A stretch of 54,639 nt of DNA. Origin: Heterotrichella gracilis. Taxonomy: Eukaryota > Sar > Xanthophyceae > Tribonematales > Xanthonemataceae. The translations under genes and the position numbers were made by a program. Under the pieces are notes generated by a model, which saw only the letters and a program-made list of their open reading frames with translations, was not told where the DNA came from and did no database searches. Positions 1 to 54,639 of the stretch are shown here, piece by piece (within the stretch, counting starts at the first letter, position 1; every line of letters starts with the position of its first letter). The stretch lies in the NCBI GenBank assembly GCA_032358255.1, contig JAULBX010025897.1, forward strand, positions 1-54,639, written 5' to 3'.

Positions 1-58
<58 letters not shown>
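1..58. repeat. Run of 58 consecutive C
   Basis: The window opens with an uninterrupted C homopolymer that then changes abruptly to ordinary mixed sequence. No biological role is apparent. A scaffold end or a long-read homopolymer error is the simplest explanation. Confidence 0.9.
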
Positions 59-59
<1 letters not shown>

Positions 60-285
60 TACGAAAAGCAAGGGGATTCATAAATTAGAATAGGACTATT
101 CTAGTCCCCCTGTGGAAAGGTTTCTGCTTCTTGTGTTAGCCTGGAACAGGTGGCAGGTGGGTGGGTGGCATAAGAAGGGGTGCGCGGCACAACAGGTAAG
201 GTGCGGTGGGGATCAGCAAGGGAGGCGGGTGGGTGGCAGGGGGCAAGGGCAACATGTAGTACAGCGCAAGTCTCCGCAATTGGTA

Positions 286-2345
286 TCACACATCTTCCCA
301 CCTGTTGCTTGCGTAGCTGGTCATGAGCATCCCGCCCAGCAGCAGCACCGTGGCCTGCATCGCCAGCTTGGGCCAGTTGGCGCGGCGCATGGCGCAGCGC
401 AGCCGGCGCAGGTTGTCGCGGCAGGCGGGCGGCAGGCGCGCCTCCAGGCTGCGCAGGAGCTCCTGGATCACCTCCAGCACGTTGGCCACGGCCCTCTGCG
501 GGGGTTGGAAAGAGGGTTTAGGGTTTGCAGAGAGGGTTTAAGATATATAATATAGGGTTTGCAGCAGCTCCTGGACCACCTGAAGCACGTTGGCCACCAC
601 CCTCTGCAGGACTTTTCAGGGAAGAAAGCTGCCGCTGTTACTGTGCGGTACACCAAAGCAGAAACAGCCACACAAGGTAAGGTGGGCGTATAGGGGTGGA
701 GCGAAGGTGTAGCGTTGTTGTGTGTGTTGTGCCTGGCTGTTTCCTGTGGGCGTTTCGTTTCTTTCTTTCTTTCTGTAGCAACCGACCACGGTAAGGTCTG
801 GGTATGCATGGCATGGGCAGCAGCAGCACAGGAGGCAGGCACTGGTTCACTGGTTCACAGGCCAGGGTGCCCCAGATGCGTAGCGAACGGGACTTGGCCA
901 CAGCGCCAGGCTAAAGCATGCCACCCGGCTGTTCTGCGTGCCCCACCTGTGGGTAGATGCTTGCCACTGTGCCTGTGAAGGTGTCCAGCACGCTCTGCAT
1001 GGCGCTGAAGCAGGCGTGGGCCTCCTCATCCTCAACACCCTTGGACCCGCCCTCCCCAGAAACAACCTCTGACGAGCCCTTAGAGGAGCCCTTGGTTGAG
1101 CAGGAGTCGGTGCCAGAGGGCGCAGATACCTCCACCTCCAGCTCAACACCAGAGGAGGCCATGTGGAGCAGCTCGGCTGCAGCCATGAGGGCATTTTCGC
1201 CTGTCAGGTCCTCCACAACCAACTCCTCCTCCTCCTCGACCTGATCACCCTCATCCTCTTCCTCACCTTGCTGGGTGGTTGCTTCCAGGACCACCTCGTT
1301 GACGGTGTCTTGGTGGTCGCCCTCGTCCACCAGGGAGGCCTGGCGGGAGGTTTGGTGGGAGGAAGGGTTGTTGACCAGGCTGAACGAATCAGAGGACTCT
1401 GAGCGGGAAGGGGTGGGGGACAGGGCTGCTGCTGGGTCCTCTGGAGCTGCCTCTTCTGGATGTGGCCCTTCCTCCTCTTCTGGGTGGTCCTGGGTTGGGT
1501 TGGGTGCTTCCTCAACGATGGGTTCCTCCAGCTTGGCTGCTTGCTGAGCAACATTGATGGCATTGGATGCCACCTCCTCCTCACTAACAAGGTCACCGGG
1601 AAGCGTTTCTGAGCCCTTTGGGTCCATCTCCTCGGTCTGAGCTCTTTCCGGTGCTAGTTGCAAGACGGGCTGGGTGACGCTCGCTGGCGGTGGTTGATCG
1701 CTGCAGCCCAGCGTGGTTTCTGTGGGTTGCGGAGTGAGGGGTGGGGGCAGTGGTAGTGCCTCTCGAGGCAGGAACTGGCCCTCAAAGGAAGGCTGAGGCT
1801 GACTCACAACCTCCTGTGACTCTAGGTAGTCGTACGGCGTGAGGGACCTGCACGAGACGAGCCACGGAAGTGGTCATGGCATGTGATCAGGCATGAGGGG
1901 CACTTTTCACTCGTTTTGCCAATACGCCACAAGAACCGACACTTGGCCCCACTTAACATACGACACCAGCAAATAGGAACAAAAGGGTTGTTCTCAGGCC
2001 AATGCGACGTACTCTTCGCTGATTGCGGAAGAGGACCTGCTCGAGTGGTCCACCAATTCCCAGTCAGCATCGCACTTGCTGGCCATGGGTGGAGCAGCTT
2101 GCGCGAGCTGTTCTTCTGGGCCAGGCTCCCAGTCGTTCACGGTGCCAATGACGGCAATATCCTGTGTTTCCTGCAAAGCGACAAGCAATTGAGAACCCTG
2201 CCCACTTGCCACGCACTCCGTAAGCAAAAGTTCCTGTACTGGAAGCGAACCTGGCAAGTAGCCAAACCTCCCTGCCTGGCGCAAGCTTACGACACCTGCC
2301 TAGCACACCCATGCGCAAAGTTACACGCACCTGAATGGAGCTCAT
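286..2345 (-). CDS. Acidic tail-anchored membrane protein, candidate ATG8-interacting (ATI-like) protein
   Basis: Proposed exons (minus strand): 2345-2331, 2170-2013, 1847-947, 495-286. They join in phase to give about 427 residues. The short first exon (MSSIQ, followed by a GTGCGT donor) is the least certain; the other junctions are clean. Near the N-terminus is DADWELVDH (W42-V45), which fits the W-x-x-L/I/V motif by which autophagy cargo receptors bind ATG8. It is followed by a long Asp/Glu/Ser-rich, low-complexity, probably disordered stretch. A single hydrophobic segment near residues 402-420 (LAMQATVLLLGGMLM) is followed by only a few residues and ends RWEDV, which is tail-anchor topology. 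Plant ATG8-interacting proteins combine an early ATG8-binding motif, disorder and a membrane span, so that is the best analogy. It rests on architecture, not confident homology. Another tail-anchored ER or plastid protein is possible. Confidence 0.55.
561..609 (-). repeat. Decayed copy of the start of the ATI-like gene's last exon, with acceptor
   Basis: About 41 of 48 bases match the true acceptor and exon start at 453-500. The copy lies in the preceding intron, and the two are separated by telomere-like motifs (AGGGTTTAGGGTTT on the plus strand). Read in the gene's sense it has a usable AG acceptor, so it could act as a decoy splice site. Confidence 0.75.
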
Positions 2346-3222
2346 TGAGTGGGTCAAGGTTGCACCCAACTGTCCGAAAATGATCGATTCCTGGACCTAC
2401 TCGTAAGGCCCAGTTTTTTCACAGCCAAGAAAGCAGCAAGGCAGGTTGCGACACCTGTAGACCGCGACCACGCAGCAACCAGCGCTCAGCACGGCCGAAA
2501 CGGTCGACAGGGGTTGTGCACGCAGGTATGGGGCGCTCGTGCGCAAGGCTTGTTGCTCGACAGCGCTTCCACCGCAAGAAAAGTTTGAACGCACGCCCTC
2601 GAGGCTTACCCAACCAGGGGGGGCATTATATTCAACTTGCAGGGGAGGCCTAGGCTGCATGCATTTTGCAGGACATGGTGTTTTCCAAATTCAGAAATCC
2701 ACATTATCAGCTTCAGAGTCTCGATTGGCATCTGCCAGTTCGAAGCATGTGTCTCGGATCACTGGGTTGCTTGAAACAGCGTCAAAACAGAACTATGGTT
2801 GGCACCGCGTCACCGCGCTGCTGCATCAAAATTGCCATCTGGCGCTGCTTGCCGTTACCGTATGTGCTTGCCATGCATTGCACCAACTGGGGCAGAAATT
2901 AATTTGATCACCTTCCCAGGGGAGGAGTTGCTTGCCGAGCTCATGCGCGCCAATTTGTTACCCAATGGGCAGCGCGTTGCCAAACCACCGCTGAGGATAG
3001 GGGTTGCACGTTGCACGGGTCTAAAAGGGAGTCAGCCAGCACAAGCACTATGGGGATAGAAAATAGAAGATGGAACAATATTCCTAACCCTAAAAAATCG
3101 TTCTCAGCAGTAAACCCCAATCAAGGATACTTCCAGGCTTTGGGAAATGTCACCATCCACCCCAGGCACAAGAACCACCACCACCACCTGCTGCGCCACC
3201 ACCACCAACTGTTGCCTGCCCC
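2346..3222. other. Spacer between the ATI-like gene and PRMT5
   Basis: This holds the 3' end of PRMT5 and the 5' region of the next minus-strand gene. Short open frames exist on both strands, but none shows recognisable protein features or consistent splice sites. Confidence 0.5.
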
Positions 3223-6200
3223 TCACAGCCCCACGTGGTAGGACCGCCCATTCACGTTGTGGATGTTGGTGGGCACTGGCTTGGTCAACGCCCACTCGTA
3301 CCACACCTGCAGAGGAGGGTGGGGCACAAATTGGGGTCAGCAGATGCAGCCACATTCACGCACACATTTGCCAGGGTCTGGTCCCCACTGCTCGCTACTG
3401 CTTCTCCATGTGCTGGCTGTCCACACCCCCTATATTTTAGACACATCTTAGGGCTCAGGGTTTGGGGTTGAAGGTGGTCATGGTTGGGCCCATCCTAGTG
3501 CACCATTCACAAGGCGCGTAAAGAAACCCTAGCCCACACCTAAAGCCCCACCGCACGGCACCACAGGTGCACCATTACATGACCCAAACCCTAGGCAGCC
3601 CTTGCGAAGGACCTTCCCCTCATGTCAAATGTGACGCATGGGTCATGCGCAAGCCCACATGGCCCTACACCCGCACGCCCTTCCACCTTGTGAGTTTCAG
3701 CACATTGTGCATCGCCACACGTGCATGCCCACCTCACCCCAAACCATTAACCCTTGAAACCCTAAACCCTAGGCACGTACCTTGTGCGTTGCCGCGAACC
3801 GCCACATGTGCACCCCCACCTTGCCCCCCGCGGGCATGTACATGGGGCGATGCAGCGGGAAGTATATTGGGAACCAGCTGAACATATTGTGGGTGTGGGT
3901 GTGTGGGTGGATGCTGAGGGTGACGTCCTTGTACAGCTTGGTGTCAAAGTAGCCTGGGGGCAAGGGGAGAAGGCACATATTGGAAACATATTCAGAGAGG
4001 CCATAGTAAGAGCGCTTGCAAAATGGCAAGAAAAGCAAGCATACCTCGTACGTTTCCCCAATTACCAATGCCTAAAGTTGCTATCACAACTCTGAATGTA
4101 CATCAGCACAAGATAACTCCTTATACTAATCGCTTCATTTCACACAGACCCTAAACGCAAACCAGGCATATGCATTTCATAACTATCCTAAATTAAGTAA
4201 ACCAGGCATATGCATCCAATTCCCTTGCCCACACCACCCACCTTGAGATTTTAAAGAAAACCAACAGATCTATGAAACTAATATCCCTTGCACCACCCAC
4301 CTGCAAAGCCGTGGCAAAGCGCCGCCAGCTCTGGGTGCAGCTTGAAGGTCAGTGCTGCGTCCCGCCTGTTGTCGATGGGGGTGTTGCGATTGGGGTGCAT
4401 GAATGTGAACACAGGCTGGGGGGCGGCCAGGGGGGTGAAATTGTACAGCTTGACCACGTAGGGGGTCTCAAAGTGCTCCAGGTCGTCGTACGCCTGTGCC
4501 AGCGGGGAGAGCAGGGAATTATACACCAGTGTGTGTGGGGAGGGAGATTATGGCCTGGTGGTAAACGTGTCACATGCTGCATGCAAGGTGATGGTAGTGG
4601 TGGCAACCATTCAAAATGCACTGTCCCCAAGTAACAAGCTCTAGATTTAAAACTCCCATCTATTCCTCGTGTGACAGTTCGGTCTTGACGCACTCCCTGT
4701 GCACTCTCTTCGCCGTGGTGAGGCAAACAAAATGACATCCCCACACACACATGCACACCCCACCCACCTTAACCGAGTTCCATAGCTTGGCTGCTGTGAT
4801 TGGCTGCAGGTAGGAGGTGTAGGACTCGGGGATGCTGATACCCTCCGGCTTCAAAAACCGCTGGGCCCCATCCAAGCACTCTGGGGACAGCTCGTTGTCC
4901 CCAAAGGATCCCAGCAGCTCGCTGACCAGGATGTCGGCTTGCTCAGGCGCCTCCCAGTGGCGCATGTCTGCACCCACCAGGGTCACCTGCTCCGTCCACC
5001 TGTAGGAGAGGGGGATATCTAGTGCTTATCCAAGGACAGCAAAATCACCCATATATTGGGGAGGCATCAACATGGGAGTGGGGGAGATGAGTGGCCAATG
5101 ATCGGCGTATCAACCATGCATGGAGGGCGAGGTCAGCATGGGAAACACCTTCCATACAATGCCACACGTATGGGTAAACTTGAGACCAGGCTACAGGATC
5201 GTGGTATACTGCTGCGTCATGAAGAGCGTAGTACTTGGGCGGAAACGCCGAACCATACATCTGATACAGGACTACATGTTGTTTCAGCAGCGACGCACCC
5301 TTCGCTCCATATGAGGTGCTGCAGCGTGACCAGCGCGTTAGGGTTCTTCTCCACGGCGTAAACCCTAATCGCCCGCCCCGCGCGCCGCCCGGCGTTCAGC
5401 GAAGCGCGCACCAGCGGCCCCCGCCCCGCACCCACCACGATCACCACCCCCACCACCCCCGGCGCGCCCCCACCACCCCCCTCCGGTGCAGGTATCCGGT
5501 CCAACAGGGCCTGATAGACAGCTTCCTCGTATGTGGTGTACTTCATGGTGTCCTTCTCGAAGGTTTCGTATGTGGCTGACTCCAGGTTGTCTTGCAGGGG
5601 CTGCAGGGGGGCCTGCGATGGGTGTTCAGGAGGGTAATGGTTTGGTTAGGGTTTGGCTAGGGTCTGTGGGGGTCTGGGGGGCAGTGCGAGCAGGTAATCA
5701 TAGGGTTTCACTCATTCACAGGGTTTCCCTGTAGGCAGTCACGTGCACTTCCCGCTCCCCACCTCCACCACTTAGGGCTTTGAGTCAGGGTCCTGGTCAG
5801 GGTTTGTAGGGTTTGTAGAGTCCCCACCCACCCACCTGCAGGTAGTCCCTGTATGCAGTCTCCTGCACCTCCTGCTCGCTGACTGGGTCGATCTTCCGGA
5901 ACAGGTAGCTCAAGTACTCCCAGTACACCCGCAAGGGGTGCGATTCACCGGGCACGTGTAGGGAGTCATCAGGGGTTGCACCCCCCTGGGATTGTGTGGG
6001 GGGTGGTGGGGCGGTGTGGTGTGCGGCGCCGCTGAGGACCACCTGTGGGGTGGGTGGGTGGGTGGGTGGAGTGGGGCGGACCATGCCACTATGGATGTTT
6101 TGCAACTACATATTCCATGGGTGGGGATATGCGGCGCTGCTCAGGACCATCTGAAGGGGTGGGCGGAAGATGGGGTGGATCAAAATTATCGTTTGTGTAT

Positions 6201-8902
6201 TTGGTGGGACACTACCATATTTTGATTCCCGGCTTTCGTTTGTTGCATTACGTGTGACTGCACCTACATGTGGTGTGGGTCTCGTATGTATGCCTGTCAG
6301 CATGGGCACGTCTCAGCACATGAATGTGACTATGGGCATTTGGCGCCCACCTCCACCCATGCCCCCCACCCACATGTCCACCCGCCAGCACGTCCTGGTG
6401 CCTTACAAACCCACTGAAAACCCTAAACCCTAAAACCCCTAACCCCAACCCCGCTCACCTGCACGCCCCGCACCAGGAACCCCGCCAGCACGTCCTGGTG
6501 CCGCTCAGGTCACCATCCAAGACCCTAAACCCTAAACCTTAAACCCCCACCCACCTGCACGCCCCGCACCAGGAACCTCGCCAGCACGACATGATGTTGT
6601 CTAGGTCACCATCGAAAACCCTAAACCCTAAATCCCCACCCACCTGCACGCCCCGCACCAGGAACCCCGCCAGCACGTCCTGGTGCCGCTTGGTGAGCGT
6701 GGGGAACCCCCGCTTGTTGGTGACAAAGATGCTGGTGGGCACCACCACCGCTTTCACAGGCTCGCCCCGCCACCGGGCCACCGCCTCGGGTGGCGGCAGG
6801 CTGGCGGGCAGCTCCAGTATCAACCCTAGGCGGGGTGTGTGCTCGCACAGCACCCGCACCTGGTTCCACCACTCCCAGGGGTCGGACAGGGGCAGGCCTG
6901 CGCGGCGGGTGGTGGGGTTGGGGTGGGTGGGTGAGTGGGTGGATGTGGCAGTGGTTGTGGGGATGTGGCAGTGGTTGTGGTTATGGGGGTGAGTGGTGGG
7001 GGTGGCAGTGGTTGTGCGGATGGGGTGGGTGATGGTGGTGGTAAGTGGTTGTATTGAAGGGGTGGGATATGGCCGGCAATGATGGTGTGTCGGGGATTTC
7101 AATGTGAGGGCAGGGTAATGTCAGGCCCACAACAGGTGCAAAGATGAAGCAGCGCTCACCTGCCGCCTGATGTGCGTCCCCAGGCTCCTGGGAGTCCCCA
7201 GTGGTGCTGGTGGGTGATGGCGGGGATGTGATTGGCACGCGCAGCCATAGGGCCATGCTCCCCAGGCGGCCGAAGAACTGCAAGGGGGGGTGTATGGTTT
7301 AGGTTAGGGTTTGGGAGACACGGTTTGAGCGGCATGCCCAGCCACGGCGCCATGCTGCCCCCTCGTCCAGAGAAGCAGGATGAGCTAGGGCGGTGCATTT
7401 GGGCAGTGAAGGTCAGGCTGGGCAAGCACCACTGAAATGTGATGATCATGGATCAGAGCAACCCGCGGTTACCCGCCCATTACCACCACCACCACCGAAA
7501 ACCGCTGCCGCATGGGTGTGGGCGGGATGCATGCCTGCTGCATCAAGTAAACCCCCCCGTCCCCACCCACACCCACACACCACCGCACCCACACCCACAC
7601 ATGGGTGTGGGCGGGATGCATGCCTGCTGTATCACGTTACCCCCACCCCCCACCCACATCCACAGACACCACCACACCCACACACACCTGGTTCAGCACC
7701 GCCGCATAGTTGGCTGCGTCCAGCGGCCGCGGGGGTGTGGGCAGGATGCACGCCTGTAGGGACAGGTGCGAAGCCCAGTCCAGTTCCTGGCGCAGGGCGG
7801 CCGCCGAGGCGGAGCGCAGTGGGGGGTGTGGGGAGTCGGGGTCGATCCACTCGCTCACCCGACCAACCACCTGGGAAATAAGAATGGTGAGTGGATTGTG
7901 GGGGCGCGGGGGCGACCCCTGGTGTGAGGTGGCTGTGGTGGAGGAGGGGCAGGGGCTGGGATGCCCAGTCCAGGCATGGTGCAGTGCGGCTGAGGAAGCA
8001 GACCGCAAGGGGGGTTGAGGAATAGGGTATAGGGTTGCTGTTGGTCCACTTGCCCACCCACCCGGGTGGGAGGTGATTGGTGGTTTCAGGGGGTTGGGGG
8101 ACTGATGCACTGGGCCACGAGATCGCACACCTAGCTGCATGGTGGGGTGGGGGAATGTGCATAGACACACGCTGTAAGCACTGGCAGACCCCAAAGTGCA
8201 GGTGACGTGGTGGGGACAGTTGGGTGTAGGGTTTAAGGGTAGGGTTTAGTAGGGTGTAGAGTAAGGTTTGCTCGCACCTGGCCAGACCACTGCGTGGAGT
8301 TGAGCAGGTAGTCCGATCGGGTGAAGGGGGGCGGGATCAGGCCCGACGGGCCCGGGGGGGAGGGGGCTGGGCGCTGGTTGCGGGGGTGGGCCAATGGGGC
8401 GACAATGAAGTCGAAACCGCACAGGAGGGAGCTCTGTGGGGGAGGCGGGAACAGGTGACAAATAACACAATGTTGCAACCGCTATGGGATCGAAGGTACT
8501 CGACATTCGTAGCTCACTGACGGTCAAGTTGGCTATGTGCGTGCAAGATGTGCAAGCTGGCGGGGGGTGGCATGCCTGCATATTCCTGTTCTTATCAACC
8601 CCTGCACAGGAGCGCGGAGTGCTTTGCATGCCTCGCAGATACCTGAGCGTATCCTTCTCATTCTTGGCCCATGTGGTGTGTATGGCGCTGCCCCTTGCAC
8701 TAGTATATTATATGCATGCATGGAGGGTTAGTGGCATGCATGCATATTGCCCAGCACCTCACCGGTTGCCCGCTGCGTTGTCCGAACAGTATCCAATTCA
8801 AATGTCACCTACCGCTAGGGTTTGGACTATGTCACTGGCGAACGACAGCTCCAGCCCGGCATACTTGGCGTCGCCGCAGTCGGTCCGCTTGCCCAGAGGC
8901 AT
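3223..8902 (-). CDS. PRMT5: Protein arginine N-methyltransferase 5 (PRMT5)
   Basis: Type II methyltransferase that makes symmetric dimethylarginine on histones and Sm-type splicing proteins, in nucleus and cytoplasm. Exons (minus): 8902-8813, 8433-8278, 7870-7688, 7277-7160, 6897-6644, 6042-5836, 5612-5299, 4999-4768, 4493-4301, 3953-3781, 3306-3223. All phases agree, giving 667 residues, close to the family's roughly 640. An N-terminal TIM-barrel-like region (to about residue 290) precedes the Rossmann methyltransferase and beta-barrel. Visible landmarks are [14 protein letters not shown] with F354, the position that favours symmetric dimethylation; the SAM loop [10 protein letters not shown] (about 395-404); VEKN with the ribose-binding Glu (E424); and [15 protein letters not shown] with the catalytic glutamates E468 and E477. 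It ends NGRSYHVGL as PRMT5 proteins do. The start [10 protein letters not shown] fits the family N-terminus. An insert rich in Gly (EGGGGGAPG) precedes the SAM strand. It is divergently arranged with MON2. Confidence 0.95.
6121..6165 (-). repeat. Degenerate copy of PRMT5 exon 6 acceptor and start
   Basis: The sequence GCGGCGCTGCTCAGGACCAT mirrors the true exon start at about 6017-6056, and the polypyrimidine-side sequence is partly kept. It lies immediately upstream of the real exon in gene sense. Confidence 0.65.
6376..6640 (-). repeat. Three partial copies of the end of PRMT5 exon 5 with its donor site
   Basis: The true exon end and donor start at 6641 on the plus-strand view. Copies lie at 6552-6600, 6456-6506 and, shorter, 6382-6402. 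The two longer ones keep the donor-adjacent sequence and most of the 48-base exon end. Each copy is followed by a closely similar tail (AGGTCACCATC then A-rich sequence and CCCTAAACCCTAAA), so exon end, donor and telomere-like motif appear to have been duplicated together. Confidence 0.85.
7324..7385 (-). repeat. Degenerate copy of PRMT5 exon 4 start
   Basis: This resembles 7229-7284 (exon 4 start and acceptor), including the block GCCATGCT between similar flanks. A TTAGGGTTTGGG stretch separates copy and exon. Confidence 0.55.
7513..8072 (-). repeat. Copies of PRMT5 exon 3 on both sides of the exon
   Basis: Downstream in gene sense, 7513-7546 and 7601-7636 share a GGTGTGGGCGGGATGCATGCC block that matches exon 3 near 7728-7768. 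Upstream, 7950-8013 and 8041-8072 together resemble the first part of exon 3 (GCCCAGTCCAG block, then the sequence around the acceptor). The true exon is 7688-7870, inside this span. Confidence 0.55.
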
Positions 8903-9776
8903 GGCGGCAACCGCCGCTGCTGTGCTTCTTTACACTGAGGTGACCGCAGAGGAATTATGAGTTAAAAAACGTGTTTATCGTTCCTGGACAAGGCGAGTGT
9001 CTGTTTGCTGGTGGTTGCCTCATGGGCAGTGTCTGTGTTTGGACTGATTAATTGCAATGGCAACACGGGAGAGGGCTGTCAGATCTTAGGCAAAATGGCC
9101 TTTTTGCAACAGTGTTGGGGGGGAATTCGTTGAGCTGGCACTGGTGAGGTGTTGAGGCAGCTGCTCGCCTTTCTATTGCTTCAGACATCTGCGTGAGTGA
9201 CTGATGCATGCATGCCCTTCTCTCCCCGCAGGGTCAAGCCCTGCTTTTCAACCCTGGGTAAAACCTTTTGGGCATGGTCATCCCCAAAACGCAGAGAGCA
9301 GGGCCTGAGCTACAGACTGCAAAGTGGATAATTCCCTTCAGGGTCAGGAATGAGCGCTGCTGGCTATACAACAGTGGTGTTACCCAACGTTGTCCCATCG
9401 TTCACTGTTATGCATTGTATGTGATAGCTGTGAATATCTGGGCTGCAACCTCTGCTCCACGTTTTTGTCGAGGACGCCTTTGTCTAGTTGTTTACGTCAC
9501 ATCTGCTTGGCAACGCGGTGGTGTAGGATGGAGTGGGGTAACATCTGACATGCCTGGGGCCATGGGGTAATGGATGTGCCCACTGCCCACGGGTCGCTGC
9601 CAACGGGCAGAGGTGGAGCCAAACAGCTGGTTGAAACACATGGGCACGTATGAATAGAGGAGCATCAGCTGCAGCAGAGGCGACCTGAAATAGTTATGAT
9701 TTGGCTCTCCTAGATCCACGGCATCTGCGACTTGGTTATTCTGACGGATGCCAGTGCACCACCGCGGGGCAACACG
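8903..9776. promoter_or_regulatory. Divergent spacer between PRMT5 and MON2
   Basis: This must hold the promoters and 5' UTRs of both genes. I see no convincing TATA element and no further gene. A TGCATGCATGC palindrome occurs near 9204-9214, but the same motif recurs at many unrelated places in the window. Confidence 0.5.
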
Positions 9777-12700
9777 ATGCAGCTGGGTCAAGGCAACCTC
9801 ATATCGACCCTTGAGACGGACTTAAAACAGCTGGTTACAGAGGCCAGGAAGTCGGATGGCATCACTGGCTGGCTTTCAGGCAGCGAACACCCCAAGATCC
9901 GAGATGCCGCAGAGAAAGCGCTCAAGTCGCTGGAAAGCCTATCCGACAAGCCTGACGGCCTGGAAACTGTTCGGACGTCAAAGGTAATTTCCACGGGTTC
10001 TCTGGTGTGACTCCAGCCTAAACAGCATGTGCATGCATATACGAAAGACCAGCATGAAAACCCGCTTCCAGATGTGACGAAAGCATTGCCAGGGCAAAGT
10101 TAACTGGCGTTAAATGGTGCACAGCTGATTGCAAACTGGCTGCATTGCCAGGGTACATGTAACTCGCTACCCAACACTGCATTTTCCCATGCTTGACCGC
10201 CATCTGGGTTGCCATGGCAGGAGTTCATCAAGCCCTTCGTGCTGGCAGCGGAGTCCAAGACCCCCAGGCTGGTCAGCGCGGCGCTTGTGAGCATGCAGAA
10301 GCTGTTTGACAACCGGCTGATACCGGATGAGGGCATGGACGGGGCGGTCTTGGCACTGGAACAGGTATGGTTACCCTTGCCCTCCAAAAGCCCTAAACCC
10401 TAAACCTCAAACCTGGCACTGGGGAAGCTACCTGCACCCACCATGTACAACTGTTTCACTGGTTCATTGGTGCAACCTGGTCAAAACCACGCCGTCCGTC
10501 TGGCAGACATGTGCCGGCAGTCGGGGTTTCTTTTACCACACCTGTTTGCAAAGCCGTTCAAATGGTGTGCATTGGGACAGCTGTGCATGCGCACCCCCCT
10601 CCTCCTGGTGATGGCACATGGTGTAACGGTTGGAGTTGTGGAACAGGTTGAGAAGATGACTGACGAGGGCGTGCAGCTCAAGCTGCTGCAGACCATCCTC
10701 ATACTGCTCCAATCCAACATGGTGTCAAAGAGCCAGGTAGGGTATTTGGAGGGTAACCACTGCATTACAGGATTAGGGCATTTGCAGGATAATCTTAGAC
10801 TGGGTCCTTTTCAATGTATAGGTCATTATGAGAAAGAAACACATCTACACCACCACCAGCGGCCTCATTGGAAACCCGTTGGCAATTTTTTGTGGAAGCC
10901 ATCCATGACTCCTGTGAATTTTAGTTGCATGAATTGTCGTGCAAGGCTGAATTCTGCCTGGCCTGACACCTGGCTTGCTGCGCAGTGGCGTGTGGAGCGC
11001 GTGCTGAGCATCTGCTTCAGGATGCTGGCGAGCACGCGCAACACAGACAGCGTATCAAACACAGCCGCGGCCACCGTGAGACAGGTGGGGGGGGGGAGGG
11101 TGTGGTCGAGGAAAGGAGGGGGGAGGGGGGGAGGAGGGGGCAACATCTCCAATGCATGATCATGGCCCATTGCATGGATGCTCACATGCATGCACCTGTC
11201 TCATGGGCCATGATTGCATGCTCACAGGCACCGCCATGCAAGCACTGTTGATCGGTGCAACCAGCCTGCGGGACTCGCATTTCGTGGTTATGACAGCGTA
11301 TGAATTTCTACAAGAGTCAAATACACTGCATGGCGCATGCCCTTGCATGTTGCATGCAGACGTTGCACAGGCCACCCCATACGTTGCACACGCACATGCA
11401 TGCATGCTACCTTGCATGGCACGCATATATATACTTATAGCCAGCTTGCCTTGGTCTTCTGATCATAATGCACATCTCCTTCCCCTGCAGGCGGTGGTGA
11501 TAGTGTACGAGCATGTGCTCACCAGCACTGGGGCCGCCAAGGCGCACAGCCCCAAGCACGCACGCGAGGAGATTGTATATGCCGCACTCAACATACTGGA
11601 CGACCTGTGCCTGCTGGCCAACGGTGGGTGGGTGTGGTGGCGGTGGTGGTGGCGGTGGTAATGGTGGTGGGTGGTGGGTGGGAGGGGGGCATATTCTGCG
11701 TGGGGCATGGGATGCATGGGGTCAACCCATAATGCACATCGCATGCGTGCCAAAATATGCGCAAAACACATGAATCGCTGCCCTTGCTACCCACCTCCAA
11801 CTTCCTAAGCCTTGTGACGCGCACCTCATGTGCTCTTCCCGCCTCCCACGAATGACTCCTCCACACCCACCACTGCAGGCGCCTCTGCCAAGTGGCTCAA
11901 GATCCCGCAGTTCCACAAGGCGTTCGTCCTGGACCTTCTAGGGTTTGTGCTGTCAAACTACGCCGAGGTTTTCCGACACCTGCCAGAGTTTGAACACGCC
12001 CTCCTGGTGCGTGTGCTAGCTAGTTAGTCCAATTGGTTCAGGGTTCAGTGAATTATTACTGTTAGTGATGCTGCATGCGTTCCAGCAATGCAGCCAAGTT
12101 ACACAGCCGGGCTTGTCCCTATGCGGCACCAAGCGGTCCTTTCCTGGCACTGGTTGTTCCGCTTTTTTTTCCCTGCATGAATTTTACCTTAAATGGCCCT
12201 GGATTTACTCCGCAAATGGGCCCATTTGCAGGTGCGGGTGTGCCCCCTCACAATGGCGAATCTGGAGGCGGTTTTGGACCCCGAGGCCGATACCGGGTCG
12301 GGGTTTGCCGAGCTGCGCATCGTGCTGCGCAACGTGTCCACCGTCATTAAGCTGTACTACCGCCAGCTTAAGGCCAAGTGCGGGGCGTTCATAGAGACCA
12401 TGCTGCAAGGTGGGGAGCCAGGGTGGGGGTGGTTGCGGTGACATTGGTGGTGGAGAGGAAGGGGGGGAACGGGATGCTGGGGTGCGGGTTCCTGTTGTCC
12501 TAGCATGGCTCAGCACCACCAATACAGCGCATGAACGCACTACATCCCTGCCGGCCCTGGCCCTCTTTAGCACATCAGTATGCTTCTCGGCCCCTCCCCT
12601 CCCTCCCCACCCACCTCACACCCCCACACCCCACCCATACAGGCACCGACGCCGGGCGCGGCGTGTGGCAGCGCATCAGCGTACTCCAGGTGCTGCGCCA

Positions 12701-15700
12701 GCTGGGCGGGGAGCCGCGCCTGCTGCAGTTCTGCTACGAGACATACGACCTGCGTGCGGTGAGGAGGGTGTTTAGGGTTTTGAGCTAGGGTTTAGGGTTT
12801 AGTGAGCAGCGCCTGCTGCAGTTCTGCTACGAGTCGTACAACCTGCAAAGGCTCTCCGACCCCGCCACATCACACATACACACAGAATGCATACAGACAC
12901 GCACAGTACACACACTCTGCAGTACACTGCACATCTGTCTGTCTCCACCCCCTCGAGCGCCAACTGAACGCCCGTCCATGCCATAATCTGATCTTCTCAT
13001 CCACATTGGCCCTCAGCATTTGCTCACATTTGCCCCTCCCAGGAGTGCCAGCTGAACGCCGTCCACGACATGATCCAGTGCTTCTCATCCAGCTGCGCAT
13101 ACGGCATGCGCACGTGCGGGGAGCTGGCAGAGGAGGATCCCGTGGTGGCGGTGGCGGCGCTGTTTGCACACAAGGCGCAGAGTGAGTTGGGGGGTGGGCA
13201 GGGATGTGTGGGGGTTTTAACAGTGGGGGTAGCGGCGCTGTTTGCACACAAGGAGCAGAGGGAGGGATGGCGTGTACTGGGGTGGGGTGTATGTGGGTGG
13301 AATCTGGGTTGGGTGGGAGGCTATTCTGCATACACCCAGATCCACCACATCACACGATGTGCACCTCTGCGGCAGTCCACTCGCGCACTTAATCCACCCA
13401 CACATCAACCCTTCCACGCACCCACAGGCAAGGACTGGGCTGTGGATGTTGAGTACACCAACGCGTCTGCCGACGCGCTTGCCGCCTACACGGCCACGCT
13501 GGCAATAGACTGCATGCTGGCGGTGGCGGCGTCGGTGGAAACCCTAACCAACGCGGCGCTAGGGTTGGGCGAACGGCCGGGGTCCCAGCCCACAACGCCG
13601 CGCTTGGCAAAAGGTACGTGCCGCCCAAATATCGCCCTTAAGGGTTTAGGGTTTAGGGACCCCAGGCCATCGTGCAGCGGGCCGCCAAAGCGCTGTGATA
13701 AGCATTTGTGCACCAGTAGGGTAAGGATTAAAAGTCTGGGGTCCACGGTTTAGGGTTTCCCTGTTCACACCGCGTGGTTTAGGGGTCTCAGGTGGGGTTT
13801 GTGTACCACCTTACCCCACACCACCGCCACTGCCCTTGGCCAACAACACACCACCATTACCACCCACTGCACACGCATTACCCCCCACTCCTTACCTCCC
13901 ACTCTGCAGGCCGGTTATCCTCCGACCACGTGAGCCTGGCTACCTGTGTGTCCCTAACGCGTGTGGCCTGGCCCCCGCTGCTGACCACCCTGGGTCAGCT
14001 GCTGGGCGCCACATCCAATGAGGCGCTGGTGGGGCCGCTGCTCAAGGTGGGTGGATGGGTAATGTGTGTTTAGGGTTTATGGTTTAAATTTTGTGTTATT
14101 GAGTAGATGAACTCGGGGCCGCTGCTCAAGGTGGGTAGCTGGGTGGGTGGGTAATGTGTTGATTGTATACATGAATTGCAGCCAGATCTGGTGTACTACT
14201 GGAACGCATGTAAGTATACATACAAGAAAGTCTGCAGGTCTACGAGCGCATGATCAGAGCTTTGTTTTTTCAAGGTTCGATTTTTGTTTTTCCACTGCCA
14301 GAAGGCTGTCAATGGCAGCAAAGTTTGTTTTCCCGGCAATTTTGGTACTCCATCAAATAACAATGGCAAATGCTGCAGGCCAGAGGAGCCTTTATCAACA
14401 ATACATTGTATATAAATGCTGCAGGCGTACGAGCAGATTGCCTGCTCCTCTGGCCTGTTGGGCCTGGAGGAGCCTCGAGACGCTTTCATCCAAGGGCTGT
14501 GCCACATGATGTGGGCAAGCGGGGAGGGGGGAGGGGACCAGGAGGGGGGGAGGGGGGAGGCGGGTGCGGGGCCGGAGCCAAGTGGGTCAGGTGGGAAGTG
14601 AGGGATGGGGGGGGTCGGAAAATGGCTAGGATGTCTTCCATCCCTTGCATATTGGGTGGTAATAGAGGCTTGCATACGCCCAGGTTTGCTACATACCTGC
14701 CCTACACGCTTCCCTCCATACGCCACCTGCGATACCAGAAACCACATCCAAGGTGGTATCCTGTCCCACGCCTGCACCCACCCTCCGCACCCCACTCATT
14801 ACCCCACCCAATACCCACCACCCACCACCCACCACCACCCCCTCACCACCCACCCGCAGGCTACGAGCAACTCTCCGACTCCCCCACCGCCCACGCCCCC
14901 GACCCCCCACCCATCCCACACGACACCGAGAGCCTGGTCCTGGCCCCCAAGAACACAGCGGCCATGCGCAGCCTGTTTGCAATAGCAGCGCGCCTGCGGG
15001 ATGCGCTGGGGACCGGCTGGGGGTTGGTGCTGGATGCCGTGAATGTGGTAGACCGGCTGCTGCACTCGCCGAGGGTGGCGTCCATGGTGCGGAGGGTTGG
15101 GTTTAGGGTTTAAGGCTTTGAGGGTTTGGGAATGCCGTGAATGTGGTGGATTGGCTGCTGCACTCGCCAAGGGTGGCATCCATGGTGTGAGGGGTGGTTG
15201 GTGTGAGTAGTGGGGTTTTTGCATCTGAGGGTTTAGGGATGCACTGGGATCTGGCTGGGGTCTGGTGCTGGATGCTGTGAATGTTGTGGATTAGTTTAGG
15301 ATTGGTCTAAGGTATGAGAGTTTTAGGGTTTGGGGATGCCGTGAATGTGGTGGACCGGCTGCTGCACTCACCAAGGGTGGCGTCCATGGTGCGGGGAGCA
15401 GGGGGTGGAAGCATGTAATGGAAATATCCTAATCAATACCAAGCTTGGCAGAATCCTAACCACAACTATGCTGGGGCATGACCCAAGCCAGCTCCCTTGC
15501 CCTCCCAACCTCCAGCCTGAAACCCTAATAGGCTTCAAACACAAACCTTAAAACACTAAACTATAAATGCAGGACGTGCTCCAGAGCGGCGACATGACCC
15601 AGGCCAGCTCGCTAGCCCTCCTGGCCGCCAGCCTTGACCACCTGTTCCAGGCCACGGCGGGCATGGAGGGGCCCACGGTGGTGACGGTCATGGCACTGCT

Positions 15701-18700
15701 GAGGGATGTGTCAAACAAGTCGCTGGCGGCGGGGGGGGCGGGGCCGGGACAACCCAGGTGGGGAATACATGCATTGGGTTGCCCATTGGGCAATGCAACA
15801 TTTTTAGAGTACACCGCAGCCACGCTCATTCTACTCATCCCGCAACCCATCATCCACCCAACTCCCATCCCACTCCTAGATTTTTAACCTCCTCTCCTCA
15901 CCTCGCATGTGCTCCGCCCCATTCCACATCCTGGTGCCCCCCACACCCCTAACACCCACCACCACCACCACCACCACCACCACCACCCGCAGGCTGTTTG
16001 CCCTCACCCGCATGAGCGAGACCGCGCTGCACAACGCGCACCGCATCGACCTGCTGTGGCCCGAGTTCCACTCCCACATAGTGGAGCTGGCGCATGCACC
16101 CGCACCTGGGGTCAGGGCTGCTGCGCTGGACTGCCTGGGGAAGGTGGTCACTGGTACCATGCACAGCGTGGTGGCCACGGGGGGTGCGGAAGGTGGGTGG
16201 AGGGGTGGAGGGTGATGGGCATTGCTGGGCATGTGGTTGGGTGGGGTAATGGGTGGTGCGGGTGTGTGGGTGGATTTGTATAAAGGGGTTTCGGGTGTCA
16301 ACTTGCAGCGCATGTATACTTGCTTCCTTTATCAAAATTACGGCATCCTTGCATTCCTGGTGCAGCCTGCCCTATCCTGTCGCTGTCCTCCCAACCACCA
16401 CCACCACCACCCCTCCGACCCGCAGGCTCTCTCCCCCTGACCCCCTCCCCCTCCGACCCCCTTGACATGGAGAGTGTGATGCTCATCAGCCTGGAGACGC
16501 TGTACAAGGCGCAGGGGGAGGTGGACGTGCGGCTGGCGGTGCTGCGCATTGTGCTGTCGGTGCTACAACGGCATGGTGAGGGCTTGGACTAGGCATTGAA
16601 GATGCTGCGCAGTGTGCTGTCGGTGCTGCAGCAAGATGGTGAAGGTTGTAGGGTTTAGGTGTTAGCATTGGAGCTGTGGTCCCCATGCTGTGGTCCCCAC
16701 GTGTGGCGAAACGGGCACCATTTGCCTTGCCTGCTGCTCAGCATGTCCCCTCACCCACACACCACTCACCTCACCCGCAGGCGAGAGCCTGTCTGTGGGC
16801 TGGGCCCCCGTGCTGCGCATGCTGGCGGTGGTGCCCATATGCGGGGAGGCGGGCACCATCGGCCTGGCCTTCCAGAGCGTGCAGCTGCTGTTTGGGGACT
16901 ACGTGGCCAGTCTGAGCGCGGGGCACACCATAAAGTGCCTGGAGATTGCGGCGCTGTACGCGTCGCAGCCGGTGGGTGTGGGTGGGAGGGGTGGCTTTGT
17001 TGCAGGCGGTGGTGATGTGGGGAGGCGCTGTGTGCATGTGTGCGATGCTGTATGGCAACTCCATGGCAAGGATCAACATGGTCTCTCCATGAAGTGCCCT
17101 GCCAAAAGGTAGCTCTCAGGACGCTCATGCAGGCTCCTGCCCCCCATTCTCACCCCATGCTCCTCTTTCTTCCCCACAGGCGGACCTGAATGTGAGCCTG
17201 ACCGCCATCAACCTGCTTTGGAACGCAGCCGATGTGCTGTGCAGAGCATGGGCAAAGGAGGTGGCGCCGGCTGGCGGCGGTGTGGGGGGTGGAGGGGGGG
17301 GTGGCGGTGGCGCAGGGGGTGCGCGACAGCTTGCCGGTGAACAGGAGGAGCTGCTCAAGATACTGCTGTACCACCTGCAGGTGCGGGCCAAGGGGGATGG
17401 TGGATGGAGGATTGGGGGGCATGGCAATGAGTGTCTTCAGGGGTGGCTGTAGCATTGGCATGTTGGTCGCAGCATGTGAGAAGTAGAAGCCCGATCCTGT
17501 GTGACGCCAACGGTGTGTACTGATAGCTAGCTAGCTAACTCAGTGCCTACCTCACAGCCACAGCCCTGAAACGTCAACGTAACGCTGGTCAGTGCACTTG
17601 AATCTCCCCGCGAAAGCACCCACTTCATCCGCCATGACTCACTTGCAGGGCCTGTGCACGGACCAGCGGCCCGAGGTGCGCAACAGCAGCGTCCGCACCC
17701 TGTTTGCGGTGGTGGCCAGCCAGGGCAGCCGCCTGAGTGAGGCCATGTGGCGGCAGGCGCTGCGGGACATGTGCTTCCCGCTGCTGCAGTCGGTGCACCA
17801 CATGTCGGTCACGTCAAGCAGGGAGGAGGTGGGTGGGGTGGTGGTGGTGGTGGTGGTGGTGGTGGTGGTGGACATGGTGGACATGGTGCAAGAAGGGATG
17901 GGGAGAATAAAGTATAGTCGTTAAAAAAGCAATGTAAGTATGTAATGTAAGTATTAAACCTGCGCAACCCTGCAGCTGCAGCTGCCCGATAAAGGTTGTT
18001 GGTAAGCGGCGAGCTGGTCGAGATGCGCATGCACCACTTGCAAAAAAACTGCATCCCCCTATGAAACCCCTGGAAATACCCTTCACCAGCCAGTAAAAAC
18101 CCTAACAAAAAAATCCTAACTCCCTCCCGCAGCTGTCCGGTGAAACCCTAGGCAAGCAGAAGGGCAAGCTCGTCAAGATGCTCATGCACCACTCGCGCAA
18201 CTCGGAGCAGAAGCAGTGGGACGAAACCCTAGTGCTGGCCCTAGGGGGCTGCGCCAAAGTGCTGCGCCCGCACCTTGCAAGGGTGGCGCACATGGTGGAA
18301 GAGGACGGGAGCTGGGAGGAGCTGATGCTGGTGGCTGAGTCGTGTATGGCGGGGGGGAGGAAGGAGACGGCGCTGGCTGCGATCAACGTGCTCGCCATGA
18401 CGCTGCAGGTGGGGTGGCGGGTGGGTGGTGGGAGGAGGCAATTACAGGGAGTGGAGGGTGGTTGTGGTTTTAGGCTGCAGGGTTTGTGGTAGCATATGCG
18501 ACCCTGCCGCTACAAGCACACATGTTTCCCTTGCACACCCTCATCCTGCATGAACCCCAGCAGCTCTGTTATATATGCCCACCTCCCACTCGCAGGCGCA
18601 TGGCCTGTCCCCCTGCATGAGCCAACCCATGTGGAAGCGCGCACTAAAGGCGCTGGACGTGGGTGTGGTCACTGCAACGTCACCCGCATGCCGAATACCT

Positions 18701-21700
18701 TTGCCTGCGCGGCTAGAGCTGGTGGCAGGTATGCGATGGGGGTAGAGGGGTTGCTGGGTCATCAATCCCTAGGGTTTTGCCTAGAGTGCCTGGCACCCGC
18801 TTCCAACCCTGCGGGTCAAAATCATCGTATTCCATGCAAAATCAGCATATTTCCATGACATTTGCACCCGTGTCTCTGCATCTCCTGTCCAGTTCTATCT
18901 GCTTTGCATTCTGTGTCACCTCCACCCCTTGTTGCCTGCAGGACCCTGATCCTTAACCCTTCCTGAACCCTAAACCCCCGCCCCCAGGCATCTCCACCAT
19001 CTACTCCGCCCTGTGCTGGTCCCTTATCCGTGACCATACACCCTTAACCCTTAGTTTAGTTGAGTGGAGTTTATTCTGACCCTAATCCCCACCCCCGCAC
19101 CCAGGCATCTCCACCATCTACTCTCTAACCCTAAACCCTTCCCGACCCTAAGCCCCACCCCCATCCCCGCTCCCAGGCATCTCCACCATCTACTCCGCCC
19201 TGCGCACGCGCTACGATGAGCACGACTTCCTGCAGCTGCTGTCCTGGCTGGACAGGTTTGTAAAGTACCCATCGACAGAGGAGGATGCGCAGATGCTGGT
19301 CGGTGAGTGCAGCGCCATCAACCCTTGATTCCCTGAAAATTTTGAAATTCCAACAATCATTGGTAGACAAATACCTGTCAACGGAGGAGGATGCGCAGAT
19401 GCTGGTTGGTGAGTGCATAGCCATCCTTCGTTGCTCTCAGAAATATGAGATGAAGATCTACGTTGCCTGCCCTTGCTCTCCATTATGGCACACACAAAGG
19501 CAGAAAAAGTACAACTGACATGAAATACTTTCTCTGCCCCAACCCCCTCACACACGAAACCACAAATACCCTACAGGGTCTCACTCCCCTGCCGCTGCCC
19601 TTATCCTGCTACCCCCTTGAACCACCCCACCCCCCCCACCCCCCTTGCAGGCTCGCTCCCCCAGGTCCAGAAGGCCGCCCTTGCCCTGCTGTCCACCCTC
19701 CCCCCCATCCCCACCCCCGACCTGTGGCCCGAGGTGCTGGAGGTGCTGCTGGGGCTGCTGCGACCAGACCACCTGGAAGCGGCGGTGGGGGGCGGGGCGC
19801 ACTCGCACCATAAGGCGGCGCTGTCGGCGCGGGCGATGGAGCAGGTGGGTGGTGGTGGTGGTGGTGGTGGTGGTGTGGGGTGGGGTGGGGGGTTGAGCGG
19901 TTGCTTTGCACAGCTGCGACACACGATTTGGGGTTAGGGTCGGAGGGTTGGTTTGCCCCACAGTCTGCTGGGGTTAGGACGCCTCATTTTCACAGTCCTG
20001 GCGCTGGTGACCTGCAGCGGATTGAGCTGCTGGTAATGATTGTCTAGGACCAAACTATAAGATACACCCTAGATTGAAGAGCTTGCGCATTGTAACTGTT
20101 CCGCTGCTTCCCCAGGTTGTTGAGCTCGTGGTCATCTTCTACAAGGACCACGTGGAGCCGGAGGTGCAAGCTGCTACCCTAGCGCATGTGGTGGCAAGCC
20201 TGGCAAGGTGGGTGAACCCTAAACCCCTTGTACCGTAAATCCTAACAGTCGCCACCCATGTGGTTACTAGCCTGGCATGCACACCATGGTTGAGGTAACC
20301 CTAAATTTACCTCCTAAACAGATGGCCAATGTAATAGTGAGCCTGGCATGCATACGCAGCGCATCATGCGGTGCAACGGTGCATGCAGTATGCCAGTTCG
20401 CCTGATGGCGATTCAAGTGTTCAATTAGCATTGAGCACTGCCATTCAGTGCAATTTTGTGAGCCTTGACACCCAGCATGGAGACTTTTAAAATATTTGCA
20501 GCCAATTCCCTCTTTTTGTGGAAGGCAGAATGCTTGTGCACAGAAAATGTAATTGGTTTACCAAGACTATCTTAGTTCAGGGGGGTAGGGTCGATGGAGC
20601 TATAACAAGGGGAAATTCGGTGGGGGGCTCGCTACCCAGCAAGGGTGCCCGAGTCGGTCCAAGGGGGGAGACTTAAGATCTCCTGTCTTTAGACACGAGG
20701 GTTCGAACCCTCTCCTTGCGTGTCGCAGTGCTGGGGGCATGTTTTGAACCGTTGCATGGTGCCACTATTGGTATCGGCAAGGGACAGGCAACCAATTCTG
20801 ACCAATATACGCGCCACGGTTTCCCTGTCGACTTCAGCATGAATGGGTCCAAGGCTTGTGCCACAAGAGTCACAAATGATGTCATTCAGGGGTCGTCACC
20901 TGCATGGGCCATGCAGCATGGCCTCGTTTGGGTGCTGTTCGTGTGTGCACCAGCAAGACTGAATCGACCGGTTTCGACCTGTTGTTCGAAGCCGATACAC
21001 TGCAGTACATGTACTGCCTGCAAGTGAGCAGGCCAAGGATTCACGTGTACCTGGCACAGGTCCGTGTGCGCACGGGTAAACGTAATCTCGAGTCGATTGT
21101 TCCGGGCGTGGACACGTGTGCGTGCTTGCTTGCCCTTCTTGAAGGGTGCTTCAATACAAGTGCATGCATTGAGCTCGTGCATGCTTCGAGCCACATGTGG
21201 GACAGGCAGTAGGGGCTTCTAAACCTGGAGCACCCCATGGTGCCCTCTAAATGTACTAGTAATTGCAGTTGTGACTGTCCCTGGATCATGCCAAGGGCAA
21301 GCATTGCAACTTTAATGTGCAAGGCAAGCCCAGGGCTTGCGATGCATGCTCAAGACTCAGAGGTGCACACCTCTGCTGCACAGCCATTGGCACAGCCACA
21401 CCCACACACGCGCGCATATGGCATTACACACCACGCATGCGCATGCATGCGCCATATACAGCCAACAGGCATCATGTGCCTGGGTATCGGCAGACCTACA
21501 AAACCCCAACCAAACCTTAAACCCTAACCAAAACCCTATTACCGCCGGTGGATGGCCCAGCGCTACACCCTCCCCTCCACCAACCTGTGCCTTGTACATC
21601 GTCAGACCCTAGAAATCTCCAACCAGTACTCTAAACCCTAACCAAACCCCTTTCCCCCCGCAGATGTATGGCCACGCGCTACACCCTCCCCTCCATCAAC

Positions 21701-23202
21701 CTGTGGCGATGTGCGGGGGCCGCATTTGCAGTGGTGGTCAACAATGGCGTGCCCCCCTTCACCCACTCAGATTTCGCCAAATCCTCGGAATTTGAGCCGG
21801 AGCGCACCTGGGGATACCTATTAGAAGCCTACGAGACCTTCCTGCTGGCTGCGCATATGGGCGAGGAGGGGGCGGGGGCCAATGGGGGGGAGGGGACGCA
21901 GGCAGCGGCACCGGTGGTGGTGTCGGAGTACGATCAGGAGGTGCGAGGGGGTGTGTCTGGTCTGGTGCCCAGAACCCTAAAGCGCCCACCCATGCGCAGG
22001 GTTGGGAGGTGCCTAGAGTTTTTATAGCTGCATGCATCAGGGGGACGGCACTCACCCGCATCCACCATCCCTTTGACACCCACCCCACCCCCCATACCTG
22101 CACAAAATCCACAAGCATCACCACACTTTCCCCTTTCACACACACACACACACCACATTGATTGACTGCCATCCCGCAGGTGGACCCCGCAGCGCAAGCC
22201 GGCGCCGACGCCGAAACTGAGGCGGCGGTCCTCGACTCCCTCACAGACACCGTCCTCACATGCTGCGCCCACATGTCCCCCGAGCTGCGCCGATCATTCA
22301 TCGGCGTGGTCGATCGGGGCGTGGTGCGCCCCGACCGGTGCAACGCCCCGCTCCGCCCGGCGCCCGCCACCTTCTCCCATGTGTGCCTGCGCAAGCTGTT
22401 TGTGCTGGTCAGCAGGGCAAACGCGGAGGGTGTGGCGGTGGGGGGTGGGGGTGGTACAGCCGGTGGGGGGTCGTGCCTACTGGCTGTGGCTGCGGCTGCG
22501 CTCCCCATGCTGCTGGCGCGGTGCGACGGCATGCTGCGGGCGTATGTGGCGAAGGATGCGGCGTGCGGCGGGGGGGAGGAGGTGGATGTGGCGTTCCCGC
22601 GGACGGATGAGGTGCTGTGTGCGTTGGAGATCCTTGCGAGCCTGACGGTGGCGCCAGCGGTGGTGGATGCGGATGCCGGGGGGGGTGGGCGGCTGCACGC
22701 GCTGCTGCAGGTGGGGGTGGAGGGGTGGAGGGGGAAGGTGGCGGTTTGGGTGGCGGTGGTCCCTTCTTAGACTCCCTTGCGTCACACACCTATGCATCCT
22801 CATTGGGGCGTCACACAACATGCTGGACCCTGATCCGTGCATCCTTGCACAGGGGGCATCACACATTTTTGTTTTGCGGTGGGTACCATTAGTCAAGCAG
22901 GTGATGATAATGAACCAAAATAATGAGTACTGGGGATGCAATTACCACACCGATGGCCACCCTCTCCCTTCCCCTGACCCTTCCCCTGACCCAAATACTA
23001 ACCTTAACCTGTTCCCCTACTTTTGCAGTTGGCGCGCACCCCCGGCGCCTACCCGCCCCCCGACCGGCGCCACCTGCTGCTGCTGTACGGCGCGCTGGTG
23101 GGGTGCGTGACTGCCAGCCAGGCGCGGGTGCGGGAGGTGGTGCGGCACCTGCTGGAGCTGCTGGGGGGGCAGGTGGGGCTGGTGCCAGGGGGGGTGCAAT
23201 AG
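9777..23202 (+). CDS. MON2: MON2 homologue, trans-Golgi/endosomal trafficking regulator
   Basis: Large HEAT-like protein related to the DCB-HUS regions of Sec7 Arf-GEFs but without a Sec7 domain. In yeast, animals and plants it acts at the trans-Golgi network with Dopey and a flippase. Exons: 9777-9983, 10221-10364, 10647-10736, 10986-11084, 11491-11623, 11879-12006, 12232-12409, 12643-12758, 13043-13181, 13428-13613, 13910-14046, 14425-14590, 14860-15086, 15573-15757, 15993-16192, 16426-16575, 16781-16971, 17180-17380, 17649-17828, 18133-18408, 18596-18728, 19177-19302, 19651-19844, 20116-20207, 21664-21940, 22180-22710, 23029-23202. All 26 junctions keep phase, giving about 1619 aa, near the usual 1640-1720. 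Diagnostic blocks are the N-terminal DCB-type helices, VSNTAAATVRQ, the RMCMATRYTLPSI-like block near the C-terminal third (here RCMATRYTLPSINLW), and LDLLGFVLSNYAEVF. Gly-rich loops (near 14520, 17275, 22440) are lineage-specific inserts. Exon 12's end inside a Gly/Glu-rich stretch is the least certain. Confidence 0.94.
12806..12846 (+). repeat. Copy of MON2 exon 8 end
   Basis: GCGCCTGCTGCAGTTCTGCT matches 12716-12735 exactly, and the rest is slightly diverged. Three TTTAGGG-like motifs (12770-12800) lie between exon and copy. Confidence 0.85.
13222..13260 (+). repeat. Copy of MON2 exon 9 end
   Basis: The block GCGGCGCTGTTTGCACACAA is repeated from the exon end (13141-13187), with one changed base before the former donor. 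It lies about 40 bases into the intron. Confidence 0.85.
14115..14140 (+). repeat. Copy of MON2 exon 11 end with donor
   Basis: GGGGCCGCTGCTCAAGGTGG is repeated exactly from the true exon/donor junction at about 14032-14051. A GTTTAGGGTTTATGG stretch lies between the copies. The copied donor (AAG then GTGGGT) looks as strong as the original. Confidence 0.85.
15131..15396 (+). repeat. Three copies of MON2 exon 13 end
   Basis: Copies at 15131-15189, 15238-15293 and 15334-15396 follow the true exon end (15027-15086 and beyond). The last copy differs from the exon at about 3 of 60 bases and keeps the ATG/GTGCGG donor. The middle one is shifted toward the 5' part of the exon. TTTAGGG or TTTTAGGG precedes each copy. 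The farthest copy being the most exact argues against simple age ordering by distance. Confidence 0.88.
15956..15990 (+). repeat. (CCA)n microsatellite in a MON2 intron
   Basis: About ten CCA triplets lie immediately before the acceptor of exon 15, replacing a normal polypyrimidine tract with CA-rich repeats. Confidence 0.9.
16600..16643 (+). repeat. Copy of MON2 exon 16 end with donor
   Basis: GTGCTGTCGGTGCT is shared with 16550-16563, and the following bases to the GGTGA donor are similar. A GTAGGGTTTAGG motif follows the copy. Confidence 0.8.
17838..17869 (+). repeat. (GGT)n microsatellite just after a MON2 donor
   Basis: About ten GGT/TGG triplets start a few bases after the exon 19 donor. 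A similar GGT tract follows exon 23 (about 19850-19873). Confidence 0.9.
18979..19123 (+). repeat. Two copies of MON2 exon 22 acceptor and start
   Basis: The acceptor and exon head CCAGGCATCTCCACCATCTA occurs at about 18984 and 19101, and again at the exon actually used (19174). Each is preceded by CCCTAA-type and C-rich sequence. The third was chosen because only it continues into an open, MON2-like exon. Confidence 0.88.
19362..19422 (+). repeat. Copy of MON2 exon 22 end with donor
   Basis: GAGGAGGATGCGCAGATGCT is exact relative to 19277-19296, and the GTGAGTGC donor is also kept. With the two upstream head copies, this exon is flanked by copies of itself on both sides. Confidence 0.85.
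20639..20720 (+). tRNA. tRNA-Leu(UAA)-like gene nested in a MON2 intron
   Basis: This folds as a class II tRNA. The acceptor stem is GCAAGGG with TCCTTGC, followed by a G discriminator. The D arm is CCC/GGG. The anticodon stem GGAGA/TCTCC has loop CTTAAGA, so the anticodon is UAA. The long variable arm TGTC-TTTA-GACA is leucine-like. The T arm is GAGGG/CCCTC, with a B-box-like GGTTCGAACCC. A TTTT run at 20742-20745 could terminate RNA polymerase III. The T loop is TTCGAA, one base short of the usual seven: one C is missing. It may therefore be a pseudogene or carry a sequencing deletion. It sits on the same strand as MON2, in the roughly 1.46-kb intron between exons 24 and 25. Confidence 0.75.
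21541..21594 (+). repeat. Copy of MON2 exon 25 acceptor and start
   Basis: CGCTACACCCTCCCCTCCA is shared exactly with the true exon (21676 onward), with near-identical sequence before and after. CCCTAAACCCTAACC motifs lie on both sides. Confidence 0.85.
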
Positions 23203-24212
23203 CGGGGGGCTGCGGGGGGGAGGGAGGGGAGGGTGGGGCAGCGGTGCGGTGCGTTTGGAGAGAGGGGAGGGGCAGAGTGAAGAGGGCAATGAGGGGCTGG
23301 TGCAAGGAGAGCAGCAGCTACTGTGTGTGGGGAGGGGGGGGCGTCCTGGGAGAGAGTAAACTTAAAGTACGAGTATTCCACGGCATTTCTACCAGCAATT
23401 CCTACCATCATTTCTACAGGTCCAGCACTCAAAACTGTGCAGGTGGAGGTCAAACAGTGCTATCCCACGTTGTCCATACACTCCATCTGGCCTGGATCCG
23501 TCTAGCTCACTAGGCACTGCGGTGTGTGCGACCCACAGCCAGTTCTATAACCTGACTTTGTTGCTTTAAGAGTCCACAACACGCGCGTTGTCACACCTGA
23601 GGTTTAGGGTGTCCTAAACCCTAAACTCTAAACCCTAAACCCTAAACAGCCTCTCGCACGGTGTGCCTTCGAGGGCTCGTCCTCAGAGTGCTGCGCGCAG
23701 TTTGTGTGTTAGCGCATGACGCTAGGGGAAGCATGCACTTCCTTGGCCTTGCGACACAGACGACAGATGCATGCATGGCAGATGCATGCATGCACAAAAG
23801 AAAGCCATCCAGAGCACGCTGTGTCTAAGAGCGAAAGCGCTGCCGTTGCCATAGCCTTAATGTAAGGCAAGACCACTGACAGATGAAGTGCAGTTAGTCA
23901 AGCTTGACAGTATCATATCTGTAGCAGGCCGTTTATTGGTCCTCACCAATACCGTTGCAGCCACTCCCTAGAGGATATCCATATCGTGACTTCAGGGGTT
24001 TCAAACAAGTGAACAAGCCTCGTGCTACACATAGTCCTAAAGTCGCATGCGCTGTCCCAAAAGTGCATAGTAGCTTGGATTGGACTAACACCAAGGGGTA
24101 TGGTGTTAGTCCTATAGTTGTTGGCAGGGGTTGGGCATAGTTGCCACTTTGCACAAGTAGGCCAACACCACAGTGGCTAGAACACTAGTGGATTCTCCTA
24201 TTTTTATTGCAG
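23203..24212. other. MON2 3' region and spacer
   Basis: This contains the MON2 3' UTR. At 23606-23652 a TTTAGGG motif is followed directly by three CCCTAAA-type repeats, forming a small telomere-like inverted repeat. TGCATGCATGC-rich sequence occurs near 23768-23793. A TGTAA element at about 23860, the algal polyadenylation signal, could end MON2. No gene is recognisable. Confidence 0.5.
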
Positions 24213-25872
24213 ATAATCTGGTGCGTTGGCTAGTCAAAATGGTGCTGGCTCGCATCCCCTCCCATCTGGCTGGGGTGTAAGTTTGACCTGTTTTGACCCA
24301 CATCTCCTGTCCCCAAACACTGCACAGGGAACCCAACTGAAACAGCAGCCTTTCAAGAAACTATTTCAGCCTTACTCAGGCTGCAGCTCGTGGAGTGCCA
24401 AAGATCCACTTCCCCCGATTAGAAAAAAATATCCCATTTGACTACTATCTCCACAGCAGTACACTGCCTGTACGTGTGGAGCCGCAAGCCGATGCGCTGG
24501 GGGCCACCCAACCTGGTCTCAAAAGTGCCATGGTTGCCTGGAACATGCTCCCGGCAATAGCGACGCTGTGGGCAGGTAGTCGTCTATACCCCTTTTGAGT
24601 GGCGGATGGCATGGGACCAGTTGAAAAAGACATGGCTTGCAATTGCAGTGACACACCCACCATGCATGAGACCAATTTCAACCAATTGTCATTGCAGTAA
24701 ACACTGTTCTGCAGTGAACACACAGCTTGCAGTGACACTTCCTTCCTTCCGCAGTGTCCACAGCGTGCATCACTACTCTCCAAGTGCGACGAGCTGCCAA
24801 GCAGGCGTGGATGGAGGCCAAGCAGGCCAAGGCCAAGGCTGTGCTGGCCATGTTTCAGGCTAGCCAGGCGCGGGAAATGAGCATCAGGTTATCTCATGCT
24901 TTACTGGAAGTTTACCTACTCATCCCAGGAGGGGCGGAAGGTGCGCAACAACTGTTTAGGGTTTAGGGTTTAGGGTAGGTACTCGTCCAGTAGAGGCAAA
25001 AGGAATGCCCATAGTGTACATATTTATCCCAAGGAAGGGGAAGGTGCGTGCATTTTTGCAACTGTTTAGAGTTAAGGGGATTATAGTAGCGACTCGACTC
25101 AAGAGGAGCAGAGGATGCGCCCTTTCTTCAACAACTATGTAGGGTTTAGGGTAGCTACTCGTTCCACAAGCTGCGAAAGGTGTGCCCTTGTGTTTAGGGT
25201 TTAAGATGTGAGGGTAGCTACTCACCCCACATGAAGCGGGAGGTGTGCCCTTTTGCAGCATGCACTGCCTTGTATTGCATGGGTGTCTGCTTTATACCTG
25301 TCAGCTGCACTTCTCACAGACTCAAGTATAAATCTGTGTGGCTGTGCAGCCAAGGCTGCCCGGCAGGTTGCTCGAGGCCACCTGATGGCTCTGGTTGGGT
25401 TCCAAGCCAGCGACAGGTATGCAGTGTTAAGGGTTCAGGGTTCGGGGGACAGTGATCGGAGTGGCAGCTGTGCGCTGTTTAGGGTTTAGGGTTTGTGGGT
25501 GCCTGGCAGTGAATGGGTGTCTGTCACCCCTGTCCCTGATGTTGTGTGAGCAAAGGCATGTTTATGGCTTTGACCCGTGCGCATTTCGAAAGGGGGCCCC
25601 TGTTTTATATGCCCCCAGGAACTGGCCCGATCTGCACTCACCCACTGCTTTTGGGTGCTGCACCAGTGGCACGGTGCGCGTGTGCACAAAGACCAGAAAG
25701 AGGTTCAAGCGCGGGGCTAGGAGGCCTGCCAAGGCCTGCCAAGTGCAGGACCTTGCAAGCATACCTGAAGAACCAGCTATGGTGTGATGGACCAGTCGTG
25801 ATCGAGAGTACAGCCCCTTTTATGGTTAATACCACAGTGTCAACCCACCTCAGGGGTGCAGGTTGGGTGTGA
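24213..25872 (+). CDS. Unrecognised multi-exon gene candidate
   Basis: I do not recognise this protein. Several pieces look coding, with good splice sites. 24213-24274 encodes a helical RWLVKMVLARIPSHLAG. A frame ending at 24575 includes KSAMVAWNMLPAIATLWA, and it joins in phase to 24755-24886, which encodes VRRAAKQAWMEAKQAKAKA and continues AVLAMFQASQAREMS. Near 25351-25417 one frame reads KAARQVARGHLMALVGFQA, which resembles the previous exon (FQASQAR versus FQASDR), but the phase does not fit simply. A final open stretch near 25735-25872 ends RGAGWV and stop. Start codon, exon set and end are all unresolved. It could be a fast-evolving alga-specific protein or a decaying gene. Confidence 0.3.
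24909..25262 (+). repeat. About five imperfect 50-100-bp repeats carrying TTTAGGG
   Basis: The repeated elements are a GGTA(G/C)CTACTC-like start, a purine-rich middle, GGTGCGCCC-like sequence and then TTTAGGGTTTAGGG. Units begin at about 24911, 24975, 25087, 25152 and 25213. They lie in an intron of the unrecognised gene candidate. Confidence 0.65.
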
Positions 25873-27177
25873 CTTTTGAGTGTGACAAGCCACGCACTCG
25901 TCGTTGACATCACCGGCATAGGCCCTGTTTCCACAACAGGGAATGGGAATGTACTAAAATCGTTCAAATTGGTTTACACTGCTATTTGCAAATTGTGAAG
26001 CATTGGTTTACTTTCAAATTTGGAATTGTATTTACTAAATACTAAAAAATGTCAAATAATCCTTGTAAATCTTGTCATGCTGCAGCACCATGGTAGGCCC
26101 AGTTTTCCAGCGTGATTGCAAGAATGCTGCCAATGGCACGCGTTGCAGTGTATAGTGGTAGACCCTCGTAAGACCAACTTGGAGGGTAACACGATACTTT
26201 CAAGCTTTATATCTATTATATGGACACTGCCAACGTGCCGCCATTCATTCCCTATTACGTAGTATACTCCCCAAAGGGCCCTTCCCAATGGGCCCGGGGC
26301 TAGTCACAGGCGCCAACCCACACCACAGAGTGACCGCCAGAAAGAAAGAAAGGAAGGGGACGCACCAAGGCGGAGTTTAGGGGCCACTGGCTCGCATCAG
26401 GGCAGTGCCCTGTGCCAGGTGCCACCGACCAGCCAGAACGGCCGGGCAAGCACAGGCCTTAGCCTATGCCGGCATGCATGGCATGCAAAAGGGTTTGACC
26501 CCAGCACAATGTGTGTCACGCTCCCCAGGCTGGTCTCCCATTGTGTGACACACAATGTGTCTGTTTTCTTTTCTTTTCTTTCATTGTGTACCTTCCGTCA
26601 TAACCTATGACGCATGCAATGCATATGCCATAATAAGCCGCAGCACATTGTCTGGCAGGCACCATGTAGGAAGCTAGCAGCGCATCAGAGTCTGACTGAG
26701 CATGCTGAGCATGTCATGGCGCAGGTTATTGAGACGTTCTCAGCAGTAAAGGGTGTGGCAGTGTACAAACAAGGCCTAGCTTGGCTTTAGCTTCTAGAGC
26801 AATATTGCTGCACATATTTCAACTGCAGTTTGTAACTTGCTCACGCACCAGCTTTGGAGTTCAACTGCTGTCACCTTGGCAAGCAATATTGGCAATTGTT
26901 ACCGTCCACAATCGTAAATCCCCAGGTTGTATCAAAGCCTCCCGTCCCCAAATCCCAAACTCCCTGGACTAAAACAGCAAACTCCTGTGCGAATGTCAGA
27001 GAACCTGACGCAAAACTGAAACAACACCTACACCTCACAAGGCCCAAGGAACCGCCCACGCTCACACAGGAAACGCAGGAAACGCAGAGTTTTGCCCACC
27101 ACTCATAAGCCCCCTGGACCAGATGGTGCAGCAGCCTAGGGTAATGCTCAAACCCTAAAACACCTACATTACGCCCT
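25873..27177. other. Spacer downstream of TOC75
   Basis: Mixed sequence, AT-richer near 25950-26060. There is a GAAA-type purine tract near 26338-26357 and a TTTTC pyrimidine tract near 26565-26582. No gene is supported. Confidence 0.5.
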
Positions 27178-27322
27178 GGAACCGCTCCTTAAAGCAAAGC
27201 AGACTGTTTCCTGTCAGAGACGCTGTCTAGGATTTGCCCACTTGTCAAAGACCCTACGCACCGCGGTGACCCCAGAAGCGCTCCTCGAGCGCAGGCACAT
27301 GCCCCCCTTGCTCGAGACGATG
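27178..27322 (-). repeat. Two decayed copies of the last TOC75 exon end
   Basis: 27178-27230 and 27272-27322 both resemble 27371-27430, the stop-codon end of TOC75. They share the AGAAGCGCTCC-like start and the GAGA(C/T)GCT-like later block. They lie downstream of the stop in gene sense, so copying is not confined to introns. Confidence 0.6.
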
Positions 27323-27370
27323 CTTAGGTTGTTTCCCACACCACAGCGCCCCAAAGCTGAGGGTTTAGGC

Positions 27371-30300
27371 CTAGAAGCGCTCCCCAAAGCGTAGGAAGAT
27401 GTTGCCCTTGCCCGAGATGCTGTCTGTGGCGTACTCTGCACGCACTGCCCCCAGCTTCACACCCACACCCACCGACCTGCCGCTCCCTGGCCGCCGGAAG
27501 TACTCGGTGGGGTTGCCGCGCACCTGGGGAAGGGGGGTTTAATTAGCCATGCGGCGGCGTGGGGTAACGCATGTGCATCGATCCATATGAACCCTCGAGT
27601 AGGGTCTTGACCGTTTAAGCTTTTTTGCAAGGGAATGTGAATGCTACAATCCATACTCAATGGCGGATATACAGAAATACGACTTATCAACAGGCACAAT
27701 TTCCATGGGATTAGGGTTTAGGGTTTCTGACACCCACCTCCTTGGACGACCCCAGGTCCGTCCCGTACTCGTAGAAGCCATACACCTGGCGCCCAAGCAC
27801 AGGCAACCGCAGCTCCACCGCGGCCTCAAGCACAGATCGGGCCGCCGCCAGCTCGCCCACGTTGTACCCGCGCACGCTGTAGGGTCCCCCTAGGGTGTAG
27901 TAGTCGTAGGAGGCCATGTCACCGATGCACCCGCCGTACCTGCACACATGGAGGGTATCAGGTGAACCCTAGGGCTGTTTAAAAAGCTGTTCAAATTTTG
28001 GGGCGCATATATTTTTTGGCGTCTCGCCCAGCCTGCGCTTTCCCTGTATGCAAGCGCCAAGGGTCTGTGCCAGGGTTACTACCAGGGGTTAGGGTACCTG
28101 TTAGAATTTTCGCTTGGCCACCAACCGCACATGCCCCACCAGCCTCAGTACCGTCGTCGGCTAGGATTCCAGCTTCAGGGTTTAGGGTTCATAGACTAGG
28201 GTCTATGCTAGGGTCTTCCCCCCACCACGCACCGCATGTGTCCCACCAGCACAGGAGGTGGCGCTGTGCTGCCCGCCTTGGTGCCCCGTAGCTTGACAAA
28301 GCGCGTGAAGGAGGCAGAGTGCTTGTTGGCAAACGCAGCCCCAGTCCCCACACCCAGCCCTTGCTCCACCTGGAAAAGCACACATTTGTGAGCATCAGTG
28401 AATGAAATCCTCGGCATGAATATGATGTATACACAATGTCATAACAAGATTAGATAGGAAATTAAGTAATAATACCAAGCTCATGTCCCTGTTCACACCA
28501 CTTTACTTTATAGTGTCCCTCACTTCCCCACCCCTAAACCCTACACACCTGGTAGATGTCCCTGGCGCCAACCGACATGCCGTTCACAAAGCAGGTTGCG
28601 TCTCACACGATGGAGCCATGCAGGAATTTAGGGTTTCTAGGGTTTCCATCCTAAACCCTGCACACCTGGTAGGTGTCCTTGGCGCCCACCAGCTTGCCGT
28701 TCACAAAGCAGGTTGCGTCTCACACGATGGAGCCATGCAGGAATTTAGGGTCTCTAGGGTTTCCAGCCTAAACCCTGCATACTTGGTAAATGTCCCTGGC
28801 GCCAACAGGCGTGCCGTTCACAAAGTAGGTTGCATCCCGCACGGGAGCCATGTAGGAATTAGGGTTTCTAGGGTTGGCAACCTCAACCCTACACACCTGG
28901 TAGATGTCCCTCGCACCCACAGGCGTGCCGTTCACAAAGTAGGTTGCGTCCCGCACGATGGAGCCCTGCAGGAAGGCAGATCGGTCCACGCCCCCCTCGG
29001 AGAGCGTGGTGGGTGGCCCGTCAGCCGCCATGGCGCCGGTGGGTAGCTGGCGCAGGCCCGTGTTGCAGATGGCACCCGAGTCGTCACGGGTGGTCACCTG
29101 ATAGAAGGGGCAATTACTGAGAAAACGTAATGTAGGCAATTTAATAATATAGCATGTGATAGAAATGTAACAAAGTAATGTAATAAACACTTCTGTAACG
29201 AAAAAGTACATTTACTTGGATTAAATAGGTGCATTTGCAGCAGCACAGCCAGGTATGCAGTCAGCGGTGCGCCAGGTTTGCACTCTTCAGCAATAGGTGC
29301 AGATGCAGAGGGTCTCCCTGCAGGGTCTTGCGCATATAGGAAAACCCTTTTTTCGCACCTGCGCCGATTTCTTACAGTGGTGTAGCGCGTCAGGTACGCC
29401 CAAGAACAAAAAGGCAAGCCCCGAACCACATGGCTAGCAGTATAATGTGGAGTCACCTGTTGTAGCACCAGGCCAAATGCTGCCTTGCTGTTGCGTGAGT
29501 GCTGCTCCAGTAGCTGCACCTTGGCGCCGGTGCGGTCAACCCACACGGGGGGGACCTCCTCGCCGCCGGGGCCTGCGGTGGGTGGGTGGGTGCTTTAGAT
29601 TATTACTAGTATTTCAGCCCCCCTCCTTCAGTCAGCCACCTCAACTTAAGGGCAATATCAAGTCCAAACGCAATGTTTCTAACCTTGTCCAACCCTACCC
29701 TAGGACTTTCAGCCCCCGCCCAATCCCGCTGACCATATACCACGCCAATGGCCATATACATGCATTTAGTCAACGCCGAAATAACAAACCCCAGCTAGTG
29801 CCTTCCACGCACACCCACCCACCTGCCGTGAACACGCCCGACAGCTTGCGCGAGTTGAATGCCGACACGTTGAAGGCGCTGCGCTTGGGGTCCCCAGACC
29901 CAAACACGTAGGGGTGCTTGTACTCCACCCGGAAGCCCAGGTCGTCCGAGGGCATGAGGAAGTTCTGCGTGGTGACGCTGGCGCTCAGCTGGCGCCCCTT
30001 GCGCGCCAGGTTGTGGTGCTCAAAGGTGATGCTGCCGCCGGGGACCAGGCTCACAAGGGTGGGGCGGCCGCCGTCGCCTGTGTGGGAAAGTGGGGTTGGG
30101 ATTCTACAATAGGTCTCAGACCGATGGAGTCCGAATGGTGTGTGGGGAATGCGGCACTGTGCTGTCGCCCCTCCTTGCGTGCAAGGATGTAGTGCTCAAA
30201 CGTCAATATGAAAACTGAGAAAATTCATATGAATTAACCAATCCATGCATTGATTTATTTTGGCTCAGGCACTGCGCATGGGGGCCCACAGCACACATCA

Positions 30301-33300
30301 ATGTTCAAACAGTATCCCACCCACTCCCAGCCCTCTCACCTGGCGCAATGCCCCACTCCGCCTCCACCTCAGCTGTCTTCATTGGCCTCTCCTTGAGCAT
30401 CACATCCACATCCACTTTGCTCTCATCCTTGGGGTTGGGCTTGGGGACAACCTGAGGGGTGGGTAGGATGCACCTTTAGGGTTTAGGGTTTGTGGTGCAA
30501 GGACTCCTCCAAGGGGGTGGGCTTGAGGACGCGCGCAGCATCTATGGGGCAAATCCATGGGGCAAATCAAGAGGGTGCAATTGAGGTGCACCCCGCCCAT
30601 ACGAGCAGCACAGGTGTGCAGTGCCCTGTAATATGATGTCCATTCCCCCCCATCAATATACAACACCCGCCCACCCACCCACACACACACACACATGCCC
30701 CATGACTATTCTCATATATCCCACTGCAATGGGGCATGGCTACAGTGGGAGATGCGCCGCCACATGCAGCCCATCCATCCGCCACTGCCGCATGCCGCGC
30801 CACCCACCTGCACGTTGTCGAACAGCTGCAGTGCAAAGATGTCCCTCAGCGCCCTGCGCCCATCCTCGGTGTTGTACATGGAGCCAGCCTGGGGGAGGGG
30901 GAATAGAGTTTAGGGTTACAGCCTTAGGGTTTATCACTGAGGGTTTATGGTTTATCCTCGGTGTTGTACTTGGGACTGGCATGGGGAGGAAACAGGCATT
31001 CCACCATTTCAGCATATTGAAAAGCACAAGGCTGCATGCGATGTATGTATATCTCGCTGCCACCCCGCTTGCGGATTGTGCTGAAGCTGGGTTCCCAAAA
31101 CCCTTCCCCCCTCCCCCCCAATGGCAACTCCCGCAATGACGAGGTTTGTAAATGTCCCGCCACTGTATGCAACTAACTAGCATTCTTGTTGCATTGAGGA
31201 CCCTCATGTTTTACAGCATTTTGGCACTTGGCATTTGAGGACCCTCACCTTGAAGGGCAGCTCGCGCATGATGAGGTCCGTGGAGGTCTCCCCGCCCCCC
31301 CGCTTGGGGTTCCCCTCGTCATCCACAAACACCACATTCACCCTGTTCACGCGCCCCTCAACCACGTGCGCCACGATGTCCCCGGTGTCCATGCCGTCAA
31401 AGTGCGAGATGTAGCCAAACACAAAGCCGCGGTTCTGGTACCTGGAGGGCAGAAGGGAGGGGGATGGCGAGGGTTTATTGCTGGTTGATTGCATGGGTTA
31501 TCTGCCACACAGCCAGATTACTATCCGGCCTTGCACAAATGGCGCCAAGCAGTTTGGTCCCAGCACTATCTATGCCATTTGATGATCGTGCATGAGGGAT
31601 GGTAGCCAAACATGCGTTTCTAGTACCTGCAACACAACACCCTATGAGGCTGAAACCACAAATAGCAGCCCACGCACCATCCCTCCACAATGTTCTTTAT
31701 GGCCGCCAGGGTCTTAATCGAGGTGGGGCCGGGGGCCTTCTCCTGCTGCTGCATGACCTTGGGGGGCACGTCGGGGGGCAGAATTGTGGACCCCTCCACC
31801 CGGAACGATGTCATTTGGGGCCAAATCTTCTCCTTGAAAATGATCACCAGCCGGCATTTGCCCTTGCCCTTGGGCAGGGGCAGCACGCGCGCGTCCACAT
31901 TGTCAAAAAGGCCCGTCCTGTAACGCAGCAAAATAGCCATGAGCGGCGATCGGAGACACACTGACCACTGATATGCTTCCCACACTATGGCGGGTCCGCC
32001 AGGATTACTGCAGGGTATTTTTGAGCCGGTGTTTTGTACCAGGGGCCACATCAAACAGCACATTGCCCTTGCCCTTGGGCAGGGGCAGGACGCGCGCATC
32101 CACATTGTCAAAAAGGCCCGTCCTGGGGAGATGCATAAGGGTTCTTCTCATGACATGTACTGGTTAGTTTTCGGGACTTCAGCGCAGCATCTGTCGCATG
32201 GTCTTGGTGATGCAACAACGATCCCTGGGTGGCGCATGCAGCACACACCTACGGCATGTGGAGCATATGGAGCATGTGCGACGTGCAGAACATGCGACCT
32301 ATGCACGCATGTCGCCGAATCTGCGCGAGCGCGTTACTAGCCATGGTTTAGGGTTTCCACTCACTGGAACAGCGTGCGCAGGTCCTCCGACAGCTCAGAG
32401 CGCGCGCAGGGGAAGCCAGGCTGGCACTTGAGACCCGCAAACAGCTCGTCCTGCAGGCATGGCAGGGTAATATGGTAAGGGTTTCTGCTGCACAGCGTTG
32501 ATTAATTTACCCCCCAGATACTCCACCAAGCCCCACCTCCACCAACAGCGGTCGGGTCCATGTGCAGCAGACTGGTGGTGCACAGTGCTGGCGTTGTTGA
32601 AGCAACAGATGCAATTGCCCGAGGCACCATTCACCTGCACATTTCCTGGCTGCGCATCTAAGTGGTTCAAGGCGTCAGGCGTCAATCCTCAACGCCTCAA
32701 ATTTACCTCTCCTACACCGTGCCCCCCTGTGTCCATCAGGTTAGGCTCTCCGCCACTGGCGTTATCCATATCTCGCGACTAAAACGATAGTACCCAAGAG
32801 TGGTGTCCACCTTCACAACCTACGCTAGGGTTTAGGGTGTTCACCTCGGTGGGCACCCCGGTCCCCACAGGCAGGCCCTCCGCCACTATCTCGTCGCAGA
32901 AGAAGCCACGGGAGGTGTCCACCTCTATGTCATCGTCATCATCCTCTTCATCTTTTGATGCGTCCGCCCCCTTGTCGCCCTCCCCTTCTTCTTCCTCCTC
33001 CTCTTCCTCCTCTTCCTCATCCTCATCCCTGGGAGAGTATACATTACATTAAACTTGGGTTGCAAAAATCTGGGTGGGGGTAATAGCCTTGTAACACCGG
33101 TGCGAGGCTGCATTGCAGCACAGTAGTATGAGCTAACCTGGCCCTTATAGGACATCTGGGCTGAGCTGGATACTGGGGAGCTTAATGCCCGCAATGTCAG
33201 GACAGACCTGCCTGGCGCCCCGTGTGTGCAAGGTTCAGTGCTTGTCTCGCTGTATGGTAGGAATCCACTGCCAAACTAACTAATAAATGGGTTGAAAACC

Positions 33301-33889
33301 TGTGATGACTAGTAAATGTGTGCATGTGTTACTCACAAAAGCTAGCGGTATTCCCGTAACTAGTTTCTTCATCAGCGTACGTGGGTTATCACATGTGGTT
33401 TCCTAGGTTGTTTGCCTATAGTTTTGGAAGTGTGGATGCATAAGGTTAACAAGGGCTGGCCATTGCTCAAGTGTGGATGTGTACTCACTCATCCTCTTCT
33501 TCGTCATCAACAGCAGCCATGGCGCTTCCTAGTGGGTTGAACCCACCGCCGCCACCACCGCCACCACCACCGCCACCATTAGGCCCAATGGGGCCGCCCA
33601 GGTAGGGCAGCAGCGCAGGGATGGCAAACAAAGCCCCCGCCAAGCCAGCTGCTTTCAATCCAAACTTGGCAGCTTGCAGCGCCTTGTGTTGCCGCGCATC
33701 GGCCCCAGAGACCCAATCACTGCCAGAGTTCGAGTTTGTGGAAAGGCAGGTCACGTGTGGTTGCCTCCTGGTCAAGGAGAGGGTGTGGTTGCAGTTTATG
33801 CGCGTGCTCGGCGGCTGCCTCGCGATGCGTTGCACCCTACCGCTGCTGCTGCACGGCAGGGCCGAAGCGGAAACCGCTAAGAGGCTCAT
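27371..33889 (-). CDS. TOC75: TOC75, Omp85-type protein import channel of the chloroplast outer envelope
   Basis: Forms the pore of the TOC translocon that imports nuclear-encoded preproteins into the plastid. Exons (minus): 33889-33489, 33028-32845, 32450-32365, 31917-31678, 31441-31249, 30888-30808, 30451-30340, 30077-29823, 29572-29457, 29097-28897, 28369-28233, 27939-27738, 27523-27371. All phases agree, giving about 786 aa (pea about 809). In order: an N-terminal Ser/Arg-rich transit peptide; an Ala/Leu stretch followed by 12 glycines (about residues 104-115), matching the poly-Gly envelope-sorting signal of plant Toc75; a very acidic Asp/Glu tract (about 125-175); POTRA-like repeats (for example GLFDNVDARVLPLPKGKGK); and the C-terminal beta-barrel. 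The VRGY motif of the Omp85 family (GGPYSVRGYN) and the terminal aromatic signal RFGERF are present. The acidic tract is longer than I expect for the family. The ATG at 33889 was chosen because it begins the transit-like sequence and follows an in-frame non-ATG leader. Confidence 0.95.
28546..28974 (-). repeat. Four-unit array of about 115 bp spanning the end of TOC75 exon 10
   Basis: Units start at about 28546, 28663, 28778 and 28893, spacing 115-117 bases. The last contains the true exon end and donor. Each unit has the exon end, the donor, then TTTAGGGTTTCTAGGG-like sequence and CCTAAACCC or a variant. The copy next to the exon stays in frame if the intron is retained, and would repeat the block YFVNGTPVGARDIYQ in the protein before a stop. 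Confidence 0.92.
30148..30205 (-). repeat. Degenerate copy of part of TOC75 exon 8
   Basis: This resembles 29975-30034 (the Arg/His-containing strand region), with shared blocks CCTTGCG and GTGCTCAAA in the same order and spacing. Confidence 0.55.
30926..30985 (-). repeat. Copy of TOC75 exon 6 start
   Basis: TCCTCGGTGTTGTAC is shared with the exon start (30863-30877), followed by a similar path to the acceptor CTGG. It is separated from the exon by TTTAGGG-like motifs. Confidence 0.7.
31588..31630 (-). repeat. Degenerate copy of TOC75 exon 5 start
   Basis: GTAGCCAAACA and GTACCTG are in the same order as in 31410-31446, the true exon start and acceptor. Confidence 0.6.
32063..32126 (-). repeat. 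Copy of TOC75 exon 4 start with acceptor
   Basis: Nearly identical to 31857-31920: TGCCCTTGCCCTTGGGCAGG and CACATTGTCAAAAAGGCCCG are exact. This is one of the best-preserved copies in the window. Confidence 0.9.
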
Positions 33890-34595
33890 CGAGACCGTAG
33901 AACTTGCGCCAGTGGTACTGCAAGCCCTGTTCAACGTGCCAAACGGCTGCTGTAACCGTTGCTATATTGCTGTGTGGGAAGTCAAGCCAAAAAGTTATCT
34001 GCGGACCGCCGACGCAGGCGGTACTGTAAGGCGGGCTGGCCGCCGTCAGGCACAAAAAAAATGGGCCAAGATTTTTGAAAGTCAGAATCGCCAAGAAGCG
34101 TATCAAGGTCTTTTGTCAGTGGACGTATCTCTTTGTAACGCTCCCTTTTCCCTCGTAGACCCCGCCTGGCTTGCCCTCGAGCGCCAACCAGCGCGTAGAT
34201 AGATCTACGGCCGTCCTGTACGGGGCTTGGGGGTTGTGCTGTAGCCACCCCAACCACAGCACCGCAGCAGTATGATCTGCATTAAGCCGGCCTGACACGG
34301 TCATGTTGACCCACCGTAGCGTAACCGTCGTGCTGATCGCGGGGGATTTGTAAACACTGCTTTGGGGAGGCAGAGCAGCAGGGCCGTATCTGCGGGTTTC
34401 CTACACCAGGTAGTGCGTATAAACCTGCGAGGTTGCATCTCTATCATCAACTCCCACCGTTTGGAATGTATTTCTTGCACGACAGGAACATTGTCATGCG
34501 TGTGTAGCGTCATGGCTTCCCCAGTTTTGACTTTTGTACCTCTCTTAGTCACTCAGGCTGGCTTTTCCAACCTCCGCAGCCACAGCCCAGGAACC
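33890..34595. promoter_or_regulatory. Divergent spacer between TOC75 and the SNF2 gene
   Basis: Holds both promoters. Open frames crossing it show no protein-family features. A possible acceptor (CCTCCGCAG, about 34571-34579) just before the SNF2 start may mark a spliced 5' UTR. Confidence 0.5.
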
Positions 34596-37500
34596 ATGTC
34601 GCGCAACGGGAACCAAGACCTCGACTGGGCCGAGGACTTTTTGACCCAGGACGTGCGGTTGCACGCCAATGCCCTGTTAGGAGGCAGCTTAGAGGCTGCA
34701 GTCAAGCCCAGCTTTCAGTCGGTCACTGGTACCCACCCAGGGGAAGGGGTGCCCACAGCCCATGGTAAGTACTTTATTAAACAGACTCAAATACTGCTGT
34801 TTTTTCAAGCTGTCAGGCAGCTGAAACTGCAGCTTGTGTCAGCTGGGAAAAGGCAGAGTGATCCACCTGTGCTAACCGCTGCCTTGTGCGTGTGCCCTTC
34901 CTGCAGCGGCCTTCAACAGGTTTGCATACGCTGGCGCTGCCCCTCAGCAGGACTTGCCAACCGTGAACATACAGGTAGGCTACCAGCCCTTCCCTCCCAT
35001 TCCTGCAAACCAACACTTTATCTGTATAACGAGCTAGGCGTGCATGGCAGAGGGTGCCCACCAACCGGGAACCTCATGCCACCACACTGGGTGTGGTGCG
35101 CTGCAGGGTGCACTGGGTCCGTGCTCTACACACATACACAGCACGCTATCGGCACAATATCTGCCTGCTCACACCTCACCCACTGTGCGTGCTGCCAGTT
35201 CCCTCTGCCCCAAGCCCTGCCCTGTTTGACACCCAACCCACTGGGCGTGCTGCGACTGCAGCAACCACGCAACAGCCCCCACCTTTGGCCGCACACCCTG
35301 CTCTGAACCCTCGCCCACTGGCCTCACGTGCAGGTGCAGCAGGCGCGCAACAGCGTGTCGATCACCAACGGACACCCCGGGGCGGCGCAGCTGCCCACAC
35401 CCAACTGGAACAGCTACCCGCAGCAGCACACCCAACAACCCCAACAGCAGCAGCAGCAGCACGCACACCAGCATAACCAGCAACAACTGCTTGCCCACAT
35501 CGCCCACATGCAGCGCCAGCAGCAGCAGCAGCAGGCTCCCCAGCAGCAGAGCTACCAGCACCCGCAGCAGGGGGCGCCCCAGCAGCAGAGCTACCAGGTG
35601 GGGTACCGCCCGGGCAGCGCCGGCATGCCCACCCAGTACGCCGCCACCGCGCTGCAGCAGCAGCAGGAGCTGTACCGCTTGGAGCAGCGGGCGGCGGCGG
35701 CCAGCTACCCGGTGAGACCCTACCCCAGGGGCATATGAAACCCTAAACTCCATACCAGATACACTTTTCATAGCGCAACGCACACCAGGCGCGGGCTACC
35801 TCTGCATACAATGCAAACCACCGCATGGTGCATTGCTCACATAGCAGCAATAATTGTAGGGTTTAGGGTTTAGGGTTCATTTTACGGCCCGTGCAGGGCC
35901 GCCCTTAGGGTCCAGGGAAACCACATGGTCCGCACGCCGCAACCACGTGCACCCCCATCCTCACCCATCCCCGCAGGGCTCGCACGCCGCCATGCAGGGC
36001 GGCCTGCACGGGGGAAGCCTGCTGAGCCAGCTGCGGAGCGTGGACCCCGCGTCGCTGCCGCGCGTGCCGGCGGACGCCCAGGCCTTTCTGCGCGCCGCCG
36101 AGGGCCAGTCCATGGGGCACCGGCTGCAGGGCACGGGGTTTCAGGAGGCGATGGCCAATGGGATCAGCCCGACCGCCTTCTATGGGTCGCTCCAGGCCCC
36201 ACCCCCGCCGGGGGGCAACTTCTACTACGAGCAGGCGTATGGCTACAACGTGAACAACGCGCGGCGGCGGGTGAGTGGCGGGCGGTGGTGGTGACGCGGG
36301 CGGGGCCGATGTGTGGGTTTTGTGTAGTGTGAGTTACATGGGGTGGTGCGATGCTGGAGGCGGTTGGTGATGCATGCACCATCACCATGCAATGTATTTG
36401 CTGTATCGTGTAGCGGTTGGGGACAATGCGTGGTGGCGGGAGGGGCGGGTGGTGTTGGTAAACAGAGCGTGGCAGGTACACATCATGCCCTGACCTGTGG
36501 GCCAGTCGTCTCGTCTCATCATGTGCTGTGGCGTGGCGCCAGCAGTGCTACAATGTTTTGGTTGCTTCAATCCTCTCTGACCTTCCGTGACCCCCTCCCC
36601 TTGCCTGCAGTCGAGCGGCGCCATGGATATGGATGGCAACACCAAGCGCTTCAAGGTGGATGTGGACACAAAAAGTAAGTGGGGGTGGGGGAGGAAGGTG
36701 CACTCTTGCACTTGCACTGGCATGGGAAATGCAGCGCCAGGGTATGAGTGCTTCGCACATGCAGATTGACTGGTGCAGGTATGTTTGCGTATACAGTCTG
36801 ACAGCGCCGGAGTGGAATTACTTTGCACTGGGGATGCACAGCGGGATGTGTGCCCCCCCCCCCACCACCACCCGCCCCCCCACTGACCCCCTACCAGGCC
36901 GCAGGGCGTTTGACGGCGCCAACCTGCCCATGCACCAATGGGTGGGCGAGGGGGTGCGGGAGGACCCTGCCGAGCATGCGGACGATGTGCTGAAGAAGTG
37001 TGAGGACATCTCCAACCAGCTCAAGAAGGTGCTCAAGCGGGCAAAGGCGGACAGGTGAGGAAAAGTTTTACTTATGTACAAAGGAGGTAAATGACAGCAA
37101 GGAAAAAATAGATTACATAGCTACTCTCAGACGATGTGCTGAAAATTTTGAGAAAATTAACAAACAGTTCAAGCAAGTGCTGAAGCGGAAAGGCGAGCAC
37201 GTTGAAAAGACATGTTAAAATTGACATGTTGATTAAAATGTGTACAAAATGAAGTGGATTTCACTTAAGCCATAGTGAAGGGCGTTTGTTCCATGCCCCA
37301 ATCCGCCTTACCCCCACTCACATGCACCACCAACTCCCCACCTCCCACCCCTCCAGCAGCGGGATTTCCGACGACACCGAGGCCACCCTGGTGACCCGCG
37401 ACGACCTGGTACGCGCCTGCGGGGTGGCGGGGGGCCACCTCAAGCCCTATCAGGTGGTTGGCATCAACTTCCTCATGCTGCTGGCACGGAGCGAGGTGGG

Positions 37501-40500
37501 CGGGGCCATCCTGGCCGACGAGATGGGGCTGGGCAAGACGGCGCAGGCGGTGTGCTTCCTGGGTAAGCTATCGTTTTAAGATGATATAAAATTTATTTTG
37601 TTTTATGATTATTCTATTGTATTGTTATGAATAAATTAAAACATTTTGAATACTACCTGTGGGAGAGAGGTTGGCGGTGTGGGAGAGCTGGGCGGGTGGA
37701 GGTTCCTCGAGGTCTGGTGGCATGTCATCTGCCTGCGCCACGTGCATGTCAAGATGAGATGGGATGGGATGGGATATGTAATTGCCATGTTTGCAAAGGC
37801 AAGCGGTTGTGGGTGCATATACTTTGGCGCGTCGGGGTGGTGATGCATAGCCATGTCATGTGTTCACAATCCTCTGTTCCCCTGCCATACTGCCCGCCAA
37901 GGAAACAACCTCCCACATGTCCCTCCACATGACCCCCCACATGGTCCCAACCCCTCCTCCCCCACCCAGGCGTGCTCAAGGAGATTGCCTCCGACCCCGG
38001 CCCCCACCTGGTGGTTGTGCCTGCCTCCCTGATTGAGAACTGGCAGCGCGAGCTTCACCGCTGGTGCCCCGCGCTCAAGGTGATGGTGTACTACGGCAAG
38101 GACAGGAGCCACCTCAGGAGGAGGCTGGAGCGGTGGAGGTGGGTGGCAGGCGGGGTGGGCCACTGCGTCTGTTATAATACAAGTGGAGTGAGAGATAGCA
38201 TGTTAAGATAATGTTTCTTATTGCTCCTTGCGCTGGGGAGGCAGGGGCATCATTTTAAAGATGCTGTGAATTAGTGTCTCATCCTGGCTTTGAGCTTATT
38301 GTGTCAGGGATGCTGGGTTGACATGCCCATCGATAACTCAAAATAAGTAAAAAATGTGCTTAACTTAACAATGCTTTGTTAATGTTCATTCACACCCCTC
38401 TCGTGTGCGTGCAGGGAGACTGGCGTGATGCCCACCGAGGACATCGAGCAGGTGGTGGACGATGGGGATGGCAGCGGCGCCGACGAGGCTGCACTGGAGG
38501 ACAGCGAGGAGGAGGGGTATGGGAGCGAGGGGGAGGAGATAGGTGCGACAAATGGTGGTGGTGATGGGGTAGTGGGGCTGGGTCACTGCTGCTGTCTGTT
38601 ATTTTTGGGGTGGCGGAGGACAGCGAGGAGGAGGGGTATGGGTGGAGATAGGGCGGCGCCAGCCACACAACTCCTCCACAGCACCAGGCACCACCATCCC
38701 CACTACCACCACACCCACCCCACCCGCCGAATTCTGGCGCGGCATATCCCTTGCATCCTGCCTGCCCTGCCACCACTCGCACCCACCCCACCTTCAGAAT
38801 AAAACAGTTGTCAACCAGTGTAATGGCACTTTTACAACGGCGTTGTATAAAGGTTATTTTTATTTTTATAAGTGTTGTCGAATCCCGCAGACTCTGAGGT
38901 TGGCGTGTCTCGCACCGCGCCCTTCAACGTGCTGCTCACCTGCTACCCGCTGTTTGAGAGGGACTCCACCGACCAGAAGCTGGACAGGAAGTTCCTGCGC
39001 ACATGGGCATGGTCATACCTGCTCATGGACGAGGCGCACGCGCTCAAGAACAGGTGCGCAGGGTGCCTTCCTCCACTTTATCTGAAACCCTAAACCCTGA
39101 AAGAAGGTTTTTATGTTGTGTGGATGTGACTCGGTGCCTGTGGATATGGGCCTGTCATACCTGCTCATGGATGAGTCGCGCAACGCAGCATGCTGGGACG
39201 CCCTTTCAGAACGCTTGTAGCCAACTGTTTTTAAAAGAAACACCTGTAATCATGCTGGCAACCATGCTCTTTGGATGGAATAAAAAACCACTGCCTTGCT
39301 GATGGTTACCTGCTGTACCAGGCACGCGGCCCGGACCAAGCGTCTTCTCAAGGTTGCCCTCCGGTGCCGGCGGCGCATCATGCTCACCGGCACGCCGCTC
39401 CAGAACGACCTGGGCGAGCTCCAGAACCTGCTGCACTTCCTGCTGCCAAAGGTGTTCAAGGCGGAGGACGCGGAGCTGCTGGAGGACATGCAGGTGGGTG
39501 AAGGGGTTGAGATGGACCCTAGGGAAGGGTTTGGGGTAGGTAGAGACCCTAGGGCAGAATTTTGCTGCTGTCCAAGGATGCGGAGGTGGATGGCAGGACA
39601 TGCAGATATTGCGGAGATGGCAACACCTCACCCCTTCGTCTCATTGCAATCACTCATCCGCCACCACACCTCCATGCCACATTTCCCACGTACCACACAT
39701 TGGGCCTGGACGCGACAACAGCTCTTGGGCCTGTTGCTGATGAAATATTGCACCGCATCCTCCACCACCGCCACCGCATGACAAGGTGCATGCTGCCAAG
39801 CTTGCCCCCCCCCACCCCCCGCACCCAGCCTGACCCCACACTCCCCCCCCGCAGGACGAGGCTGTTGTTGAGAAGCTGACCTCCCGCATGAAGCAGCTGC
39901 TTGGCCCCTTTGTGCTGCGCCGCCTCAAGACAGAGGTGGCCTCGCAGCTGGTCACAAAGTCGCATGGGGTGACCACGGTGGACATGACGGCGGCGCAGGG
40001 GGCGCTGTACGCGTCCTCACTGGCCACCATGCGCAGGTGGGGATTGAAAATTCAGTAGGTCGCTTCAAACGTGTGGATCGTCTGAAATACCAAGCTGGAA
40101 ATCACCCTTATTTTACCTTACGTTAAGTAGTGAGTATCTACGTACATGCATGCAACACAGCCCGCTTGTAACCTGCAAAAAATCATCAGGCGCATGTAAT
40201 CAATATCAAGTAATTCAGATGCGTATAAATGACACTAAAATCTATTGCGCAGCGAGGTGAAGACCAAGGTGAAGGGCAAGGTGCAGGGCGTGGACAGCGA
40301 GAAGCTGGTCAAGGCGGTGGGCAAGAAGAAGATCAACCACATGTTCACGCACCTGCGCAAGATAGCGCAGCACCCGCTGCTCATACGCAGCATCTTCACG
40401 GACGCGGCGGTGGAGCAGATAGCCAACATCGCGCACCAGAGGTGGGTGCGCAGGGTGGGGTGTGGCTGAGTGGTAGTTGGCACTGATCAATTGGCAGTGA

Positions 40501-42536
40501 TTGCTGGATTGTGCATCACTGGCGGTGGGCAAGAAAAGGATCAATCAGCCTCGGATTTTGGCTCACCTCGGCCCACCCCACCCCTGAGCTCATGTGTCCC
40601 CACTTGACACCCCACCCCCCTCCCCATACACCCACCATTTATTTTACTCCCAGGGGCGTGTTTGGCGGCGGTTGCAAGCTGTCGCGTGTGCAGGAGGAGC
40701 TGAGTGGGTACAGCGACTACCAGCTGCATGTGCTGTGCCTGGACCAGGGGGGGGAGCTGGCAAAATACGTGCTGGACCCATCGGCGGTTATGGTGAGGGG
40801 CGGTTTTGGGGGTGGTGGAGGGCAGCCCATGTGGTCGTGTAGTGCCGCGAGGAGTGGGATAGTGGTGTGTGTGTTTATGTGGAACCTGCCGGGCACCATC
40901 CCTTACTACCCACCCTCCCCTCCATCCACACACATTGCCGCCAAGTGCGAGCGTTTGATAATGATGCTGCTTGCGCTTAAGGGCTGGGCTCGGGACTACA
41001 TTGAACCCTAAACCCTTCACCTTGAGACCCCATTGATATCTGCCAACGGCTCGCGCCTACCCTAAATCCAAAACCCTGAACCCTGAACCCTACCCCCCCA
41101 CGCACCCCCAGATGTCTGCCAAGTGCGAGCTGCTGTCCAAGATGCTGCCTGAGCTCAAGGCCAAGGGTTCGCGCCCCCTCATTTTCAGCCAGTGGACTGC
41201 GGTGCTGGACCTGCTGGAGTGGCTGCTGGACCAGCTGCAGCTGCCCTATGTGCGCCTGGATGGCAACACAGCGGTGGAGAACAGGCTGACCATCGTGGAC
41301 GCGTACGTGGCGGAAACCCTAAAGCAAAAACCTGAACTTTATATGTTGGATTAGCTGCAGCTGCCCTATGCCAGACTGGATGGCAAGACGGTAGAGACCA
41401 GGCTGATTATTATGGACGCGTACGTGGCGGAAATTCTGACCCCTGTGTGCTGGAGCACCTTCAGCTGCCCTGTGTGCGCCTGGATGAGAGCATGGCCTGT
41501 GGACACGAGATTGCTTTGCTGCTATTCACCCTATTTCCCACTATTGCACACACGCTCATCCCCCACCCCTCACACCGCCTGCACAGCACCCACTTACCCC
41601 ACCACCCGCAGCTTCAACCGCGACTCCGAGAACGTGTTTGCCTTTCTGCTCTCCACACGTGCGGGTGGCCAGGGCCTCAACCTGACGGGCGCCGACACCG
41701 TCATCCTGCACGACGTGGACTTCAACCCACAGATCGACCGCCAGGCAGAGGACAGGTGCCACAGGCTGGGCCAGACCAGGCCCGTCATGGTGCACCGCCT
41801 CATCACCAAAGGTGGGGGGATTGTGGGGGGTGGGTGGGGGTGAGGGGGGTTTTATGCGGGCGTGTGGTGTAGTAAGTGGGGGAGCGCTGGATTAGGCTGG
41901 GGCAGGCACTGCCAATTTGCGTGATGTGGGATGTAAATTCTCGGGTGGTCGGTAGGCTGGGGATAGGTGCCACAGGCTGGGCCAGACCAGGCCCGTCATG
42001 GTGCACTGCCTCATCACCAAAGGTGTGGTTTGTAGAAGGAGGGTGGGGGTGAAGCGCGTGCGAATGTCTCAGAGTTGCCCATGACCCTTCCGGGTTGCTG
42101 CGGCATTTTCATCATTGTTCTGATACTCTGTTGATTGGCCAGTCTAAAGCTGAGGTTTGACGCCTTTGTTCATATTCCTCTTTTGCATGCGCCATGTTTC
42201 CAGCTAGAAAACGGCAATCGTCTCCAGGGCTGGTCCATGCCATGTTCTGCTGCCTTGTGCGCACCACTCCATCAATGAAGCGCCGCCCCAAAGAAAGAAA
42301 ACAATAATAAAAATAATCAAAAATATCATAATAATAAGCGAAGCCACCCCCCCCCCGCAGGCTCTGTGGACCAGAACATCTACGACATGGCGCAGCGCAA
42401 GCTCAGGCTGGATGCAGCGGTGCTGGAGGGCATTGTGGCTGGTGGCGAGGGCAAGGCCGATGAGACGCGGCACATGGGGCAAATCCTGCACGCGCTGCTG
42501 GCGGGAGGGGGCGGGGAGGACGAGGAGGCGGCATGA
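34596..42536 (+). CDS. SNF2-family chromatin remodeller, SMARCAD1/Fun30/CHR19 type
   Basis: ATP-dependent nucleosome remodeller; relatives act in heterochromatin upkeep and DNA-end resection in the nucleus. Exons: 34596-34764, 34907-34974, 35334-35711, 35977-36270, 36611-36674, 36898-37054, 37357-37562, 37970-38138, 38415-38542, 38891-39053, 39322-39493, 39855-40036, 40253-40441, 40654-40792, 41112-41302, 41612-41811, 42361-42536. All phases agree, giving about 1014 aa. The N-terminal third is Gln-rich and disordered (about residues 80-200); no CUE domain is visible, unlike animal SMARCAD1. The ATPase starts with [12 protein letters not shown]. Motif I is DEMGLGKT (about 431), motif II DEAH (about 591), motif [12 protein letters not shown], motif [16 protein letters not shown] and motif [14 protein letters not shown] (about 939). 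An acidic insert of about 45 residues (exon 9) sits between motifs Ia and II. Assignment to this subfamily over INO80 or CHD rests on the overall layout and the exon 12-14 linker. Confidence 0.92.
37083..37200 (+). repeat. Diverged copy of SNF2 exon 6 end
   Basis: GACGATGTGCTGAA is shared with the exon, then the copy follows the same Lys-rich coding order but with many changes to A or T. It is the most AT-shifted copy seen, consistent with greater age. Confidence 0.7.
38613..39605 (+). repeat. Copies of the ends of SNF2 exons 9, 10 and 11 in their following introns
   Basis: 38613-38651 repeats the exon 9 end (GGAGGACAGCGAGGAGGAGG exact). 39145-39184 repeats exon 10 around the DEAH codons (TCATACCTGCTCATGGA exact). 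39570-39605 resembles the exon 11 end and GACATGCAG. Each is in the intron after its source exon. Confidence 0.75.
40936..40994 (+). repeat. Copy of SNF2 exon 15 start
   Basis: GCCAAGTGCGAG is exact, and the rest parallels 41118-41172 through the GGGCTGGGCTCG-like equivalent. CCCTAAACCC follows. A shorter fragment lies at 41037-41062. Confidence 0.75.
41346..41496 (+). repeat. Two copies of SNF2 exon 15 end
   Basis: 41346-41434 follows 41227-41316 closely, including the donor-spanning GACGCGTACGTGGCGGAAA. 41451-41496 is a shorter second copy (CAGCTGCCCTGTGTGCGCCT). Confidence 0.9.
41965..42026 (+). repeat. Copy of SNF2 exon 16 end with donor
   Basis: Almost exact: GCCACAGGCTGGGCCAGACC is identical, with a single CGC-to-TGC change before CTCATCACCAAAGGTG. 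This is the helicase motif VI region. It is probably the youngest copy in the window. Confidence 0.93.
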
Positions 42537-44191
42537 GAAAGTGGGGTTGCAGGGGTCAGAAATATTGCGCCACTCCACACAGGGAGGGGGGGATGGCGGT
42601 GTGACCAGCTGTCATAAGAGTTGGTGCCGGTATTAGGGGGGCAATCGCCTTGCTGGCAGTAGTGGAGGAGGGACCTGGCTGGTGGGCAGGGGGAAGGGGT
42701 GATGTAGCCTGGCATCGCCGCCACGTGGCGGGGCGGGGTGACATGTGCTGGCGGGGGATGGCATGGGGAAGCGCCACCTGGCGAGGATTGTTGGGGAGTG
42801 ATGTGGCGTCACCCCACTAGAGGGCGCTCTGCCAGCAGGTGGTGGGTGGGAGTGGAGTGGAGGGAGGGGGCACACTTTAGAGGCCGCAGGGGGCATTGGC
42901 AGGTCCCTAGCCTGCATGTTGGGGCCCACTGGCTGGTTGTTACTTGTGGGGGGGGTGGATGAGACACGTTGCAAGTGCCTGCATTGGGGAGGTGGCTGAG
43001 ACCTGCCCACCCCCCACACCCCCATGTGGTTGTGCACTTGCTAGAGTTGGGGAGGGGGGATGGGCACGGTCAGAGGGAGGGGAAGGGGGGATTCATACAT
43101 TTATGAGTGTGTGCAGTGCAGCGACAACCTGACTTGACAAGTCACAATGTGTAGGTTGGTTGTCCTCTAGCCCAAAGCCTGTTGCAGTGCCAGTGACAAC
43201 CTTTATCGCAATGCAATGGCTGTACAGAACAGTTCCGCAGGGAGTTGCATGGGGTGCAGCCTGCTCTGAGAGCAGCGGCTTGGAGGTCCCTGATTCAGTA
43301 CAGCCAGATTGAGTAAAGTGTTTACTGGGCTAGACAGGAGATTGAATGCCCTTCTCTGGGAACTAATATTTCCCTTCTGAATTCTGTCGGGGACCTTTGC
43401 CAAGTGTCGCTCGGCTGCGACCTTGATTGCTAACGGTTGGGCTACCTCTTGAGCATCTCTGGACAGGCAAATTGCGATGAATGCAATGTAGGAATTTCCT
43501 TTGAGTCCGTTGTTGATCAGTATCACCGCTCTAGATAATTTTGCACCCTTGCCAGTCTAGCGAGTTGCAATAGTTGCTCGTGTTATCGATTGACGGTCCA
43601 TGTCGAAAAATGGCGGATGCGTGAACGGTTACCGCAGCTTCGGGCACTTGGGCTCTGTTCGGCAACCTGATCTGCTACGCTGCAGCAGTCATGCATTGTT
43701 GGCTACAGGCCGCATGCATGCAATCATGGCATGCATCAATGAAACTGTTGCAACATTTGCAGGCATACTATGGCATTGCACTAGACTAGGTGCACAGAGC
43801 ACGTACTATTCACAGAGGTCATAACTGCATGGCGCCAAGTAGCTGGTCAGTACTTTGCAGGACACGCGACAAGCTTGCTATAATCTGCAACTTCTGTTTG
43901 CAAATTGCGCGTGCTTGAGAAACACACTGTAACGCGCGCAAACAGCACCGATATATGTGCAATATGTATACATAAATATAGCTACTTTGTGTTATGAATC
44001 GAGTTGATGGGGACGACCATCACGCGCGCGTGATACGCGCACCACGTTTGGTATGCAACTGCTAAGTGAAGGTGTTCTCGAGAGCTCGTCACCGCTGTTA
44101 GGCAGTTGGCGTTGGCAGGTACCGCGCATGCGTCATGCATGATGCATATGCATGCAACGCATTGTCCTGATCCGCGGGTACATGTAACTGT
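42537..44191. other. SNF2 3' region and spacer
   Basis: GC- and G-run-rich 3' sequence to about 43100, then mixed sequence. A 107-codon open frame on the minus strand (43203-43526) has no recognisable domain and no ATG-context or splice support, so I do not call it a gene. Confidence 0.5.
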
Positions 44192-45236
44192 ACAGTAACG
44201 TCTGCCCATTGCTCGCCAACTTATGGGCGACGCGCTTAGGTTTTATTTTCAGCGCGTGGGTACCCCCCACCGGTGCAGTAAAGTCTGCCCATTGCTCGCC
44301 AACTCATGGGCGACGCGCTGAGGTATCATTGTTAGCGCGTGGGTGTAGTAAAGTCTGCCCATTGCTCGTTAATATACGAGCGACGCGCTTAGGTTTTGTT
44401 TCTAGCGCGTGGGTGCAGTAAAGTCTGTCCATTGCTCGTTAACTTATAGGCGACGCGCTTAGGTTTTATTTTTAACGCGTGGGTGCAGTAAAGTCAGCCC
44501 ACTGCTCGTTAATCTACGGGCAACGCGCTTTGGTTGTTTTTTTAGCGCGTGGTTGTTTCTTTAGCGCGTTTACAAAGTCTGCCCATTGCTCGCCACGCGC
44601 TGAGGTTTTATTTTAACGCGTGGGTGCAGTAAAGTCTGCCCATTGCTCGCCCAACTTATGGGCGACGCGCTTTGGTTGTTTTTTTAGCGCGTGGGTACAG
44701 TAAAGTCTGCCCATTGCTCGCCAACTTATGGGCGACGCTCTGAGGTATTATTGTTCGCGCGTGGGTGCAGTAAAGTCTGCCCAGTGCTCGTTAATCTACG
44801 GGCAACGCGCTGAGGTATTATTGTTACCGCGTGGGTGCAGTAAAGTCTGCCCATTGCTCGCCAACTTATGGGCGACGCGCTGGGTATTATTGTTAGCGCG
44901 TGGGTGCAGTAAAGTCTGCCCATTGTTCGTTAACTTACGGGCGACGCGCTGAGGTAGTATTGTTAACGCGTGGGTGCAGTAAAGTCTGCCCTATGCTCGC
45001 CAACTTGCGGGCCACGCGCTTAGGTTGTATTTTTAACGCGTGGGTGCAATAAATTCCGTCCATTGCTCGCCAACTTGCGGGCCACGCGCTGAGGTTTTAA
45101 TTTTAACGTGTGGGTGCAGTAAAGTCTGCCCATTGCTGGCCAACTTGCGGGCGACGCGGCGCGCCTAGTAGATTTTATTCTTAGCGCGTGGGTGCAGTAA
45201 AGTCTGCTCATTGCTCGCCAACTTGCGCGTCATGCT
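44192..45236. repeat. Tandem satellite, about 15 units of roughly 70 bp
   Basis: Each unit runs TAAAGTCTGCCCATTGCTCG, then a short stem (TCGCC, about 8 bases, GGCGA), then ACGCGCT, an AT-rich 13-14-base loop, AGCGCGT, and GGGTGCAG. Thus every unit holds two inverted repeats. Units are 68-72 bp except a shortened one near 44573 and longer ones near 44192, 44488 and 45117. Some units swap the first stem to CGTTAA...TACG, with both arms changed. It sits between two genes and does not resemble either. Confidence 0.95.
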
Positions 45237-46046
45237 TTTGTACATATGTGCTGCTCCGGAGCTGCTATGGAGGTTACAACTTGAGGAAAAGCAAGAAACA
45301 CTACGTCCAGCAAAGGCGGCACCCATCCAACAGTAAAAAGAGTTTTGAAGAACAAGGCACACCTTTGACAACAGAAATGGCAAATAATGCCAATAAGGCT
45401 GTAACAGTTGCAAGATGCTGAATACACAAATGCTGCATTTACCCATGATGAGCATGATACGCACTTGATGTCCATCCATATGGATTTCAAAGGTGCATCA
45501 CATGTAAAAAAACGCTGACCATGATATGCATCGCCATGGTCATGATGCATACATTGCGCTGTGCTGTGCTGTGCAGTAAAGGTTCACTTGTGACTGAGTT
45601 GTGCAATGCTGTCCAGCAAATTCCAGTACTCAACTCAAGAATGCGGGCAAATTGGTGGGGCAACAGATGTGCAGCTGCAGCAACATAACATCACAAACCT
45701 TAAACCATAACTTAAAGACGTGGGTCACCCACTATGTTAGGGGAAAACCATACTCCCAATCCACGGAGACCGATAATGATTATGCTGGCGCTCTTCCCTT
45801 CCTTTCCTTCACCTGCCTGCCTGGTGTGGGTTACACTTGGCAACACCATGGCTGCAGTTGCTGTGGCAGGCTGTGCGCATCCGCCACAACATACATGGCC
45901 ATGGCCATGGTGTTTACCCACTCTGCAGGTCGCTGTGCCAGGCCAAACCATGTGCCAGGCCAAACCATGTACACGTCACCAGTGGTCACAGACAGGGCAG
46001 CTGGTCCCCAGGGCTCTGTGTGCGCATGTGGGGCGCCAGGTGGCGC
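45237..46046. other. Spacer downstream of the fused hydrolase gene
   Basis: Contains the hydrolase 3' region. A TTACA at about 45826-45830 (TGTAA in gene sense) could be its polyadenylation signal. A 213-codon plus-strand open frame beginning at 45601 runs over the hydrolase's last exon and looks fortuitous. Confidence 0.5.
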
Positions 46047-49000
46047 TCAGGCAGAGCCCAGTGCTGCCACGATGCTGTCGGTGTCTGCCACCCACCCCAC
46101 GATGCCGCCCTGTACATGCGGGAAGTGCTTGAGAGCCATGGATGCTAGACAATTTGGACAGGATTGGTTTTGCTTTGTCTGCGCCTGGCACCCAAACATG
46201 CTGCACTGCCCACAGGGAGCTGAACGGATTAGATTAGATTAGATTAGATTAGATCAGATTATATTATATTGGATTAGGTTAGATACATGCTGCCCACAGG
46301 GAGCTGAACGGATTAGATTAGATAAGATTAGATTAGATCAGATACATGCTGCCCAAGTATAGGACTGGGAAAGAAATGGATGAGCATTCGGTACAAATGG
46401 AAGAATGGATGGTCATCTGTCTTCAGTGTTCATTTTGGGCCAGGGCTCCCTCGCGGCCCAGGCGCCACAGCCAGGATACATCATATGTGGAAAAGAACAA
46501 TTCAATGATAACCACATCAATGCATACAATAGGGTGGCACCACACAGCACAGCACACCACACCACACCCACACGCCACAAAGCCGCACCCCTGTGCTTAC
46601 ACCCCCCCACCCCCCTCGCACAACAGGCCCCCCGCTCCCCCCCTTACACACCTGCGCCAGTATCATGTTGATCGCCTGCGCCTTGAACTCCGGGAAGTAG
46701 CTCTCGGTTGCGTCCTCCACCAGCACGCACTCGTAGCCGCGGTCATTGGCCTCGCGCATGGTGGTCTGGACGCAAACCTGGAGGGGAGGGGACCAGGGTT
46801 TTACAGTAGGGTTTAAAGGGTTTGTGTGGCACACTGGGCGGTGGCCTTGCGCATGGCGGGTTGCAGACATGGTATGCCTGAGGATTTGCACATCCTTTAC
46901 CCTAAAACTTGCCCTAAATTGTGGGCTCACCTCTGTGGTCACCCCCGTGATGATGAGGTGTGTGATGCCCCTCTTCTTCAGCTCCTCCTGCAGGTCAGTG
47001 GCCCAGAAGGCGCCCTTGCCGGGCTTGAACAGAAGCTTCTCACCCTACGCAAGGGTTTTGGGGGGAGGAGTTAGGGCGAGTGCACATGGGTGTTAGTGTT
47101 GATGGGCTTATCCAACCAAGAGCCAGCAGTGTCGTTTGGGTTTAGGTTACGTTGAACGGTCTAGGGTTCATCCAACCCAGGAGCCAGCAGTAAAATACAC
47201 TGTTGGCACTCAATTGATTGAGGTAGGTATCTCAACTCACCAGCCCCATCACTACCATATGGGGTTTTGTTCCGGCGCCAGGGTAATGTTCCTCCATGCG
47301 ATGGCATGGAGTTTATGCAATCCCCAAGATGTGATAGAAAGATGCTGTGCTTTATACATCAGCCACCACTTATAGCCAACTCATGACATGCACACAGTCC
47401 TCTTGTCTACCCCCTTACACCACCATCTACCTCCACACCACCCCCACCAGCATCCACCCCGCGCACTTCCACCGGCGCCAGCTCATCGATGATTGCTGAA
47501 GAGCCAACCCTAAACCCTAAACCCCAAACCCTACACCCTAAACGCACCTCCACGGGCGCCAGCTCATCGATGATGCCATTGCCAGGCTCGTTCCGCACCA
47601 GGATCCTGCCCATGTCCCCGTCTGCCACGTCACCAATGCGCATACCCTCGGGAGGGTTTCCACGGACCAGCTTGGAGTGGGGCAGGTCAGAGAGGTCTGG
47701 CAGGTGCGCTTCCATGGTGTGCACCACGTAGATGCCCTGGGCGCGGCAGGCGTCCATGAGCTTGGCAGCGGCAGGGACGCAGGCCTGCGGAATGGGGAGA
47801 GTAAAGGGGGTTGACTTGATGTAAAATGGGTCCTCGATGCATGGTGGCCCACAACCTGGGTATAAAGTGAGGGTGCAGATAGGGTTTTGGCGAGGGGTTT
47901 GGGTTCCACAGGTAGGGTTTTCCAAGTTGGGCAAGTGCACCGATATGGAAATTTAATGGAAATTAAATGTATCAAAATGTGTCTAAAATGTAATTTGTTT
48001 TATTTTAAACAAAAGTAACGACTAAGATTAGGGTTTTGCAGGGAAGTTTCTGGCAGGGTTTTGGTGGGACCTCCACACAGGTGCAGATTTGTGTTTTCCA
48101 ATGGAACCACATTCCACAACCTCCACCCACCAGCAGCAGCTCGATGTTGTTGCCCAGCGCCGCCCCAAACCCTCCGGGGTACATGAAATCCCGCTGGAAG
48201 TCGATGTTGATGAGCGCAGTCTTCTCAATGGGTAGGGTGTAGTCGTAGGGCTTTGCGGATACTGTCACGGTGCGCACCGGGGGTGGGGGTGGCACCTCCG
48301 AGGGGGCGATGGCAGCGATGAGCGCTGGGGAAGTCGCCACTGATCCAAACACCCCACCTGGTGCGGGGTGGGGGAGGGGGCAGGGGGGGTTGGTGGGGAA
48401 GAGGGGGCCAATGGGGGTGGGGAGCCTGGAGATCTACCCCACTTTCCCATCTTTCATTCTGAGCAACCCCAGATGATTGCCAAAGTCTGCCGGGAGCAGC
48501 AGCCACTCATAGCCCAAACACTAAACCCCTTCCACCTTGACATCGCAAGTGCAGCCAGGCATGTAGGCACACCAAACCTACGAGTTCCACTCACAAACCC
48601 ACGCACCCTGCAGCTTGACCATCCTTTTGGCTGCGACATTCCTCATAAACCCTAATTCCTAATGCCTTTAACCCCTGCACGCACCCTGCATCTTGACCAT
48701 GTTGAGCGCCGCCAGGTGGTTGCCAATGTCAGTGGCTGCAGTACAATCCGACAGCAGCAGGCACTCGTAGCCCAAACCCCGCACACCCTGCACCTAAACC
48801 CTAAAGCCCCAAATAAAACACCCTACCCATCCTTTAACACCCCACCCAAACACAGCCTGCACCAAAACCCTCCACGCACCCTGCATCTTGACCATTTTGA
48901 GCGCCGCCAGGTGGTTGCCGAAGTCGGTGGCTGCGGTACAATCCGACAGCAGCAGGCACTCGTAGCCGCGGTCATTTGCATCGCGCATGGTGGTATGCAC

Positions 49001-50832
49001 ACACACGTCGGTGGTGATGCCGGCCAGGATGAGGTTGCGGATGCCCTTGTTGTGCAGGATGAGGTCGAGGTCTGTGAGAGGTGGGAGAGGTGGGGGGTGT
49101 GGGGTGGGAGGTGAGGAATTGAGGGAGGGGTTGAAGGGTGGGAGGAGCGACCTTTGCCAGGTCAAACCCCAAACCCTAAACCCTAGAAATGATGATCTCT
49201 ACCCAGGCTCACGCACACCACCACAACAACAACAACAACCGCTGCACCACCACCATCATCATTATCACCACACAACCAACACCACCTCCGCCACCACACA
49301 ACCAACACCACCACCCACCTGTCGCGTAGAAGGACCCCTTCCCTGGCTTGTCTATGATTGGCTCCCCCTCCAGTGGTGCCAGGTCAGGGATGATCTCCCA
49401 GCCAGGCTCACCGCGCACAAGGATCCTGCCGCAGGGGCCGGAGCTGCCGATCTCAGCACCTGAAGAGGGGTGGAGATGGGTTGAGAGGGTGTGGGTGAGG
49501 TACTGGAGGGGTCAACGTACGTGGGTGGCTTGCACGCATGTGTGGCACGATGCAAGGGCAGTGCCAGCAACTGCAAAAAAACGGCGCATTTTTTTGGGAG
49601 ACATGCCAGTTAGGCTACTTAAAGGCGTCAAGGTGGACCCTCCACAGGAATACCACCCTGGGACATAAGCATAGGCCGCCTCCAATGCGCCAGTGCTATA
49701 CCTATGGGCTCAATCCCCCTTGAAATTTAAGGGGAAAAAACCTGGCCCAGTGCACCTACCTATCTTTGCGCTCCTCCACTTCTTGTTGTCCGGCAGGTCG
49801 CTGAGGTCTGGCTTGTGGCCCTCGCGCGTGTGGATGACGGTGTAGCCGCCGCCGCGCATCACGCTCAGGAGCTTCCTGTGGCGGGTGGTGGGGTGGGTGT
49901 TGGGGAGGGTGGTGGGGAGGGTGGGGTGGCAGGACGGGCATGGTGGCGAGGAGTGGGGGTAATGGGACGTGTGCATGGTGCATGGCGCTCCACAGTGTGG
50001 AGGGTGGTGTGGGGTGGTGGCAGCACAAGTGATAGGCAGCAAGGGCCTTGTTGGAAGGGGCGTGCTACCCTACACCTTACACTCTAAACCCTACGACAGT
50101 GAGTGTTGGGGAAGAGAAATAGTGTAGGGGGATGGACAGTGGCGGGACGGGCAGGGAGGGTTGTAGACCCTGACTCAAGGTGTCCAAACCCTAACGGTGT
50201 GAAACCCTAACTAGTGTGCTTAAACCCTAAGTTAGGGTTTGGGGACGAAGGGGGGTTGTGCGTACTTGAGCGGCTCGATGGGCGCCTGTGTGAGTGTGAT
50301 GTCGTAGCCCATGCTGTCGACATAACCCCCCTTGCCGCAGAAATCAACCTGGGGAGGGGGAAATAGGGGGGAGCGTTATGAAGCTGGAAGGGGGCATACA
50401 GGACCATGGTGCACCAGAGTGGGTTTAGGGCGCAGGGGGGAGGAGGGTGCAGGGTATGACTGCTAGTGTGCGGCATGACGTGGTGTGAAGGTTGGACTGC
50501 CTTCAGTTGAGAGGCGTGGCCTGTTGCAGCAACACTACAGCAAGTGGGATCTACAGTGGACTCACGGCATGCGGTTGGCGATGGGGCAACTAGGGGCAGT
50601 GGCCTTGGATGGCAGCAAGGGGAGGTGGCAGGCTGGGCTTAACAAGGCTGTTCTAGACCACATTCGAGGAGGTTGGCGAGCAAAACGTACTCACGTGCGG
50701 CACCCTCGTGGCAACACACGTGCTTACCTGCATGTCGATGATTATCAGCGCGGTGTTATCGGGCGCGAGCTTGCCATCGTAGGGCCAGTCATACGGCTCG
50801 CCCTTGACGAACGCCATGGTGGGTGGCCGGTC
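46047..50832 (-). CDS. Fused double-domain isochorismatase-family amidohydrolase (biuret-hydrolase-like)
   Basis: Two complete cysteine-hydrolase domains in one chain. Exons (minus): 50832-50728 (ATG at 50817), 50348-50266, 49875-49760, 49459-49319, 49071-48880, 48357-48131, 47784-47548, 47044-46931, 46777-46652, 46109-46047. All phases agree; 462 aa from that ATG. Domain 1 (about 1-225) closely follows bacterial biuret hydrolase: [66 protein letters not shown]. Its Asp-Lys-Cys triad is D28, K134, C167. Domain 2 (about 245-462) has D260 (INIDFQRDF), K369 ([10 protein letters not shown]) and C402 ([16 protein letters not shown]), so both active sites look intact. A Pro-rich linker joins them. 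The family cleaves C-N bonds in biuret, ureidoacrylate, nicotinamide or carbamoylsarcosine; the exact substrate is inferred only for domain 1. A further in-phase 5' exon ending near 51574 probably exists. Confidence 0.92.
46199..46353 (-). repeat. (GATTA)n tract with duplicated flank in the last hydrolase intron
   Basis: Two blocks of ATTAG pentamers (about 46227-46285 and 46309-46345) are each preceded by the same GCCCACAGGGAGCTGAACGG unit, and each is followed by CATGCTGCCCA. Flank and microsatellite were therefore duplicated together. Confidence 0.9.
46831..46865 (-). repeat. Degenerate copy of hydrolase exon 10 start
   Basis: GCCTTGCGCATGGCGGGTTG resembles the true exon start at about 46748-46780. 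A TAGGGTTTAAAGGG stretch lies between them. Confidence 0.6.
47463..47495 (-). repeat. Copy of hydrolase exon 8 end
   Basis: GGCGCCAGCTCATCGATGAT is exact relative to the true exon end (47555-47574). CCCTAAACCCTAAACCCC fills the gap between copy and exon. Confidence 0.88.
48470..48774 (-). repeat. Three copies of hydrolase exon 6 end
   Basis: 48678-48774 is nearly identical to 48874-48971 (GCGCCGCCAGGTGGTTGCC exact). 48600-48640 keeps only the donor-side block GCACCCTGCA then diverges. 48470-48519 is an internal fragment (GAGCAGCAGCCACTCATAGCC-like). CCCTAA motifs separate them. The source exon encodes part of the domain 1 active site. Confidence 0.9.
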
Positions 50833-51573
50833 CTGAAGAGGGAACAGAAGGGGTTGGGTGGGTGGGGTTGCATCCGACAAGGGTTTCACGGGGATACATG
50901 GCACCACGCCCACCACGTGAGACACGCCCCGATCATAACCTAGCCACAGCGAAGGTTTTCAGGAGAGGTGTTGGTGGTTGAAGGGCAAAGACTGGCTCCT
51001 GCTTGGTTAAAGAACCAACCTCTAAACGTGCCTTCTGGCCTAACCTCCAGGGGAGTGCCTGTCCAGTGGGCGAGGCAGTACACCATTAGGCACCACACAC
51101 CAACCAAACTTGGGGGATAAGCGTGGGGATGGCACAGCACTGCGATGAAACAGTGAGGCATACGGTTCAGTGCCCTCAAGCGGGACGTGTGGTGGGGGAG
51201 ATCAAGGTAAGGCGGATCAAAGGAATGCACACCAGGGTGTGGATGGCTTGGGAATGCACAAAACCAGGTGTTCCAAAGCTACCGCCCCAGTCAGGTGCTG
51301 CTCAGAAAGAAAGCCTTGCCATGGTACGGCTTGTATAGTGGTTCTTATGACGGGCACCCAGTTTCCAGAAGCAGAGATGAGTAGGTGTATGAAACCCCAG
51401 TCCTAAAGGCAGGACAGGAGCCATGTGGGGTAGAAACCCAACAGGATCCCCGCTCGGTATTCCCACAAACACACCCCAGCCCTAGACTAAAGGGCCACCA
51501 CTCTGTCCCAGCAAAGGCTTGCGCATGGGTGCCCATCTAAAGCGCCCAGCCAGCAAACCCAGCAACTAACCTT

Positions 51574-51781
51574 GTTGCCGGTGGGAAGCTTCAAAGATGG
51601 GGGCGTCCTAGCGCGGCGGTCCGCTGAAGTGACGGCTTTGGCTCGATGCAGGCTCAGGATCGAAGCGCCAACCTCCCAAAAAACGACGAGCACAACTCAG
51701 GACGCGGTGTGGCAGAAGCATTGAGCAAGGCACCAGGCGATCCTAAGTACCGTTCCGGCTAGGCCCAGTACTACACCGTTC
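51574..51781 (-). other. Probable 5' exon(s) of the fused hydrolase
   Basis: In gene sense an open frame ends at AACAAG followed by a GTTAGT donor (51574/51573), which joins in phase to the GACCGG start at 50832. That frame (ending SLKLPTGNK) has no ATG. A nearby frame starts MLLPHRVLSCARRFLGGWRF, a mitochondrial-presequence-like peptide, but stops before the donor. A spliced or corrected leader is possible. Confidence 0.4.
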
Positions 51782-52791
51782 GCTCCTCGCCTGAGGTACT
51801 CTTATTACTCCACCCACAGACCAAGATCTGTTTTATCAAGGCAGCGGGTTTCACCACCAGCACTGAAGCTTACCCACTCCTGCTGCTGGTTGTGCATGAC
51901 AACACCTGTACTGTGGTTCGAAGCGCAGCTAACATCGCCCCCTCTGTTCAAGTCGAACAACCACCGGTGCAGTGCGCCCCGTTGCCCAAACTGCACCCCT
52001 TGCCAGACTACTCAAATACCCTGTCACACCACGCGTCGTGTATCAACATCGTACCCGCATACAGCCGTTAACAGCCGCATCGTATATGCATGCACTGCAG
52101 CCTCTGCTGCTTGCTTTGATGGGCACTCGTTTTTCCTCGTAGTGGTCCCTCCACAGGTGTATCGTGAGGAGAACAGCTGGATGAATAAGCCTGCGCGGAC
52201 TTGATCTGGGTGGCCGCACCAGGAGACGGGCGGTGATGGACTCTCGGGTAGGGCTTATGTAAACACTGTTTTATATGCATGCATTGCAGAGCCATGAATA
52301 AAATTACTACTGTGAATACACGGAGGGTGATTACACGTAATCAGGATACATAAAATAAAGAAATCACTTTCTTTGTATGTTGCAAAGCTGGTTCACCTGG
52401 CCCAGATCCTGCCCATGCATGCCCCGAAGGTACAGCCACCAGCTGCAGCACCCTAAACCCTAAACCCTAATATGTTCCACCAGCTGCAGCACCCTAAACC
52501 CGAATATGTTCCACCAGCTGGTACCATGGGACTGTGCTCGACCTTTGCCCTACACCCTGAACTCCATATCCCTTGTGCGATTCCTGAACCCCAAACCCTT
52601 ACCGTCAACCCCGAGAAAACCTGACTGATGCCTGCTGCAATTCCCCCTGTTGTTCTCGACACCTCAGGCACCGCCGCTGTGCCACTTACTTTCAAGTCCT
52701 TCATCTCCAAACCCTAATACCTGACCCCTGACGTTTCAGCAACTCCTGAAGGCAGTGCCTAATTCCACTTTCCTTTCCAAATTCCCCCCAG
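51782..52791. other. Spacer and unresolved 5' part of the AP2 gene
   Basis: Earlier exons of the AP2-domain gene may lie here, for instance near 52158-52205, but I cannot join any in phase. Holds two and a half copies of a CCACCAGCTGCAGCACCCTA unit with CCCTAAACCC (52436-52525). Confidence 0.45.
52655..52690 (+). repeat. Copy of the first recognised AP2-gene exon start
   Basis: GACACCTCAGGCA then a closely similar GC-rich run matches 52792-52825. The acceptor is partly changed. It lies about 130 bases upstream of the true exon. Confidence 0.75.
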
Positions 52792-54227
52792 GACACCTCA
52801 GGCAGCGCCACCGTTGCCTCCATCGTGCACCGTCTCGCGCAGGTGGCTGCCACCTACCAGGATGTGCCCTCCATATACAAGCGCAGGAAACCTAACGACC
52901 CGGACATAACACAGGTGGGGGACGAGACACACGCACCAAACCCTGGCACCAAACCCCAGTGCCAAGCCCCGGCGACCCAGAAGTACTCAGTGGTGCACGG
53001 GGCCGATTAGAGCCCATGCACAAAACCCCTAGCTATAAATCCCGAATAGGCGCACGCACGCACCCCAGGGGCAAACCTAAGGAAGGGCACGGCAGTGCAA
53101 TCAACCATATGCACGGGCCATGTTGTACGCTGGGTGGCGATGCAGGACCATGGCGCAGTGCATGTCATACGACAGATATATATATATGTATGAACATATG
53201 TGAATCTGTTATTTGGCGCAGTGCATGTCATGGCATTGGCCATACTGGGGTGAGGCATACCCAGACATGCTAACCTGGCTTCAAAGCTGGAAAGCAAATA
53301 CCTACTTACTTATGTCATGGCATTGGCCATACTTACTTACATTTGCTCCAGCATAGAGCCAGATGAGCAATGGCCGCAACAAGGGGTGGTGTGTCACGCA
53401 GAAAATATATGTATTATTTTCCGCAGTGCATATCCATGGCCTGACTTACATGCGCTCCAGCAATACAGCCACAAGATCAGCAGTGGCCACAATGGAAGGG
53501 TGATGGAGACAACAAGGGGTGGTGTGTCACGCAGGAACTGGGGGTGCGGATCCTGGAGTGGGCCCAGGTGGCCAGGAAGGGGCGGGGGGAGGTGGCGCGC
53601 ATGGTGCCGGGGCTGGGGTTCAGACCGGCAGGCACTGTGGAACAGGTGCGCGTGGCAGGCATCGCACGCCCTTGCAAGGGTTTTCCTGTGCATTGAAAAT
53701 ACCCTCAACCCTCGCCCTCACCGCCCCAGAAGCTCCCAGGGATTTGCGCTGGTACAGCAAACAAGCCTGAATTCTCTCGTGCGCAGCCGCCCTCGCCAGC
53801 TCCCTTGATGGGGCAATGGTTTCCCCCTAGTATCAAAATCCCCAACACTGAATAGTCCCATCGTCAAAAATCCTCACGCTGAAACCCTTACACTGAAAAC
53901 CCTACCACCAAAACCCGCACGCTGAAATTCCGCACACCAGAAAACCCACACCAAAGACCCTCATACCAAAACCCCTGACATTAAAACAACCGACACCCCA
54001 CAGGTCAAGCCCTCGTTAGGCAGCGGAGCCCCCCGCGCATCCCTGGGCACCCCCACACCCACACCCACTCTCACTGCTCGTGGCTCCGCCCCCCCCACCT
54101 CCCGCCCCTCTGTGCAATCCACCAAGGGGGGTAAGCCCAAGCACACCAGCTCGGGGCGCACCTACACTTCCAAGTACCGGGGGGTGCACCAGACATTCCC
54201 CACGCGGCGCTGGGAGGCGCAGTTCAG
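52792..54227 (+). CDS. AP2-domain protein, partial (continues past the window)
   Basis: Likely nuclear DNA-binding regulator. Exons seen: 52792-52914, 53535-53645, 54004-54227, joined in phases 0, 0 and ending in phase 2. Both ends are missing: no start is identified, and the last exon ends at an AG/GTAGGG donor with no further exon in the window. The first exon encodes SGSATVASIVHRLAQVAATY and KRRKPNDPDITQ; the second ELGVRILEWAQVARKGRG. The third is Ser/Thr/Pro-rich, then SGRTYTSKYRGVHQTFPTRR and WEAQFR, which matches the start of an AP2 domain (YRGV, then W and a basic strand). Which AP2 subgroup cannot be told from the half-domain. The earlier segments are not a family I recognise. Confidence 0.72.
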
Positions 54228-54639
54228 GTAGGGGATGGGGCGGGGGCTGCGGCAAAATTGCTGAGGGCAAAATGCCAACTTTTTGGACACTTGTTTGCCA
54301 TGTGAGCAGCCACGTTTTTAAGGGTATGTTTTGATTGTAGTTTCACAACTAGATGCAGAATTAGAGTGATTCTAACATTTACATGCGAGCCCCGGGAGGG
54401 ATGCATCCACCGACTAATATTAGATGTAAAGTTCATAAATGTAATTTGATTTGAATATGATTTTGCAATATGTTAGCATACACGGTGGTGATTGGGGATC
54501 GATGGCAGATTATTTGACTTGGGACTTGTGCAAAAGCCATAGGGTTGAGTTAGCTAGGTTCAGAATGGGTGCCCATGATCTTGAGGTTGAAACTGGCAGA
54601 TGGAGACGCATTGATTATGAACATAGGTTGTGCAAATAT
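54228..54639 (+). other. Intron following the AP2 exon
   Basis: AT-richer than neighbouring introns. I see no acceptor leading to the rest of the AP2 domain before the window ends. Confidence 0.5.

Follow-up and report, generated by a model that had tools for sequence, protein, structure and literature searches.

Local direct duplication of exon/intron junctions, often with telomere-like spacers, in introns of the alga Heterotrichella gracilis

Introduction

The question raised by this locus is what process leaves, inside an intron, partial copies of the edge of the neighbouring exon, commonly beside the heptamers TTTAGGG or CCCTAAA. The window, a stretch of 54,639 nucleotides from contig JAULBX010025897.1, was the subject of a preliminary description. 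It proposed that introns here grow by local tandem duplication of exon/intron junctions, perhaps during break repair, with telomere-like sequence acting either as homology or as filler added by telomerase.

Materials and methods

The sample comprises 294,639 bases: the window and twelve 20-kb stretches at fixed positions. Gene models come from a self-trained HMM, the homology check being confined to TOC75 and MON2. The window was compared with itself by blastn, keeping matches of at least 30 bits within 1,000 bp. Sequence was scored as telomere-like by a 9-mer with at most one mismatch; this test is loose and often positive by chance (196 of 384 introns score, and 103 still do after shuffling), so more weight is placed on paired flanks and exact telomere runs. 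A 70-bp array at 44.15-45.26 kb was removed from the sample-wide list of direct pairs and kept for the inverted list.

Direct copies of neighbouring exons

Before complexity filtering, the window yields 76 direct matches and 1 inverted match within 1,000 bp; extending the distance to 1,500 bp gives 79 and 4, all four inverted ones being telomere-like sequence. After filtering, 52 direct and no inverted pairs remain, against none in three shuffles (the array, here at 44.2-45.2 kb, is still counted). The sample as a whole holds 196 direct pairs and 2 inverted ones; five shuffles give 1 direct pair. The proposal that introns grow by local tandem duplication of junctions thus stands up to comparison with shuffled sequence, above which direct pairs lie far. 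Polymerase-theta templated insertion produces inverted as well as direct flank copies; it was considered and rejected on these pair counts and on the lack of antisense intron-to-exon matches.

The copies come from next door. At 40 bits or more, with exons shorter than 30 nt left out, 74 intron-to-exon matches are to the adjacent exon and 7 to one nearby, all in sense; sample-wide, none is antisense and none leads to another stretch. Introns share 8-mers with their own upstream exon in 63 cases and with the downstream exon in 44 (of 384), as against 8.9 and 11.1 for other exons; sharing with their own antisense (7 and 17) reveals simple-repeat noise in this test. Of 396 exon/intron junctions, 60 have the nearest 60 nt copied and 24 the 60 nt beyond. 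Duplication overlaps 108 of 377 introns, and copy identities span 66 to 100%. These observations support growth of introns through local direct duplication of exon/intron junctions, in events of many ages.

It is scarcely credible that the assembly created the pattern. One set of copies, at L023 4476-5091 (98-99% identical), has a stretch of N inside it and could be an artefact; most copies, however, differ by anything from several to 34%, have unique sequence between them, and form junctions in 11 of the 12 further stretches. Density is uneven: among the twelve, one stretch has no junction and another a single one.

Intron gain is a second reading of such copies, and a very improbable one: an exon piece bearing AGGT is duplicated in tandem, or an introner transposon inserts. 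A duplication across an intron-exon border did create a new intron in a potato RdRp gene (PMC4974935), and there, as here, existing splice signals are reused; here, unlike in potato, it is existing introns that lengthen. Gain of this kind requires the donor of one copy to align with the acceptor of the other, and none of 366 introns reaches 66% identity in either test, although at 50% there is a slight excess (5 and 7 introns, controls 2.6 and 2.2). Introners bring about large-scale intron change across a genome (PMC9860276), and in scale the present case is similar. The difference is that no dispersed introner family is found in the sample: when 384 introns were compared in sense orientation with telomere-like sequence masked, different loci shared 3 weak matches of 24-32 nt, and each copy derives from its own neighbourhood.

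Copies in the genes of the window

The partial copies of exon edges are real: all 12 cases first listed as clear overlap a complexity-filtered direct match. Those listed as weak fared less evenly, 7 of 16 being recovered by such a match and 9 not (6121, 7324, 30926, 31588, 37083, 38613, 39570, 46831 and 52655); two of the latter have a match starting nearby, at 30954 (28 nt off) and 37130 (47 nt off). Copies had been reported from every recognised gene; at least one is present in 7 of the 8 intron-bearing gene models of the window, and none in the short model 50232-51086. Leaving the 70-bp array aside, the window has 37 junctions between adjacent copies, 20 of them with a telomere-like 9-mer between the copies, so that 'commonly', as the motif's occurrence had been put, is apt and 'always' would be wrong.

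In the PRMT5-gene model (minus strand), copies at 453-502 and 561-610 (feature 453..610) are 86% identical, 37 of the 58 spacer nt being telomere-like; a donor-side copy at 5726..5877 (84%) has 28 of 88. An exon-end array at 6381..6690 (TRF period 89) carries CCCTAAA tracts inside the unit, and the donor-side copies of 7504..7756 (7511-7598/7600-7687 and 7603-7626/7733-7756) have no telomere-like 9-mer between them.

In MON2 (plus strand), an exon-end copy at 12804-12846 (feature 12711..12846; 91%) follows a TTTAGGG-type spacer; a junction copy at 14115-14144 (14031..14144; 93%), made of 16 nt of exon and 14 nt of intron, has TTTAGGG in its spacer. At 14998..15394 the exon end is followed by three partial intron copies (15132-15197, 15236-15290 and 15334-15394), each preceded by G-rich telomere-like sequence; the exon behind them is modelled as 14684-15086, and homology ends at 15083. 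Exon-start copies upstream of an acceptor at 18974..19205 (up to 97%) have CCCTAAA-type sequence between them, and an acceptor-side copy at 21486..21705 (81%) has a CCCTAA-like tract inside the unit. The spacers of a donor-side copy at 13145..13264 (90%) and of the copy 19369-19425 (19263..19425; 86%) are without a telomere-like 9-mer.

In TOC75 (minus strand), an exon end and three intron copies form units of about 117 nt at 28533..28974, the first two junctions reading TTTAGGG..CCTAAACCC on the plus strand. Homology confirms which is exon and which is copy: residues 433-501 of Myrmecia TOC75 align with exon 28894-29100, and two of the three intron copies (28522-28626 and 28639-28743) match residues 475-509 and 475-512 once more, with lower scores. 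An exon-start copy lies at 32063-32125 (31858..32125; 97%; no telomere-like 9-mer in the spacer); the gene model takes both copies as exons, and homology puts the exon at 31677-31922.

On the plus strand, the SNF2 gene has a donor-side copy at 38991..39179 (83%; CCCTAAA in the spacer), and copies at 40940-40982 and 41118-41160 in the SNF2 region (40940..41160; 77%) have CCCTAAA tracts between them. A Helicase-C exon end at 41224..41486 is followed by two copies (41344-41433 and 41448-41486), and another at 41743..42052 has its copy at 41954-42052 (88%; no telomere-like 9-mer between). The isochorismatase-domain gene (minus strand) has an exon-end copy at 47462..47574 (94%), with a CCCTAAA tract over 38 of 49 spacer nt, and at 48600..48967 the copies 48600-48622/48678-48700 (96%) and 48670-48772/48865-48967 (93%).

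Telomere-like sequence between the copies

TTTAGGG is the telomere unit of this genome: 11 contigs carry a run of eight such units, and in 6 of these the run lies, as CCCTAAA, no more than 200 nt from where the contig begins. C626 encodes a telomerase RNA-binding domain. In keeping with the reading preferred below, the heptamer clusters behind a donor-like motif genome-wide: TTTAGGG occurs 1,298 times at 5-34 nt behind CAGGTGNG, 378 times at 200-229 nt and 351 times at 5-34 nt in front; CCCTAAA at the same positions gives 906, 463 and 353, and reversed-pattern controls 13 to 24.

The motif might have been present before the copy. Telomere-like tracts lying close to splice sites, where they might serve as splicing signals, could act as fragile sites where breaks lead to tandem duplication of the exon edge; a telomeric tract placed in an intron does provoke rearrangements (PMC6410037). 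Even in the 269 introns without detected duplication, tracts are most frequent 15-50 nt away from either splice site, and near acceptors they are almost only of the C-rich strand.

Pre-existing tracts, however, should follow both copies. To enter the comparison of flanks, a pair needed a spacer of at least 15 nt and an outer flank that is not exonic; 68 of 76 qualify. Among the 59 of these with a clean outer flank, telomere-like sequence is found at the junction only in 21, at the outer flank only in 5, at both in 15 and at neither in 18 (p=0.0025), the enrichment at copy boundaries that the preliminary description had led one to expect. The 26 young pairs among them give 10, 1, 7 and 8 (p=0.012); the remaining 9 pairs have an outer flank that forms part of a further junction, and there junction-only and outer-only cases stand at 2 to 1. 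Moreover, spacer and copies age together, which is what a joint origin of tract and copy would produce: across 85 spacers (those under 8 or over 130 nt left out), the longest telomere run drops with copy divergence (rho 0.37, p=0.0006), as does the telomere-like fraction (rho 0.26, p=0.015). Exact telomere runs of at least 10 nt occur in 22% of these spacers, compared with 5% of random intron windows. Fragile pre-existing tracts are accordingly held to be rather unlikely as the cause.

The motif favours the space between copies over the outer edge, and telomere-like sequence is present at just 2 of the 72 outer exon edges; for these reasons a role as filler fits better than one as homology, so that one of the two roles first proposed survives better than the other. 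At acceptor-side junctions telomere-like density is 0.116 before the outer copy and 0.20-0.21 at the inner edges; filler and unit are harder to separate there, as the sequence lies before the outer copy too. A telomere-like 9-mer is absent from 58 of 129 spacers.

Telomerase as the source of the spacer is unproven. The TOC75 array prompted the idea that both broken ends are capped by telomerase, which should leave the G-rich strand outward at inner edges. With spacers under 8 nt left out, the 248 inner edges show the G-rich strand alone outward in 53, the C-rich alone in 45 and both in 3 (p=0.48); double capping fails, and telomerase-added filler gains no support from strand orientation. A tract directly abuts 13 inner edges, a selected set too small for the register to be read with any confidence: at least 1 nt is in register at 5 of the 7 edges with the G-rich strand outward and at 3 of the 6 with the C-rich strand outward (25% expected; p=0.013 and p=0.17).

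Are splice junctions targeted?

Tandem duplication might be ordinary and occur everywhere, the junction bias arising since selection removes duplications within exons and pairs lying wholly in introns diverge at double the rate. Both effects are expected in principle. A simulation in which breaks fall evenly, decay is one- or two-sided and the filters are those applied to the data, and which assumes that lifetimes are equal, that divergence is spread evenly up to 30% and that our own HMM gene models hold, gives 251 exon-including and 754 intron-only junctions, about three intron-only pairs for each exon-including one; the observed numbers, leaving out the intergenic and exon-intergenic classes (10 junctions), are 106 and 13. 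The odds ratio is 24.5, or 17.6 without 30 exon-exon cases. Ordinary duplication, which also leaves the telomere-like spacer unexplained, is disfavoured and has little probability in our estimate.

Breakpoints, too, lie close to the splice site: of the 76 cases on the donor or acceptor side, 44 have the splice-proximal end of the copied piece within 16 nt of it, as do 23 of 33 pairs at least 87% identical, whereas simulated breaks fall within 15 nt in 68 of 251. From this nearness, splice junctions look targeted, not merely tolerated. By eye, no base preference is evident at the exon-side breakpoint in 41 pairs at least 85% identical.

Each such copy may carry a splice site with it. Of 29 donor copies, 26 retain GT, where 22.6 would be expected; of 19 acceptor copies, 15 retain AG, where the expectation is 14.6. 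Decoy splice sites, as predicted from sequence, are made and persist, much as had been supposed.

A proposed course of events

The reading that we prefer, with a probability of roughly 0.6, is that introns of this trebouxiophyte-like green alga grow by recurrent breakage at splice junctions and repair by local direct duplication, often with telomere-like filler. A break would open close to a splice site or right at it, in most cases no more than about 15 nt away; one of its sides would be copied again, either because a staggered cut is filled in or because synthesis on the sister runs beyond the break before the ends are joined. The repeated piece, in direct orientation, would comprise 16 to 113 nt of the neighbouring exon and usually a few intron bases, and the copies would be joined through a spacer, often TTTAGGG- or CCCTAAA-like and probably made or supplied by the telomere machinery, perhaps by telomerase itself. 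The outer copy would retain reading frame and splice site; the inner copy and spacer would turn into intron, decay nearly neutrally, and could be struck again, giving arrays. The break as initiating event and the repair route are what the copies suggest. A bolder version is tentative and on balance doubtful: splicing or transcription would be coupled to a mutational process that cuts DNA at the junctions, duplicates the exon side and closes the gap with repeats made by telomerase, and this would be the main engine of intron growth in this lineage and a steady source of decoy splice sites.

Comparison with known systems

Short telomeric tracts are inserted at double-strand breaks in mammals. 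In two reports, loci with direct duplication of the flank are a minority (6 of 130 in rodents, 4 of 25 in primates and 3 of 66 in horse, where 2 further loci combine deletion, addition and duplication); those in horse are attributed to staggered breaks. Deletion is the commonest change, and some horse loci have inversions; human interstitial tracts include none in exons, and the intron share of 31% is called compatible with random insertion (PMC2246262, PMC7215372). The alga resembles these loci in having its own type of telomere repeat at the junction together with direct flank duplication. It differs in that direct duplication is the rule, in the share of introns affected and in the focus on splice sites.

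In plants, paired nicks reportedly cause tandem duplications, the stretch between staggered nicks being directly duplicated before end-joining; telomeric filler and splice-site focus, both seen in the alga, are not known to be part of that process. In mammals, a small number of loci are already known where a telomeric insertion comes with duplicated flanks; the pattern on this scale, with its splice-site focus, was not found described in the literature searched, most subscription journals lying outside the search.

Intron lengthening without transposons is hard to watch. Here every event bears its own date, in the identity of the copies, and its own breakpoint, and 108 of 377 introns make break position, filler source and decoy splicing measurable. 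A mutational hotspot at splice junctions, if annotation from transcripts bears it out, would link unstable DNA to splicing or to the chromatin of exon edges. It would also mean that ordinary genes harbour telomere-like repair DNA to an extent not met with in that literature.

Exon edges duplicated into introns

The partial copies of exon edges noticed by eye in adjacent introns are real, local and direct. When each stretch of the sample was compared with itself by blastn, 196 direct pairs no more than 700 bp apart were found and 2 inverted ones, against a single direct pair in five dinucleotide-shuffled copies. Introns compared with the 434 exons of the sample (at least 40 bits) gave 74 sense matches to the adjacent exon and 7 in the same neighbourhood, with no antisense matches and none beyond the neighbourhood.

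Reduction to neighbouring copies left 129 junctions, of which 47 lie on the donor side and 29 on the acceptor side; 30 are exon-exon, 13 intron-internal, 5 intergenic and 5 exon-intergenic. The exon-exon class includes pairs in which the gene model of some genes called the intron copy an exon. A duplication overlaps 108 of the 377 introns of at least 60 nt, and at least one junction is present in 40 of the 64 gene models with introns. The window has 37; the twelve other stretches range from 0 to 17. One of them (L029 1-20000 of the joined stretch L029+L030, G000:C24:100001-120000) is unlike the rest, having no junctions and few telomere motifs, yet seven predicted gene models. At L023 4476-5091, copies 98-99% identical flank a run of N, possibly an assembly artefact. 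At G000:C76:114112-114805, several pattern matches start with CAGGTGGGT and continue with TTTAGGG-like sequence and the same GTGCCACCATCAAGCTGGT-like stretch, mostly ~90 to 100 nt apart, which gives the locus the look of an array of copied exon ends.

Gene models were made with a small hidden Markov gene finder trained on the sample (the window, contig C339 1-54639 of a genome of 68.5 Mb in 903 contigs, plus twelve 20-kb stretches at fixed positions; 294,639 bases), which converged on donor CAG/GTGNGT and acceptor YGCAG and predicted 390 introns. For TOC75 the predicted exons follow protein homology closely (e.g. the exon at 29823-30077 against a match at 29821-30078), for MON2 in broad terms; four other window models carry Pfam domains (PRMT5, SNF2, helicase-C, isochorismatase), and two short ones gave no Pfam match. 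Among named relatives, TOC75 is closest to that of Myrmecia bisecta (63%) and of Coccomyxa (62%), MON2 to that of Myrmecia (40%); both genera are trebouxiophyte green algae. A tRNA-Leu (TAA) gene lies at 20639-20720 within the MON2 model, between exons 20116-20207 and 21664-21940. Other repeats in the window are an intergenic array of ~13.5 copies of a 70-bp unit (44190-45235), a three-unit query of which matches at least one other place in the genome (64 nt on C190); two blocks of GATTA pentamer repeats, 98% alike (46206-46343); and 58 consecutive C at the contig start (1-58), perhaps a sequencing or assembly artefact.

Concentration at splice junctions

The duplications do concentrate at splice junctions. 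Each copy includes 16 to 113 nt of exon. The end nearer the splice site is no more than 16 nt away from it in 32 of the 47 donor-side cases and in 12 of the 29 on the acceptor side. Among copies of at least 87% identity, for which decay cannot account for this position, the figures are 18/24 and 5/9. In a simulation of 1,800 events, breaks fell evenly along introns, lengths were those observed, divergence was uniform up to 30%, exonic sequence decayed on one side and intronic sequence on both, and the filters were those used for the real data; 251 exon-including and 754 intron-only events were detectable, and in 68 of the 251 the break was 15 nt or less from a splice site. The real counts are 106 and 13 (odds ratio 24.5); without the exon-exon class they are 76 and 13 (odds ratio 17.6). 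Both ratios depend on a simulation that takes equal lifetimes and the present gene models as given.

Telomere-like sequence at the seam

The telomere unit is TTTAGGG: perfect eight-unit runs occur on 11 contigs, on 6 as CCCTAAA less than 200 nt from the contig start and on the remaining 5 on the reverse strand; C626 encodes a telomerase RNA-binding domain.

Telomere-like sequence marks the seam between copies, as had been noted by eye. Of the donor- and acceptor-side pairs, 59 have a clean outer flank; among these, telomere-like sequence is confined to the junction in 21 and to the outer intron edge in 5, and is present at both in 15 and at neither in 18 (p=0.0025). For the 26 young pairs among them the counts are 10, 1, 7 and 8 (p=0.012). 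In 9 further pairs the outer flank is part of another junction, and the counts are 2, 1, 3 and 3. Exact runs of 10 nt or more occur in 22% of 85 spacers, as against 5% of random intron windows. The more alike the copies, the longer the runs tend to be (rho 0.37, p=0.0006); tract and copy thus seem to age together.

The tracts are densest 15 to 50 nt from donors and acceptors alike, including in the 269 introns with no detected duplication. Exact TTTAGGG or CCCTAAA occurs 1.35 times per kb in introns, against 0.38 in intergenic sequence and 0.02 in exons; 19 of 384 introns have two perfect tandem units (0 after shuffling), and a loose 9-mer test, with its high background, scores 196 of the 384 against 103 shuffled. 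Genome-wide, TTTAGGG occurs 1,298 times 5-34 nt behind the donor-like CAGGTGNG, 378 times at 200-229 nt behind and 351 in front, and CCCTAAA 906, 463 and 353 times; reversed-pattern controls give 13 to 24. Not every CAGGTGNG is a donor, and nested matches enter the six counts equally.

The TOC75 array suggested telomerase capping of each copy at both ends. This was rejected: of 248 inner edges, 53 are G-outward only, 45 C-outward only and 3 both. Most spacers have a single polarity (G 37, C 29, both 5, without 58).

In the 30 nt upstream of acceptors in sample introns, the C-rich motif is present and the G-rich nearly absent. This strong strand asymmetry suggests selection against decoy acceptors, perhaps because TTTAG/GG resembles a 3' splice site. 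Decoy splice sites last at about the neutral rate: GT is retained in 26 of 29 donor copies (22.6 expected) and AG in 15 of 19 acceptor copies (14.6 expected).

Origin of the duplications

The simplest account supposes that a break arises near a splice site, that one flank is duplicated in direct orientation, and that the ends are joined by way of an often telomere-like spacer. Duplication might proceed by fill-in of staggered ends or by using the sister as template beyond the break; the product would be the same. The splice-site address could reflect nicking where exonic R-loops end or, alternatively, breaks in nucleosome linkers at exon edges.

No published description of such a frequency and splice-site address was found in the literature searched. 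The event type is already known, as two reports on mammalian telomeric-repeat insertions describe a few with flank duplication (PMC2246262, PMC7215372).
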